Source of the DNA: Cordylochernes scorpioides
Lineage: Eukaryota; Arthropoda; Arachnida; Pseudoscorpiones; Chernetidae
Reading direction: 5' to 3'
Length of the DNA stretch: 64,000 nucleotides
Assembly: GCA_030710605.1 (NCBI GenBank)
Contig: CP092864.1
Location: 145,637,261-145,701,260 of the forward strand
Part shown: in pieces, positions 1 through 64,000 of the stretch
How positions within the stretch are numbered: position 1 is the first letter of the stretch
Layout: every line of letters begins with the position of its first letter
Translations under genes and position numbers: made by a program
The notes under the pieces: model-generated
Databases searched by the model: none
The model's input: the letters and a program-made list of their open reading frames with translations, nothing else
What the model was told of the DNA's origin: nothing

Positions 1-814
1 AGTTGTATATAAATCTCTGAGGATAAGTTGCTTTATTACACTTTTAACGAGTTTAAAAGTACAGTATTTACAATACATATATATACTATGCGTATATATA
101 TTATATTATTATACACTATTATATATAGTAATGTATTTTATAATCTATATTAATAAAATGGAAATTTCATAAGTGGACATCACTAAAAACTTTCGTTACA
201 ATGCATCAATTTCAACCAAATTTTCAACATTTATGTAAAACGAGATGGAGCAGGTTTTGCTTAACATCAAAATATATTTCCTAACATTAACATGCGTAAC
301 TTCGCTGTTATCGATTAAATACAAAAAAAATCAACAGAGTTAATTTTATTTATATATAAATACAAAATTAAATTTCAACAGAGTTAATTTTTTTACATAC
401 TAGCTAATAATCTCAATCTAAAAAAATATTCAAAACAAGCAATTTTAAGATAACACCATATGTAAAACAGTCGGCCAAGAAAACAACAACGATATTACAT
501 CTTTCTCACATATTCACACACAATCTTGATTAATAATTAAAACTAATCTTTAACATTGTTTATTATACTTCAACTTTTATTTCTACATTTGTTTTTAAAT
601 ACCCAATTTTTTTATCATGTTTCTAATTTCGCCTAACAAATATACAAATTTATAGTGACCAACATATGCAAATTTTATCTTTGTTTTTATTTAACTTGAT
701 ATCGTAAGCATAACATCCATTGTAAGCATTTTTCTGTTCACCTTCCGTGGTTTCTCTTTTCTCTGATAGTTTTTAGGTGTAGTATATTTTCTTATTACTA
801 GACTACAAACATTC

Positions 815-854
815 CCTCGAGAAAAACCTGGGCGAAGCCGGGTACATCCGCTAG
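815..854 (+). mobile_element. Helitron 3' terminus
   Basis: A GC-rich hairpin-forming tail (CTGGGCGAAGCCGGGTAC) is followed by CTAG and then T, matching the CTRR-T ending of Helitrons. The same ending closes the elements at 29583 and 63217. The 5' boundary of this copy was not recognised; the AT-rich sequence upstream may belong to it. Confidence 0.6.
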
Positions 855-856
855 TA

Positions 857-1112
857 CACAATATAATGCGGCCCATGATTGTAAAACGACATCGAAAAAT
901 ATCCCGCATGAGTTTCTTTTAAATGAAAAATCGAATTTTATTTTTAAGGAGAAATAACGACTATTTCTAACCTTATAGATGAGATATGAAAGGATGAATT
1001 GTGAAGAGTAATGATAAACGTAAAAATAAAAGTGTCCAGGGATGAGAAACGAACCCACAGTGTTCCGCTTACCGGGCAGATGCCATGTCCACTAGGCTAT
1101 CCTGGACATATT
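857..1112 (-). mobile_element. tRNA-derived SINE, family SINE2
   Basis: Read on the minus strand, 1108 down to about 1035 resembles a tRNA. It has an A-box-like TAGCCTAGTGG, an anticodon-like hairpin, a B-box-like GTGGGTTCG and complementary acceptor ends TGTCCAGG/CCTGGACA. A unique ~170-bp body follows, ending in a GCCGCATTATATTGT motif shared with the copies at 37.4 and 60.3 kb. A second tail fragment lies at 1150-1204. The sequence suggests an internal RNA polymerase III promoter, as is known for tRNA SINEs. The anticodon loop is poor, so this is not a functional tRNA. Confidence 0.7.
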
Positions 1113-1257
1113 TTTCCGTTCGTAAATATTATATGAGGTAATTTAGGATACAATATAATGCGGCATGTGATTGTAAAACGACATTGAAAAATATCCCGCA
1201 TGAATAGTAATGTATATAAACAACTACAATACAGCATAGTTTACTTTTCTAAATAAA

Positions 1258-1301
1258 GTTTACCTGTAGAAGGGTCGTTTAAAACCCGAAAATTTGTAAA
1301 C
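1258..1301 (+). ncRNA. Hammerhead-like fold F2 (variant core)
   Basis: Helix I GTTTAC (1258-1263) pairs perfectly with GTAAAC (1296-1301). Between them lie a box-1-like CTGTAGA, helix II closed by GGGT/ACCC, GAAA (1288-1291), the self-complementary AATT and a T in the cleavage position. Only box 1 departs from the canonical CUGANGA (A6 is U), so activity is doubtful although all helices are retained. AATAAA follows at about 1315. Confidence 0.5.
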
Positions 1302-1346
1302 TCGTTAATAGTGTAATAAAGAAAACCTCAGAGATTTATATTTGAT

Positions 1347-2070
1347 TATTCTAATTGATACAGAGGATGTTAATTCTAATAGAGAAAAAGAACTAATAAT
1401 ATTGTAAAGATTCAAAAGATACCCATCTTTTTCTTTGAACGCCTAATCCTTTATGGATCACAATATATAGAAAGATTAAATTCAACGGATACAAAAAGAG
1501 ATCACAGGGAAAGAAAGTAGAAAATATTTGGAATAGAAAGTATATATATATTTTAATAAATATCTAAGTCCAAATATATTCGCCATAAAACAACCACAGC
1601 TTTGATAGTTTTGATCATTTTTTGAGGAGGCCTATTTTGGCAGGCTTCCGTCTTGGAGGTTCTCCAGAGATCAATGATCTCATGGGACAACGTTTAGAAA
1701 CCATCTCAGTGAATTCAGCTTAATCCATTCCATAATGGTCAAAGAATTCGTTCATTCTTGATGTAAACATAGAAATCCCATTGGGCAGTTCTTAGAGGAT
1801 CTTTAAGGTCTTTTGATATAGAGTATAGACGATACTTCAGTTCCAGAAGCAATAGATAAACAGAGAGGCTCTGATGCTGGTATATAAGATGGCTGAAACA
1901 TTGATGAAACTGAGCAAATGCAGAATAACCTGAAAATGAAAATGCTTCTAACTTTATTAACATCTTATAACACGATATCCCAAATTCAGGGATATATACG
2001 TCATTTATTTACATCATTACAAATTGGCTATATACAAGGAGAAAGGAGAAAAAAGACAAACACACAAAAG
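1347..2070. other. AT-rich, no gene recognised
   Basis: Short open frames on both strands show no family motif. The interval may contain unrecognised old repeats. Nothing functional can be supported. Confidence 0.5.
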
Positions 2071-2074
2071 CAAT

Positions 2075-2175
2075 TCTTCGAATTAAAGATACTTCTGCCA
2101 GTAAATCCTTTCAATTGTCTCAACGTTTCGACAAAAATATTTCGTCCTCGTCAGTAGCGAACAAAAATTAAAACA
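2075..2175 (-). repeat. Foldback repeat family G, copy 2
   Basis: This is a shorter relative of the 23.3-kb element. The words AAAGATACTTC and CAGTAAAT mark the arm, and a hammerhead-like fold sits in the centre on the minus strand. The second arm is missing, so the copy is truncated. Confidence 0.6.
2113..2169 (-). ncRNA. Type I hammerhead motif G2
   Basis: On the minus strand the order is helix I (TTTTTGTTCGCTA), CTGACGA, a 7-bp helix II (GACGAAA/TTTTGTC with one G-U pair, loop TAT), GAAA, self-complementary ACGT with U in the cleavage position, then GAGACAAT as the other helix I strand. The first helix I pair is an A-G mismatch and the outer pairs form. Against copy G1 the helix II differs by changes that keep pairing (A-U to G-U). 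Confidence 0.6.
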
Positions 2176-2287
2176 TTTTGGCAAAGTGATTCTCCCAAAA
2201 TTTCCTTCCATCTTTTTCCCAGTTGAAAATATAGTTGTATATATATCTACAAAATATGAATTTTTACAGTTTTTTTTTTTCAGATTT

Positions 2288-2458
2288 TTATAATGTCTAA
2301 TTTATCACTGATAATGAAAATTTTGGGAAATATTTGGCAACTATCGGCGTGGTGAAGGAACCTGGATGCTTCTGCGGAGGAGAAATTCAAGACTCGAAAC
2401 ATCTACTTCTGGAATGCCCAATTTTTCGAGATTATAGGGAAAGAAAGTCACAATAGTT
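2288..2458 (+). pseudogene. Non-LTR retrotransposon C-terminal relic
   Basis: Translated from about 2288 the frame reads FITDNENFGKYL, then GVVKEPGCFCG, ending KHLLLECPIFRDYRE. The spacing CxC-x8-H-x4-C matches the zinc-knuckle-like C-terminus after the RNase H or RT domain in I/Jockey-type LINE proteins. It contains an in-frame stop and lacks RT and RNase H domains. A homologous piece lies on the minus strand at 4515-4790. Confidence 0.6.
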
Positions 2459-2469
2459 TGCACCAATAA

Positions 2470-4180
2470 ATAGAGAAATATTTATTTATTATTATTCTGT
2501 GTATAACTTGGACTCTTGATGCATACAAAAGTCGCCAATTTTTCAGAACCAGAGAGAGCATTCGCTCTCTACGGTCAACCTTGGGCTCAATACTATTGAA
2601 CCCGTCTCTGCCTCCCCCTGATCTCCGCGGATCACCACCCTGCCCCTCCTCTACATCCCGACTCTCCTGGCCTCACCCGGCGATGATCCCCTGGCCACCC
2701 ATCCCCAGGTCCCTCCAACAGTGCTTTGTATATATTCCGCTTTATGCGTCCATTGGGGCTCAAAAATCATTCATTTTGGTTAGCAGCCCCGTAAATAAAG
2801 ATATTTACAGAACCAGAGAGAAAGAGAGATCTATGACAAGAACTCTATTTTCTTAAGGAAAAGAAAAGCAAAAAAATTTTCTAAACAGATATAGCCACAA
2901 ATTCTGAAAAGAACCATCTCTGCATTGAAAAAAAATAGAGAAACATCAAGTTTTTTAAACGGTTAATTTGTATATGGGAACTGTACTTAAAATTGATCTT
3001 GTCGATGTTGAGAATTAGGGTCATACCTCACAGGGACAACATGGCGACGTAGCCAGCAACGTTTCCAATTAACTATTTTAAAATGAATGGCAGGTATCTC
3101 ACTTGACTACCACTTAGTGACGGGCCCGAATTGGAGGCGTCGCCGCTGTCTCCACGTGTGGAGACTGGCTACTTGGCGGCATCAATATAAATGAGACGTC
3201 AGGGCCGTACCTCACCGCCATGGCGACGTAGCCATCAACTGCGACTGAGGTGGTTCTTGGCTGCAGAATTTGGTGGAGAATCAACACATACCTTAGAGAA
3301 AATGGTAAGATATTCATTAACACCGCTAGTTTAATCAAACGACGTTCTTTTCCCAACATGTGGAGAAGTCAGGATCTTGATGTTATAAGAGACTACAATA
3401 GGCACTTTTTTTTTCTTTCCATAAATTATAATCTCAAGTTTTTAAATGCGGTAGGACGATAGAGACTGTTTCCAAGGAAAGAAATGAGAATCGGTGTCTG
3501 GATCAGGTCAATCTAAAACAAGACGCAAGAACATTGGGATGAATCCAGTAGCTGAGAGAAGTGAGGAAGACAATTTAATCCACCCCGCCATCAGGATACC
3601 GCCCACCAAATTCCTATCTTAATGACCTGAGTAATCGATCCTGTGGACCGCGTTATGTAGGCCAGTAGTGGACAATGGCTATCTTACAAACCATCCCTCT
3701 ATTCCATACATACCTCAAACTGTTAAGTTTCCTGTATAAAATTTCGTAAGTTCAAAGCACATACAAAAAGGTAGTCAACATATCAATTTTACAATTTACC
3801 AGTTAGAATCAACTAAATTTATATCATAGATTGTATAAACACTCAGGGATAAAACTTAAGCTAGCTGCCCTATCCTGAAGTCTAGGGTTCTCAATTTCTA
3901 GGCTTCCTGGATCTCCTGTCTCCACTTTCACTGTTCTCACCTACTGGACTTCCACCCCTGCCAAGACTCCTGCCACTCCCTGCTCCCAGGCACTGTTCCC
4001 TGCCATCTCTACGTTTCCTTCACCCCTGCGAGACATCATTGCTGCCATGTCCTAGGGTCCCTTGCCACTGGAAGTCGCGTCCTTACACGAGGGTTAGAAG
4101 TCCTGGCTCTAAATGGCCAATTAACCCGGAATAGAAAGAAGGACAAAACTTAAGGAAGTTAACAATCTTGGATTTCGCGG
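2470..4180. other. Unassigned, with three GC-richer islands
   Basis: Islands at about 2570-2770, 3010-3290 and 3880-4110 are clearly GC-richer than the surroundings. A short inverted similarity (around CTGCAGAATTTGGTGGAG) links 3255-3285 to about 38140-38160, so part is dispersed repeat. The island at 3190-3205 has a TATA-like AATATAAATG. No coding family is recognised; LTR or LINE 5' fragments are possible. Confidence 0.35.
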
Positions 4181-4189
4181 ATTATCCTT

Positions 4190-4310
4190 TTTTTTAAGAG
4201 AAAGAGACAATTTTGTTTACACTTGATTATCTCTTGTATTTTCAATAAAGGGCATCTTTCTGATTTATTGTCTGAATCCCGATATACATTTTTATATTAT
4301 TTGACATATC
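4190..4310 (+). mobile_element. Partial TA-flanked MITE (76-bp family)
   Basis: The segment has internal MITE words (AGAGACAATTTTG, TTTTCAATAAAG, ATTGTCTGAATCCCG) but lacks both terminal inverted repeats. Compare the complete copy at 18499-18702. Confidence 0.6.
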
Positions 4311-4514
4311 GGACGCGATATCCGAGCTTGGGATACTTGCGCCTAAATATATTTTAGCAACCTATATACAATTCATTTTATATACAATTCATTAACCAGA
4401 CTAAAACCAACATTAAAACTGAAAGGTTGGTTTTCTTAAACAGAAAAGAAAGTCTAAAATGAATTTACAAAAATTATTGAATTTTACATAGGTGTCTTTG
4501 TTATATACAAATTC

Positions 4515-4790
4515 TCACATTTCTTCGATGGAATAAAAATGATTACTTCTGTAGCTGTGAAAGATTAGACATTCTATCAATAAATGTATTGAGTTTTGGT
4601 TTTCTTTTCCACAGAAGCAGCTAGGATCATCTGTTGCCCCGATTTTCGTCAGAAATTCTCCAAAATTACCATGATTTGTGATGAACTGTGAGTTATAAAA
4701 ATTTGGACGAAAATAAAAAGGAATTCCAAATGGGAAAAAATTCCGGAATGTTCCATTAGTGTTCGCTATAGTTTCAGCCATTCTTAAAAT
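4515..4790 (-). pseudogene. Non-LTR retrotransposon C-terminal relic
   Basis: The minus-strand frame reads PFYFRPNFYNSQFITNHG, GNFGEFLTKIG, DDPSCFCGKENQNSIH and LLIEC. The CxC-x8-H-x4-C arrangement is the zinc-knuckle-like C-terminus of a non-LTR retrotransposon polyprotein, close to the copy at 2288-2458. The open frame runs into a MITE end (4797-4842), which supplies its apparent start codon, so that start is not original. Only the terminal ~85 residues of what is normally a >900-residue protein remain. Confidence 0.65.
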
Positions 4791-4796
4791 AGTACA

Positions 4797-4842
4797 AAAT
4801 GCTAAAAGGTACAACTTCCTTAAGTTGTGACAATGAGTGTAT
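4797..4842 (+). mobile_element. MITE end fragment
   Basis: The sequence GCTAAAAGGTACAACTTCC continues into TTAAGTTGTGACAATGAGTG, the right end of the 76-bp-family MITE. It abuts the LINE relic directly. Confidence 0.65.
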
Positions 4843-5128
4843 ATCGAATATTACATTATCACTTAGTAAATTAGGAAAAATAAACTTCAATTTCACAAGA
4901 AGGTTTATTTTGAAACAAAAGCAACTAAACATGGTTTATAAAAATTACCTAAAAGGACACAAGTTTCAGAGTAAACACAGAAAGATATCGTTGAGTGGTT
5001 TTTATTCCTTAGCCTTAAAAAAGAGAGAAAAAAGTTTTATTTTTCAATCAACATAAATTATATAATTTTTCCTTCCAGAAATACATTCGAATATTTAGTT
5101 AAAAAAAACAGTTAGTTATTTTTAATGG

Positions 5129-5275
5129 AAAAATTAATGGGAGGGCCTGACTCATCAGTGATGAAGTCTCCCAGCGGTTTCGGCAGTGGTAAAATAAACT
5201 GGCGAAACCGCTGGGAGAGCTAAACACTGATGAGCCAGGCCCTCCCATTAATATTTCCATTGCAGTAAGGGCAGT
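5129..5275. repeat. Family B palindrome, short copy
   Basis: The two halves are inverted copies. GGGAGGGCCTGACTCATCAG at the left mirrors CTGATGAGCCAGGCCCTCCC at the right, with flanking TCCATT/AATGGA. This is the GC-rich heart of family B, dispersed here in more than a dozen copies. No open frame is conserved between copies. Confidence 0.75.
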
Positions 5276-5279
5276 AGAA

Positions 5280-6180
5280 ATTTTTTAATTTTGAAAAGAA
5301 TTATAAGTGTCTATAATGGTATCGAACTATAGCCTATATTTGTACGAGTATATAATGCACATATTAGCAGTCAAACTATGCCTTTTTAATTTTGAAATAT
5401 ATTTTTTTATGTGTCAAATGGAGACAAAAATATGCACTAAGTAAATTAGATGTAGATGAGTATTCAATAAAATAATATCTTGTATCAAAATTAAGTAAAA
5501 TTAATAAGGTTCAAGTGTCTTTTCTTTCCTGATAAAACACTGGAGGTGACGCTATGAGTTCTTTAATGGTTCTCGAATATAATCCTATGTTTTGGAGTAA
5601 CATCCTTGCCTTCTACTCCTCAACACAGAAACTCCGCCTTTGCCGGTCTCAAGCCCGGATGAAAAAGGAGGAGGGGGAGCATTGAAAGCTCACTAAAAAA
5701 CCTGGGCTCAGCTGGCCATGCTGATAGTATCCTGTAAGGACTCCTAATCCAGGGATACAGGATGAGTAGCGTTTGTACTCCATGTTAGGAGCGGCTGTAC
5801 ATGGTGTCTGTTCCTCATGTCAGAGGCGGCCATTTCTTTTGCAGCTAAGTCGGCCTGCCACTGAGTAGTGCTCCCAGTCTTAATGACAAAGGCAGACACA
5901 TTCTACTCCACCCAGTCATGATGGTTGTCAAACAGACACCATCAAGGGTCACAACTTGATACCCTAATATGTTTGAGTGGAGATAAGAATGAAAAAGAAG
6001 ACTCCTCTACAGTATATATTGAGCTTCCTCTATTACTTTTGTTGAAAACGGATTTTTGACAGGGTCCTTAATTCTTAAAGATGGGGGGGGGATAAAGTTC
6101 ACCTCTTCGAAATAAATTATAGACAAAATTTGAAGAAGTTTTATATTTTAATGTCGCTATTTGTCTATCTTTTAAAGGAG
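5280..6180. other. Unassigned, GC-richer centre
   Basis: About 5530-6010 is GC-richer and includes a stretch around GGTCTCAAGCCCGGATG that resembles 5' parts of non-LTR elements, but I find no RT motif. A run of nine G lies near 6083. No feature can be supported firmly. Confidence 0.3.
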
Positions 6181-6184
6181 ATAG

Positions 6185-7232
6185 AGGCAATTATGTTTAC
6201 ATTTGTTTATCTAGTGTGTCTTCAATAAAGGTCACTGTAATATCTTTCAAAACTATTGTTTGAATTTCGATATACATGTTAAAAAGTAAAACTTCCTTAA
6301 GTTTTGTCCATGAGTGTATCTTTCAGAGTTATTGTCCGAATACCGATATAAATGCTAAAAAGTAAAAATTCCTTAAGTTTTTTCGATAAATGTATATTTC
6401 AGAGTTATTATCTGAATCCCGATATACATGATAAAAGGTACAACTTCTTTAAGTATTATCCATGAGTGTATCTTTCAGAGTTATTGTCTGAATCCAGATA
6501 TACATGATAAAAAGTACAACTTCTTTAAGTATTGTCCATGAGTGTGTCTTTCAGAGTTATTGTCCGAATCCCGATATACATGCTAAAAGGTACAACTTCC
6601 TTAAGTTTTGTCCATGAATGTATCTTTCACAGTTATTGTCTGAATCCCGATATACATGCTAAAAGGTTCAACTTCCTTAAGTTTTGTCCATGAATGTATC
6701 TTTCAGAGTTATTGTCCGAATCCCGATATACCTGCTAAAAGGTACAACTTCCTTAAGTTTTGTCCATGAATGTATCTTTCAGAGTTATTGTCTGAATCCC
6801 GATATACATGCTAAAAGGTACAACTTCCCTAAGTTTTTCCATTAATGTATCTTTCAGAGTTATTGTCCGAATCCCGATATACATGCTAAAAGGTACAACT
6901 TCCTTAAGGTTTGTCCATGGATGTATCTTTCAGAGTTATTGTCTGAATCCCGATATACATGCTAAAAGGTACAACTTCCTTAAGTTTGTCCATGAATGTA
7001 TCTTTCAGAGTTATTGTTTGAATCCTTATATACATGCTAAAAGGTACAACTTCCTTAAGTTTGTCCATGAATGTATCTTTCAGAGTTATTGTCTGAATCC
7101 TGATATACATGCTAAAAGGTACAACTTCCTTAAGTTTGTCCATGAGTGTATCTTTCAGAGTTATTGTCTGAATCCTGATATACATGCTAAAAGGTACAAC
7201 TTCCTTAAGTTTTGTCCATGAGTGTATGTAAA
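6185..7232. repeat. 76-bp satellite derived from a MITE end
   Basis: About thirteen head-to-tail units of ~76 bp run through the interval. Each contains TTTCAGAGTTATTGTC, TGAATCCCGATATACATGC, TAAAAGGTACAACTTCC and TTAAGTTTTGTCCATGAG. The first unit is preceded by the internal MITE part (AGAGGCAATT, TTTTCAATAAAGG) at 6185-6240. The array therefore reads as one MITE whose right ~76 bp was amplified. Central units are nearly identical and outer units more diverged. Long open frames on both strands (6808-7221 plus, 6904-7185 minus) are by-products of the period and not genes. Confidence 0.9.
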
Positions 7233-7239
7233 TATAGAT

Positions 7240-8150
7240 GACTATAAGAGATACATAGGATTTCGTTATCTGGGTTTCACATCAATCCTATCTGAGCGCC
7301 ATGCATGATTCCAGGCCGTTACTGTGTACCACATACCAAACAGCGAGCCCATGTATATAGAAAGAGATCCCCGGATGGAATAAAGTTCGATTATGTGATT
7401 AGAGCAGTCGCCTGCTACAATTATCGCGGTGGAATGTCGGTTGATACATTAATGGCGACAACGGCCATGTTCGGTCATCCCCATCGGAGTACATATTGCC
7501 ATTAGCATCTCTCAGGAGAATATACATATGTATAAGATAGAATTATAAATCACTATTGCTTTTAAAGGACGAATTTATGCAAATAGTATACTAAATATGT
7601 AAATAAATTAAGAAGAATTGATTGAAAGGAGGAGCATGTTTGAACATCGTGTCTAACAGGCGGAGTTGGCAAAAGGTATTGATGAAAGGATGGATAGAAA
7701 ACGACCAGGATTATGGAGAAACAAATTCTTGGACTATTTCGGTAGAGAACCTTACTGTAAAGGCAGCTGGCATGCCTACAGGATGATATTCTTGTATATT
7801 AAATTATCAGTGAGCACATAACTGATGGTACTCTGTGGAGTTGTTATATTGTAATATATATTCACATGTAAACTTATGTCGGTGGTTAGCAAAAAAGAAA
7901 TAAAGACTTTTCTTTTAAAAACTTCCAGATACTTCTGGCTGATAATGTCAACGAACAAACACGAGAACGTTACACTTACGTTAGCATTCAAGGACAATTC
8001 ATAGAAAGGAAATTCTTAGAAGTCAGGAATACTGACAGTCACCAACTTATGGTTTGGAGAGAAATAAATAGAGGGTAACACAATTTTATACTATTATATA
8101 ATAGTATGGTGTATACTATTGTGAAATCTTTGGTTTTTTTTTAAGTTTCT
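7240..8150. other. No recognised feature
   Basis: Single-copy-looking AT-rich DNA with no repeat family, tRNA or coding motif recognised. A short GC-richer patch lies at 7285-7500. Confidence 0.4.
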
Positions 8151-8159
8151 TGTACAACT

Positions 8160-8210
8160 TTTTATTTTCAAGCTTTCGGACTTGTCAGTCCTTCAACAGG
8201 ATTATCACGT
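8160..8210 (-). ncRNA. Hammerhead-like fold F1 (variant core)
   Basis: The minus strand reads CTGTTGA, helix II GGAC-TGACAA-GTCC, GAAA, the palindrome AGCT with T in the cleavage position, then GAAAATAAAAAG. The box-1 variant CTGTTGA lacks the conserved A6. Two base pairs of helix I are seen. Confidence 0.4.
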
Positions 8211-8342
8211 TAAAAACTTAATAATAAATACAATTTTTATATACACATTATTATATACATATTTTTAATACTTATTATAAATTGAGAGAAAAATATATTA
8301 CATTATTTCTGTTTTAAAAAACAAAATTTTTGTATTGTGTAT

Positions 8343-8460
8343 AAAAGAAACACTCGTGATTTTGAATCCTTTATATATATATATATAGATGGCGCGTTAT
8401 TGCTTTATGTTAATTTATGCCTTACTGGCCTTGTCTTTATTGTTTGCGGAAGAGAATTGC
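8343..8460 (-). repeat. Family B end fragment
   Basis: The interval contains ATGGCGCGTTATTGCTTT and GGCCTTGTC, then the GCGGAAGAG word of family B ends (compare 26340-26404 in inverse orientation). The central GC-rich part is deleted. It abuts the 42-bp array. Confidence 0.6.
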
Positions 8461-8461
8461 T

Positions 8462-8910
8462 CGATGTGACATGTACCGACCAAACAGTAGCAGGTTAAAA
8501 CCACAAAGTGACATGTAACGACCAAGAAATGACACATAAGAGCCAAAAGGGGAAATATGCCGACTATAAATGACACAGAAGAGCCACAAAGGGACATGTA
8601 CCGACCACAAAATGGCACTTAAGAGCCACAAAATGACATATACCGACCACAAAATGCAACGTAAGAGCCACAAATGGACATGTTACGACCACAAAATGAC
8701 ACGTAAGAGCCACAAAGGGACATGTACCGACCACAAAATGACACGTAAGAGCCACAAAGGGACATGTACCGACCACAAAATGACACGTAAGAGCCACAAA
8801 GGGACATGTACCGACCACAAAATGACACGTAAGAGCCACAAAGGGACATGTACCGACCACACAATGACATGTACCGACCACACAATGATATGTACCGACC
8901 ACAACATGTG
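8462..8910. repeat. 42-bp satellite built of two 21-bp halves
   Basis: Units alternate CATGTACCGACCACAAAATG-A and CACGTAAGAGCCACAAAGGG-A, giving a 42-bp period, nearly perfect from about 8690 to 8860. Because 42 and 21 are multiples of three, several frames on both strands stay open, giving 14-residue repeats such as MTRKSHKGTCTDHK. There is no signal peptide or flanking gene structure, so I treat the frames as incidental. Confidence 0.85.
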
Positions 8911-8959
8911 CTATGTAAAGACTCACAGTAAACATGACATCGATCCCAGTGCAAAGTGA

Positions 8960-9885
8960 ATAAATGTCAAGGAGGAGGAGGACACTGGGAACTTCTCCAA
9001 GACCGAGCTGGCAGAGATCCAGCTCGATATTAAAACTCCGTCATAACTTCCCGTCCTGGCCCGGAACGATCAACCTGAGCCTAGAGAACGGAGGATACAT
9101 TAGCGAGAAGGCACATTTAGTTAAGTCAGAATGATTTGCTAAATTGACTGGCGAAACACAAAAAGTTATATCTGATAGGTTATTGAGGAAAAACTTTCTA
9201 CCCATGGTCGAAGTTATAGATTGAGTCCAAGTTGGACTATTGGTTTTCAAACTTAAGCTGGCTTCCGCCCACTGTGGAAGAAAAACATTTTATAATGCTC
9301 ATTCCTTCCTTTTAGAAGGGTTTTCACCTTTCAATTGACAAAAATAATATTGTCATAGGAGAACAGAGTTTCCTGGTATTCCCTCTTAACTTGGCTGGTA
9401 GGATCGGTCGGGACAACAGCGGCGCCACGTGGAACGTGCTGGCTCGTGCCACGTGAAGAACAGTTTACGTCTCTCGCTCTAAGTCTTGAGTCGACTCGGC
9501 GTATGTATATCATAACCCTTATTTTATATTTAAAATCTTTCACATAATTAATTGAATAAATATTTAAAGTAATTAATAAGCCTATTTAATTATTTTTTTT
9601 TATCACGACAATAGAGTAAGAAAAATAATTATTTGTCCAAAAACCGAATATTAACGAACATAATTAACTTTTAATAATTTTTATCTAAAAAGAAAGAGTG
9701 AATAGAAACTGGACGCGCGAACTTTCAAAAGCCAAAATGTTCTAGCTCACACACTTAATCACAGAAAAAGTAGAGCGTTTGAAGTTAAAGTTATTTCATT
9801 GGGACGTACATGAAGATTAGCTACGGATATATTGTAAAATCCAATCTGTCTTAACGCCGTCCCTTCTCTATATTTGTCTTAGCTC
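8960..9885. other. No recognised feature
   Basis: Mixed sequence. CACGTGG/CCACGTG words cluster at 9425-9460 and the rest is AT-rich. No coding, RNA or repeat family is recognised. Confidence 0.35.
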
Positions 9886-9889
9886 ACTA

Positions 9890-10068
9890 GTGAAACACCC
9901 AACTCACTCCGGACCATATATACCCGGCCATCCTTGCAGTCCTCTATATGGCAGACATCAATCCAGAAGAGGTCATCTATACGGACAAGGCACCTCGGTT
10001 GGCCGGTATTGTGATCAGGGTGCATGGACCGATCTGATCTGCATCATGGACAAGACAACATCACAATA
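9890..10068 (+). pseudogene. Retroelement coding relic, copy 1
   Basis: One frame reads TQLTPDHIYPAILAVLYM, ADINPEEVIYTDKAPR and LAGIVIRVHGPI, then stops. A second copy at 49853-50035 keeps nearly the same peptide, indicating former coding function. The LTPDHIYPAILA part resembles the C-terminal Cys/His tail of non-LTR retrotransposon proteins. The segment ends in ATGGACAAGACA, the same 3' tail as several other retroposed pieces in the window. Confidence 0.45.
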
Positions 10069-10069
10069 G

Positions 10070-10800
10070 TGACTATGATGCTTCAGCATCTTCACTATGG
10101 TAATGATAACGGCTACTTTAGGAATCCAACTCTAAATTATATTTTCGCTGAGAAAAATAAAGCAAAGGAAAATTTGGGGATAATTAATTTATTATAAAGG
10201 TAGGTATTTACCTTTTAGTTCTCCAATAAAATTATATACAAGAGGTATTTATAGGGAGAACAACTTATTCCAAGGTAAAATAATAACAAGAGTGGTCAGC
10301 CACCGTCCCGTTTTCCTTATTTTCCGATAAGATTCCGAGAACCCCTCACACCTGTCCCCCCGGAGTCCAGTGATGATTGACAGGTGTCACATGGAGCTTC
10401 TTGTGGCCGGGGTTGTAGAGCTACTTGGTAATATATAGTAGAAGAATTTGTAGATATTACAATTTCTGAAAATAATTAGTAACAATGTGTTTATTAAGAA
10501 TGTTAAACTACAATGTATGGTGATTATAAGTCAGGGGAACAACGTTTACTAATAGTTATAAAAATCGGTGATATCATTAGCGGAGAGATACCTAAGGCTT
10601 ATATTATTTGAAGATCCCAAGTACAGAATTAGAAAAGATATGTGAAAGTAAAGCATATTACAATATATAAAGAAAAGCCCAGAAATGAACATATGTGTTA
10701 GATTGAATAAATATGTTGTTCATTTCTTCGGTCGTTAAAGAAAAGAAAACATAATATATGAAAATATACTTGGAGCAAAAACGGTAAATATATAAAATAT
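10070..10800. other. No recognised feature
   Basis: AT-rich sequence with a GC-richer stretch at 10300-10420. No coding or repeat family is recognised. Confidence 0.35.
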
Positions 10801-10809
10801 TCCATAAGT

Positions 10810-10998
10810 TTAAATCCTGCTCATAAGTCCTCCTCTGCGTGGCGGGCGGGAGAAGCAGCACAAGTAAGGGACTGTCTTGTAGTACGGTGTCGTGAGCCGC
10901 TACGGTAACTGTGAACAGGGAGCAATGAAATGTAGCTGACTAACGGGGCAATGGCACCCTCCTGTTACATGAAGCAACAAGAACAAGACACCACCTCC
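10810..10998 (+). repeat. Dispersed retroposed repeat H
   Basis: Homologous in opposite orientation to the tandem pair at 36800-37120 (shared words GCGGGAGAAGCAGCACAAG, TACGGTAACTGTGAACAGGG and AGCTGACTAACGGGGCAATG). It ends in GAACAAGACACCACC, the 3' tail shared with the RT fragment insertion at 58747-59027. Confidence 0.65.
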
Positions 10999-11039
10999 AT
11001 AAGCGTAAAATATCCTAAACAACTAAGAGCTACTTGCCG

Positions 11040-11165
11040 TATTATATTAAAGACAAAAAATTCAATGCAACTTGCCACAAGTAAGGACAGTAGAAGTTTG
11101 ATTTATTTGTGAAAATAAACATTCGCGTCTTAAGGTCTTCATTTGTTATATATAGATGGTGTGTT
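11040..11165 (-). repeat. Family B end fragment
   Basis: AAGGACAGTAGAAGTTTGAT, TAAACATTCGCG and TATATATAGATGG match the subterminal part of the B copy at 31850-31945. Confidence 0.6.
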
Positions 11166-11347
11166 AATGGTTTGTATTAAAAAATAATATGTATCGGTGT
11201 AATGAGTACTTGATACCTTATAGGAAGAAATCAGGATTAAACCATTAATAGAGGATATACAACATATAGAGAACATTATCGAAATATCAAATATATTTCA
11301 ACTACAAAACAATCTACGGGCAAAGAATCATATGGTGATGCATGGCA

Positions 11348-12487
11348 ATATTTAAGCGAAGTATTTATTATTTTACAATTGTAATAACAGAGTATCATTT
11401 TTGTTGACTTGGAATTATTTCATGAAACTGATTCCAAGAAAATATTAATTAAACATTATATTTATTGATTTACAAAAGAGAGAACAAAATATAAAAGGGA
11501 AACTAATATTTAATGAAAGGAACTTTTTTTGTTTCTGTTAGCACCTATTTACCTGTGAGCTTACACCCACTCTGTGGTAACAATTAATTAATATATATAT
11601 ATGGTAATTTAAACCAACAACCCTATATTGTATAATACTTATAACAAGATTGTCATGTTGTATATAGAAACACATCTATAAATAATTATACGCATGATTG
11701 ACATGTGTCATTGCATCACCATATGTAATGTACTTTGTACAAACTGAGGAAGAATAAATAAAACTATGTAATAGATTAAGAGCTGAGCTAAGCAAGAGAT
11801 CGAGATAGAAATCCAACAACCCCAAAGAGGAATTTGGCAGGTCGTTGCCATCAAGGTCATTGGGTGTAGAATATCGCAGACGCCCCACGCCCTTTGCACC
11901 CGCTCAAAGTCCATTCTCTCGCATACCTCCCCCCTCGGCAAATATATATAAGACCTCTGCCCTAGCCGAAAATATAGCCACTTCACCATCAGCGTGAGCC
12001 CTCGTCGGTGGTACCCAGGACCACCTCATCGATCATGTAGAACAGTAAGAACTCTTATATCTCCATCTTGCTCTTAGCTCGACTCCTATCTGTTCACAGA
12101 ACTTTCCTACTACAACTGTGTCTCTTCGTTTTTTGTGTGTGGACATTCCCAAGCTTTTCACTCTGCCTCGACCACGACTGCCTCTACTTTGTGAAAACTG
12201 TTAAAGGTCTTCCAAGGTGCAGAGAGGTACTGAAAAACTCTCCACGCCCTGAATGTCCCTCTCGGTTACTACTGGTTTGACCCTCGGTTATCACAGCTAT
12301 AGCGAGAGCCGACAGTATACCTCATCACATATACAACAATTTTTGATGTTTATAATTTACTACTCTGTAAACTTCCCTCATTCCTTATCTTTTGTTTATC
12401 ATTCATAGTTTGTTCTTCATCTGAAATAAATTGCTGTGTCATCCTGAAGTTGGTCTTTCCTAATTTTCCACGTGGCAATATCAACAT
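11348..12487. mobile_element. Dispersed repeat I, long copy
   Basis: The start (CAATATTTAAGCGAAGTATT, then AACAGAGTATCATTTTT) and the end (ACTCTGTAAACTTCCCTC, AATAAATTGCTG, TTCCACGTGGCAATATC) both recur at 48499-48717, where the middle is deleted. The ends carry short inverted ATATTGC-like words. Inside are a TATA-like TATATATAAG (11943) followed by GC-rich sequence, and AATAAA at about 12426. That fits either a long terminal repeat or a non-autonomous DNA element. No ORF is convincing. Confidence 0.5.
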
Positions 12488-12489
12488 TT

Positions 12490-13340
12490 TCAGTTTTAAA
12501 CGATATATTTTTCAATTTTATTTAAAGGTTCAACACTTATATTCTATATATTATATTAGTTCAAATAAAAATATACCTTTAAATTAAAAAAATATATATA
12601 TATATCGTAATTCAGACAATGTGATATGTAAGTAATAAAGTATGACGTCTTTTCTAGTCGTCTCAAAGTGACACCAGCTTGCCACTGGACACCTGGGGGG
12701 ATCCAGAGAGGGACAAAAGAAGGGGCGTTGGTCCGGATTTTGACAGTTAGTTAGGTTACAGTGGATATTTTCGGAGAGGACCGAGAGTGCTAAGTCTTAC
12801 GGCGGCCCTCGTGGCCGCCGTTTTGGCTCCTCTCTGCCTCCGCGGCTTCATGCAGGACGCCGAGCTTTACTCAGTTAATCCTCAACTTTCCCATGTTCCT
12901 GGTGCCACGTGAGACGTACTGGGAGAGCGTCTTTTGATCCCAAACTTTGTCCTTACTGTCCCGTGCGGACTTCCCACTCTGCACGCCTTGCCACTTAACC
13001 CCGACTGCTTCTAACTCACTTGTTGTCTTACCCGGGTTTACGACATATATATCTATATTAGACATTTTATATCCTTTTCAATCAAGCAGAAGAAAAAATG
13101 CATTTGAATATTTTCAAGTTAAATACTGTTTTATGGCGTTGAATTTTCACCATACTCCTGCTACAAGTTGATTCTCAGCTTTAAATTCAACTCTATCTCT
13201 TTAAATATTTAATTATTTCTTTAAAAAAACCTTTGAATTAAAACGATTCAATTTTTGGTTTAGATTTGCCTTAATTTTACCTTCTTATATGTAACGAGTT
13301 AATCATTTAATAATTAAAATGTTTTCCACATGTATTCCAG
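12490..13340. other. Unassigned, GC-rich island
   Basis: About 12650-13040 is GC-rich for this window, including an imperfect hairpin GGCGGCCCTCGTGGCCGCC at 12800. It may be part of an LTR or 5' untranslated region. No coding motif is recognised. Confidence 0.3.
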
Positions 13341-13359
13341 GGACCAAGGTGTGGAGATT

Positions 13360-13725
13360 TTAAATTATAATTTCATAGATTGAAATTCTCTGCTAAATCG
13401 ACCGCCAGAGGTCACTTTTCCCCTATAAAAACTCGTTGTTGTTTTATCCCGATGGCCGGCTCAAAACTTTTGTACATTATGTAAATAATATTTTGTTTTT
13501 CCTTGTTCTATTCGCCTTAAGCCAGGCAGTACTTTTACCTAATTGTTTTTTTTTTTATATATTCCTTTAACTCAATTAAATTACTGATCAAAACCATTTT
13601 CATTATCATACTTTAAGGATTTCAACCACGACTGCCTTACCATACCATAATCCTCAACATGATCTGATTTCAAGCCGAAAATCTATTCATTTTTATATAG
13701 CATGTATGTATATATATAGTATTTG
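13360..13725 (-). mobile_element. MITE-like family C, copy 1
   Basis: Diagnostic words are ACCGCCAGAGGTCAC, TACATTATGTAAATAA, GCCTTAAGCCAGGCAGTACTT and ACCACGACTGC. Copies elsewhere end in short inverted TATATGTTAT(A) repeats within TA-rich DNA. No ORF is conserved across copies, so this is a non-autonomous element. Confidence 0.7.
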
Positions 13726-14124
13726 TGTATATAGACGTCGATTGTATTTTAACTGTGGAATCGTGATAACTATGTTTGTTGTTTGCATTGAAAATAAATA
13801 ATAATTTCAAGTCTTCTGGCTAGAATATATTGCAGTAATATGTTCTGTAAACAAAACCATAACGGAATATAAGAAAGAATCACCTATGCCTCTACAATGT
13901 TCGGAAAGAGACGAGTATAGAAAAAAAAAGGAAAAAAGTCATCTGCCTTTGTAAAGTAGTGAATAGGGTTCAGAAACTCATGTTTAAATATGAGAAATCC
14001 CACGTCCTTTCATCGTATTTCCAAAAAAAAAGAAATAAAAAATAAAATAAGTTAAGCCTCCCTATAGGTTCTCAATACTTTTCGATTGGAATATTTATAA
14101 AATAAAAATACATTCAGTGGGGTG

Positions 14125-14445
14125 GTATATATATGTTATATTAAAATATTATTTTATTTAAAATGATATTTCATATATTCAAATACTCTGTTAAATCGAC
14201 CGTCAGAGGTCACGCTTCCCTTATAATAACTCATTGTTGTTGTTTCTCGATGGCCAGCTCAAATCTTTTGTACATTATGTAAATAAGTTTTCATTTTTTT
14301 ATTCTTACGCCTTAAGTCAGGCAGTACTTTTATCAAATTATGTTTTTTATATATTCTATAAGCTCAATTAAAGCTATTTTTGATAAATATTTTCATTAAT
14401 ATTATTCTGTTACCACGACTGCAAAACAATATCGAAATATACTCA
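14125..14445 (-). mobile_element. MITE-like family C, copy 2
   Basis: Same order of conserved blocks as copy 1: TATATGTTAT end, GACCGTCAGAGGTCACGC, TACATTATGTAAATAAG, CGCCTTAAGTCAGGCAGTAC and ACCACGACTGC. It lies in direct orientation, 400 bp after copy 1. Confidence 0.7.
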
Positions 14446-14449
14446 TGGA

Positions 14450-15475
14450 TACCAAGACAAACCAAGTGTCATCAAAATTGCCTCATTCTCATTAAAAAAA
14501 CAAAATAATAAATACAGACGACTGGTTACATTAAATACTTTACTCCTATATTTTTGTTTTCGTTAGTGTATATACCTATTAAAATCATAAATTGATATAA
14601 TTGTTGCACCAGGCTGCGGTTTGGCAGATTCTTCAATCTTGATTCTCTCCTCTTATATGTCTTGTATCTTTCCAGAACGTGTCTCAACCATCCTACAAGG
14701 TTAAACCAGTCAATAATAAGACAACTATATATTTAGGTAGCACCTAGAATATCTCTTTATTTATCACATCAAAGTTTAAAGCAGGTGGTGTATTTAGTGT
14801 ATCAAAATACAAATTATTTTATAGTACATAATATTTAATAATAATATTCTGTTTTATAAAATAAATAAATATAAAATTTATATTTGAAATATATGGAAAA
14901 TAATATTATAAATAATTTTTAAAATATGCGCATTAATCGTGATGCAACAATATCTAAAAACAACATATATAGCCCAATAAAGTTGCATAATATAAACGGT
15001 TAAAAAAAAACAAGTTATTCTATTGTTATAAATTATAAAAAGATGCTACGCCATACAGATTCTCCTGTTACTAAAGTTTTTAATAAAATAAAAAAAGGAA
15101 ATATTTTAAAAGTAGCTAAATTGTTGATATATAAATAAAAAATATTTCCATCAAAGGTTTGAACCAATTTTAATTTTAGAAAAATACCCTTCCATATAAT
15201 TGATTTAAATAATAAAAAAAGCTTTAATCTCATTTTTAAATATTTGCCGAAGTAATCAATTTTTTTTTCTCTCCTGGGAAATACTTGGCGAATTAAAAGG
15301 TCTCCTCTGATTTGATTGGTTGATTTCGTGGATTGTTACTCCGTCATTGATTGGTGCCTTGAAACTTCACGGTAAACATTTCTCTTATAGATAAAATAAG
15401 TGAGGTTTTGTATGGTGTAATATACTTTTACTATAAATATACGTTATTTCCTGATTTATAATATTATAAATTAAA
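14450..15475. other. AT-rich, no feature
   Basis: Very AT-rich sequence without recognised repeat family or coding motif. Confidence 0.4.
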
Positions 15476-15476
15476 T

Positions 15477-16072
15477 GAAGCTTCCAGGGTTAAGTTTCTT
15501 TTTCAACTTTTTAATATCAAGATTTCGGACTTGTATATAATTTGTAAATAAAAATAGTGAAAATTAGAAACTATTTTAGACGCGTATGATTCTTTTTGAA
15601 AATAAAACAATTTATACTGCCTTTACTTCAATGGAAAAATTATTGGGAGGGCCTGGCTCATCAGTGGTGAACCCTCCCAGCGGTTTCGCCAGTTTAATCT
15701 ACCATACCGCTATTATATTGCATTTTCGATCTTCCTTTTATAGTGATACTGATGCTAGATTCTTGGAATGGGTATTTTAGATTAACTATGGACATAAGCT
15801 TTGAGGACAGTAGAATTACATACAATTATAAATATATAATATGCTTCGAGGAATCGTTCTTCCGCAAATATCAAATTGAGTCTTTTTTCAAAAAGAATCT
15901 TACGCGTCTAAAATAGTTTCTAATGGGGCGCTAGTGCATCGTAATATAGAAAAAGTATTTATCATCAATTTATTAACGTGATACCTCTGTTGAAGAACTG
16001 ACAAGTCCGAAATCTTGAAAATAAAAAGTTGAACAAGAAACTTAACCTTGGAAGCTTTATTTACTTTATAAT
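15477..16072. repeat. Foldback F1 enclosing a family B element
   Basis: Outer arms (15477-15545 and 15985-16072) are inverted copies sharing GAAGCTTCCAGGGTTAAG-like, AACTTTTTA and GATTTCGGACTTG words. Inside, a family B element spans about 15566-15945 with its own inverted ends (AGAAACTATTTTAGACGCGT mirrored at 15895-15925) and the GC-rich TTGGGAGGGCCTGGCTCATC core. This is a nested insertion or a composite foldback. Confidence 0.65.
15984..16022 (+). ncRNA. Hammerhead-like fold F1b (variant core)
   Basis: CTGTTGA (15987-15993), helix II GAAC-TGACAA-GTCC with one mismatch, GAAA at 16009-16012, then TCTTGAAAATA. It is a degenerate relative of the 8.2-kb copy and probably inactive. Confidence 0.35.
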
Positions 16073-16244
16073 ATTATAAATCAGGGAAAAACGTTTACAT
16101 AAAATATAGTATTATTGTGTTATACTCTAAGTGTAGTTAGAGAGAAAATTAAGACGGTATAGGATGGTTGAGCTACTTCCCACCTCACTGCGTCATTACA
16201 AATTGAGGCTTCCATGATAGCAATGGGCACGTCAGCCTTCTGCA

Positions 16245-16985
16245 CGCAGCTGGCTGCCACCTGGATAACGATTGGTGTGTTCCAGGCACCTGTATCTCCC
16301 CAGATAGGACCTCGTTCCTTGTCTTCCTATGTTCTCTACCCATACTCTGTAAGATCACAGAACGTATGATTCATAGAGGACTCATTAATTGACTTATGGA
16401 AAACAATAAATGAAAATATTTCAAAACTACCTATAAAGCAAACCACAACAGTTTAAATTGCTGTTACCTGTATAACGATTAGTGTGTTCCAGGCACCTGT
16501 ATCTCCCCAGATAGGACCTCGTTCCTTGTCTTCCTATGTTCTCTACCCATACTTTGTAAGATCACAGAACGTATGATTCCTAGAGGACTCATTAATTGAC
16601 TTATGGAAAACAATAAATGAAACTATTACCCAAACTACCTATAAAGCGAACCACAACAGTTTATATTGCTGCTACCTGGATTGGTTTGTTCCAGGCACCT
16701 GTATCTCCCCAGATAGGACTTCGTGCCCTGTCTTTCTAGGTTCTCTACACTGTAACCGGTAGCATACTCTGTAAGATCACAGAACGTATGCTACATAGAC
16801 GATTCATGAATTGGCTTATAGAAAACAATGAATTGAACTATTACCAAAATGCCTATAGAGAAAACCATAGTGTGGTAAACCAACTTTTTTACTTCACACA
16901 AACAATTGTAACAGGTTACATTGATGCTACGTAGATAACGATTGGTGTGTTCCAGGTACCTGTATCTCCCCAGATAAGATTCCGT
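16245..16985. repeat. ~207-bp tandem repeat, four copies
   Basis: The block GTGTGTTCCAGGCACCTGTA followed by TCTCCCCAGATAGGA recurs with starts near 16276, 16482, 16686 and 16946, at spacings of about 207, 203 and 261 bp. Intervening parts share CTCATTAATTGACTTATGG and CAAACTACCTATAAAGC. The fourth copy runs into degenerate 60-bp repeat material. Confidence 0.8.
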
Positions 16986-16989
16986 GCCC

Positions 16990-18030
16990 CGTCTTCCTAT
17001 ACTTTCGGCACTCAATATACGCATGAAGACGTAGTGTTCTATAAGTCTAGGCCGCGGCAAGTTTTGGGACGGATCATTTGCACGACGACATGACGCTAAA
17101 GCATATCCAGGCAACGAACAGATGTGGGTCAGATCATAGAATCGACGACGTGAATATTTTGGAAGTCTAAGCTGTTTCCAAATGAAAATCATATTCTACA
17201 ATTTACGACATGAACCTGTACATGTCTAGATAACGAACAATTGTAGACCAGATCCTACGCACGATGTGTGACGATCTAGAAATTCTAGGACGTGGCTAGA
17301 CGTGGAACAGGTGCCACAATCGACGACGTGACGCTGTAGGACTACCAGGTAGCGGCCAGTTGTAGAACAGATCCTACAATCGACGACGTGACGCTGTAGG
17401 ACTACCAGGTAGCGGCCAGTTGTAGAACAGATCCTACAATCAACGATGTGACGCTGTAGGACTACCAGGTAGCGGCCAGTTGTAGAACAGATCCTACAAT
17501 CAACGATGTGACGCTGTAGGACTACCAGGTAGCGGCCAGTTGTAGAACAGATCCTACAATCAACGATGTGACGCTGTAGGACTACCAGGTAGCGGCCAGT
17601 TGTAGAACTGATCCTACAATCAACGATGTGACGCTGTAGGACTACCAGGTAGCGGCCAGTTGTAGAACAGATCCTACAATCAACGATGTGACGCTGTAGG
17701 ACTACCAGGTAGCGGCCAGTTGTAGAACTGATCCTACACTCAACGACATGATGCTGTAGGACTACCAGGTAGCGGCCAGTTGTAGAACTGATCCTACACT
17801 CAACGACATGAAGCTGTAGGACTACCAGGTAGCGGCCAGTTGTAGAACAGATCCTACAATCAACGATGTGACGCTGTAGGGCAACCAGGTAGCGGCCAGT
17901 TGTAGAACAGATCCTACAATCAACGACGTGACGCTGTAGGACTACCAGGTAGCGGCCAGTTGTAGAACAGATCCTACAATCAACGATGTGACGCTGTAGG
18001 ACTACCAGGTAGCGGCGAGCTGTAGACCAG
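16990..18030. repeat. 60-bp satellite array
   Basis: From about 17281 to 18020 twelve units of exactly 60 bp are nearly identical (ACGCTGTAGGACTACCAGGT, AGCGGCCAGTTGTAGAACAG, ATCCTACAATCAACGATGTG). Between about 17000 and 17280 are decayed units with the same CGACGTGA and GTAGAACAGAT words. Decay at one edge and homogeneity inside fits array growth by unequal exchange. A minus-strand open frame over 16791-17192 lies in the decayed edge and is not a gene. Confidence 0.9.
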
Positions 18031-18498
18031 ATCGATCACAGGCTAAGTAGAGCTCGGCCTCTTCGATCGGGTTTTTATCCGCTCACCTATCGACCAATCA
18101 AGGCCTTCAAACTTGGTCCATTTTTCTTACAGGCGACGACATGGACTTCTTTGTTATCCTTCGAGCGAACAAAACCCTCAGCCAGACTGGCTGTTCGAAA
18201 GATAGTACACGGCTGGGGTGGACTCAATGAATAGAGATCATACTCGTGTTTGAACACTATCACCTGTGTTTTTTATTTGAAACTTTCTCATATAAAGTCA
18301 AAACGCTAACATATGAGATCCTAATGACTCCAAGTATGATGTTAATATTTTGTTGCTTCTATCGAAACTTTAAAGATTATCATAAAGATTTAAGAATAAA
18401 AGGGATAGTTTTAATAAGTCTCTATTTTACTAATTTCTATGGTTTGTAATAGGTTGTGTTTTAATCAATTCACCACATTCATTTGTTAGTAACCAAAT

Positions 18499-18702
18499 AT
18501 ACTCATGGACAAAAATTAAGGAATATAAAGTTTTCATGTCGCCAGTCCATTTTTTTATTGAGGAGAAAGAGGTAATTTTGTTCATAATTGTTAACCCGTA
18601 TGTTTTCAATAAAGTTCACTGTAATATCTTTCAGAGTTATTGTCTGAATCCTGATATACATGCTAAAAGGTACAACTTCCATAAGTTTTGTTCATGAGTG
18701 TT
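18499..18702 (+). mobile_element. Complete TA-flanked MITE (parent of the 76-bp satellite)
   Basis: The left end ACTCATGGACAAAAATTAAG is the inverse of the right end TAAGTTTTGTTCATGAGTG. Both ends are next to TA, and the length is about 200 bp. TA target and short inverted ends point to the Tc1/mariner group, with no transposase inside. The right third (TTTCAGAGTTATTGTCTG to GAGTG) is the unit amplified at 6.2-7.2 and 48.7-49.3 kb. Confidence 0.75.
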
Positions 18703-18729
18703 TATAGAATTGGTTGAAATAGCCTAGAA

Positions 18730-19405
18730 TATGTGTCGAGACCCTCCATAGTGTGGAATGAAGCAAAGAGGCTTGGTCAATCAATAGTGGCCAAGTCAAA
18801 TCTCCAATGTTTAAATTTCCAATCATCTAAAAGTGATCACATTAAGGTCGGATCCCATTTAATCCTCTTTATACTGCCGCTCTTTTTAAAAATATATTCC
18901 GCATCTATCGCGTTGATACACGCCACATGGTTTCATTGATATTGTGAAGTTAGAAGAACGAAATACAGTTAATAGTGACTGGTATACAACAAAATGCCTT
19001 CCAGTAGTATTTGAAAAAATCAAACAATAGCAGACCAAGAGCTCAACTTGAGGAGTCCTTCTTCACCATGATAATGCAAGACTGCACACCTCAGCCCAAA
19101 CATTAGACTTTTTAAAATACGAATAGAATCATAAAGGATGAGTATCTTTATTTAGCCAACTCTGGTGTACAATTAGTCACTCATCCACCATATTCACCAG
19201 ACCTAGCACCTTGTGACTTTTTATTTCCAATAGTTAAGTTATTGTTGAAAGGTATAAAACTTGACCCTGATGATGAAGAACTGCAAGCCTTTATCAATGC
19301 CTTAAATTCCATCCCCGAAGATGATTGGTGTAAGTGATTCGGTAATTGGTTTTCACGGATTAATCTTTACATAGTTGCTAGAAAACATGTAGATCTAATG
19401 GTATA
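18730..19405 (+). pseudogene. Mariner-type transposase relic
   Basis: Decayed frames give VNSDWYTTKCLPVVFEKI, then LHHDNARLHTSAQTLDFLK, and after an insertion NSGVQLVTHPPYSPDLAP-CDFFLF, ending VARKHVDLMV. HDNARxHT holds the second catalytic Asp (codon 19070-19072) and PYSPDLAPCDFFLF the third (codon 19214-19216), as in mariner (DD34D) transposases. Stops, frameshifts and ~40 bp of extra sequence between the two Asp codons make it nonfunctional. The N-terminal DNA-binding part is reduced to an unclear open frame from 18733, and no terminal repeats were found. It is a different lineage from the 32.6-kb mariner. Confidence 0.75.
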
Positions 19406-19599
19406 ATTTATTCTTTATTATTTTAAATATTCAATATTGATTGTAAGCACCTTCGGAGTGATCCTTGTATCTACAGTGGATTCTCTCCTACATACCACAT
19501 CCGCCATTATTTATCTACATCATATCATCCACCGTAAATTATTTCTCATGCCACATTCACAATATAAAACTACCATTATAATATACACCATAATGTATT

Positions 19600-21540
19600 T
19601 CTCATACCACATTCACCATTAATCATCTTTATCATAATATCCACCATAATTTATATCTCATACCTCATCCACCGTAAATCTTCTCTAACATCTATTATAA
19701 TTTATATCTCATACCACATCCACCGTAAATCATCTTTATCATAATACCCACCATAATTTATATCTCATACCTCATCCACCGTAAATCATCTTTATCATAA
19801 TACCCACCATAATTTATATCTCATACCTCATCCACCGTAAATCTTCTCTAACATTTATTATAATTTATATCTCATACCACATCCACCGTAAATCATCTTT
19901 ATCATAATACCCACCATAATTTATATCTCATACCACATCCACCGTAAATCATCTTTATCATAATACCCACCATAATTTATATCTCATACCTCATTCACCG
20001 TAAATCTTCTCTAACATCTATTATAATTTATATCTCATACCACATCCACCGTAAATCTTCTCTAACATCCATCATAATTTATTTCTCATACCACATCCAT
20101 CGTAAATATTCTCTAACATCTATTATAATTTATTTCTCATACCACATCCATCGTAAATCTTCTATAACATCTATTATAATTTATATATCATACCACATCC
20201 ACCGTAAATCATCTTTATCATAATACCCACCATAATTTATATCTCATACCTCATCCACCGTAAATCTTCTCTAACATCTATTATAATTTATATCTCATAC
20301 CACATCCACCGTAAATCTTCTCTAACATCCATCATAATTTATTTCTCATACCACATCCATCGTAAATATTCTCTAACATCTATTAAAATTTATTTCTCAT
20401 ACCACATCCATCGTAAATCTTCTCTAACATCCACCATAATTTATTTCTCATACCACGTTCACCGTAAATCTTCTCTAACATCTATCATAATTTATTTCTC
20501 ATACCATATCCTCCGTAAATCTTCTCTAACATCTAGTATAATTTATTTCTCATACCTCATCCACCGTAAATCTTTTCTAACATCTATCATAATTTATTTC
20601 TCATACCATATCCTCCGTAAATCTTCTCTAACATCTAGCATAATTTATTTCTTATACCACATTCACCGCAAATCTTCTCTAACATCTAGTATAATTTATA
20701 TATCATACCACATCCACCGTAAAATATCTGTAAGATTCACCATAATTTATTTCTCATACCACAACCACCGTAAATCTTCTCTAAAATCCACCATAATTTA
20801 TATCTCATACCACATCCACCGTAAAATATCTGTAAGATTCACCATAATTTATATCTCATACTACATTCACCGTAAATCTTCTCTAACATCCACCATAATT
20901 TATATCTCATACTACATTCACCGTAAATCTTCTCTAACATCCACCATAATTTATATCTCATACTACATTCACCGTAAATCTTCTCTAACATCCACCATAA
21001 TTTATATCTCATACTACATTCACCGTAAATCTTCTCTAACATCCACCATAATTTATATATCATACTACATCCACCGTAAATCTTCTCTAACATCCTACAT
21101 AATTTATATCTCATACTACATTCACCGTAAATCTTCTCTAACATCCACCATAATTTATATCTCATACTACATTCACCGTAAATCTTCTCTAACATCTACC
21201 ATAATTTATATATCATACTACATCCACCGTAAATCTTCTCTAACATCCTACATAATTTATATCTCATACTACATTCACCGTAAATCTTCTCTAACATCCA
21301 CCATAATTTATATCTCATACTACATTCACCGTAAATCTTCTCTAACATCCACCATAATTTATATCTCATACTACATTCACCGTAAATCTTCTCTAACATC
21401 CTACATAATTTATATCTCATACTACATCCACCGTAAAATGTTTCTAACATCCACCATAATTTATTTCTCATACCTCATCCACCGTAAAATGTCTTTAACG
21501 TTCACCATAATTTATTTCTCATACCACATCTACTTAAACT
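19600..21540. repeat. 51-bp satellite array
   Basis: About 38 units of 51 bp run through the interval, built from CATAATTTATATCTCATACC, ACATCCACCGTAAATC and TTCTCTAACATCCAC, with variants (TACATTCACC, TTTATCATAATACCC). Units between 20880 and 21410 are most uniform. The period is a multiple of three, so minus-strand frames of 91 and 118 residues read as 17-residue repeats (LEKIYGECSMRYKLWWM); I regard these as incidental. A higher-order alternation of CTTCTCTAACAT and CATCTTTATCAT types is visible at 19640-20240. Confidence 0.9.
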
Positions 21541-21794
21541 ATTGTAAAACATACTGTAAATAACTACCTTGTGGTTTCTTCTATCTTCTTATCTTGTTGT
21601 TTATTTGTTTAATGTATATGTTTATTTAAAGCTGTTTCTTAATTGTTTATTTTCTTTTTGAAAAATCTGTTACCTATTCTACTACAATATGAATTATTGT
21701 AAAAAGTTTCACGCGCAATTATCCAGATCGGATATAGCGTGTCTTATTTGCAACTGGTAATAAATAATAAATCCACTTAAAATATCTTTAAAAT

Positions 21795-22045
21795 CTACCA
21801 TAATTTATATCTCATATCACATTCACCGTAGAATGTCTCTAAAATTTACCATAATTTATTTTTCATACCACATTCACCGTAAAATGTCTCTAAGATCTAC
21901 CATAATTTATTTCTCATACCACATTCACCGTAAAATATTTCTAAGATTTACCATAATTTATATCTCATACCGCATTCACTGTAAAATGTCTCTAAGATCT
22001 ACCATAATTTATATCTCATACCAATTCCATCGTAAATTGTGTGTT
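21795..22045. repeat. 51-bp satellite, outlying block
   Basis: Five more 51-bp units with GTAAAATGTCTCTAAGATC in place of the main-array variant are separated from the main array by ~255 bp of non-repeat sequence. The different unit type suggests independent local amplification. Confidence 0.85.
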
Positions 22046-22540
22046 TTACATAAATACGTGAAAACTTGCAAAATAAAATAAGTTTTCCTATTTCATGGTC
22101 CCGTTAATATTCATTCGCGTGTCATCAAGTTTTGTCTAATTTGTCATAATTACGTCGCAGTGCTACAAAAGAATAATTACCCGGTAATTATGAAACGTAA
22201 TTAGACGACGGGGTTCTGGAAGATCAAAATTCTCATTAATTATTAAACAATTTTTGTTGAAAGGAAGTGGTTTTTCTCTCTCACGCCTTAAGCAAAACAC
22301 TATGACATGGATCGCTAGTTGGAAGGATCCAATTCGACAGTTCTATTCAATCACATATACAGGGTGATTGTCACAAAGTTACTTTCATATTTTCACGTTT
22401 AACTATCATGATTTTTGAAGTAAACGAAAAATTGCGCTACAAATAATAAAAATAAAATACAACCTTTCGCAACGAGTTTCTTTTTTTTTTTCAAAATGTT
22501 GATTTTATTTTTATCATGATTTTAATGAATATTTAAACGA
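22046..22540. other. No recognised feature
   Basis: AT-rich sequence. ACAGGGTGATTGTCACAAAG at 22360 resembles a DNA transposon end but no partner end was found. Confidence 0.3.
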
Positions 22541-22543
22541 GTA

Positions 22544-22821
22544 CACCTATCCCCCGATTTACACGGTACTTGTTTTACACGTTTTCGCTTTTATACGGTT
22601 TTCCAAATAAGTTTTTTTTTTGTTTTTATCGCACTATACTAAATGCTACTGTGATTGAACACATGCGCTGTGTACACATCTCACGAGTAATCCCGAGCTT
22701 TATGTGCTGACTACATATTTTAACCTGTCAATGCATTTTATTTTTATTTCTGTGTACACCTAATCCCGATTTACACGTTTTTCTCAGGAACGTATCTACC
22801 GTGTAAATCGGGGGATAGGTG
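22544..22821. mobile_element. 278-bp MITE, pogo/Tigger-like ends
   Basis: CACCTATCCCCCGATTTACA at 22544 is mirrored by TGTAAATCGGGGGATAGGTG ending at 22821. The inverted ends extend to about 24 bp and TA lies outside both ends (22542-22543 and 22822-22823). The TA target and a CCCCCGATTTACACGG-type end resemble pogo/Tigger elements. There is no transposase inside, so it is non-autonomous. Confidence 0.8.
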
Positions 22822-23284
22822 TAATCTATCAAACATACAAATACGTTTTGTTGTACGTGTATGAGTAATCAATGATCTCAACACATAAACTGTTAGGAGT
22901 TGACACGCGGTTTTATCAACGATTGTTCAAGCGTCAAAAAAAAAAAAAAAATGCATGGATTCCTATCTCTCAAATCTTCTTGAAACAACATGTCAAATGA
23001 TAATATTAAAAATATATATATTATTTTTATTTAAAAACCCATACCTGTATCTGTGAAAAAAAAACATTTTTCTCAAAATATTTCGAGAATTTGCTCCCTC
23101 TTTAACTTTTTTGACCACAATTTTTATTCAATAAATTGATAAAGATGAAATAGTCTTATAAATTCTAAGAAAATATTTTTTCATTTTACAGATATGGGTG
23201 TACGTCTTTTTATTTAATAATAAAAAAATATATGTATCCATTTTTAATATATAATATTAATTTAGCTTTTATATCGTAATGTAA

Positions 23285-23472
23285 GAGGCTGCCTAGCCGG
23301 CATTCATAGTTCTTAAAATTAAAGATACTTCGGCCAGTAAATCTATAATTTTTAACGCTTTGCCAAATGTTTCAATTTTTGTTCGCTCCTGACGAGGACA
23401 AAAGATTTTGTCGAAACGTCGAGACAATAAAAAATATTTACTAGCCGAAGTGTCTTTTATTTGAAGAATTTA
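23285..23472. repeat. Foldback repeat family G, copy 1
   Basis: Arms AAAGATACTTCGGCCAGTAA (23322) and TTACTAGCCGAAGTGTCTTT (23437) are inverted. The hammerhead motif G1 occupies the centre. GAGGCTGCC and GCCGGCATTCATAG flank it here and near 42720, showing that the family extends beyond the arms. Non-coding. Confidence 0.75.
23374..23435 (+). ncRNA. Type I hammerhead ribozyme motif G1, canonical core
   Basis: All core parts are present and in order: CTGACGA (23389-23395); helix II GACAAAA (23397-23403) paired with TTTTGTC (23406-23412); GAAA (23413-23416); self-complementary ACGT as the minimal helix III (23416-23419); and C23420 completing a GUC cleavage triplet. Helix I pairs CTC with GAG next to the core. 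After a two-base internal loop on each side, ATTTTTGTT pairs with AACAATAAAAAT-like sequence (eight pairs). An internal loop in helix I is typical of natural, loop-loop-stabilised hammerheads. Predicted cleavage is after 23420. Confidence 0.75.
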
Positions 23473-23689
23473 GTTTTTATATTTAAGTAAATTGGTTCAA
23501 ATATTATCACTTGCTTTTAATTATAATTTTTCTCATTATATAAATTTTAACTTATCTAATTATAATTGAGCATTTTAACAAGGCTTAAAACTATCTGTTT
23601 TCTAGACCCATTATATAGAAATTGCTCATTTCTAGTAGTTCGAAAAAGGCCTCAACTCTAAAGGTTTTGAAAAAAGAAATGGGCATCTC

Positions 23690-24122
23690 CTTATCGTGTA
23701 ACTGAAAGTTGCTGATGTCTAGCGCCATCTATCGGAATAAATATCAATTATAATAAATTTTTAATTATATCATAATTGGCCAAATACCTATTCTTGATTA
23801 ATCAAGAAAAGCTAATCATGTAGACGTTTCGGGCAGTTGGCCCTGATCAGCGTGGTGCAAGGTGTACCTCAACAACCACAAAACTGTTCATTCAGGCATC
23901 CTGAAAAACCATGAAACGGGTAGTTAAGGTCCGAATTTTGTGATTCCTATTCCTAGAATAATTAAAAAATCAACGAATTGTTGATATTTATTCCGATTGA
24001 TGATGCCAGTCATCAGTAACCTTCAGTTGAACGATAAGGAGATGCCTTTTCTTTTTTTCATAATGTATGCACCTTATCCCAGTATAATATCACTTTGTAC
24101 TATTTTTCTAAAGGTTTTGTTG
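23690..24122. repeat. Foldback repeat family E, copy 1
   Basis: The left arm (GGCATCTCCTTATCGTGTAA, GCGCCATCTATCGGAATAAA) is mirrored at 23980-24045 (TTATTCCGAT, AACGATAAGGAGATGCC). The centre (about 23815-23870, minus) carries a hammerhead-like fold with box 1 CTGATCA, helix II GGGC-CAACT-GCCC and GAAACGTC. The G8-to-C change in box 1 predicts loss of cleavage. Confidence 0.7.
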
Positions 24123-24824
24123 TGTGTGTGTTTTTCAGATTAAAGGAAATGAATAAAACCGTCTGAACAAGAAAAGGTATACCGCTAGACAACAGACAAT
24201 AAATAATGATGTAGATATATATCAATTTGTAAATAGCAGAGAGAATTATCATAGATTTAACGATTTTTGTAAATATATTTATGATTATCTTTCTAACCTG
24301 AAAGGTTCAGATTCCTAATATATATTATTGTTTCTCTTTTTATTTTAGATTACATTTTCTTATTTAATGTGTTTATAACTGTTTAAAAATGTAAATTATC
24401 CCTAACCGGGATATCGCGTTTTGTGTGTTGAAATAAATAAAGAAAGAAAAGGTATAATGTATGAATTGATTTATTAACGCTAGATCTGACACTCAGATCC
24501 AAAGAACACAATTTAGCAATGTACTACCTTCTCGTCTGTTAATAAATGATATAAAACCTCTATGAGTAGTAAAATACCTATTGATATTGTTGGAATATTA
24601 CACAGAGTAACAATGGCTATAGATGAGCTCGTATTTGAAAAGGAACTTGTATGTATATAATGTTTATTGTTTTTGTTGTTTTCATGTAGACATATATACC
24701 AATATTTGTTTTGTATAATTGCTATTAATAATAAATAATATGTAAAGTTAATTTGGTTACGGATTGATCCTTCTTAGTTACTTTAATTACATAACAGGTA
24801 TAACTTGTACACTTTTTACCCATA

Positions 24825-25530
24825 CACTCATGGACAAAACTAAAAGAAGTTTAAAGTATTTGATGTCATGGACGTCCATTTTTTTTTTTTTGAAACTGAG
24901 ACAATTTTGTCAAACTTGGTTATATCTGTATGTCTTCAAACATCTTTTAGAGTTATTGTATTGTTACGAGGTATAAAAAAGGGCGCATTCCAGAATAGGA
25001 TGTTTCAGAGCATTCAAGAATAATGTAGAAAAATCGGAGAACAACTGATTGGCTAATCTAAAGCGATTGCGCAAGGCTTGATGCTGGCGGCTTTCTGATT
25101 GGCTGACCAACCGTGACCGTTCTGTAAAGATCTACTCCGAGATATTTAGGTATGAGGAACTCATGCTGAGAGGAAGAAGAACGAAGCTACGTGGTGGACT
25201 TCAAACAAGCTGCTGTCTCAAGAGGTCGGACTGCAGCTTACCGCCGACGCCAGGTACTTCGTGGAAGACTGCTAGAAAGTTCTACCAACTTCTGTCTTCT
25301 GTTCTGCTCCTGCTTTCCTTCACTGTGCTGCAGTTGGTGAGTTTGTAACTGCTGTTTTCTTTGGTGTTGTTATATTTTTGCACAATTAATGTTAATTAGG
25401 CTTAAATAAAGTCCTAAAGATCTTTTGTACCCACGGAAGTGATTCTTTGCTAACCAACAACACAACATTATGAATCCCGATATATACATGTTGAAGGGTA
25501 CAACTTCCTTAAGGTTTGTACATGAGTGTA
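24825..25530 (+). mobile_element. MITE interrupted by an LTR
   Basis: The MITE left end (ACACTCATGGACAAAAC at 24825) and its body up to GAGTTATTGTA (24960) are separated from the right part (GAATCCCGATATATACATG to TACATGAGTGTA, 25472-25530) by a ~506-bp insertion. Joined, the halves match the 18.5-kb copy. Confidence 0.75.
24962..25467 (+). mobile_element. Solo LTR
   Basis: The insertion starts TGTTACGAGG and ends CAACACAACA (TGTT...AACA, as in LTR ends). It contains TATAAAAAAGGGCGC 9 bp from the start and AATAAAGTCC about 60 bp before the end, the order promoter - transcript start - poly(A) signal expected of an LTR. Flanking tetranucleotides are GTAT and TTAT, an imperfect 4-bp target duplication. 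No internal gag/pol region adjoins, so it is a solo LTR left by recombination. The small open frame at 25163-25348 lies inside and is incidental. Confidence 0.7.
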
Positions 25531-25649
25531 TTTCCTTTATAGAATATCATTTTCAAATTTCATCTTTGGTCAACATGTCTATCTATGTTGAAAAATAGTA
25601 AAAAAGTGAATTTGTACTTGGATCAGGTAGATAAATTAAGAAAAAAGGC

Positions 25650-25815
25650 ATTTCCTGATCGTACAACTGAAAGTTGCTGATGGCTTGCGCCATCTATCGG
25701 AATAAACATCAACTTATCGTTGATTTGTTAATTATTTCAGAATTGGCCAAATACCGTTTCTTGATTAATCAGTAACTTTCAGTTGCACGATGAGGAAATG
25801 CCTTTTTTCTTATAT
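25650..25815. repeat. Foldback repeat family E, copy 2 (deleted centre)
   Basis: GGCATTTCCTGATCGTACAA and GCGCCATCTATCGGAATAAA at the left mirror AACTTTCAGTTGCACGATGA at the right. The hammerhead-bearing centre is missing. Confidence 0.7.
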
Positions 25816-25861
25816 CTATTTATATATAAGCAGAATAATATAAAGAATATATAGGGATACT

Positions 25862-26575
25862 ATTAGATATATGTATGTTATATTAAAATATACTTCATTT
25901 AAAATTATATTTCATAGAATCAAATACTCTGTTAAATCGACCGCCAGAAATCATGCTTCCCCTATAAAAACTAATTGTTCTTGTTTCTCGATGGCCGACT
26001 CAAACTTTTGTACATTATGTAAATAACACAAAGCAATAACGCACAATCTATACATATAAAATGAAAGGATTTAAAAAGCACGAAAGTTTCTTTTATACAT
26101 AATACAAACTTCTACTGTCCTCACTGCGATGAAAAAATATGTATTGGGAGGGCTTGACTCATTAGTGGTAAACCCTCCCAGCGGTTTCGCCAATTTAATC
26201 TCCCAGACCGCTTCTCAGAGCTCTAATACTGTATTGGACGATTCTGCTTATATATGCAGCACTGAAGGGGTGGAATCTCAGAAATGGTTTTCAAGAAAAC
26301 TATGGACATAAGCTTATAGGACAGTAGAATTACATTCAAATATTTGCATCGAGCAATGCTCTTCCGCAAACAATAAAGACAAGGCCAGTTAGGCATAAAT
26401 TAAATACATTATGTAAATAAGCTTTTAATTTTTTTATTCTTACGCCTTAAGCCAGGCAGTACTTTTACCAAATTATATTTCTTAATATTCCATAAGTTCA
26501 ATTAAAGCAATCTCTGATCAAGAATATTATTATTATTGCCATGACTGCAGAACAATAACGCAATATACTCATGGA
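25862..26575 (-). mobile_element. MITE-like family C, copy 3, interrupted
   Basis: Family C blocks are split: 25862-26026 (ACCGCCAGAAATCATGC, TACATTATGTAAATAA) and 26405-26575 (TACATTATGTAAATAA, GCCTTAAGCCAGGCAGTACT). The 16-bp word at the break is present on both sides, marking the family B insertion between. Confidence 0.75.
26027..26404. mobile_element. Family B element with 16-bp target duplication
   Basis: The 378-bp insertion starts CACAAAGCAATAACGC and ends GGCATAAATTAAA. It is flanked by perfect copies of TACATTATGTAAATAA (26011-26026 and 26405-26420). Inside is the family core (GGGAGGGCTTGACTCATTAG, CCCTCCCAGCGGTTTCGCCA). A long target duplication argues against cut-and-paste transposition of Tc1 (2 bp) or hAT (8 bp) type and favours target-primed insertion. 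The frame at 26129-26311 is not conserved in other copies. Confidence 0.75.
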
Positions 26576-27174
26576 TACCAAAATAAAGCAATAGCTAATA
26601 ATTATCAAATTCTCTCAAAACTCTCTAAGGGAAGAAAACCAGCTTTACCTGACTAATACAAAGCAGGTTGCTTCCAATAAAGACCAATACATCAAGTTCA
26701 ATAGATTTTGTAGGATGTATATTTCAAGGCGAAAGTGTTGACTGTACATATTTCAAGCTACTATTTCTAATTACTATATTCAAAACGTTCAATTGTGTTA
26801 ATTGTATATAATTTCAGATATACACGCAATTATTCTAATTGTGGATATGGCTTGTCTCTCCCAACTGTTAAATAAATAAATTTTCAAATTCCAAAATCAA
26901 GCAGAAAATCTCTTTTCTTTTATAACATGTATAATTGTATTTTAAGATATCTTGTAGAGTGGAGATAATGACGGGACCATCTCAGAAAGACTAACGGAAT
27001 CAACAGAAGCCAATAGTACGAAAATGATTTCCTGGTTGACTTTTCATGATTTATAAAAGGAAAGTCAATATTTCTAGTTTGAAATTGAAAAATCACATTT
27101 CGTTGATATGGAAATTTCACCGGGAGGATATTGATCTAAAAAATGATTGAGGCTACCTCCTCTTCGCCAATATA

Positions 27175-27548
27175 TATATGTTATAAATAAAGATGAATGA
27201 GATTTTCTGTTGATTTTAGATCATGTTGAAGATTGTGGTAATGCAGCCGTGGTTGAAATCTTTAAAGTATGATAATGAAAAATGGTTTTGATCAGTAATT
27301 TAATTGATTTAAAGGAATATATAAAAATAAAAACAATTTGATAAAAGTAATGCCTGGCTTAAGGCGAGTAGAATAAGGATAACCAAAGATTATTTACATA
27401 ATGTACAAAAGGTTTGAGATGGCCATTGGGATAAAACAACAACGAGTTTTTATATGGGAAGAGTGACCTCTGAGGGTCGATTTAGCAGAATATTTGAATC
27501 CATGAAAATATGATTTTAAATAAAATAATATTTTTATATAACATATAT
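27175..27548 (+). mobile_element. MITE-like family C, copy 4
   Basis: It runs from TATATATGTTATAAATAAAG to TATATAACATATATATATG, showing inverted TA-rich ends. Internal blocks are GCAGCCGTGG, CTGCCTGGCTTAAGGCGAGT and TACATAATGTACAAAAGG. Confidence 0.75.
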
Positions 27549-27620
27549 ATATGATAAATCCCAATTTGGATTATAGATTATAAACACAAGGTAATAAGAC
27601 CTAATCTAAATAATTTAATA

Positions 27621-27666
27621 GTGTATGACGTTTCGGTAACAGCATTGTTACCATCATCAGACATAA
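27621..27666 (-). ncRNA. Type I hammerhead motif F8a, canonical core
   Basis: The minus strand reads CTGATGA, helix II GGTAAC-AATGCT-GTTACC (6 bp), GAAA, self-complementary ACGT, C (triplet GUC), then ATACAC. Helix I next to the core is TGT/ATA (with one G-U pair). The inverted copy F8b (27841-27880) has the same core but a damaged helix II. Confidence 0.6.
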
Positions 27667-27701
27667 GATTACATTACATTACCAAACAATAACATTTAAG
27701 G

Positions 27702-27739
27702 GCTCCTGTAGAAGGGCCGGTCAGCCCGAAAGCTTGAGC
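27702..27739 (+). ncRNA. Hammerhead-like fold F3 (variant core)
   Basis: Helix I GCTC (27702-27705) pairs with GAGC (27736-27739). Box 1 is CTGTAGA, helix II is GGGC-CGGTCA-GCCC, GAAA lies at 27728-27731, and AGCT plus T follows. AATAAA comes 10 bp downstream. A6 of box 1 is replaced by U. Confidence 0.5.
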
Positions 27740-27840
27740 GATTTAAAATAAAGCTTCCTACAAAAGACACTCGTCCCATGATTCTCGTATTTGTTTTCTA
27801 ACTGTATTGAATGGGATTCCAGTACTTATAATTTATTCTT

Positions 27841-27880
27841 TTGTCTGATGATGATAACAATGTTTCCGAAACGTCACACA
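27841..27880 (+). ncRNA. Hammerhead-like motif F8b
   Basis: CTGATGA (27845-27851), GAAA (27868-27871), ACGT and a GUC triplet ending at 27875. Helix I TGT/ACA forms. Helix II is weakened (GATAAC against GTTTCC). This is the partner of F8a in the same foldback. Confidence 0.5.
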
Positions 27881-27963
27881 CTATTAAATTATTTGGATTA
27901 GGTCTTATTTTATTGTATCTATAATTTATAATCAAAATTGTGCTTTATATATATATATTTTTT

Positions 27964-28345
27964 TTTTTTTGGTCGCAGTGGTACACTCTACTCCACGCTG
28001 ACGAGCGCCAACAGCGCGAAACGCGTTCGTGGATGATTTATCAAGAAATTGGGTTGGCCAAATATCACGGAGCAAGCTAAATAAACGCTTACTTTATTTT
28101 TTCTCGCGCTCTGCCATCTAAAAAGCACATGTGCTCGTGGTCAGGAGATGCCTTCTTTATTTTTAATATCAACACCTGTGATGATGTTGATATTAAAAAA
28201 TAAAGAAGGCGTCTCCTGACCACGAGCATATGTGCTTTTTAGATGGTAGATCAACTAAACCTTGATTCAGCCTGTTCGCTGATATTTAGCCACCCCATCA
28301 GGGAACTGGCTAAATCAACGCTTAGTTGATTTCTGTTCCACTAGA
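27964..28345 (+). repeat. Family A repeat, copy 1, with inverted partial copy
   Basis: A family A copy in hammerhead-sense orientation reads GGTCGCAGTGG, the ribozyme motif, ATTTATCAAGAAATTGGGTT, GGCCAAATATCACGGAGC and GTGCTCGTGGTCAGGAGATG. It is followed from 28186 by an inverted partial copy (AAAGAAGGCGTCTCCTGACC), so 28135-28235 is a hairpin. Partial inverted duplications are typical of Penelope-like insertions; here that is an inference. Confidence 0.75.
27992..28033 (+). ncRNA. Type I hammerhead motif A1, canonical core
   Basis: Helix I TCCACG (27992-27997) pairs with CGTGGA (28028-28033). CTGACGA lies at 27998-28004, helix II is GCGC-CAACA-GCGC, GAAA spans 28018-28021, and the palindrome ACGCGT is the minimal helix III. 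T28027 gives a GUU cleavage triplet. The outer helix I block seen in copies A6 and A8 (AGCC/GGCT) is lost here. Confidence 0.7.
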
Positions 28346-28354
28346 TGGCGCTCG

Positions 28355-28450
28355 GCCACAAAATTTCCTCTGTCTCCTTAAAAAAAAAAAAAAAAGAGAC
28401 AGTTCTCGACATAAAAGATGTTTCACTTCCTTTAGTTTTGTCTATGAGTG
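28355..28450 (+). mobile_element. MITE fragment (76-bp family)
   Basis: GAGACAG, then CACTTCCTTTAGTTTTGTCT and ATGAGTGTAT give the right end of the MITE, with a poly(A) tract inside and the middle deleted. Confidence 0.55.
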
Positions 28451-28515
28451 TATATATTTGCATGAAAGATGTATTTTATAAATTTAAGTAGTAAAATTTA
28501 AAATTATTATATTAT

Positions 28516-28792
28516 GGGGGGTCGGTGGAAGGATGGTTTAAACCGTTGGTTTTCGACCGCTAAGACCCGGGTTCGAGTCCTGCATTGGAAATTTTTTCCT
28601 GATTAAAAAAATGCTCCAATAGCCCCCGATGTGAGTAGTGCAAGTAACCAAATGTGGCTCTAGCACATTTGTAAGTGCAAAGTCGAACTGCTTTTCACAT
28701 GTGTAGACATGTGGTGCATTTACAGTAGAAGCAGTCACCTACTTCTCTCCACCAAGATTATCATGGCCTGTACCACGTGTATTAGGGATAGT
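28516..28792 (+). mobile_element. tRNA-derived SINE, family SINE1, full copy
   Basis: The 5' part (GGGGTCGGTGGAAGGATGG, then ACCCGGGTTCGAGTCCTGC) contains an A-box-like and a clear B-box (GGTTCGAGTCC) promoter. A ~200-bp body follows (AATGCTCCAATAGCCCCCG, GTAAGTGCAAAGTCGAACTG, ATGTGTAGACATGTGG, TACCACGTGTATTAGGGATA). The same body occurs at 52.5, 53.0-53.7 and 56.7-57.0 kb. Its end is fused directly to a truncated family A copy. Confidence 0.8.
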
Positions 28793-28970
28793 CAACAGCG
28801 CGAAACGCGTTCGTGGATGGCTTTTCTTGATTTATCAAGAAATTGGGTTGGCCAAATATCACGGAGCAAGCTTAATAAACGTTTAGTTTATTTTTGCTCC
28901 ACTAGATGACGCTCTGCCATCTAAAAAGCACATTTACTCGTGGTCAGGAGATGCCTTCTTTATTTTTAAT
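28793..28970 (+). repeat. Family A repeat, copy 2, 5'-truncated
   Basis: It starts inside the ribozyme (CAACAGCGCGAAACGCGTTC) immediately after the SINE1 end, so box 1 and half of helix II are missing. The rest (GGTTGGCCAAATATCACGGA, TCGTGGTCAGGAGATGCCTT) is intact. Confidence 0.75.
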
Positions 28971-29012
28971 ATATATATATATTATATATATTAAATATAT
29001 ATATATATATAT
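28971..29012. repeat. TA-rich simple repeat
   Basis: (TA)n with TATATTAAATATATATATAT, one of many TA tracts at element boundaries here. Confidence 0.8.
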
Positions 29013-29583
29013 TCAAATTATTCTACCTAGCTCACGAGCAGCGCCCTCTAGAACGCGTGGCGTTTTGATGGCGGAGGGCGCCCATTGGCTGCAGGCGAGC
29101 ACGTGACTTCCCTGCCCCCCGGGCACCCCCCCCCCCCCCTCCGAGATAATGGAATCGCCCGGCTGCCGGCCGGTTGGCCATTTCGAGTTTCCACCGCGCG
29201 CGGTCCTGGCGTTGGTGACACAGCTGTGCGAGGTGCCAAAAAAGCCTCGCGGGTGACCTCCGGGAACTACGTCCATCTTCCATATGTAAAAATATCGCTT
29301 CTCACACACAAAGTTTGGAGCGGGACGTTTCACAAGAGTGACATCCACGGCGCCAATTTATAATTGTAACGAATAGTATTTGAAATTCAAAATGATATAA
29401 TTTTCAAATATCGTTGTGAAAATTTACATATTTATTTTTATATTTTAAAAACAAACAAAGTTTATAGCGGGACGTTTCACAAAAGTGACATCCACGGTGC
29501 CAATTTATAATTGTAACGAATAGTATTTGAATAAAAACATTTAATCGGGTAAAACCCAGGCGTTGCCCGGGTCATTCGGCTAG
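29013..29583 (+). mobile_element. Non-autonomous Helitron, 5'-truncated
   Basis: The 3' end is GTAAAACCCAGGCGTTGCCC followed by GGGTCATTCGGCTAG and T. The GC-rich block 29030-29280 (AGCAGCGCC, TGGTGACACAGCT, AAGCCTCGCGGG, TGACCTCCGGGAACT, CGTCCATCTTCCAT) is shared with the complete element at 62096-63217. A C15 run lies at 29125-29140. Overlapping open frames on both strands reflect the GC-rich block and are not genes. Confidence 0.7.
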
Positions 29584-29587
29584 TATT

Positions 29588-29990
29588 ATATAAAAATGAG
29601 ATTTCAGTTGATTTTTGAGATTAATTGCTTGTAGAGGAATTATTGGTCATTTGCTTGATCTTGGAATCCATGAGCATGTGATATTGTTCTGCAGTCGTGG
29701 CAATAATTAAATGAAATTAGTTATCAAAAATGCTTTAATTGAGCTAAAGGAATATAAAAAAACATAATTTGGTAAAATTACTGCCTGGCTCAAGGCGTAT
29801 TAATATAAAAGATGAAAATCCTATTTACATAATGTACAAAAGGTTTGAGCCGGCCATCGGGAAACAACAACAATGAGTTTTTATAGGGGAGGCGTGACCT
29901 CTGGCGGTCGATTTTAACAATTATCAAATCTATGAAATATAATTTCGAATAAAATAATATTTTAATAAAACATACATATATATAATTTCA
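29588..29990 (+). mobile_element. MITE-like family C, copy 5
   Basis: Blocks are ATGAGATTTCAGTTGATTTT, CTGCAGTCGTGG, CTGCCTGGCTCAAGGCG, TACATAATGTACAAAAGG, GACCTCTGGCGGTCGA and the TATA-rich end. Confidence 0.7.
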
Positions 29991-29994
29991 TATA

Positions 29995-30500
29995 GAGAAC
30001 TGCGCGCAATATAATAATCCTAAGAAATTGAAGCCACTATGGCAGAATTTGACGAAAGGATTAAGATGGGAAAATCTGAATCGGTCCACGTCAGCCATGA
30101 ACTCCGTTTTATGTGGCGAGGTTATAGCTATTTGCCTTTTACGACTATGGCCTCTTTAGATGACTCTTATCTGGCTAGAAGGATTACTATGGGACGGTCT
30201 TAGAAATTGGAACATGTCCGAACAAATAGATTCCTCATATAGGATTCCTTTAACATATGATTTTGAAATAGCATATCAGAATGTGATATTAAAATATTGA
30301 CATCTACATAAATGAAAATTACCAAAACTTTGAACTTTTTCGATGTATTGTCAGGTTTTTATTACATGTATGAAATATCATAAGAGTTAGGAAAATATTT
30401 AAATACCACTTTTAAATAATAAAAATTGACTTTTGCTTCTGTCTTTATTAAAATAAAAACATAAAGACTCCAGGGAAAAGATTCTTTAAAAATATTATTT
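29995..30500. other. No recognised feature
   Basis: A moderately GC-balanced patch at 30000-30210, otherwise AT-rich. Nothing recognised. Confidence 0.35.
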
Positions 30501-30504
30501 ATTA

Positions 30505-31019
30505 AAAAATATCTCGAGCTTTCAGTCAAGTACGCCCTTCTACGGGAGAAAGTATTAACCGTATTAATACGCCTATAAAATATGATTTAAAATTAAATTC
30601 ATTAAATAGAAGGGCGTACTTGCCCGAAAGCTCGAGATATTTTCTAATTAAAAATATTTTTAACTTTATGCTTCTGTCTTTATTGCAATGATAAAATTTA
30701 TTTTTAAAAAGGTATAACTCATCAGTGATAAATTCTCAAATTGTCGGGTCATTAGTAGTAAACCCTCTCAACCATGACGACAATTTGAGAATTTATCACT
30801 GATGAGTTATACCTTTTTAAAAATAAATTTTATCATTGCAATAAAGACAGAAGCATAAAGTTAAAAATATTTTTAATTAGAAAATATCTCGAGCTTTCGG
30901 GCAAGTACGCCCTTCTATTTAATGAATTTAATTTTAAATCATATTTTATAGGCGTATTAATACGGTTAATACTTTCTCCCGTAGAAGGGCGTACTTGACT
31001 GAAAGCTCGAGATATTTTT
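30505..31019. repeat. Perfect 242-bp inverted repeat with nested foldbacks
   Basis: Arms 30505-30746 and 30778-31019 are, as far as I can read, identical inverted copies with a 31-bp spacer. Each arm itself contains an inverted pair with the F4 hammerhead-like motif (CTCGAGCTTTCAGTCAAG... mirrored by ...TTGCCCGAAAGCTCGAG). Near the spacer each arm has a family-B-like ACTCATCAGTGATAAATTC block. Perfect identity implies very recent duplication or ongoing gene conversion, or an assembly artefact. Confidence 0.85.
30972..31014 (+). ncRNA. Hammerhead-like fold F4 (variant core)
   Basis: Helix I TCTC/GAGA flanks box 1 variant CCGTAGA, helix II (AGGGCGTACTTGACT, weak), GAAA and AGCT plus C. Mirror copies lie at about 30512-30552 (minus), with the partner version (GGGC/GCCC helix II) at 30603-30640 (plus) and 30884-30921 (minus). 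Confidence 0.4.
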
Positions 31020-31374
31020 AAAATAGAGCAACCAATAAATACATTTTAAATTGAAAAGGCATATATTTGAAATTTATATGCTAATTTTGTAATTATTCTT
31101 TTTTTTTAATTCATAGAAGCAATTTTCTGGCAGACATATTCAATTGTTTATCATCATCATTATCATCATTTTTGATATTAATATTATTTTTCTTAGTTAG
31201 TTATCAAATCATTTGCAATTGTAGTTTCCTTTTTTGTTTTGTTGTGTTCCTTTTTAAGCAATAAAATATATAGAACTAAGGTGTAATATTTAATTCAAGC
31301 ATATGGAACCAACATCGATTCATTTTTAAAACAAAGCAAAATCATAAGCTTATATAACCTTAACCTTTTCATAC

Positions 31375-31535
31375 AGCATAAATTGGATTAAAATAGCATT
31401 AATATGTTATAATACCTTGAAAAAGGTTGGCGTTCAGCCAACTGAATTATTGATTAAAAAAAAATGATATTTTGATCCAATATATTCCTTTTTAATTAAA
31501 GATTTATTTATATAATAAAAGGCATATATTTCAGT
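31375..31535 (+). repeat. Family F7 foldback, half copy
   Basis: AATACCTTGAAAAAGGTTGG, CGTTCAGCCAACTGAATTAT and TTGATCCAATATATTCCTTT match the right half of the F7 foldback at 32085-32240. Confidence 0.55.
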
Positions 31536-31559
31536 CGTCTCAATGTCAATCTTTTTTCT

Positions 31560-31950
31560 ATACAGACTAATGGACAAAACTTTGAAAAGTGGAAAGTATT
31601 TTTGATGTAGTCGGTCATCTGTTTTATTATTATTTTTTTTTAATGAATGATGCGATGAAAAATAGTGGGAGGACTTGGTTCATCAGTGGTGAACCCTCCC
31701 AGCGGTTTCACCAATTGAATCTACGAGACTGCCTCTTTAGAACTCTAATACTGTATTGGATCATTTTAGAGCTCTAAAGAGGTGGTCTGGTGGATTAAAT
31801 TAGTGAAACCGCTGAGAGGGTTCACTACTGATGATCCAAGCCCTCTCAATATTTTTTTCATCACAGTAAGGACAGTAGAAGTTTGATTTATTTGTGAAAA
31901 GAAACATTCGCGTTTTAATGTCTTTATTCGTTATATATAGATGGTACGAT
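31560..31950. repeat. Family B palindrome, long copy
   Basis: Inverted halves around 31755 (GACTTGGTTCATCAGTGGTG at the left, CACTACTGATGATCCAAGCC at the right; TAGAACTCTAATACTG mirrored by AGAGCTCTAAAGAGG). The right end carries ATATATAGATGG. A MITE-like ACTAATGGACAAAACTTTG sits at the left edge. Confidence 0.7.
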
Positions 31951-32084
31951 ATAGCTTCATAAAACCAACATCTCAATTTCAATTTTGTTTTTAGTCTTGT
32001 TTATTGAATTGTATATATATTGAATTGTTTTGAAAATAGAGCAATCCATAAATAAATCTTCAATTAAAAAGGCATATATTGGAT

Positions 32085-32245
32085 CAAAATATCATTTATT
32101 TCACCAATATTTCAGTTGGCTAAACGCCAACCCTTGTTGACACACATTAAATATGTTATAATACCTTGATAAAGTTTGGCGTTCAACCAACTGAAATATT
32201 GGTGAAATAAATATATTTTTATCCAATATATGTCTTTTTAATTAA
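32085..32245. repeat. Family F7 foldback
   Basis: Left arm TTTCACCAATATTTCAGTTG mirrors CAACTGAAATATTGGTGAAA. Both arms carry the hammerhead-like fold F7, at 32103-32138 (minus) and 32163-32203 (plus). Confidence 0.7.
32163..32203 (+). ncRNA. Hammerhead-like fold F7 (variant core)
   Basis: Helix I ACC/GGT (32163-32165, 32201-32203), box 1 variant TTGATAA, helix II TTTGGC-GTTCA-ACCAAC (clean GTTGGC/GCCAAC in the copy near 42770), GAAA, self-complementary ATAT, T in the cleavage position, and AATAA soon after. Box 1 differs at two conserved positions. Confidence 0.4.
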
Positions 32246-32384
32246 ATAATGTATTGCATATAATCTTCTAAAATGTATTTAGGCGCAAGTATCCCAAGCT
32301 GGGATATCACGTCTGATATGTCAAATAAAAAAAAATCAATACTTATTTATTATAAATATAAACCTTTTTTGATGCCTATGATTA

Positions 32385-32545
32385 TTTTTGAATTAAAACA
32401 ATTTTCTACTGCTTTCACTGCAATGATAAAATAATGGGAACGGCCTGGCTTATTAGTGATAAACCTTCCCATTATTTTATCATTGCAGTAAGTGCAGTAG
32501 AAAAATTGATTTAATTCAAAAAGAAACATATGCTTCAAAAGTATT
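32385..32545. repeat. Family B mini-palindrome
   Basis: CACTGCAATGATAAAATAAT and ATTATTTTATCATTGCAGTA form the arms around GGGAACGGCCTGGCTTATTA. This is a family B copy reduced to its ends and core. Confidence 0.65.
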
Positions 32546-32585
32546 TTATATCTCTCATAACAGATGACGCGCTAATCCATATATA

Positions 32586-33863
32586 CAAGGTGGGATCAAT
32601 AAATAAGGTGAATTATAATTTATTTAAAATAATAAGAACGATATTAAAAATTAGGACTTGATTTATTCAAAATAATCACCTTGGCTTTCTATACATCTTC
32701 TCCATCGTTCTGGCAACTTGTAAATACCCTCTTTATAGGCACTCTTAGGGAGCGTGTGAAAAAAATCGTGCACCACTTTCTGGACATCTTCATCCGAGTC
32801 ACATCGCTTTCCCTTTAACTCCTTCTTTAGTAGTCCAAAAAGAAATAGTTAGAGGGGGCTAGGTCTGGACTATATGCAAGATGTTCTAAAACTTCAAAAC
32901 CTAATTTAATGATTGTAGATACAGTTTTACATGATGTATGCGGCCTTGCATTATCATGAAGGAAGAGAACACCTTTACTAAGCTTCCCTCTTCTTTTGTT
33001 TCTTATACCGGGCTTTAGCTTATTTACTAGAATGTCACAATAAAGGTCGCTGTTCATACGTTGCCTTGAGGATAAAAAATCAAGAAAGATTGGTCCATCA
33101 ACATCCCAAAAAATTGTTAACCAAACTTTACCGGCCGAACGTTGAGACCTGATTTTTTTTTCTTGGAGAGTCGCCTCGTTTCCATTCCATAGATGCACGT
33201 TTTGTCGAAGGATCATAATGATAATACCAACTCTCATCTCCAGTTACAAATTGGTCGAAGAAATGATCACCTTCCTCTTCATACCTTTAACAGAGCCTTT
33301 GAAACCCGTATACAGTTAAGTTTTTGGTCCAAATTAAGGAAATGTGGAATCCATCTATAGCATATTTTTCTAAATTGCAATTGTTCTTTAATAGTGGTGT
33401 GCACAGTTCCATAGCTTATATTCAAATTGTCGGCTATGGTAAAAATGGATATTTTTCTATCATCCAAAATTAAGTTTTCAACCGCATTTATCGTGCTTGG
33501 CGTCGCTGTAACACTTGGTCGTCCAGATCGCTCAATATCGGTACATGTAATTCGTCCATTTTTGAACTCGTTAACCCATTTATAAATGTTTTTTTTTTTC
33601 ATTCTTTGGCATATTTGAGATGTTTGAATACCTTCTGCATTCAAGAAACGAATAACTGCACGTTGTTCAAGCGTGGTGCAATCCTTCAAGGGAGCTTCCA
33701 TTTTAGTTTATTTATAAATCTCGCGCCGCGCGTGGGAAAAAAGAACAGAACACCTAAAATAGTCTTTCGATGTTATATTTTAATATTCTGTGGTTTAAAT
33801 TATTTTTGCTCTTTTAATTTTTAAGAAATAAGATAATTCACCTTATTTATTGATCCCCCCTTG
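32586..33863 (-). mobile_element. Mariner-type transposon, 1278 bp
   Basis: Inverted ends of 31 bp with one mismatch start CAAGGTGGGATCAATAAATA at the left and, on the minus strand, CAAGGGGGGATCAATAAATA at the right. TA flanks both ends (32584-32585, 33864-33865). Size and target fit mariner elements. The decayed transposase inside reads on the minus strand. Confidence 0.9.
32663..33701 (-). pseudogene. Mariner transposase, frameshifted, third Asp lost
   Basis: The start at 33701 (MEAPLKDCTTLEQRAVIRFL) opens a ~340-codon reading. An N-terminal helix-turn-helix part (residues ~10-110, GRPSVTATPSTINAVENLIL) precedes the catalytic domain with GDESWYYHYDP, LHDNARPHT and YSPDLAPSNYFF. It ends CIESQGDYFE at 32663. 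By eye there are three frameshifts, near 33285, near 33155 in an A/T run and near 32837. The last catalytic position is an Asn codon (32848-32850) where mariner has Asp, 34 residues after the HDNA Asp. The protein cannot be active. Confidence 0.85.
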
Positions 33864-33950
33864 TATATAAAAGTCAGTATGTATATATTTCGTATTGTAT
33901 AGGTTGTATCACTATAAAAACCTAAATAATTGCAATCAGTAATTTAAGGA

Positions 33951-34128
33951 AGAAAAAATTTTTTTGCAACAAGTTTCTTTTATTCTGCAATTTGGCAAGC
34001 TTTCAGTCGTTAGCCTATCATCAGGCCGATTTCGCAAATATATATTTGCGAAATCGGCCTGATGATAGGCTAACGCCTGAAAGCTTGCCAAATTGCAGAA
34101 TAAAAGAAACTTGTTGCAAAAAAATTTT
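33951..34128. repeat. F5 foldback, ~89-bp arms without spacer
   Basis: TTTTTGCAACAAGTTTCTTT at the left mirrors AAAGAAACTTGTTGCAAAAA at the right, and the arms meet at TTTGCGAAAT-type sequence around 34040. I see one mismatch between arms, at the base that breaks helix II of the left hammerhead. Confidence 0.85.
34048..34097 (+). ncRNA. Type I hammerhead motif F5, canonical core
   Basis: CTGATGA (34059-34065), helix II AGGC-TAAC-GCCT, GAAA (34079-34082), self-complementary AGCT, T34086 in the cleavage position (CUU triplet). Helix I is GGC/GCC next to the core, then A+T pairs and a distal GC/GC around internal loops (GCGAAATCGGC against GCCAAATTGC). AATAAA follows at about 34100. The mirrored copy on the minus strand (about 33983-34032) has one mismatch in helix II. 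Confidence 0.65.
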
Positions 34129-34178
34129 TTCTTCTTTAAAATATATGTTGTATGTTGTATATAAAATCAAGATTATAT

Positions 34179-34621
34179 GTAACTACAAAACGGCGTCAAT
34201 AAAACAGATACCCAGGGGAGAAAGGGACGGTGAGTTGGAAAGGGGAGTATAAACAAGAGAGATTTATAAACTTCAGTCGTGACGGTCCCTGATTGGACGT
34301 CCTTCCTCTCTGACGTCATCAATATAAGCCGGGGCTCTCTGAGGGAGAGGACAGATAGAGGAGGTACCCAGCACAGACAGCAGGGTAGGAGAATAGTTAG
34401 CTGCCATGATACCCGATTGACCAGAGCGTTCCGAAGACTCCCCTTAGTCTCACCCTTCCCGGGAACCACCCCTAAACTGAGGTAACCATGTTCCTATGCG
34501 TGTGGTCTTCATTTGTCTTCACGCTAGTGCGCCTTTAATTCCGGCCTATGACTGCATGTTGGATGAGAAGTCTATTGTGACCTTGTCGGCTCCACTCATC
34601 ATTTTTATTTTATTACAACAG
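34179..34621 (+). mobile_element. Possible solo LTR
   Basis: The interval runs from TGTAACTACAAAACG to TTATTACAACA, with a TATA-like CAATATAAGCCGGGG at 34318 followed by GC-rich sequence. No matching target duplication was found and there is no second copy in the window, so this is a tentative LTR call. Confidence 0.3.
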
Positions 34622-35038
34622 GTATGTATGTTATATAAAAAAATAGATTTCCCGCTGATTTTGATTATCTTGAGAATTATGCTATGTTAATGCAATCGTG
34701 GTAAAATCTTGAAATCCATATGTTTATGATATTTTTCTGCAGTCGTGGTAATAATTATATAATATTTATGAAATAGTTTTCAAAAATAGCTTTAATTTAA
34801 CTAAAAGAATATATAAAAAAACATAATTTGGTTAAAGTACTGCCTGTCTTAAGGCGAGTAGAAAAAAAGAGAAAAAAACGATTATTACATAATGTACAAA
34901 GGTTTTAACCGGCCATCGGAAAACAACAACAATGAGTTTTTATAGGGGAAGCGTGAACTCTGGCGGTCAATTTAACAGAGTATTTGAATCTATGAAATAT
35001 AATTTTTTAAAGAAACTAATATTTTAATATAACAAGTA
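34622..35038 (+). mobile_element. MITE-like family C, copy 6
   Basis: Blocks are GGTATGTATGTTATA, GCAGTCGTGGTAATAATTA, CTGCCTGTCTTAAGGCGAGT, TACATAATGTACAAAGG and CTCTGGCGGTCAATTTAACA. Confidence 0.7.
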
Positions 35039-35102
35039 TATATATATATGTGTGTATGTTTGTGTCGGCTATATACGTCCACAATACGGATAATTCGGCT
35101 AG
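35036..35102 (+). mobile_element. Miniature Helitron relic
   Basis: ATATATATGTGTGTATGTTTGTGTCGG resembles the 5' part of the 62.1-kb Helitron, and TAATTCGGCTAG followed by T matches its 3' end. Almost the whole interior is deleted. Confidence 0.45.
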
Positions 35103-35109
35103 TGTATCA

Positions 35110-35650
35110 TAAAAATTATATAGGTTTAACTGTCGCCATTTTGAATCAGGAAAGGAAAACAACGTCGACTAAACTAAATTTCAAAGTTAAAAAAGAACAA
35201 GGTTTGAATCCAAGTTAACAGCTCACTTAACGCACTTTTAAAGAAACCTTTCTACCTCACTTAAGAAAAAACTTGGTGCACTTTTCTACGAAGGAAATGA
35301 TTGATTAGAAGTTTTAAAAGTGAAAAAAGAAGTTTGAATTAAGCTCACGGCCCGTTATATAAATACAATATCTTATTTAAAATTTCAGAAATAATCTCTA
35401 TTTAACAAAAAAGGCCGAGTTTTAAAGAAATTGATAAAGTGCCTTAGAATAAGGCGCTCTAGATCCTAACTGTTTTTCCAGTCCATTTATTGCATAATTT
35501 GGAGAAGGTCGATTTTGTTCATTTTTCATTAAACTTGAGAGATGCGCTGTGGATCTCAGAGTTTAATTTAGTTAGAACTACTTGTATATCTTCCATGTTG
35601 TTATAATTATTCTATCTTTTCAAGTTTTTCCAAGAAGTAATATCCACACT
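35110..35650. other. No recognised feature
   Basis: AT-rich sequence without recognised repeats or coding motifs. Confidence 0.4.
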
Positions 35651-35659
35651 TTTGATTAA

Positions 35660-36722
35660 TATTTTAGATAGAATAACGATAAGTCATGCCTTCTATTAAA
35701 TGGCTTAAACTTAAATTATGAATAAAGGCATCTCCCTTATCGTACAACTGAAAGCTTCTGATGGCTTGCGCAATCTATCGGAATAAATATCAACTATTCT
35801 CGTTGATTTTTAATTATTCAAGAATTGGCCAAATACCCATTCTTGATTAATCAAGAAAAACTAACCACAATTTTTCACATTAAACTTTAATGTTTCTTTT
35901 GAACATTTCATTAACAATTATCCTTTGACTCAGAATTAGAGAAGAGAATAAAAGGTTAAGTTACGTTTTCAATAGAGATTTTTAGTTGAAGATTAAGTAA
36001 TGCTTTCTACTTAAATGGCTTAAACTTAAATGTTTCATTAGGTCATTTTATTAACAACTATCCTTTCGACTTATAAATAAAGATGAAAAGGTTAGGTTAC
36101 GTTTTAAATAGAGATTTTTAGTTGAAAATTAAGTGATGACTTCTATTAATTAGCTTAAACTTAAATGTTTCTTTAGGTCATTTTATCAACAACTATCCTT
36201 TTGACTTAAAAATATAACAGAGAAGGTTAGGTTACGTTTTCAATAGAGATTTTATTTGAAGATTAAATGATGCTTTCTATTAAATGGCTTAAACTTGATT
36301 GTTTCTTCTGATAATTTCATTAACAAATATCCTTTGACTTAAAAATATAGAAGAGAATAAAAGATTATGTTAGGTTTTGAATAGAGATTTTTAGTTGAAG
36401 ATTAAGTGATGACTTCTATTAATTGGCTTAAACTTAAATGTTTCTTTTGAAAATTTCATTGACATATATCCCTTGACTTAAAAATAGAACAGAGAAGGTT
36501 AGGTTACAATTTAAATAATGAATTTTAGTTGAAGAATAAGTTATGCTTTCTATTAAATGGCTTAAACTTGAATATTTCTTTTGATCATTTCATTAGCAAC
36601 CATCATTTTGACTTAGATATAGAGAAGAGAGGTTACGTTATGGTTTGGTAGGTTACGTTACGGAGATAAGAGGTTAGGTTACGTTTTGGATAAAGGTTTT
36701 TAGTTGAACATTAAATGTTCGA
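35660..36722. repeat. ~135-bp tandem repeat with GGTTAGGTTACG
   Basis: About seven units, each with TTCTATTAAATGGCTTAAAC, TTAAATGTTTCTTTTG, TTCATTAACAACTATCCTTT, GACTTAAAAATA and AGAGAAGGTTAGGTTACGTT. The first unit is split by a family E insertion. Near 36640-36690 the GGTTACGTTA motif is itself repeated. AGGTTAGGTTA words are frequent in insect genomes; no telomere function is implied. Confidence 0.8.
35717..35879 (+). repeat. Family E, copy 3, truncated, with target duplication
   Basis: The 163-bp insertion includes AAGGCATCTCCCTTATCGTA and GGAATAAATATCAACTATTC. It is flanked by TTAAACTTAAAT (35705-35716) and TTAAACTTTAAT (35880-35891), a 12-bp duplication with one mismatch. It stops at ATCAAGAAAAACTAACCAC, just before the ribozyme. 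Confidence 0.7.
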
Positions 36723-36794
36723 TTAATATGATCAAGAACCTTTTTGAGGGTTTTTATGTTTTTGTAATTATCTAACGTCAAGAATAATCAAATG

Positions 36795-37118
36795 AAACGT
36801 CAAATACAGTGGTGTCTTGTCCTCCATGGAAAGAGGGGTGCCATTGCCCCGTTAGTCAGCCACATTTCAGAGTTCCCTGTTCACGGTTACCGTAGGCTCT
36901 TCATCAGACGTTACTGCACTACAAATATGGTGGTGTATTGTCCTTGTTGCTCCATGGAAAGAAGGTATTCCATTGCTCCGTTAGTCAGCCACATTTCAGA
37001 GTTCCCTGTTCACGGTTACCGTAGCGGCTCGGGGCTCACAACACCGTACTTCATCCTACAAGGCAGTACCTTACTTGTGCTGCTTCTCCCGCCGTCCTAT
37101 ACAGTATTCAGTAAATTA
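36795..37118 (-). repeat. Repeat H, tandem pair
   Basis: Two tandem copies (36800-36920 and 36925-37118) share TTAGTCAGCCACATTTCAGA and GTTCCCTGTTCACGGTTACC. The second continues into GCAGTACCTTACTTGTGCTG. In the sense (minus) direction both end in GGACAAGACACCAC-like tails. The plus-strand open frame over the pair is not conserved in the 10.8-kb copy. Confidence 0.65.
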
Positions 37119-37268
37119 AATTAGCCAAACCGCTGGGAGGGTTCACCACTGATTAGCAAGGCCCTTTGAATATTATCATCGTAGTAAGGATAGTAAAAAT
37201 AATCTTTCATTTTGAATATTAAAATTTATTTCATAATAATTTCATTTCTTATAGATAAATAACGAGTT
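37118..37268 (-). repeat. Family B fragment
   Basis: AAACCGCTGGGAGGGTTCAC, CACTGATTAGCAAGGCCC and GTAAGGATAGTAAAAATAAT give one half of a family B palindrome. Confidence 0.65.
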
Positions 37269-37426
37269 ATATTGCTTTATATTTAAAGAAATAATTGTTA
37301 TTTAGGAATTTTACACTAGTCACATTTGTTGCATGTTTTTAAAATAAAAAAGGAATATATATTTTATTATTGTATATGTTTAAATTATATAGTCGCATAT
37401 CATTCTATGATATCTCTCTCTATATA

Positions 37427-37822
37427 ATACAATATAATGCGGCTTATGATTGTAGAACGACGTTTGACAATTTTACCGCAAATGTTTCTTTTGAACGAAA
37501 AATCTAAATTTATTTTAAGGAGAAATAACGACTATTTCTATCCTTAGGGATGAAGAATGAAAGGATGAAGTGTGAAGAGTAATGTTGAACGGAAAAATAA
37601 AAGTGTCTAGGGATGGAAATCGGAAAGCGGAACACTGTGGGTTTGATTCCCATCCCTGGACACTTTTATTTTTCCATTCATCATTAAACTTCACAATTCA
37701 TCCTTTCATACTCATCCCTAAAGATAGAAATAGTCGTTATTTCTCCTTAAAATAAATTACGATTTTTCGTTCAAAAGAAACATTTGCGGTAAAATTGTCA
37801 AACATCGTTCTACAATCTCTCT
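37427..37822. mobile_element. SINE2 inverted pair (hairpin)
   Basis: Two SINE2 bodies face each other: ATAATGCGGCTTATGATTGT at the left and TAGAAATAGTCGTTATTTCT...ATTGTCAAACATCGTTCTAC at the right. The shared centre is the B-box part of the tRNA-like head (GTGGGTTTGATTCCCATCCC). Arms of ~185 bp are highly similar and the A-box half is lost in the fusion. Confidence 0.7.
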
Positions 37823-37999
37823 CTATGAAAAATATATAAATAATTATTGTAACTATGAGAAAAGCCCTCTCAATCAATAACTATTATCTATGCAGTGAGG
37901 TCTCTAGAGATTATATTTGATAAAATATATGAAAAAGAAACACATTTCCAGTATTATTGGTTACATATTTTATCGATAGGTGGAATTGAATTTATTAAT

Positions 38000-38595
38000 A
38001 TAACTATCTTGTGATTACTCTAATCTTGAGTTCCAGTTGGTCTCGAGGACCACGCCATCACCATCTCCTCAGCGGCAAAGTACGCGATCTACGTATTCTT
38101 CGTAGAGCGTGAAATACGTGGTGTCGCTGGAGACCCACTGGCGATTCTCCACCAAACTCTGCAGCGGTGGTAGAGACGCCATATTCATTGTACATAGTGT
38201 ATATAATGCATATTATATATTTTTTTAAATAGTGCAGACTGTATAATTTGAATTTATTGTCAAGTTGTCAATAAAATTATTTTAATTGTCAAAAAAATTG
38301 TATAGTCTTGAGTTGAAAGCCAGACTAGTAGCTTGGACAAAAACACACTATTAGTGGTATAGAGTGAGGAATAGGGATTTAAAATAATATAATTGGATGA
38401 CCGACACCAGAAAAATAACACGATAAGGTCATACATGAACAAATTTCGCGTAATTTCTTATCCTACCCTAAAATGGAAAAGTCAAATAATGGAGATTTTC
38501 ATCTCTTTAATTGAAAGAAGATGAAAAATAAATAAATCCTTGATAAGTCATTGCCTCGGCATGGTGGGTAGGTGACCCTGGGCAGAACAAGCTAA
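38000..38595. other. Unassigned
   Basis: A GC-richer stretch at 38030-38170 (GATTCTCCACCAAACTCTGC) has short inverse similarity to 3255-3285. The rest is AT-rich with no gene recognised. Confidence 0.35.
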
Positions 38596-38599
38596 GTAC

Positions 38600-38690
38600 A
38601 GTCATAGACAAAACTTAAGGAAGTTGTACCTTTTATCATGTATATATCAGGATTTAGACAATAACTCAGATATTTGATTCACATTGACCT
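38600..38690 (-). mobile_element. MITE fragment (76-bp family)
   Basis: GACAAAACTTAAGGAAGTTG, TACCTTTTATCATGTATAT and CAATAACTCAG. A single right-end unit. Confidence 0.65.
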
Positions 38691-38694
38691 TTCA

Positions 38695-38792
38695 AAACTA
38701 TTATAGACGCGTATGATTCTTTTTAAAATTAAACAATTTATACTGCCCTCACTGAAATGGAAATATTAATAGGAAGGTCTGGCTCCCATTTA
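38695..38792 (+). repeat. Family B end fragment
   Basis: ATTATAGACGCGTATGATTC, TGCCCTCACTGAAATGGAAA and GGAAGGTCTGGCTC. Truncated in the core. Confidence 0.6.
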
Positions 38793-39240
38793 AAAGCAAT
38801 GTCCATGAAATTCTAGTAAGTAATTTAACTTATATACTGATACTGTGACATAGTATACCTACATCTTGTGAGGGGCCTGCTGGATGCCGCACCGCGCCGT
38901 CAAGAAAAATAAACAAGCGGCGCCATAAATCAGGGAGATGACGACCGCTGCGCCAGGGCGGCACAGCGGTGGAATCCAGAGAGGACCAGATGTGAATTCT
39001 AGGGTATTGTCCTTTTTGTCTTCCCATATAAATGTAGCTAATAAGAAACTCCAATAAAACACTAACTTTGAGAGACTTTCTGAGCCATCGCTGGACTAAT
39101 AAATAGACACACCACAATCTTATACCCGAATAAGGACTTCGGACGCCATTGTAAAATAAAAACAGTAATTTTACTATCCAACTCTAATAAGTGACCACCT
39201 CTAGGATAGACCATAACTATACAATCTCATGGTAGATTCT
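38793..39240. other. Unassigned
   Basis: Includes a GC-richer stretch at 38870-39000. Minus-strand open frames here show no family motif. Nothing supported. Confidence 0.3.
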
Positions 39241-39244
39241 GTAT

Positions 39245-39520
39245 TTATATATGTTATAAAAATTCGAAACTATTATAGACACGTATGATTCTTTTGAAAA
39301 TTAAACAATTTCTACTGCCCTTACTGCAATGGAAATGGTAGATTAAACTATTGAAACCGCTGGGAGGGTTCACGACTGATGAACCAGGACCTCCCATTAA
39401 TTTTTCCATTGCAGTAAGGACAGTAGTAAATGTTTATTAATAAAAAAGAATCATACAGGTCTATGATAGTTTAAAATTTTCATAATAGATGGCGCGCTAA
39501 TGCATCATAATATAAATTAA
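39245..39520. repeat. Family B, compact full copy
   Basis: The inverted ends AAAATTCGAAACTATTATAG and TATGATAGTTTAAAATTTTC flank CTGCAATGGAAATGG and AAACCGCTGGGAGGGTTCAC. The outer ATAGATGGCGCGCTAATGCA block is present on the right. Confidence 0.7.
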
Positions 39521-39649
39521 CTCAATGCCGCATAGTGTTATGTTAATATTAGCAAATAAATGTTTTATACAATACACTATATGACTTTTTATTATCTAAA
39601 TATTTAAATATGGATTTTTCTCTATATTCAGAACATATGTTAATGTTTA

Positions 39650-39875
39650 AACGAAAAACATGGTGAAGGAAGACGAGTTTCTTTTATTGATGCATAGGTG
39701 CAAGCTTTCGGGTAAAAACCCTTCAACAGGCGAGCAATGAAGCGCGACTTATAAGAACTATGGTACAAATGGTAAGAAGGAATGTTGAAGGGTTTTTACC
39801 CTAAAACTTGCACCTATGCATCAATAAAATAAACTCGTCTTCCTTCACCATGTTTTTCGTTTAAATTTCAAATCA
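39650..39875. repeat. F6 foldback
   Basis: Arms ACATGGTGAAGGAAGACGAG and CTCGTCTTCCTTCACCATGT are perfect inverses. Inside, CTTTCGGGTAAAAACCCTTC (minus hammerhead-like fold, 39700-39737) is mirrored by GAAGGGTTTTTACCCTAAAA (decayed). Confidence 0.75.
39700..39737 (-). ncRNA. Hammerhead-like fold F6 (variant core)
   Basis: The minus strand reads CGC|CTGTTGA, helix II GGGT-TTTT-ACCC, GAAA, AGCT plus T, GCACC. Two helix I pairs (GC/GC) are seen. A6 of box 1 is U. AATAAA follows. Confidence 0.4.
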
Positions 39876-40424
39876 GGAAGAATTATTTATCTATATTTGT
39901 AAATATGTTAATGTAAAAATATAAGAAAAAGGTGTTGGTCAGGTGTTGATATTAAAAGCAAAATTGGCATAATCTGACTGGTAACATGAGTATTTTAGAT
40001 GGCTAAGCGAAGCCCAAGAATTTATATATGTGGAATAGAGAAAAAGAGCAGAAATGACGTTCATTCGACAATGTGTAGGTCAAGCCCTTGAACTTCTACG
40101 GTATGGCAGTGGCGAGATGTAAATGACCTTACCTACAGTAACTCCACCCATTCTGGATCTCATCAAAATTCCGCCCCAGCACCGGGCAAGTCACGTAAAG
40201 CGTTGGTGTACCGCCATTAGACTGAGAGATTCGAAGCTTTGACAACTTCTTTCATTATATTGTGAACTCTCTCAAGTTTTTAATAAGGACAATACTCATC
40301 ATGATACATTAGCGCGCCATCTGTTATGAAAATTCGAAACTATTATATATATTTTTATTATTAAAAATATATATAATACCTGAAAGTTAGAAAATAAAAA
40401 TGTTTTTAAAAGACACTTTTCCTT

Positions 40425-40640
40425 GGAGCATCGCTAAGTCTGTAAACCAACTCCCCGCCAGCAGCTCTGTCACAGTACAATGGCTTCCAGCTCACGTTGG
40501 AATTCCTTGAAATGAGCTAGCAGACCCTCAGGCAAAGTCTATAGCTCTTGGCCTACCTGAAGCCAGAGAATCTACCACCTAACTAGACGAAAGAGACCTC
40601 CTCCGTACCATCAAAACCCAATGGCAGTCCATCGGTGGCG
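40425..40640 (+). pseudogene. RNase H domain relic of a non-LTR element
   Basis: The frame reads SVNQLPASSSVTVQWLPAHV, then GIP*NELADPQAKSIALGLP, EARESTT*LDERDLLRT and IKTQWQS. WLPAHVGIPGNELAD is the conserved C-terminal RNase H motif of I/Jockey-type retrotransposon proteins. A homologous stretch (PAHVVIPGNELSDSLAKA..., LDERDLLHTIKTQ) is on the minus strand at 47.8-48.1 kb. Two stops and truncation make it dead. Confidence 0.7.
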
Positions 40641-40738
40641 GAGTCTTTCCAGCGGTGGGCGGCACCAATGAAGACCGTGTATATATTTATATATATGTAT
40701 ATTTATCAATTATTTATATTTATCATATATGTATCATT

Positions 40739-41360
40739 ATGAAAAAACAATAGAAAAAAATAAAAGATAAGTGGGTCAGGTGTTGATATTAAAAATAAAA
40801 AAGGCATCTCCTGACCACGAGCAGATGTGCTTTTCAGATGGCAGAGCGCCATCTAGTGGAGCAAAATAAACTAAACGTTTATTTAACTTACTCCCTGATA
40901 TTTGGCCAACCCCATTTCTTGATTTATCAAGAAAAGCCATCCACGAACGCGTTACGCGCTGTTGGCGCTCGTCAGCGTGGAAAAGGCTGTAACCACTGCG
41001 ACCAAAAAATAATTTTGGTCCCAATGGCTTCCCGAGAAATCAGAAAATGGGTATTTAAGGCCAAATTTGCGTAAAGACGCTTAACACATGAAAAAACAAT
41101 AGAAAAAAAAAAAGATTTCTGATTTCTCGGGAAGCCATTGGGACCAACATTATTTTTTGGTCGCAGTGGTTACAGCCTTCTCCACGCTGACGAGCGCCAA
41201 CAGCGCTTTTCTTGATAAATCAAGAAATTGGGTTGGCCAAATATCACAGAGTAAGCTAAATAAACGTTTAGTTTATTTTTGCTCCACTAGATGGCGCTCT
41301 GCCATCTAAAAAGCACATGTGCTCGTGGTCAGGAGATGCCCTTTTTATTTTTAATATACT
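40739..41360. repeat. Family A inverted pair (copies 3 and 4)
   Basis: Left copy (minus sense) 40739-41100, right copy (plus sense) 41105-41350. The left copy begins with its own tail (ATGAAAAAACAATAGAAAAA, GTGGGTCAGGTGTTGATATT) directly joined to the head (AAAGGCATCTCCTGACC), i.e. a head-to-tail junction. Its ribozyme (40940-40981, minus) has GAAA changed to GTAA. The right copy lacks everything from GAAA through the distal helix I strand. Both are predicted inactive. Confidence 0.75.
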
Positions 41361-41367
41361 ATTGTAT

Positions 41368-41660
41368 AATACAAATGAAAACACCAAAACACGAATGTTT
41401 CTTTTCATAAATAAATCAAACGCCTACTGTCCTTAATGCGATTAAAATATTATATATTGGGACGGCTTGGCTCATCAATGGTGAACCCTCCCTGCGGCCT
41501 CGCCAATTCAACCTACCAGACCGCCTCCCCAGAGTTCCAATACTGTATTGGTTCATTCTGCCTTTACATGCAACACTGAAGAGTGAATCCCAGAAATGGT
41601 ATTTAAGCAAACTATGGACATAAGCTTTTAGGACAGTATAATTATACATTATCATTATAT
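41368..41660 (+). repeat. Family B copy
   Basis: GGGACGGCTTGGCTCATCAA, CAGACCGCCTCCCCAGAG and ACTATGGACATAAGCTTTTA. Closest to the copy at 59815-60120. Confidence 0.7.
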
Positions 41661-41664
41661 AATC

Positions 41665-42165
41665 TTATTTATTCACATTCATATTTATTCTGTATTTAAC
41701 CTTATATAATCTTATATGTACTTTGAAATAAAGTAGTTTTAATCTCAATATCTCTTTCTCTCATACGGGAGGCCTTTAACATCAACCATTCGACCTGCAG
41801 GGCTACTGGCTCTTCGGTCAAGGGCAGGATGACAACGCCATCCTCGCATCTGCCAGGTCATCAATTCACAGGTTCTTTCTGAGCCTTGAGATGAAGGGAA
41901 TCACTGTCTGGACTCTTTGTCGTTGTCTCCTGGAATTTACATAACTGTATATATTTTACTCTTTTATTTTATCTTTCTCATATATCCCTCTTATTATAAT
42001 TATTTTAATACCATCATTGACTTGTGTATGAGGTCAATAAAATATTTTTAAATCTCAATCTCTTTCTCTATGACATCAGAGAAAAGACTAGGAACGCGCA
42101 AGATCTTCCGCCTTGTGTTCCTTAATATATACGGCATTGCTGCTTGACACAGGAACATTGGATTG
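41665..42165. other. Unassigned
   Basis: The stretch 41775-41945 is GC-balanced, with a frame too short and motif-free to name. AT-rich flanks. Confidence 0.3.
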
Positions 42166-42512
42166 TTCTTTTTCCTGGTGGCGGAGTCTTTTCCGCGGTG
42201 GGCCTTACCAATGAAGTTTCTCAAGTAATCTCTGGGACCAAAAATACTTTTGGTCGCAGTGGTACAACTTACTCCACGATGACGTGCGCCAACAGCTCGA
42301 AACGCGCTCGTGGATGGCTTTTCTTGATTTATCAAGAAATTGGGTTGGCCAAATATCAGGGAACAGGTTAAATCAACGTTTAGTTGATTTCTGTTCCACC
42401 AGATGACGCTCTGCCATTTAAAAAGCACATGTTCTCCTGGTCAGGAAATGCCTTTTTTATTTCTAATATCAACACCTGACCTTCTTTTTCTTTTTATTTT
42501 TTCATTGTTTTT
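42166..42512 (+). repeat. Family A repeat, copy 5
   Basis: GGTCGCAGTGGTACAACTTA, AAACGCGCTCGTGGATGGC, GGTTGGCCAAATATCAGGGA and GTCAGGAAATGCC. The ribozyme site (about 42274-42316) has box 1 changed to ATGACGT, so it is predicted inactive. Confidence 0.7.
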
Positions 42513-42539
42513 ATACATATATATATATGTATTTAAATA

Positions 42540-42860
42540 AAATGACATATATTGGGTCAAAATATAATTTATTTTACTAATATTTCAGTTGGCTGAACGC
42601 CAACCTTTTTCAAGGTGTTATAACTTATAATACCTTTCTTCTAATAAAAGATACTTCGGCCATTAAATATTTTTATTGTCTCTGGCCGAATTATCTTTTA
42701 TTTGAAGAACTATGAATGCCGGCCAGGCAGCCTCTATCTTTACGGTTATAATACCTTGATAAAGGTTGGCGTTCAGCCAACTGAAATATTGGTAAAATAA
42801 ATATTTTGATCCAATATATGCCTTTTTATTTAAAGATGTATTTATGGATTGCTCTATTTT
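42540..42860. repeat. F7 foldback containing a family G piece
   Basis: F7 arms (CTAATATTTCAGTTGGCTGA at 42575, CAACTGAAATATTGGTAAAA at 42777) enclose family G sequence (AAAAGATACTTCGGCCATTA, GGCCGAATTATCTTTTATTT, GCCGGCCAGGCAGCCTC) whose hammerhead centre is deleted. Confidence 0.65.
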
Positions 42861-43257
42861 CAAAAAAATATATATATATATACATGTTATATAATTTTTA
42901 AAAATTTATAGAAATGTCATAAATATAAATCTTTGTAAATATTATTTTATTTTAATCATCTTTCTAAAATAACTCTGTTATTCTTTGGCCACCAGATGGC
43001 GCCACTTTAAATATATAAAAATGATTTTTTTTTTGTTTTTTAGAGTAGGTTAGGTTAAGTTAGATATAATTTTTATAAATATGTAAATTGTAATATAGGA
43101 TTAATTGCTAAATTCTATATTTACTCTAAATTTAATGTATTCTTTTGCTCAAGAGTTCACAAAATAAACTTCTTGAGATTAATTTTCTTTTTTTTAAATT
43201 ATATTCTTAACGACTGCACTTTTAATTTTAAAAAATCATTTTAAATTTACATAGTTT

Positions 43258-43610
43258 GTAACATACATATATGTATGTTATAAATAAAAATGAGATATTT
43301 CTGTTGATTTTTTTATCATGTTGAAGATTATGGTAATGGAAGGCAGTCGCGGTAAAAATCCCAAAAGTATGATAATGAAAAATAGCCCCAATCAGCAATT
43401 TAATTGAGCCAAATAGACATACAAAAAAGACATAATTTGATATAAAATTAATGCCTGGCTTAAGGCGAGTAGAATATAGAAAACAAAAGATTATTTACAT
43501 AATGTACAAAAGTTTTGAGCCGGCCATCGGGAAAGAACAACAACGAGTTTTTATAGGTGAAGCATGACCTCTGGCGGTCGATTTAACAGAGTATTTGGAA
43601 AATTCACTGT
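43258..43610 (+). mobile_element. MITE-like family C, copy 7
   Basis: TATATGTATGTTATAAATAA, GGCAGTCGCGG, ATGCCTGGCTTAAGGCGAGT, TACATAATGTACAAAAG and GACCTCTGGCGGTCGATTTA. The right end is truncated at AGTATTTGG. Confidence 0.7.
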
Positions 43611-43614
43611 GCAA

Positions 43615-44158
43615 TAAATTGATAAAGAGGGAGCAATCTCTCGAAATATTTTAAGAAAAAAAAATTTTTTTTTTCTCTACAGATCCAGGTATGCCCTTTT
43701 ATATAATGTATATATTTATCAATTTTTTAATTTTATAACTATATTTATTCTTATTTAATATTTTTATTCACATTCAATTTTGTATTTAACTATATAAAAT
43801 CTTATGAACATTGAAAAAGAAAATCAGTTTGAATCTCAAAAAAAAAAAAACTCTCTCTATATTTCAAATATAGAAATTCTTGAACTATTTGAGATTTAAA
43901 TCAATTGTCAGTACATTGGAGAAAATAAATGATATATTTAAGGCTGAAAGGTACAATTCCTGTGGATGATAAACGGATAAAAAAGGGAGAAAGATAAATG
44001 AGAAGTTATATCATCACACCGTCCTAACTCTATCTTTCCATAGCTTTACTTACTGAGAAGTCAATGTTGACTCTTCATTTTTAATTTAATACCTACTTTC
44101 TATATCAAATAGCCAAAGACCTATCCGAATGTGATCATTGTCTGATGACAATGTATAT
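43615..44158. other. No recognised feature
   Basis: AT-rich sequence, including a poly(A) tract at 43840. Nothing recognised. Confidence 0.4.
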
Positions 44159-44159
44159 A

Positions 44160-44325
44160 TAAAGGTGTTGATATTGAAAATAAAGAAAGCATATCCTGAC
44201 CAGGAGCACATGTGCTTTACAGAAGGCAGAGCGCCATCCTGGCCTGTTCCCTGATATTGGGTATTGTCCCATTCGTGGATGGGTTTTCTTGATTTATCAA
44301 GAAATTGGGTTGGCTCCCCCCAGAA
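44160..44325 (-). repeat. Family A fragment with internal deletions
   Basis: AGGTGTTGATATTGAAAATA, AAAGCATATCCTGACC, GAGCACATGTGCTTTACAGA and CTTGATTTATCAAGAAATTG. The ribozyme is absent. Confidence 0.6.
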
Positions 44326-44329
44326 TCTT

Positions 44330-45025
44330 TATTTGTACCAACAACAATATCCACTGGATTGATAAATATATCTATAATAGAAATGAACAGTTTAATAAAT
44401 CATCAAAATTCATATATAAATCATATATAAGTGAATTCCATATAGTTCAATCTAGCCTAAATGTCATAAACTAAATATATATTGGAAACCATAATCAGAA
44501 ATGGCGGTTCAGACTTCCATACACATGTTCTCCAATAAGAGTTTATCATATTTCCAATCCCCTACCCCGGAATTCCGGGGATATTAAACCAGGAGTTGAG
44601 AGTAAAATTAATTTTCCCTGTTTAATAAGGAAGGAATTCTGGGTCGCTTCGTTAATGTATGGCCTGGTGATATTGTTACACTGTCTTAGCATCTTGTTTG
44701 ATACCCACGTAGTTTCTATGTTGACTTTTATAAGTAAATTGTGAATCTTTTAACATGTTTCAACTAAAAAGACGCCAATATTATATATATATATGTTTAT
44801 CTTGTCCCTTATCACAAACATACTTATGTGTCCTTAAATAACCTAAGAAAATCCTATATCAAACAAATTTATCACAAAATATATATATACATTATTGGTT
44901 TCTTATAAATACATATATATACAATATACATATATATACACAATACAATATACATTTATATACACAATATATCTTGAGAATTTCTTAATATATGTTTCAA
45001 CTAAATGACGCCAATATTATATATA
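44330..45025. other. Unassigned
   Basis: The block TTTCAACTAAA(A/T)GACGCCAATATTATATATATA occurs at 44758 and again at 44993, just before the Tc1 insertion, so the target lies in a direct repeat. AATTCCGGGG at 44570 is an inverted-palindromic word. No gene recognised. Confidence 0.35.
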
Positions 45026-45027
45026 TA

Positions 45028-46440
45028 CACTGCGTGACATTGAAAATGGAACACCAAGAAATAGTGGCCAGAAAGTGATGAAACTCGGCAGACAGAGAGA
45101 GACAGGGACGAACAATAAGTGATCTTTATTTCAAAATGATAGTCATAATACAGAGCGAGAACGGCGTCGGCTTAGTAGCAAGTAGGACCACCGCGGACGG
45201 CGATGCACGCAGCAACACGTCTAGGTAGAGAGTCAATCAGAGTACGGATGGCGTCCTGAGGGATGGCTCTCCATTCCCTCTCAACCATTTGCCACAGTTC
45301 GTCTTCTGAACGCGGCTGTGGCAAGGCATGCAAACGGCGTCCAATGATGTCCCAGACGTGCTCGATTGGTGAGAGATCAGGAGAGTACGGTGGCCAGGGA
45401 AGCATCTGTACATCTTGCAGAGCTTGTTGGCTAATGCGAGCAGTGTGCGGTCTGGCGTTATCCTGCTGATAAAGGGCATTGGGTACCCCCTGAAGGTAGG
45501 GGAGTGTCACCGGTCGCAGCACATCATCAACGTAAAGTGTCATAGTACCCTGAATACGAAGTAAAGGTGACCTGGAATCATACGCGATTGCGCCCCAAAC
45601 CATGATTCCACGTTGTCGCACGGTGGGGCGTTCCACAATTGCTGCCGGATTGGACCTTTCTCCACGTCGACGCCACACGCGTACACGGCGACTATCACTG
45701 GACAAGCAGAAACGCGACTCATCTGAGAACACGACCCTGTGCCATTCCGTCATTCACGTCGATCTAGCCCGGCACCATTCCAAACGTTGGCGCCTATTCG
45801 GTGGGGTCAATGGCAGTCTTCTTAGCGGACGGCCTGAGTGCAAGCCATTAGCAACCAATCGACGGGAAATGGTTCTGGTCGAGATGGAATGATCTAGGGT
45901 GTCTTGCACATGTTGCAGGATGGCGGTACAAGTGGCTTGTGGGGCCGCCACTGCTTGTCGAAGGATACGCCGATCCACACGTGCTGACGTCACTCTGGTT
46001 GCACCGACATTCCTATAAATTGCCACATTTCCTTGTTCCAACCATCTTCTCCACAGTCGGTGCACCGTGGACGCACCAAGGTGTGTATCAGCTGCGATTT
46101 GACGTATGGACCAACCTGCCCTTTTCAGTCCGATCACCATGCCCCTCGTAAAAGCGTCTGTCTGCTTGAACTGCCTCCGTTTACGATGACCTGGCATTCT
46201 CTGTTATTACACGTGTCTTTTGACACAAGAATAAAATTTCTACAATGATTTTCCTTGAAGAAATAACGACACGAATACTGTCCTTTCTGCAAGTTCCTTC
46301 CCTTATATATTACTCCATGTGCGCACGAGAGCTGCGCATTTTACATCATTTGCATAACTCGGTTAGGCGCGTCTACCCTGAAATTCGCATAATTTTCTGG
46401 CCACTATTTCTTGGTGTTCCATTTTCAATGTCACGCAGTG
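45028..46440 (-). mobile_element. Tc1-like transposon, 1413 bp, nearly intact
   Basis: Perfect 47-bp inverted ends (start CACTGCGTGACATTGAAAAT; 45028-45074 and 46394-46440) are flanked by TA on both sides (45026-45027, 46441-46442). This is the target and size of the Tc1 group. The transposase lies inside on the minus strand. Identical ends and one coding lesion imply a recent insertion. Confidence 0.93.
45172..46197 (-). pseudogene. Tc1-type transposase with one in-frame stop
   Basis: The frame opens at ATG 46195-46197 (MPGHRKRRQFKQ) and would give 341 codons, normal for Tc1. A TGA at 45754-45756 splits it into 147 and 193 residues in the same frame. Residues ~15-60 (FTRGMVIGLKRAGWSIRQIA) form the first helix-turn-helix and ~75-130 the second. 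Catalytic residues are D159 (FSDESRF), D246 (YQQDNARPHTAR) and E279 (SPDLSPIEHVWD), followed by a C-terminal tail RGGPTCY. D246 and E279 have 32 residues between them, two fewer than the classic DD34E spacing. The stop lies just before the catalytic domain, so the element is now probably inactive unless the stop is read through. The plus-strand open frames over it are shadows. Confidence 0.93.
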
Positions 46441-46504
46441 TATTAAGATTAGATTTTTTTTGTGTTTGGTGTTGAAAAGAGGTGCAGTCGTAAAAAGTAA
46501 AGAT

Positions 46505-46825
46505 AATTATTTATCAAGCATGGATCTACCTCCACAACAATCTTGACCGGCCATGGTTACATTCAGGCAGACCTTGCAACGGTATCGAAAGAAGACCCAA
46601 CTTGCCCCCACTGCCAAGATGAAGACCAAACCGTAGACCACCTCGTCTTCACTTTTGCCCAACCTACCAACACCAAATATTCCAGACAGCCACTCTCCTA
46701 GGTATCACCAACATATGTCCAGCATCCCTAGAAAATCTCCCAAGAAAGAAATCTGCCTGGCAACACCTCATTAATTGGACTACCACTGGCATTGTACATA
46801 AATCCAAGAAGACTTAGGTCAGAAG
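46505..46825 (+). pseudogene. Non-LTR retrotransposon C-terminal relic
   Basis: The frame reads TILTGHGYIQADLATVSKED, then PTCPHCQDEDQTVDHLVFTF. The CxxC-x8-H block with a preceding LTGHG is the zinc-knuckle-like end of an I/Jockey-type protein. The last Cys of the knuckle is lost and frameshifts follow (QERNLPGN...). The likely 3' end is near CCAGGAACCTGGGTTAATTA at 46860. A short stretch between the Tc1 element and the family E copy. Confidence 0.65.
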
Positions 46826-46924
46826 GACATCCCGGGTAGTTGGCGACTTCTGTACGCTCCAGGAACCTGGGTTAATTAAATAAATAATTATATACACAAT
46901 ATATATACAATATAATGATATAAA

Positions 46925-47175
46925 ACCAGATCTTCTTTGGTCTTTGAGGTACTGCTTGTTCCACACTGATGAGGACCAACAGCCCGATACGTGTATCTTT
47001 TTCTCTGGTTCGCATCTTGATTAATTAAGAAAGATTTGATTGGAAAATTCTAAAATAATTTTAAAATCAACGATTACTTGATATTTATTGCGACAGATTG
47101 CACACCCCATTAGCAAATTTCAGTTGCCGGATCTGGAGATGTATTTATTATTATTCGTAATTTATCAAACTAATC
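46925..47175 (+). repeat. Family E, copy 4, diverged
   Basis: GGTCTTTGAGGTACTGCTTG, CACACTGATGAGGACCAACA, TTGATTAATTAAGAAAG and GATATTTATTGCGACAGATT. The hammerhead site (about 46956-46997) keeps CTGATGA but has GATA for GAAA and a mismatched helix II, so it is predicted inactive. Confidence 0.6.
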
Positions 47176-47547
47176 CCCCAGCACAATTTCACTTTTTCAC
47201 TATATATTCAAATACAAGGGCCACTCCAAAGGTTTTTGCAATCAATATTAAATAATCAAAATATAAAAATATAAATTATACCATTAAAATCTAAATGCAT
47301 TATTTACCTAACAAACATTTTCATAAAATAGTAACAACAATGACTCGTAGAAGTCGCGACTTTGTTTACAGCGACAGCGTTAGTTTATAAACACTGCATC
47401 AGACACAATGGAGTTGACTAGAAAGGTTTACATGCCGTGATCTTGTAAGATCTTTGTTAGACCTGACGAAGAATCTCTTGTTTGTAAGTTCGTTAATTCG
47501 TTAATTATTTATGAATATTCCTTCTTTTCTTTCTTATCTCCACTCAA

Positions 47548-48165
47548 TCATATTAAGGTATCAAGCTTGTAAAGCTTGTTGATGGTGTCTGCCGGAGTTG
47601 AGTAGAGTTCATCAATGGATGAGTTAAGACAGTCAATAATGTGTTTTGGGGTTGCAGATTGACACTTAGTACATAGTGGGAAAACCCTGCAACCATTCTG
47701 GAAAGTCATTGCCCGTAGATGACCAGACTTAAGTCTGGGAATCAAAGACTGTTTTTCTCTTGGGAGGACAGAACTTGTCCCTCCTGCTCCGTGTGTCAGG
47801 TGCAGCATTAGACTTCCATTCCTGCAGATATTGGGTTTTTATGGTATGGAGGAGGTCTCTTTCGTCTAGTTGTGTGGTAAATTCCCTGGCTTCAGGTAGG
47901 CCAAGAGTTCCAGCCTTTGCCAGAGAGTCTGATAGCTCATTTCCGGGAATTACAACGTGGGCTGGAAGTCATTTCACTGTGACAGACCTGTTGGCTGGGA
48001 GTCGGTTTACAGACTTAGCGATGCTCTTGAGGAGAGGTTCTTGACTGAAAAAGCAGATTTAAAGGGTATAAAATGACTGCTCTTGAGTCGGAGTAGATTA
48101 TATATTGCTTGGTGAGTTTATTTCGATGTATTTTAGAGACGTATCTATTGCAGAGTTCCGATTTA
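47548..48165 (-). pseudogene. Non-LTR retrotransposon: RNase H and Cys/His C-terminus
   Basis: On the minus strand about 48140 down to 47890 encodes RNase H pieces: YIIYSDSRAVIL (active-site DS region), then PAHVVIPGNELSDSLAKAGT, LGLPEAREFTTQLDERDLL and HTIKTQ. From 47808 to 47548 an open frame of 86 residues gives SLIPRLKSGHLRAMTFQNGC, RVFPLCTKCQSATPKHIIDC and a short tail. The CxxC-x6-H-x3-C block is the usual C-terminus after RNase H in I/Jockey-like elements. Frameshifts separate the parts. RT is absent, so this is a 5'-truncated, dead copy. The 40.4-kb relic belongs to the same family. Confidence 0.75.
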
Positions 48166-48379
48166 TAAACTGAAAGGTGTCCAGGGTGGGATTAATGATG
48201 ACAATACTCACAAACCCCCCTCTTATATGACAAGATTTGACTGACAGAAATGTTGGCGATTCAATTTCAACATACACAAGTTAAACGGGCTAAAGCTAGG
48301 TAAAGATATTGTCTATTTAACGTCAACTAAAAAATCGGACAGTAAAATCTCACAACACAAAGTTGAGAGTGTTACATGC

Positions 48380-49345
48380 ATCAATACACTCATGGACAAA
48401 ACTTGAGAAAGTAGAAAATCCTTGTTGTCCCTTTCGTCTATTATTGAAGGAGACAGAGGCAATTTTGTTCATACTTGGTTATCTTGTGTGTTTTCAATAA
48501 ATATTGCAGCGAAGTATCATTATTTTATATAAGTATTTATTATTTAACACGTGTATTAACAGAGTATCATTTTTTATGTTTATATTTTACTACTCTGTAA
48601 ACTTCCCTCATTCCTTATTTTTTGTTTACCATTCATAGTTTGTTCTTGCTTTAAATAAATTGCTGTTTCATCCTGAAGTTTTTGTCTTCCCTAATTTTCC
48701 ACGTCGCAATATCATTGTATAACAAATAACTTTGATAGTTATTGTCTGAATACCGATATACATGCTAAAAGGTACAACTTGCTTAAGTTTTGTTCATGAG
48801 TGTATCTTTCAGAGTTATTGTCTGAATCCCGATAAACATGCTAAAAGATAAAACATCCTTAGGTTTTGTCAATGAGTGTATCTTTCAGAGTTATTGTCTG
48901 AATCCCGATAAACATGCTAAAAGGTACAACATCCTTAGGTTTTGTCCATGAGTGTATCTTTCAGAGTTATTGTCTTAATCCCGATAAACATGCTAAAAGA
49001 TAAAACTTCCTTAGGTTTTGTCCATGAGTGTATCTTTCAGAGTTATTGTCTGAATCCCAATATACATGCTAAAAGGTACATCTTTCTTAAGTTTTGTCCA
49101 TGAGTGTATCTTTCAGAGTTATTGTCTGAATCCCGATAAACATGCTAAAAGGTACAACATCCTTAGGTTTTGTCCATGAGTGTATCTTTCAGAGTTATTG
49201 TCTTAATCCCGATAAACATGCTAAAAGATAAAACTTCCTTAGGTTTTGTCCATGAGTGTATCTTTCAGAGTTATTGTCTGAATCCCAATATACATGCTAA
49301 AAGGTACATCTTTCTTAAGTTTTGTCCATGAGTGTATATCAAACC
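48380..49345. repeat. MITE and second 76-bp satellite array
   Basis: It starts with the MITE left end (ACACTCATGGACAAAACTTG, 48386) and internal part (GGAGACAGAGGCAATTTTG, TTTTCAATAAA), interrupted at 48499-48717 by repeat I. About eight 76-bp units follow to 49338 (TTTCAGAGTTATTGTCTGAA, TCCCGATAAACATGCTAAAA, TAGGTTTTGTCCATGAGTG). A two- to three-unit higher-order pattern (GATAAACATG / CAATATACATG types) repeats at 48880-49320. Confidence 0.85.
48499..48717. mobile_element. Repeat I, internally deleted copy in MITE
   Basis: It starts ATATTGCAGCGAAGTATC and ends AATTTTCCACGTCGCAATAT (short inverted ATATTGC ends). The ends match those of the 11348-12487 copy while ~900 bp of its middle is missing. 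The insertion lies within the MITE, which defines its boundaries. Confidence 0.6.
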
Positions 49346-49848
49346 AAACCTACAACTAGAATTTTCTTTAGAAACCTATTGCTTATTAACCAAGTTTTTC
49401 AGAAATCCAACACGATATAATTACTAAAATAATTCCTTACTGCTCTTTATTACTAGCTGTATAAATGGCTTTTTACTTTTTTCGAAAATTATAATTTATT
49501 TCGCTATTATTTAGCAAAAATATATAATTCAGGGAATTGAAAGAGATTTCAAGAAACTCATCCCTCTGAATAATTATTTCGCCAAATTATTCTTTAGAAT
49601 TAATGAATTTTGATTGATTTTCCTTAGAAAACGGTGAAATGTTTAGCCCTAACCATTTCTATTTGCATGCCAAATAGAAATATCTATAAGTCTTCTATAT
49701 CTTATCAAGTCTTGGCATATTTTAAAATTGAAATATTTATTCATGTATTTAATATAATTAGATTTTCAATTTCTACTGAATAACTCTTTTAATGTTGCTA
49801 CATAGAAAGAATATTGAAGATAAACCCAGACATGAATAGATCCTACTG
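49345..49848. other. No recognised feature
   Basis: AT-rich sequence. Nothing recognised. Confidence 0.4.
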
Positions 49849-49849
49849 G

Positions 49850-50035
49850 AACTGTAATAACTGTCATAACACCCAACTCACCCCGGACCATATATACCCG
49901 GCCATCCTTGCAGCCCTCTATATGGCAGACATCAATACAGAAGAAGACATCCACACGGACAAGGCAACTTAGTTGGCCGGTATTGTGATCAGGGTGCACG
50001 GACCGATCTGCTCCATGGACAAGACACCAATACCC
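49850..50035 (+). pseudogene. Retroelement coding relic, copy 2
   Basis: The frame reads NCHNTQLTPDHIYPAILAAL, YMADINTEEDIHTDKAT and, after a stop, LAGIVIRVHGPI. It shares this peptide with 9890-10068, so both derive from a coding region, probably the Cys/His C-terminus of a non-LTR element. It ends CTCCATGGACAAGACACCA, the common tail. Confidence 0.5.
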
Positions 50036-50039
50036 ACTG

Positions 50040-50370
50040 AAAAACTCAAATTCAATTATAAAAAGTGCAATAAATTGGTTTGGAGTCTTAGAAAAATATA
50101 ATATTAATATTTATATAATGCCTTGATAAAGCATAAAATTATCAAATGAAATTCAATATATGCCAAATAGAACAAATACACTGAAAATAAAGATATTAGT
50201 TCAAATAAATAAACATATTTTGGTTTAAAATATATTCATAAACCGATAACAATAGTATATCTAAATGTATTTTATCAATATTATAAAATCTTTCTTCAGT
50301 ATACATTGTTGATGGGTTGCTGGAGTCTTATATTTACATGTCACCTTTTAATTTACTGTCTACATATTTT
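50040..50370. other. No recognised feature
   Basis: AT-rich sequence. Nothing recognised. Confidence 0.4.
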
Positions 50371-50374
50371 CTTA

Positions 50375-50580
50375 TGAAAAAATAATATTAAAAAATAAAA
50401 GATAATGGGTCAGGTGTTGATATTTAATATAAAGAAGGCATTTCCTGACCAAGAGCATATGTGCCAAATATCACGGAGCAAGTTAAATAAACGTTCAGTT
50501 TATTTTTGCTCCACTAGATGGCGTTCTGCCATCTAAAAAGCACATGTGCTCGTGGTCAGGAAATGCCTTCTTTATCTTTC
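50375..50580. repeat. Family A copy with tail-head junction, centre deleted
   Basis: A tail (TATGAAAAAATAATATTAAA, TGGGTCAGGTGTTGATATTT) is joined to a head (AAAGAAGGCATTTCCTGACC), then an inverted remainder CATCTAAAAAGCACATGTGC follows. The ribozyme is absent. Confidence 0.65.
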
Positions 50581-50584
50581 CTTA

Positions 50585-51285
50585 TGTATTTAACTGTAAC
50601 TTTTAACAAATTACTTATTTTTAATAACTTTCATATATAATTATTTTTATATAATTCTGTTTTCTATAATTATTTCACATACTTTTGTATCGTTGAATTT
50701 TGCAAACTTTTGTTTTTAGATTATTTAAGACAATAATCTTTAGTTAGAAAGTTTTTTTCCTCTAAACATTTAGTTTGTGAATAAAAGTTAAAAATACTTC
50801 TCGGATGTTTTCTTCCAATACATCAGGTCACCAGCGCAACAATATAGAACTTGCCATGCCACTCCTGGAATTATCCTCAATTGAAAAGACATCTAAATTG
50901 AGGGAAAGAATAATCTATTTTGAGCACACACACAATCTCAAATTCTTTGTAAAGGATTTTCTAAATTCTAGGAAATAATTCTGATGATTGGACGAAACAA
51001 TGTTGACAACATAATTATCTGTACATGGCCCACCAAACTACATGCATCATGACAGCTGTCAGTAAAACAGTGAGTGAATAAGCACGCCAAACACTATAAT
51101 TAGAAAGATTATGTTACTATAAATATTTTATAAATAATTAACAAAAGGGATTTCAAGAATGTTTATCTTGCTGTATTTTATATTAATTACAATCTTTCCT
51201 GTATTATAAACACTTTTACAGGAGTCAATGATCAAAACCTTCTGTGAAAGAGTTTGTAAAAAAAAAAAAAAAACCTAAAAGCTTA
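50585..51285. other. No recognised feature
   Basis: AT-rich sequence. Nothing recognised. Confidence 0.4.
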
Positions 51286-51289
51286 ATAT

Positions 51290-51685
51290 AACATAAAATT
51301 CGAAACTATTATAGATATGTTTGATTCTTTTTAAAAATAAACAATTTCTACTGTCCTTACTGCAATGTAAAAATCAATGGAAGGGCTTGGCTCATTAGTG
51401 GTGAACTCTCCCAGCAGTTTCGTTAGTTTAATCTACCATAACCGCTGTTATATTGCATTTTTCGGTTTTCCTTTTATAGTGATACTGATACTAGACTCTT
51501 GAAATAATGAATCATAATATAAATTTTGTAAAAAAAGATTCAATTGGATTTTTACGTTTGCAGTAAAGGCAGAATAAATTGTTTATTTTTAAAAGAATCA
51601 TACACATCTAAAATAGTTTCGAATTTTCATAACAGATGACGCGCAAGTCATTCATAATATAAACGTTCTAATAAAAAATCAATTT
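51290..51685. repeat. Family B copy with inverted ends
   Basis: AAAATTCGAAACTATTATAG at the left mirrors CTAAAATAGTTTCGAATTTT at the right. The core GGAAGGGCTTGGCTCATTAG and CAGATGACGCGCAAGTCATT are present. Confidence 0.7.
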
Positions 51686-51734
51686 GATATTAACGGAAGA
51701 GCGATTGCTAAAAGCATATTATATATTTATAATT

Positions 51735-51900
51735 AAACATAAAGAAGGCATTTCCTGACCACGAGCACATGTGCTTTTTAGATGGCAGATCACCATCTAG
51801 TGGAGCAAATATAAACTAAACATGTGCTCGTGGTCAGTAAATGACTTCTTTAATTTTATATCAACACCTGACCAACTTATCTTTTTTTTCTATTGTTTTT
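51735..51900. repeat. Family A palindrome, centre deleted
   Basis: AAAGAAGGCATTTCCTGACC and the inverse GTGCTCGTGGTCAGTAAATG flank GATGGCAGATCACCATCTAG. It ends with an inverted tail (CAACACCTGACC, CTATTGTTTTTTCAT). Confidence 0.65.
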
Positions 51901-52079
51901 TCATATTTATAATTGTATGTATTATTACTGTCCTCAAAGCTTATTTCCATAGCTCATCTACCTTGTTACCATGAAAATTTCGATGTTGTGATGTACATTA
52001 ATATGAGTTTTGACTGTATATAAAAGAGAAATTTTTTTAATAAAAATATTTTTCTCAACACTGAGAAATATGAAGATTC

Positions 52080-52155
52080 GATATGGTATCTTTCTGACAA
52101 GTCCACAGTGATTTGTCTTCCGAAACATTTATAAAAGAGAGATACTCAATTCCAC
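52080..52155 (+). ncRNA. Decayed hammerhead-like fold
   Basis: GGTATCTTT, CTGACAA, a GTCCACAGTGATTTGTCTTC hairpin, GAAACATTT, then AGAGAGATAC. The outer GTATCT/AGATAC pairing and the box order fit, but box 1 and the cleavage region are altered. Confidence 0.25.
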
Positions 52156-52159
52156 CTGG

Positions 52160-52520
52160 ATTTTCTTCATTTAATATATTCTTTTTCTTTACAGCAGATT
52201 AATGGCTTTCTGAAACTTTCCTGGCTCAAAGTCTATTTTGGAAGATTGAGTAAGTACGGATATTTATTTTGTAATTTGAATATATTGTGGCATTATTTTT
52301 TATCTTTTCGTTAAACCATAAAATGTTTGGATTGTAGTTTGTTGTCGGTATTTTAGGATAAGGCTGAATCATCATTTATAGTTTTTCATATATCATCATC
52401 AATTTAGCGACATCTATATCGCTTAAATTTGAAATGTTAATTATCGATATACTTTATATTTTTTATCTATATCATTTTTAGATTTTTAAAAAGTGTTTAG
52501 ATTTTTACAATATTTTTTTA
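52160..52520. other. No recognised feature
   Basis: AT-rich sequence. Nothing recognised. Confidence 0.4.
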
Positions 52521-52524
52521 TATA

Positions 52525-52645
52525 TAAACCGTTGGTTTTTGACCGCTACGACCTGGGTTTGATTCCAGCATTGGGTACTTTTTTTATGATTCGAAAAAAA
52601 ATGCTCCAATGGCCTCCTATGACCCTGTTTGATTATTTGCACATA
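52525..52645 (+). mobile_element. SINE1 fragment
   Basis: AACCGTTGGTTTTTGACCGC, ACCTGGGTTTGATTCCAGCA and AAATGCTCCAATGGCC: the tRNA-like head from the D-arm onwards and the first part of the body. Confidence 0.7.
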
Positions 52646-52699
52646 CTGTTGGGTTTGGACTTATTAAATTCGAGGACCATTGAATAAATATAGATTTTT

Positions 52700-52800
52700 A
52701 AATAAGAATGTATATATTGGATCAAAATATCATTTATTTTATCAATATTTCAGTTGGCTGAACGCCAACTTTTATCAAGGTATTATAACATTTAAAGTAT
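52700..52800 (-). repeat. F7 foldback, one arm
   Basis: ATTGGATCAAAATATCATTT, ATCAATATTTCAGTTGGCTG and AACGCCAACTTTTATCAAGG. The minus strand carries the F7 hammerhead-like fold with TTGATAA in box 1. Confidence 0.6.
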
Positions 52801-52966
52801 GTCAACAACAAACTCAGCGCCAAATAATGTCAGATGAACTATTCTTTCTTGAAAAAATAAATATATGTGTTCAATGCGGGATCTAGTTCGTGGTTGTCAA
52901 AGAATGATAAAGTAAGCGAGAACCATTCCTTTCAGAACAACTATAGAACATTAAATTAACTTCTAG

Positions 52967-53690
52967 GGGGTCGGTGGAAGGATGGTCTAAACCAGGGGTG
53001 GCGAACCTTTTTATATTAGAAGGCCAATTTTCATTTTATCATTTTTGAGAGAAGGCCGCATCCATATATATAAATATATGTACGATTTAATTAAAGAGAT
53101 TTATATTCAAAATTAAAATACATAATTTTCTTTGCAATTAAATAGTTCATAGTGGTATAGTTAGGTACTTCATTTTTAGCACGACACTTGAATTACTTTT
53201 AGAAATTTAAATACTTAAATTTACTATATTAAATATATTATATATTATATGACATTCGTATTAGATATTTTCAATAAAATAATGAAAGTAATTGAAAACT
53301 GCGAAACAAAAATTATAATTTTGAATTTATGAAAAGGCCACATTTTGGGCAAGAAAAGGCCACATGCGGCCTTAAGGCCGCATGTTCGCCACCCCTGGTC
53401 TAAACCGTTGGTTTTTAGTTTTGGTTTCGATTATCGCATTGTGCACTTATTTTATTATTTAAAAAAATGCTCCAATGGCCCCCGATTCTTGAAAAAATTC
53501 AGTCCCACCATCGAGTATAAGTAACGAGGCTCTAACACATTTGTAAGTTCAGAGTCGAACTGATTTTAAACATGTATAGACATGTGATGCACTTACAGTA
53601 AATTCAGCCGCCTACTTCTATCCACCATGATTATCATGGTCTATACCACGTGTACTAGGGATAAATAGGGATAGGGATAAAATTTTTATT
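52967..53690 (+). mobile_element. SINE1 split by a hAT-type MITE
   Basis: The head GGGGGTCGGTGGAAGGATGG (52967) continues after the insertion with CGTTGGTTTTTAG and the full body (AATGCTCCAATGGCCCCCG, AACATGTATAGACATGTGAT, ACCACGTGTACTAGGGATAA). The B box is degenerate (TGGTTTCGATTA). The break lies between A and B boxes. Confidence 0.8.
52993..53397. mobile_element. hAT-type MITE, 405 bp
   Basis: Inverted ends CAGGGGTGGCGAACCTTTTT and CGGCATG...TTCGCCACCCCTG (about 15 bp exact) are flanked by a perfect 8-bp duplication GTCTAAAC (52985-52992, 53398-53405). Eight-base targets and CAGGGGTG-type ends are typical of hAT elements. Subterminal AAGGCC/GGCCGCAT words repeat near both ends. No transposase, so non-autonomous. 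Confidence 0.92.
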
Positions 53691-53694
53691 GTAT

Positions 53695-54545
53695 GCCAAA
53701 AGCTTTTTAATCATTTAAAAATGAATACCGAAGCGTCTTTATGTTACTACCTTGAAATTTTATACAAAAAACATATTATAACATCTTATGATTGCTTTCT
53801 AAACACCTTGAAGATGTTCAATCGTCAAAAGAGAAGAGTTCAAACAATAATTGATAAATGATGACAATTTATATTGAATTAAATTGTTAGAATAGAGAGA
53901 CATTCCATTGGTTTAGAATCAACCAATTGGATATTCTCTTTTCTGTAATTAAATTTAATTATTTGTAGAATTGTCTCTCTAAAAGCCTTCTGTCGAGTCT
54001 AGTAAATTTCTCGACAGACGAGACTTTTTTTTCTTACAAGACGACTTTATTTACTAGCTTCTCTACCAAGTCTATTAAGCACTTTTTTTTAATATCATTT
54101 TTTATTACAGAAGCACGAAGTCTATCAGACTATTGTGCTATATTAGAATTATTTACATATATATCTTTGATTATTTACCCGATGAATTAGTAGTGATTTA
54201 TAAATCTGTGTACAAATAGCTCTAAACTTGCCAAAGTTTATAAGATTAAGTATATACAGAAAGATGGCATTATGTCAAAGTAAGCAAGTACAATTTGGTT
54301 AGTCAGAGGGCAAGCCAACAAAAGATGGTGTTTCAACATCTAGACAGCATTCACATGTTGGATCATTTATAACTCTCAAGTCAAAGACAAAACATTAAAG
54401 GGTTCTTTGCCTGTGAAGAACAAATTAGTGTATTTATCAGGAGTAATGAAGGTAAGCCTGTTGAAGGACGTCATAGTCTGAAAATTTGCCAAGTTTATAC
54501 TGCATAAATAAAGACTTAGTCGCCGTTAGCTTTATTTCCTTCTTC
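53695..54545. other. No recognised feature
   Basis: AT-rich sequence. Nothing recognised. Confidence 0.4.
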
Positions 54546-54553
54546 AAAATCTA

Positions 54554-54910
54554 TTGATATTAAAAATAAAGAAGGCATCTTCTGACCACGAGCACATGTG
54601 CTTTTTAGATGGCAGAGCGCCATCTAGTGGAGTAAAAATAAACTAAACGTTTATTTATCTTGCTCCGAGATATTTGGCCAACCCAATTTCTTGATAAACC
54701 AAGCCATCCACGAACGCGTTTCGCGCTGTTGGCGCTCGTCAGCGTGGAGAAGGCTGTAACCACTGCGACCAAAAGATTTTTGGTCCCAATGGCTTCCCGA
54801 AAATCAAGAAATGGGTATTTAAGGCCAAATTTGCGTAAAGACGCTTAAAACATGAAAAACAATAGAAAAAATAAAATATAAGTGGGTCGGGTGTTGATAT
54901 TAAAAATAAA
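54554..54910 (-). repeat. Family A, complete copy 6
   Basis: It is bounded by direct copies of TTGATATTAAAAATAAA (54554-54570, 54894-54910). Order on the plus strand: GAAGGCATCT, GAGCACATGTGCTTTTTAGA, GGCAGAGCGCCATCTAGTGG, ribozyme (antisense), CAGTGG inverse, ATTTTTGGTCCCAATGGC, GGGTATTTAAGGCC and CAATAGAAAAAATAAA. The unit is ~340 bp and non-coding. It is the best reference copy of family A. Confidence 0.8.
54702..54755 (-). ncRNA. Type I hammerhead motif A6, canonical core
   Basis: The minus strand reads AGCC-TTC-TCCACG, CTGACGA, GCGC-CAACA-GCGC, GAAA, palindromic ACGCGT, T (GUU triplet), CGTGGA-T-GGCT. Helix I thus has 6 bp next to the core, an internal loop and 4 more bp, the usual shape of natural type I hammerheads. 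Copy A8 is identical in this region. Confidence 0.75.
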
Positions 54911-54934
54911 TATATATATATATTGATATGAAAA

Positions 54935-55090
54935 AATAGTACAAATGTAATATTGTACTGGGATAAGGTGCATAAATTAGGAAAAAGGCATCTCCTTATC
55001 GTGCAACTGAAAGTTGATGATGGCTTGCGCCATCTATCGGAATAAATATCAACTATTCTCGTTGATTTTTAATTATTCCAGAAGTTATTC
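54935..55090 (+). repeat. Family E, copy 5, truncated
   Basis: GTACTGGGATAAGGTGCATA, AAGGCATCTCCTTATCGTGC and GCGCCATCTATCGGAATAAA, stopping at AATTATTCCAGAA. The ribozyme is absent. Confidence 0.65.
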
Positions 55091-55094
55091 GAAC

Positions 55095-55530
55095 AAACCA
55101 ATATATTCGAATTAGCAATTAATATTATTCTTCGTCAAATAATATATTCTAATATGTCGTTATATTTGATGATGATAAAGCAATATTTCTGAATTTATCT
55201 ATATGAATTATATAACCATGTATTATATATAAAACGATTTATAGTGATTTGTTGAAGTTTCCCAATCCAAAATATCTATTCTAATGCATATTTAAATGAA
55301 ATATATATTTTTTAAAATTTCCATATATCTTTATACAAGAAAAAAAATATATATATATACTGTATATTTATTTATATATATTCCAAAAGAAAAATAAATG
55401 TTATTTTAATTTTTTTTTTTCGTTCTATGTTGCATTATATTGTAGTTTTAGACATTTTCTTCATTTTTTCCAAATGATACAATGAACATGAGGTTTATGT
55501 TGGATTGAAATATACTATCAATTAAATATA
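55095..55530. other. AT-rich, no feature
   Basis: Extremely AT-rich. Nothing recognised. Confidence 0.45.
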
Positions 55531-55534
55531 TAAT

Positions 55535-56565
55535 TACGATGCACTAGCGCGCCATCTGTTATGAAAATTAGAAACTATTTTAGACGCTTAAATTATTTTT
55601 GAAATTAAACAATTTCTACTGCCCTTACTGAAATGGAAAAATTAATGGGAGGGCCTGGCTCATCAGTGGTGAACCCTCCCAGGGGATATGCCAGTTTATT
55701 ATACCACACCGCTGTTATATTGCATTTATTGAACTTCCTTTTATAGTGATACTGATGCTAGACTCTTGGAATGGGCATTTTAGATGAACTAAGGACATAA
55801 GCTTTGTAGACAGTAGAATTACATACAATTATAAATATATAATATGCCTCGAGCAATCGCTCTTCCGCAAATATCAAATTGAGACTTTTATTAAAACATT
55901 TATATTACTTATGTTCATAAAATAAAAGGATTTAAAAGCGCGAAAGTTTCTTTTATACATGAAACGAACTTCTTATAGTTTGCTGAAGAGCATTGCTCGA
56001 AGCAAATATTTGAATGTAATTCTACTGTCCTATAAGCTTATGTCCATAGTTTACTTGAAAACCACTTGAAAACCATTTCTAAGATTCCATTCTTCAGTGT
56101 AGCATATAAGAGCAGAATGATCCAATACAGTATTAGAGCTCTGAGAAGCGGTCTGGTGGAATAAATTGGCGAAACCGCTGGGAGGGTTCACCACTGAAGA
56201 GCCAAGCCCTCCCAATATATTTTTTCATCGCAGTAAAGACAGTAGAAGTTCGTTTCATGTATAAAAGAAACATTCGCGCTTTTAAATCCTTTTATTTTAT
56301 ATATATAGATGGCGCGTTATTGCTTTGTGTTATTACTTATGTCCATAGTTCATCTAAAATACCCATTCCAAGAGTCTAGAATCAGTATCACTATAAAAGG
56401 AAGTTCAATAAATGCAATATTATAATATATATATGACAGCGGTATGGTAGATTAAACTGACGAAACCGCTGGGAGGGTTCACCACTGATGAGCCAGGCCC
56501 TCCCATTATTTTTTTCATTGCAGTAAGGGCAGTATAAATTGTTTAAAACTGTTAGAACAGTATTG
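55535..56565. repeat. Cluster of three family B copies
   Basis: Copy at 55535-55905 (plus; TGATGCACTAGCGCGCCATC... GGGAGGGCCTGGCTCATCAG), copy at 55930-56335 (minus; GCGAAACCGCTGGGAGGGTT, ending ATATATATAGATGGCGCGTT) and part of a third at 56340-56560 (minus). The first and third share a subtype (ATTTTAGATGAACT) and the second is the 26-kb subtype. Confidence 0.75.
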
Positions 56566-56724
56566 TAGAAAAGCATACAGCAAGAATCCCTTGCTTCATG
56601 GTGTGTAGTGGCGTCAGAGGTTAAATTAGGACCATTTTGTCTTTATTCAAGGCACAATGACTGTCCAGCAATACATTGTATTTGTGATGTTGCGAACCTT
56701 TTGTTACTGTTTCTCTTTATTTGC

Positions 56725-57025
56725 TTATCCCTAGTACACGTGGTACAGGCCATTATAATTATGGTGGGTAGAAGTAGGCGACTGCTTTTACTGTAAGTAC
56801 ACCCCATGTCTACACATGTGAAAAGTAGTTAGACTTTAAACTTACAAATGTGACAGAGCCCATTTTGGTTACTTGCACTCGCTGGTGGGGTTGGACATTT
56901 TCAAGAATCGGAGGCTTTTGGAGCATTATTTTACAAACAGAAAAAAAGTTCCCAATGCGGAAATCAAACCCGGGTCGTAGCGGTCGAAAACCAACTGTTT
57001 AGACCATACTTCCACCGACCCCCTT
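56725..57025 (-). mobile_element. SINE1, full copy
   Basis: On the minus strand, GGGGGTCGGTGGAAGTATGG, ACCCGGGTTTGATTTCCGC and AATGCTCCAAAAGCC, ending TACCACGTGTACTAGGGAT. The best full-length comparison for the 28.5-kb copy. Confidence 0.8.
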
Positions 57026-57029
57026 ATTA

Positions 57030-57195
57030 TTTCTTGAGCAGACTAATAATACCATCCTCCAACAAGATAATACCCGACCACATGCAGCCAAATTTAACGA
57101 GCATTCCTTCAATATGTTGGAATCCTGCCCTAGTCCGCATGTTTTCCATATATTCCCTCAATGGAGCATTTATGGGATCAGAGAATATCGAATAT
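57030..57195 (+). pseudogene. Tc1-type transposase fragment
   Basis: The frame reads EQTNNTILQQDNTRPHAAKF, NEHSFNMLES. After a frameshift, FPQWSIYGIREYRI / SMEHLWDQ-like pieces follow. QQDNxRPHAA carries the second catalytic Asp of Tc1 transposases, and the degraded region after it corresponds to the Glu block. No ends found. It directly follows the SINE1 copy. Confidence 0.6.
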
Positions 57196-57305
57196 TCCGT
57201 TTATTTAACCATTTAAAAAGAGAGAGGTGCCGTTTTCAATACACAGATCATCCGTTTTCTATAAATTGACTCATATAAATATCAAATTGACCCATACATA
57301 CATAC

Positions 57306-57405
57306 ATAAAAGTCGGTGGACGAGTAGGTAACACCCACGATTCCCGACAGCCATGAACCGGGATTTGAATCCCGCGTTAACATTTTGTTTAATATGTGAA
57401 CTCCA
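57306..57405 (+). mobile_element. tRNA-derived SINE head, SINE3
   Basis: GTCGGTGGACGAGTAGGTAA, then AACCGGGATTTGAATCCCGC. GGGATTTGAATCCC is a perfect T-arm with a B-box. The A-box half and a longer variable region resemble a Ser/Leu-type tRNA but without an acceptor stem match, so I call it SINE-like and not a tRNA gene. Confidence 0.55.
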
Positions 57406-57469
57406 CATAATATTCACTGTTTCAATTATCATAAACTAGGTTGCTCTTGTTGATCTGTTCCTAATAAAG

Positions 57470-58015
57470 TTATTTTGGAACCGAATCCCTTACATATATT
57501 ATTCCAACGTAGATAAGAAAAGAACATATACAAATTTTAATCAATCTTGTAGATATATATACAACTATCTTTTGAACTGGGAAAGATAAGGAAGAAAATT
57601 TTGAGAGAATTACTTTTGTATGTTTGTCTTTTTTCTCCTTGTATATACCCAATTTGTAATGATGTAAAGAAATATATTGACGTAAATATCCCTGAGTTTG
57701 GGATATCGTGCTATAGGATATTAATAAAGTTAAATTCCAACCCGATTCGCTAAAATCATTGATGAAACAATAATTCACACAAATATAAAGATATTTTTCT
57801 ACACCTATCGTAGAAACTATAGATATAACTTATCAACATTAAAATTTCGCAAAATCTGATTTTATTTTATATTTTACTTAATTAGCGTTATTTTAAAAAT
57901 ATTTTACCGTATATACCGTGAGGGGGGGGGGGGTGGGAGGCAGAAGTACGACCACACAAGCCCCCCCCTAGACCCTTGGATTATTTATTTGATCAAATTC
58001 TGGTCCAAGGTGACT
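57470..58015. other. Unassigned, with G- and C-runs
   Basis: A G12 run at 57923 and a C9 run at 57962 flank ~25 bp. The rest is AT-rich. No gene recognised. Confidence 0.4.
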
Positions 58016-58019
58016 AATG

Positions 58020-58520
58020 TGGCAACGGTACCTCTTTTACATTGAAGAGCAAAGATAGTGGACATTGTGACTGCTGTGATAGAGATGCATGGGGACATCT
58101 GAGGCTCTTCATTGGACACGACAACAACAACAATACAGTATAAACACACAAGATAGTGGACATTGCTTCTGCTGTGATAAAGATGCATGGGGACATTTGA
58201 GGTTCTTCATTGGACACAACAACAATACAGTATACACACCCAAGATAGAGGACATTGTAACTGCTGTGATAGAGATCTACGGAGACATCTGAGGCTCTTC
58301 ATTGGACACGACAACAACAACAATACAGTATACACACCCAAGATAGAGGACATTGCTGTGATAGAGATCTACGGAGACATCTGAGGCTTTTCATTGGACA
58401 CGACAAAAACAACAATACAATATACACACCCAAGATAGTGGAAATTTCGACTGCTGTGATAGAGATGTACGGAGACATCTGAGGTTCTTCATTGGACACG
58501 ACAACAACAACAACTGTAGA
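58020..58520. repeat. ~95-bp tandem repeat, five copies
   Basis: Units contain AGTGGACATTG, CTGCTGTGATAGAGATG, GGAGACATCTGAGGCTCTTC, ATTGGACACGACAACAACAA and TACAGTATACACACCCAAGA, with spacings of 91-99 bp. A single inverted copy piece (TGTCGTGTCCAATAAAGAGC) lies at 63287-63325. Open frames on both strands follow from the repetition. Confidence 0.8.
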
Positions 58521-58709
58521 AAATATAAAATCGTTATTTCACTCTTCATATAATAATGCGCAATATCTTTTTGGATATAAATTTGTATGGAAACTACAAC
58601 GTTATGTTTGGTAACTATGTCCTTTATTGTCTCTATGACTGGAGATGTTTGTTTGACAGCGTTACTAGGGAAACGGTAAATACTTAGGGTAAATACTAAG
58701 CTAGGGTAA

Positions 58710-59115
58710 ATACACTCATGGACAAAACTTGAGGAAGTTGTACCTTGGTGGTGGTGTCTTGTCCATCAAATAAAATCTAAAGTTACTCCTAGAAATTTTG
58801 GGTTATTTGTGGTTTCAAGTAATTTATCGTTTATAAATAATTTGGATATGATTTTGCTTCTTTTTTTTCTGTCTGTAGTGAAGGTGCCAATTTTTGTTTT
58901 GTTAGCGTTGAGTAGCAACTTTAGAATTTTGGCCCCCAACATTCTATACCCTTTAAAGAGTATTTAAGATTGGATTATATTTTGTTTGTGTATGCTTGTA
59001 TTTCATATGATGATGGTGTATGAGTATGAGGAAGTTGTACCTTTTAGCATGTACGGTATATCGGGATTCAGACAATAACTCTGAAAGATATTTGATATAC
59101 AGTGAACTTTATTAT
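58710..59115 (-). mobile_element. MITE split by a retroposed fragment
   Basis: The MITE end ACACTCATGGACAAAACTTG (58711) and its continuation TTTTAGCATGTACGGTATAT are separated by 58747-59027. The word GAGGAAGTTGTACCTT occurs perfectly on both sides (58731-58746, 59028-59043). Confidence 0.75.
58747..59027 (-). pseudogene. Reverse-transcriptase fragment, retroposed with 16-bp duplication
   Basis: On the minus strand from about 58945 the frame reads AKILKLLLNANKTKIGTFTT, DRKKRSKIISKLFINDKLLE and TTNNPKFLGVTLDFI, then stops (58764-58766). NxxKTK..F and PKFLGVTLD are the conserved blocks after the catalytic site in Jockey/I-type RTs. The insert ends (sense direction) in GGACAAGACACCACCACC. The 16-bp perfect target duplication shows target-primed insertion of a piece that is only the RT mid-section plus a 3' tail. 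Confidence 0.75.
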
Positions 59116-59159
59116 AGGCAGATAACCATTATATAAATATACACATATATATTTTAATA

Positions 59160-59455
59160 TTATGGTAGGCATATGGAGCCTACCAGGAGGACATGAGCTT
59201 TTTAGATCTCAGAACGCCATCTAGTAGAACATAAATCAACTAAACGTTGATTCAACCTGTTCCCTGATATTTGGCCAATCCATTTTCTTGATAAATCAAG
59301 AAAAGTCATCCACGAACGCGTTTCGCGCTGTTGGCGCTATTCAGCATGGAGCAGGCTTTACCACTGCGACCAAAACTACTTTTGGTCCTTGAGGCTTCTT
59401 GAGAAACCAAGAAATGTCTATAAAAGGTCAAACTTGCGTAAACACGCTATACATA
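59160..59455 (-). repeat. Family A, copy 7
   Basis: CAGAACGCCATCTAGTAGAA, GATATTTGGCCAATCCATTT, ACGAACGCGTTTCGCGCTGT and CTTTTGGTCCTTGAGGC. The ribozyme (59309-59352, minus) has box 1 changed to CTGAATA; the rest of the core is kept. Confidence 0.7.
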
Positions 59456-59459
59456 TTAT

Positions 59460-59812
59460 GCATATATGATTAAAACTGAAGCCTATAAATTTCACTGAGG
59501 AGGGAAATGAGATAAATCATATATGAATATTTGAACCAAGTTATATATAAGTAATAACAAATAATCCAATTTTACGTTTCAATATCCTTCCGGCTATGAG
59601 ATAAATAAAGATAATTAAATTTGCACAGTGGCCTATCAAAATAAGGTTTTTGCTTTTAACATGAGAGAGGTTCCGATTGATTGGGTTGTTCTGATGGAAT
59701 TAACTTCTTCTGGGGAACTTTGGTCTCCAAGATATACTTTAGGTCAAAAAAGATCTCAAACCTTTTTTTTATAAATCAATCCTAAATAGCTAAGACAAAC
59801 TAGAATTAATAC
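59460..59812. other. No recognised feature
   Basis: AT-rich sequence. Nothing recognised. Confidence 0.4.
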
Positions 59813-59814
59813 AA

Positions 59815-60125
59815 AGCAATAACACGCCATCTATATAAAACAAATGAAAACACCAAAACGGTAATGTCTCTTTTCACAAACAAATCAAACTTCTACTGCC
59901 CTTACTGAGATTAAAATATTATATATTAGGAGGGCTTGGCTCATCAATGGTGAATCCTCCCAGCCGACACGCCAATTCAATCTACCAGACCGCCTCCCCA
60001 GAGCTCTAATACTGTATTGGATCATTCCGCCTTTATATGCAACACTGAAGTGTGGAATCCCAGAAATGGTATTTGAGAAAACTATGGAAATAAGATTTTA
60101 GTACAATAGAACTACATTCAAATAT
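59815..60125 (+). repeat. Family B copy
   Basis: AAAGCAATAACACGCCATCT, GGAGGGCTTGGCTCATCAAT, CCAGACCGCCTCCCCAGAGC, ending ACATTCAAATATTATAT. Same subtype as 41368-41660. Confidence 0.7.
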
Positions 60126-60164
60126 TATATATAGACTATATAGAAATTATATTAATTTAAAAAA

Positions 60165-61165
60165 TATATATATTGGTTGGTAATTCGATAGAGTTCTAGA
60201 ATTAGTACTTGCTGATTGATATAGAAAATTATTGATCATTTATCTTGTAATCCATGAGTATGTGATGTTGCAGTAGTGGTAGAAATAATAAAACTTTTCA
60301 ATCATTAATACAATATAATGCGGCTTATATGATTGTAGAACGAAGTTTGAAAATTATACCGCAAATGTTTCTTTTGAACGAAAAATTGAAATTTATTTTA
60401 AGGAGAAATAACGATTTGGAATGGAATTCCCATCCCTGGACACTTCATTTTTCCGTTCATCATTACTCTTCACAATTTATCCTTTCATAATTCATCCCTT
60501 AAGTTAGAAATAATCGTTATTTCTCCTTAAAATAAATTTCGATTTTTCGTTTAAAAGAAAGATTTGCGGTATAGTTGTCAAACATCGTTCTACAATCATA
60601 TAAGCCGCATTATATTGTATTATAAATTACTTTATATAATATTTACGAACGGAAAAATACGTCCAGGGTAGCCTAGTGGACAAGGCAAAAGCGGTAAGCG
60701 GAAAACTGTGGGTTTGATTCCCATCCCTGAACACTTTTTTTTTTCCGTTCATCATTGCCCTTCACAATTCATTCTTTCATACTTCATCCCTTAAGTTAGA
60801 AATAACCGTTATTTATCCCCCCCCCCCCCCCTCAAAATAAATTTCGAATTTTCGTTTAAAAGAAACATTTGCGGGATAATTGTCAAATTTGCTTAATCAT
60901 TATTTGCTAGTTTGTTTTAATTAAGCTTATAAAACACAAAATAAATCATTTAAGAAAGTTTTGCCTTATTTAAGGCGTAAAATGAAGAAAACAAAAGATT
61001 TATTTACATAATTACAAAAGGTTTGAGCCGGCCAACGGGAAACAACAACAATATGTTTATATAGGGAAAGCCGCGACATCTGGCGGTCAACTTAACAGAG
61101 TATTTTATTGTAGAAATTTTAATTTTAAAAATATTATTATCTTTATATAACATATATATATATAT
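60165..61165 (+). mobile_element. MITE-like family C, copy 8, interrupted
   Basis: The left part 60165-60303 (ATGTTGCAGTAGTGGTAGAA) and right part 60895-61165 (TTGCCTTATTTAAGGCGTAA, AGGTTTGAGCCGGCCAACGG, ATCTGGCGGTCAACTTAACA) are separated by a SINE2 cluster. Confidence 0.65.
60305..60893. mobile_element. SINE2 cluster: inverted fragment plus two copies
   Basis: 60305-60415 is an inverted tail. 60430-60620 is a plus-strand body from the B box (CCCATCCCTGGACACTTC) to the end GCCGCATTATATTGTATT. 60656-60893 is a copy with complete tRNA-like head (GTCCAGGGTAGCCTAGTGGA, CTGTGGGTTTGATTCCCATC) and body. A C16 run at 60814 replaces part of TTATTTCTCC. Confidence 0.7.
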
Positions 61166-61596
61166 AATAAAGAAGGCATCTCTTGACCACGAGCACATGC
61201 GCTTTTTAGGTGGCAGAGCGCCATCTAGTGGAGCAACAATAAACTAAACGTTTATTTAGCTTGCTCCGTGATATTTGGCCAACCCAATTTCTTGATAAAT
61301 CAAGCCATCCACGAACGCGTTTCGCGCTGTTGGCGCTCGTCAGCGTGGAGAAGGCTGTAACCACTGCGACCAAAAAGATTTTTGGTCCCAATGGCTTCCC
61401 GAAAAATCAAGAAATGGGTATTTAAGGCCAAATTTGCGTAAATACGCTTAACACATGAAAAACAATAGAAAAAATAATGGCAGAGCACCATCTAAAAAGC
61501 ACATGTGCTCGTGGTCAGGAAATGACTTCTTTATTTTTAATATCAACACCTGACCCACTTATCTTTTATTTTTTTCTATTGTTTTTTTCATATATA
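61165..61596 (-). repeat. Family A, copy 8, with inverted partial copy
   Basis: AAGAAGGCATCTCTTGACC, TAGTGGAGCAACAATAAACT, the ribozyme antisense, GGTCCCAATGGCTTCCCG and AACAATAGAAAAAATAATGG. An inverted end then follows (AAGCACATGTGCTCGTGGTC, CAACACCTGACCCACTTATC, CTATTGTTTTTTTCAT). Confidence 0.75.
61303..61356 (-). ncRNA. Type I hammerhead motif A8, canonical core
   Basis: Same as A6: helix I TCCACG/CGTGGA plus AGCC/GGCT, box 1 CTGACGA, helix II GCGC/GCGC, GAAA, ACGCGT and a GUU triplet. Identity to a copy 6.6 kb away in both paired strands suggests recent mobility. Confidence 0.75.
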
Positions 61597-61599
61597 TAT

Positions 61600-62090
61600 A
61601 TATAGAATTATATATCAAGAAAATCCAATAAAATTAACAGAAGATTGGACCTCTTATCTAGAAATCTATGAACTACATTTTTCCACAGAACTCAAGTCCA
61701 ATTTACCCTTATAAAAAATCATTTCCAAAAATCTACAATGAAAACAGGACATGCTCTCAATGTGGAAAGAATATCAGACACAATGCACTATATAAAAACA
61801 ATAGAAAAATAAATAAATAAAATGGTCAGATGTTAATATTAAAAATAAAAAAGACATCCTGATCAGGAGCACATCTAAAAAGCACGTATGCTCTCAGGAT
61901 ATGTCTTTTTTTTATTTTTTACTATCCACAATATGAGAAATATAACTTCAAAGAGACAAAACTATTTTCTTGAAGGTTGTGCCGTCAGGAGAAATCAAAT
62001 TTCAAACAAAGCTAAAAAAAATCTGTTTTTTATTTTGAATTCAATTTCAACATATTCATCCTCTTTAGAAGTCCTTTTAGCCAGAAAGCT
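61600..62090. other. Unassigned, with a family A fragment
   Basis: 61790-61915 contains family A ends (AAAAACAATAGAAAAATAAA, GATCAGGAGCACATCTAAAA). 61660-61780 and 61920-62090 contain weak, frameshifted protein-like stretches (TGCTCTCAATGTGGAAAG would be CSQCGK-like) that may be retroelement remains; not named. Confidence 0.35.
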
Positions 62091-62095
62091 AGAAA

Positions 62096-63217
62096 TCTAT
62101 ATATATATAAAAATGAATGTCTGTGTGTCTGTCTGTCTGTGTGTGTGTCCTCTATGGATTCAAAAACCATACATCCAATCGCCGTGAAATTTCGGGATAT
62201 TATTAGGCATATCCCCGGGAAGGTTTACGAAAAATAATATCTTGAATATCTTTAATATCCTTAGAGTTATCTGCAGATTTGTAGCTTTAACTCGCAAGCA
62301 GCGCCACCATTGAGACGGAGATAGGCTTTTTCAAGAGGGGGAGTAATGTTAGGAGAGAGGAGCGCGGCTCGAGGCGGGTGCTCACGTGTCACTGTTAAAA
62401 ACCTATTTGTTTTGGCTACATCTTTTCCCGTGGACTTAACGATAACTTTTCTAAAACTTATTTCAAATTTCATGTATAATTATTTTTACATCATTTAGTT
62501 TAGTATAATTATTTACTATAATTTCCTATCGTTCAATTATTATACTTTTTGTTCTTAAAGATTATTTAAGACAATAATCTTTAATATTAGAAAGTGCTTT
62601 GCCAAAAGTTTGGAGTGGGGCAGACCCCGTGCGAGAATGGATTCGCCCGGCCGCCGGCCGACAGTCAAAGTACCCACCGACCAATCAGGGCAGAGTTGGT
62701 GACACAGCTATGCCAAGTAGACAAGAAAAAAAGCCTCGCGGGAGCTTGCCCAAGATGACCTCCGGGAACTTCGTCCATCTTCCATAAACGACCATGAATT
62801 TATTCAACCTTATCGAGTATTTTTCAAGGGACCGGGAAAAAATGTTCACTAGATAAAACGATGATTTTGTAATGTAGAAAATTAGGAAAGACAAAATTCA
62901 GAATGACACGGGACACAGGGACCGGGAAAAAAATGATCACTTTATCAGTTTCAAATTATCAAAATATATCTATTTCTTTTTATAAGTTTATAGAGAATTG
63001 TTTTAACAAATGTTCGTTAGACAGACCTTTACTCGGGTACCGATTAATATTGAATTTATTCAACTTATCGAGTATTTTTCAAGGGACCGGGAAAAAATGT
63101 TCACTTTATCGAGAGATTCGTTAGACAAACCTTTACTCGGGTAAAACACGGGCAAATGTTCGTTAGACAAACCTTTACTCGGGTAAAACCTCGGGCGAAG
63201 CCGGGTACGTCCGCTAG
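62096..63217 (+). mobile_element. Complete non-autonomous Helitron, 1122 bp
   Basis: It starts with TC (TCTATATATATATAAAAATG) after A62095 and ends CTAG before T63218, i.e. the A|T insertion and TC...CTRR ends of Helitrons. The subterminal GGGCGAAGCCGGGTACGTCC gives the 3' hairpin. Internal blocks include ATGGATTCAAAAACCATACA, a GC-rich region 62280-62400 and 62600-62780 (shared with 29030-29280), and tandem AAGGGACCGGGAAAAAATG and TTCGTTAGACAAACCTTTAC words at 62820-63180. No Rep/helicase coding. Confidence 0.8.
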
Positions 63218-63372
63218 TATTAAATATACTTTTAAAGGAACTTAATTCCAGGGTAAAGTTATTTTCTTTTCCAATATTATTGTTGTTGTCGTGTCCAATA
63301 AAGAGCCTCAGATTTCCTCACTTTTCTAATATTAAAACTAGAATATAACTTTAATATAGAATATAAACAATG

Positions 63373-63905
63373 CAAAAAGGTTAGGAAAAGGGCATCTCCT
63401 TATCGTGAAACTGAAAGTTGCTGATGGCTTGCGCCATCTATCGGAATAAATATTAACTATTCTCATTGATTTTTAATTATTCCAGAATTGGCCAAATACC
63501 CATTCTTGATTAATCAAGAAAAGGTTACCACGGACGCGTTTCGGGCTGTTGGCATTCAGCGTAGCGTTTTCACGCAATTCTGGCCTTACCTACCCGTTTC
63601 ATGATTTTTTTCAGGATGCCTTAATAACCAATTTTTTGGTCGTTGAGGTACAGTTTGTACCACGCTGATGAGGGCCAACAGCCCGAAACGCGTCCGTGAT
63701 TAGCTTTTCTTGAATAATTAAGAATGCGTATTTGGCCAATTCTGGAATAATTAAAAATCAACGAGAATCGTTGATATTTATTCCGATATATGGCGCAAGT
63801 CATCAGCAACTTTCAGTTGCACGATAAGGAGATGCCCTTTTCTCAATTTATGCACCTTATCCCAGTACAATATCACATTGTAATATTTTCTCACAATGCT
63901 AAAAG
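63373..63905. repeat. Foldback family E, complete copy 6
   Basis: The left arm (GGCATCTCCTTATCGTGAAA, GATGGCTTGCGCCATCTATC, ATTGGCCAAATACCCATTCT) is mirrored by the right (TATTTGGCCAATTCTGGAAT, GATATTTATTCCGATATATG, CAGTTGCACGATAAGGAGAT). Each arm carries a hammerhead-type segment: plus at 63657-63702 (intact core) and minus at about 63526-63570 (box 1 and helix II deleted). Outer word TGCACCTTATCCCAGTACAA at the right end. Confidence 0.8.
63657..63702 (+). ncRNA. Type I hammerhead motif E6, canonical core
   Basis: Helix I CACG/CGTG (63661-63664, 63695-63698), CTGATGA (63665-63671), helix II GGGC-CAACA-GCCC, GAAA (63685-63688), palindromic ACGCGT, and C63694 giving a GUC triplet. Predicted cleavage is after 63694. 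The opposite arm retains CGTGGTAACC downstream of the same core, which would extend helix I with the TACCACG strand, so the ancestral helix I was longer. Confidence 0.7.
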
Positions 63906-64000
63906 GTGTACATTGCAAGTCAGAGAAAGATATATAAATTTAAAGCCAAATTAAACAAATGTCACAGGTTTCAGATATAATAAATTACACCATTAATAAA

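What the first reader, a model, noticed from the sequence alone, without database searches (positions are those of the whole stretch)
1258..63702. Many unrelated short repeat families share one type I hammerhead architecture
Families A, E, F1-F8 and G differ in almost every base outside the core, yet each shows the order helix I - CUGANGA-like box - GC-closed helix II - GAAA - tiny self-complementary helix III - NUH - helix I. Best canonical cores are at 23389, 27654 (minus), 27998, 34059, 54702-54755 (minus), 61303-61356 (minus) and 63665. Hammerheads with very short helix III are known from Penelope-like element pseudo-LTRs and animal retrozymes. So many different families within 64 kb suggests a diverse ribozyme-bearing mobile system in this genome.
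Basis: partly seen in the sequence, partly recalled or inferred. Interest (0 to 1): 0.92.

Follow-up and report, generated by a model that had tools for sequence, protein, structure and literature searches.

The report
Ribozyme elements moved by Penelope retrotransposons
The hammerhead-ribozyme motifs are real and belong to abundant small mobile elements whose insertion scars resemble those of Penelope-like retrotransposons in the same genome, which points to the enzyme that may copy animal retrozymes.

Summary
Genome-wide such cores number tens of thousands, far above reversed-pattern controls.

Two kinds exist. (1) Canonical type I hammerheads (27998, 54742-, 61343-, 63665) lie in non-coding 338/349-nt units that elsewhere form near-identical tandem arrays: metazoan retrozymes. 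(2) Minimal hammerheads with one extra nucleotide before helix II (23389, 27660-, 34059) are of the type found at Penelope-like elements (PLEs): 18 of 18 cores found in GIY-YIG loci have it.

Both kinds share an insertion signature: two alternative 3' ends about 36-47 nt apart; head-to-head copies with one short and one long end (PLE 17 of 17, retrozyme 13 of 15 callable); target duplications mostly 10-17 bp where found; and a 7-bp stem whose loop holds the inner end. In papers seen, the PLE-retrozyme link is only suggested. Best reading: PLE enzymes copy ribozyme-made RNA circles, as LINEs copy SINEs. Related arrays have 92- and 108-nt units. Cleavage, circles and mobilisation in trans are inferred, not tested.

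The parts
27966..28178 (+). retrozyme copy, subfamily C, with canonical hammerhead core from 27998
   Evidence: blast to 349-nt unit 89%; descriptor hit
54554..54910 (-). retrozyme copy, subfamily C, 1.05 units, hammerhead core from 54742
   Evidence: 94% to unit; descriptor hit; HH9 28.1 bits
61158..61474 (-). retrozyme copy, subfamily C, hammerhead core from 61343
   Evidence: 94% to unit; descriptor hit; HH9 29.3 bits
63561..63898 (+). retrozyme copy, subfamily G, hammerhead core from 63665; right half of a head-to-head insertion, long end (unit 205)
   Evidence: 93% to 338-nt unit; descriptor hit
63371..63567 (-). inverted left half of the same insertion, short end (unit 160)
   Evidence: arms 63385-63558/63669-63842 92% complementary
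40739..41116 (-). retrozyme C copy with decayed hammerhead (40926-40991), left half of a head-to-head insertion, long end (208)
41115..41357 (+). right half of that insertion, short end (161); part of the ribozyme missing
59151..59456 (-). retrozyme C copy (82%) with mutated core CTGAATA
23674..23943 (-). retrozyme G copy with decayed core (23850-23821), short end (150), left half of a head-to-head pair
23946..24107 (+). right half of that pair, no ribozyme, long end (197)
50374..50579 (.). head-to-head retrozyme C fragments without ribozyme, ends 208 (long) and 156 (short)
35712..35868 (-). retrozyme G fragment from unit 2 (next to the predicted cleavage site) to 156 (short end)
23348..23468 (+). 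PLE-type (family A) fragment with minimal hammerhead at 23389; short 3' end
   Evidence: 85% to PLE locus L054; descriptor hit
2074..2176 (-). PLE-type (family A) fragment with hammerhead-like core 2154-2122; short 3' end
27540..27961 (.). head-to-head pair of the small minimal-hammerhead family: core 27660(-) and a copy with broken helix II at 27845(+); both ends long
   Evidence: arms 27554-27656/27846-27948 83% complementary; descriptor; genome matches; ends
33940..34143 (.). palindrome (97% complementary arms) with PLE-type minimal hammerhead at 34059(+)
   Evidence: descriptor; 1,163 genome matches of the core

Best explanation
The window samples a two-tier mobile system of one animal-like genome. 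Tier one: autonomous Penelope-like elements (reverse transcriptase plus GIY-YIG endonuclease) whose pseudo-LTR carries a minimal type I hammerhead. Tier two: non-coding type I hammerhead elements (retrozymes; units 338 and 349 nt, and 92-108 nt in a related small family) with no protein of their own seen. Proposed cycle: a transcript spanning two or more units is cut by adjacent hammerheads, which can pair through the self-complementary ACGU/ACGCGU of helix III; units are closed to circles by a host ligase; the PLE protein binds a stem-loop in the circle, cuts DNA on both strands about 12 bp apart, and primes cDNA from both DNA ends at one or the other of two start sites (one inside the loop of a 7-bp stem, one 36-47 nt downstream). 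Reading round the circle gives tandem units; joining the two cDNAs gives head-to-head copies with one short and one long end. Shown here: core and helices, tandem arrays, PLE genes with the motif, the two 3' ends, their pairing rule, target duplications. Inferred: cleavage, circles, that the PLE protein acts in trans.
For: Ribozyme: over 56 retrozyme hammerheads 94.4% of the cells of the 16-pair structure pair, against 27-37% when the partner is slid; on 48 of them 58 cells have changes on both sides against 22.3 in shuffles (0 of 500), e.g. UA/CG in 24/18 and GC/CG in 24/16 sequences. Retrozyme: five cores 338 nt apart in L001, 5.65 units at 99.8-99.9%; stretches of about two units in L002-L004. 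PLE: 146 GIY-YIG matches reported from 150 scored of 17,015 candidates; 7 of 9 open frames have RVT_1 and GIY-YIG; hammerheads with one extra nt in 8 of 10 long PLE loci. Shared signature: 3' ends of 103 retrozyme segments: 59 short, 39 long, 5 elsewhere; of 61 PLE family A segments 29 short, 23 long, 9 elsewhere; mixed short/long pairs 17 of 17 PLE and 13 of 15 retrozyme where both ends fall in the windows, and 4 of 5 in the window itself; target duplications of 10 bp or more in 8 of 14 PLE and 10 of 16 retrozyme head-to-head insertions, mean score 5.3 against 1.6 for mismatched flanks over 57 insertions; a 7-bp stem round the inner end in five sequence groups, each matched by 41-104 of 2000 shuffles. 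Published PLE hallmarks agree: inverted pLTR, tail on one of the two, 9-bp duplication (PMC3846280 passages); two adjacent start sites in a stem-loop and extension of both strands (PMC11167929 passages).
Against: No RNA or activity data. Rfam hammerhead models stay below gathering score and miss the minimal cores. The paired changes mostly follow the split into two subfamilies, so they are few events, and the number of pairs changed (5) is not above shuffles (95 of 500 reach it). 5' ends show no excess at the predicted cut site (3 of 103 within 4 nt), so insertions give no trace of cleavage. No sequence similarity beyond the stem-loop layout links retrozymes to a PLE seen; the retrozyme matches in L051, L055 and L044 lie outside the PLE insertions. 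The stem search ranges were set after seeing the first families and two of the five groups are related. Exceptions to the pairing rule: L017, L063; in the small family only 3 of 6 pairs are mixed. In PMC11167929 hammerhead cleavage was not needed for insertion in vitro. Helix I of the minimal cores is 3 bp before a mismatch.
Confidence: 0.78

Rival explanations
1. The elements are ordinary retrozymes moved by a LINE of the same genome (for example the RTE-like lineage whose 5' twister is also present); the resemblance to PLE insertions is accidental.
For: A twister element of that kind is abundant (8,325 exact core matches against 0) and reviews list LINEs as possible helpers (PMC11722881 passages). 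One of its loci, L109, holds two inverted copies.
Against: Four of the copies read (L107 twice, L108, window 5625) stand singly and run to a GAAGAAG-like tail, whereas retrozymes have two non-repetitive ends and head-to-head pairs. This contrast rests on few copies. Twin priming of LINEs (recalled) does not put the outer left end at a fixed start site.
Confidence: 0.1
2. They are MITE-like or foldback DNA transposons: inverted arms with target duplications, and the hammerhead likeness is a by-product of hairpins.
For: Palindromes at 33940-34143 (97%), 27554-27948 (83%) and 63385-63842 (92%); target duplications.
Against: 36 of 58 consecutive insertions have one orientation only; 5' ends vary over the unit while 3' ends sit at two points; tandem arrays; pairing specific to the hammerhead register.
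Confidence: 0.04
3. Retrozymes are derivatives of PLE pseudo-LTRs copied by PLE protein without ribozyme action or circular RNA; tandem units come from uncut multimeric transcripts or template switching.
For: The order hammerhead - stem-loop - tail is common to both; no excess of 5' ends at the cut site.
Against: 27,366 exact canonical cores with paired helix changes suggest that the fold is kept; exact 338-nt, 108-nt and 92-nt periods fit a circle. None of this is decisive.
Confidence: 0.2

Closest known systems
Metazoan non-LTR retrozymes (Cervera and de la Pena 2020, PMC7229834; passages and sections 13, 14, 17 read)
   Same: Type I hammerhead, 338/349-nt units in tandem, GC 40-41%, target duplications longer than 4 bp, very short helix III with palindromic tetraloop as described there for axolotl.
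   Different: That paper offers PLEs only as strong candidates; here retrozyme insertions carry a PLE-type two-end, head-to-head signature. Related arrays with 92- and 108-nt units lie below the 150-450 bp repeats it describes.
Penelope-like elements with minimal hammerheads (PMC11167929, PMC3846280, PMC7761336: passages; Cervera 2014 and Lunse 2017 not held, recalled only)
   Same: RT plus GIY-YIG gene, hammerhead just before the ORF, inverted pseudo-LTR, tail at one of the two ends.
   Different: The 18 cores found in the GIY-YIG loci have one extra nucleotide before helix II; whether that is in print I could not check.
SINE-LINE partnership (recalled)
   Same: Small non-coding element uses the partner's reverse transcriptase by mimicking its RNA start structure.
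   Different: Partner would be a PLE, the template a ribozyme-made circle, and both target strands would be primed by RT.
Truncated twister at 5' ends of RTE retrotransposons (PMC7761336 section 6 read)
   Same: Window 5625-5677 fits this description.
   Different: Not part of the hammerhead system; used as a contrast.

Membership tests
Type I hammerhead ribozyme | CUGANGA ... GAAA ... UH core in type I order with three helices | tested here: met
Classical spacing for 4; one extra nt before helix II for 3.
Type I hammerhead ribozyme | Helices supported by compensatory change | tested here: met
   retrozyme cores only: 48 sequences, 56 for the paired fraction; mostly the split of two subfamilies. 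Not done for the PLE-type cores
Type I hammerhead ribozyme | Passes Rfam gathering score of a hammerhead model | tested here: not met
   best 29.3 bits against 52. A detection threshold of one model, not a property of the ribozyme
Type I hammerhead ribozyme | Self-cleavage after H17 | not testable with these tools
   needs in vitro transcription
Metazoan non-LTR retrozyme (units G and C) | 150-450 bp tandem repeats each with a type I hammerhead | tested here: met
   338 nt x 5.65 in L001; about 2 units in L002-L004. The 92- and 108-nt arrays fall outside this size
Metazoan non-LTR retrozyme | No LTR, primer-binding site or polypurine tract | not tested
   not searched for
Metazoan non-LTR retrozyme | Expressed as circular RNA | not testable with these tools
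   no RNA reads
Penelope-like element (loci L051-L060) | RT plus GIY-YIG endonuclease in one ORF | tested here: met
   7 of 9 ORFs have both domains; L052 GIY-YIG only, L053 neither; the ORF of L051 was not given to the call
Penelope-like element (family A and A2) | Inverted pseudo-LTR, tail at one end, target duplication | tested here: met
   compare PMC3846280
PLE-mobilised element (retrozymes G and C) | Two-end layout, pairing rule, duplication length and start stem-loop like the resident PLEs | tested here: met
   13 of 15 pairs mixed; stem test post hoc
PLE-mobilised element (small family, 92-108 nt) | Same pairing rule | tested here: inconclusive
   3 of 6 head-to-head insertions mixed (ends partly read by eye)
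PLE-mobilised element | Copied by PLE protein in trans | not testable with these tools
   needs biochemistry

The most novel reading that the evidence does not exclude
Animal retrozymes are to Penelope-like elements what SINEs are to LINEs: ribozyme-made RNA circles, down to about 92 nt, that mimic the PLE start stem-loop and are copied by PLE reverse transcriptase primed from both cut DNA strands at two alternative sites. If so, the helper of metazoan retrozymes is identified in principle, and units smaller than any stated in the papers seen become accessible to test.
Probability: 0.6. Interest if true: 0.82.

Novelty: new variant of a known kind. Interest (0 to 1): 0.72.

Why it matters
Which enzyme spreads animal retrozymes is left open in the papers seen (PMC7229834 section 17; PMC7761336 passages; PMC11722881 passages). 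The insertion ends found here give a concrete, checkable answer and a defined RNA start site for in vitro tests with a PLE protein. They also explain why several unrelated short repeats in one stretch share one hammerhead plan. The 92- and 108-nt units lie below the sizes stated in those papers (150-450 bp repeats; about 170-400 nt circles).

Tried and rejected
Tried without use: ORF and Pfam scans of the window (ORFs of 120 aa or more only) gave Tc1/mariner-like fragments and weak matches, no RT; Rfam at E up to 10 gave miRNA and snoRNA matches that I take for palindromes or chance. The long self-comparison was cut in output and served only to find inverted pairs. The D17 repeat (5121, 15627, 26128 ...) was considered as a hammerhead and dropped: its box is CTGACTC/CTGGCTC. 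The CTGARGAGAGTG cores (L036-L040) were fetched but their ends were not analysed.

Rows left out of counts. Retrozyme pairs: of 17 head-to-head insertions L009 (end 126) and L020 (cut by the locus edge) are not callable; L069, L016 and L091 are counted although an end lies at the edge of a window; two +- and three complex insertions (L005, L019, L082) are not pairs. L012, L061 and L062 have the same ends and length and may be duplicates of one insertion. PLE pairs: L035, L102 and L103 left out because an end lies outside the windows; they too have one longer and one shorter end. L054 left out because one arm runs on into the ORF. The 58 retrozyme loci are all places listed up to C1:8361291 (intact cores only); PLE loci L021-L035 were partly picked because two cores lay close together, L041-L060 by GIY-YIG, L101-L106 are six of the next unpicked places. 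For the alignment I gave 43 of 51 distinct locus sequences plus 5 of the window; the paired fraction was recomputed on all 56. Early notes say 14 of 16; the recount is 13 of 15. Duplication lengths were sought with a slack of 6 nt at each edge, and several are TA-rich.

I considered calling the whole thing already known, since several hammerhead families in a genome and PLE hammerheads are published; rejected because the shared insertion signature did not turn up in the searches (open-licence library only) or in the parts of papers read. Taxon: not determined; the assembly is unnamed.
Full report
What was checked. The finding lists seven 'best canonical' hammerhead cores. One descriptor applied to both strands of the window returns those seven places and no other, and nothing in 40 shuffles. 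The four sites 27998+, 54742-, 61343- and 63665+ have the classical type I layout with a 4-bp G/C helix II, loop CAACA and helix III reduced to A-CGCG-U. The other three, 23389+, 27660- and 34059+, have one extra nucleotide between CUGANGA and helix II and a 2-nt loop in helix III (ACGU or AGCU). Rfam models do not reach their gathering score and miss the minimal cores.

Genome scale. The window is C2:145637261-145701260 of an unnamed 2,619,359,433-base assembly in 24 contigs. Exact matches, both strands, against the same pattern read backwards: canonical core 27,366 against 0; minimal core ending in GAAACGTC 55,392 against 1,401; a largely overlapping pattern starting CTGANGAG 13,061 against 26; the 34059 type 1,163 against 0. 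Only the first 100 places of each are listed by the tool.

The canonical cores are retrozymes. L001 (C1:5964900-5967700) holds five cores exactly 338 nt apart in an array of 5.65 units at 99.8-99.9% identity inserted in a TA repeat. L002, L003 and L004 hold stretches of about two units, L004 with a 349-nt unit. On 56 hammerheads 94.4% of the cells of the 16-pair structure pair, against 27-37% with the partner slid by 1-3 columns. On 48 of them five pairs change on both sides; 58 cells do so against 22.3 in shuffles, but the number of such pairs is not above shuffles (95 of 500), because the changes mostly follow the split into the G and C subfamilies. Helix I has a proximal 6-bp and a distal 4-bp part separated by an internal loop.

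The minimal cores are PLE-type. A GIY-YIG search scored 150 of 17,015 candidates and reported 146 matches. Of ten PLE regions fetched at length eight have hammerhead cores and of ten short ones three; all 18 cores found have the extra nucleotide although the scan also allowed none. Seven of nine ORFs carry RVT_1 and GIY-YIG. In L054 one hammerhead lies just before an open frame with an ATG at +82, and another lies 3' of the inverted ORF. PLE loci differ in helix II sequence (L051/L054, L055/L058, L057, L060), which would account for 'unrelated families, one plan'.

Shared insertion signature. Retrozymes, numbered from the predicted cut site: 103 segments (identity 85% or more, not at a locus edge) have 59 short ends (G 145-160, C 156-170), 39 long ends (G 186-209, C 193-217) and 5 elsewhere; 5' ends are scattered, 3 of 103 within 4 nt of the cut site. 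In 58 consecutive loci 36 insertions are single, 17 head-to-head, 2 tail-to-tail, 3 complex. Of the 17 head-to-head, 15 have both ends callable and 13 have one short and one long end; L017 is long/long and L063 short/short. In the window four of five head-to-head pairs are mixed (23674-24107, 40739-41357, 50374-50579, 63371-63898); the fifth, 51732-51921, has ends 159 and 224. PLE family A and A2: of 61 segments 29 end at +72..89, 23 at +111..123 and 9 elsewhere, two of these running on into the ORF; 17 of 17 head-to-head insertions with both ends in these windows are mixed. Small family: L110, L112 and L117 mixed; L113, L116 and the window copy long/long (ends of L110 and L117 read by eye). 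Target duplications of 10 bp or more: 10 of 16 retrozyme and 8 of 14 PLE head-to-head insertions; over 57 retrozyme insertions the mean score is 5.3 against 1.6 for mismatched flanks. Flanks of 57 insertions are 76% A+T; the window as a whole is about 59-70% A+T per 4 kb.

Start structure. Around the inner (short) end lies a 7-bp stem with a 25-31-nt loop, the end 3-8 nt before the 3' strand: CTGGCCG/CGGCCAG in PLE A and A2, CCACGTT/AGCGTGG in L060, GATAAGG/CCTTATC in retrozyme G, GGTCAGG/CCTGACC in retrozyme C. Shuffles matched or beat these in 60, 41, 104, 81 and 82 of 2000. The ranges were chosen after the first families were seen, and PLE A and A2 are related, so these are not blind or fully independent tests. 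The small family shows TGGATTA/TAATCTA with the short end inside the loop (by eye).

Very small units. L110 has three 108-nt units (99% match) and an inverted fourth, with ACAGCTGTTGGTTG on both sides; two of the three tandem cores read CTGATGA, one CTCATGA. L116 has 3.2 units of 92 nt, three intact cores. L111 has 2.8 units of 152 nt, but all three cores read AAAA in place of GAAA, so they are probably inactive. No ORF was looked for in these short stretches.

Comparison with print. [quoted passage not shown] PMC11167929 (passages): two adjacent RT start sites matching the tail, in a stem-loop, both strands cut and extended, AT-rich targets; hammerhead cleavage there needed the protein and was not required for insertion. 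Retrozyme papers (PMC7229834 passages and sections 13, 14, 17; PMC7761336 passages and section 6; PMC11722881 passages) propose PLEs or LINEs as helpers; in the parts seen none gives insertion evidence. Cervera 2014 and Lunse 2017 are not held; what I know of them is recalled or from reference lists.

Verdict. The ribozymes are known kinds; the new part is that retrozyme insertions bear the PLE scar in the same genome, with a start stem-loop of common layout. Activity, circles and trans-mobilisation remain untested.

Noticed in passing
window 5625-5677 (+): Truncated twister-P1-like ribozyme (38.3 bits, cut-off 67.2) at the start of a SINE-like element with a GAAGAAG-like tail; the core pattern has 8,325 exact genome matches against 0 in the reversed control, fitting the RTE twister of PMC7761336 section 6.
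   Followed up: partly
L052 (C1:8984000-8993900): A near-perfect palindrome (96.7% over 8.9 kb) with an 828-aa frame and GIY-YIG at its N-terminal end; no hammerhead by the strict scan. Possibly a PLE with permuted domains (recalled name Naiad).
   Followed up: no
L036-L040: Another minimal-core family, CTGARGAGAGTG...GAAACGTC, with one extra nt before helix II; ends not analysed.
   Followed up: no
L109: Two inverted copies of the twister element inside what looks like a larger palindrome.
   Followed up: no
window 6241-7227 and 48730-49337: The same 76-bp tandem repeat at two places about 42 kb apart.
   Followed up: no
window 5121, 15627, 26128, 31649, 41441, 51361, 55629, 59910: Dispersed repeat with a GGGAGGG/CCCTCCC hairpin; unidentified.
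   Followed up: no
window 1034-1106 (-) and 60662-60732 (+): Two similar tRNA-like sequences, perhaps of a tRNA-derived SINE.
   Followed up: no
window 32827-33701 and 45172-46197 (-): Mariner/Tc1-like transposase fragments.
   Followed up: no
C1:93585657-93592865: 34059-type cores as direct pairs 2.74 kb apart on each arm of a head-to-head array, the spacing one would expect of tandem PLE copies.
   Followed up: no
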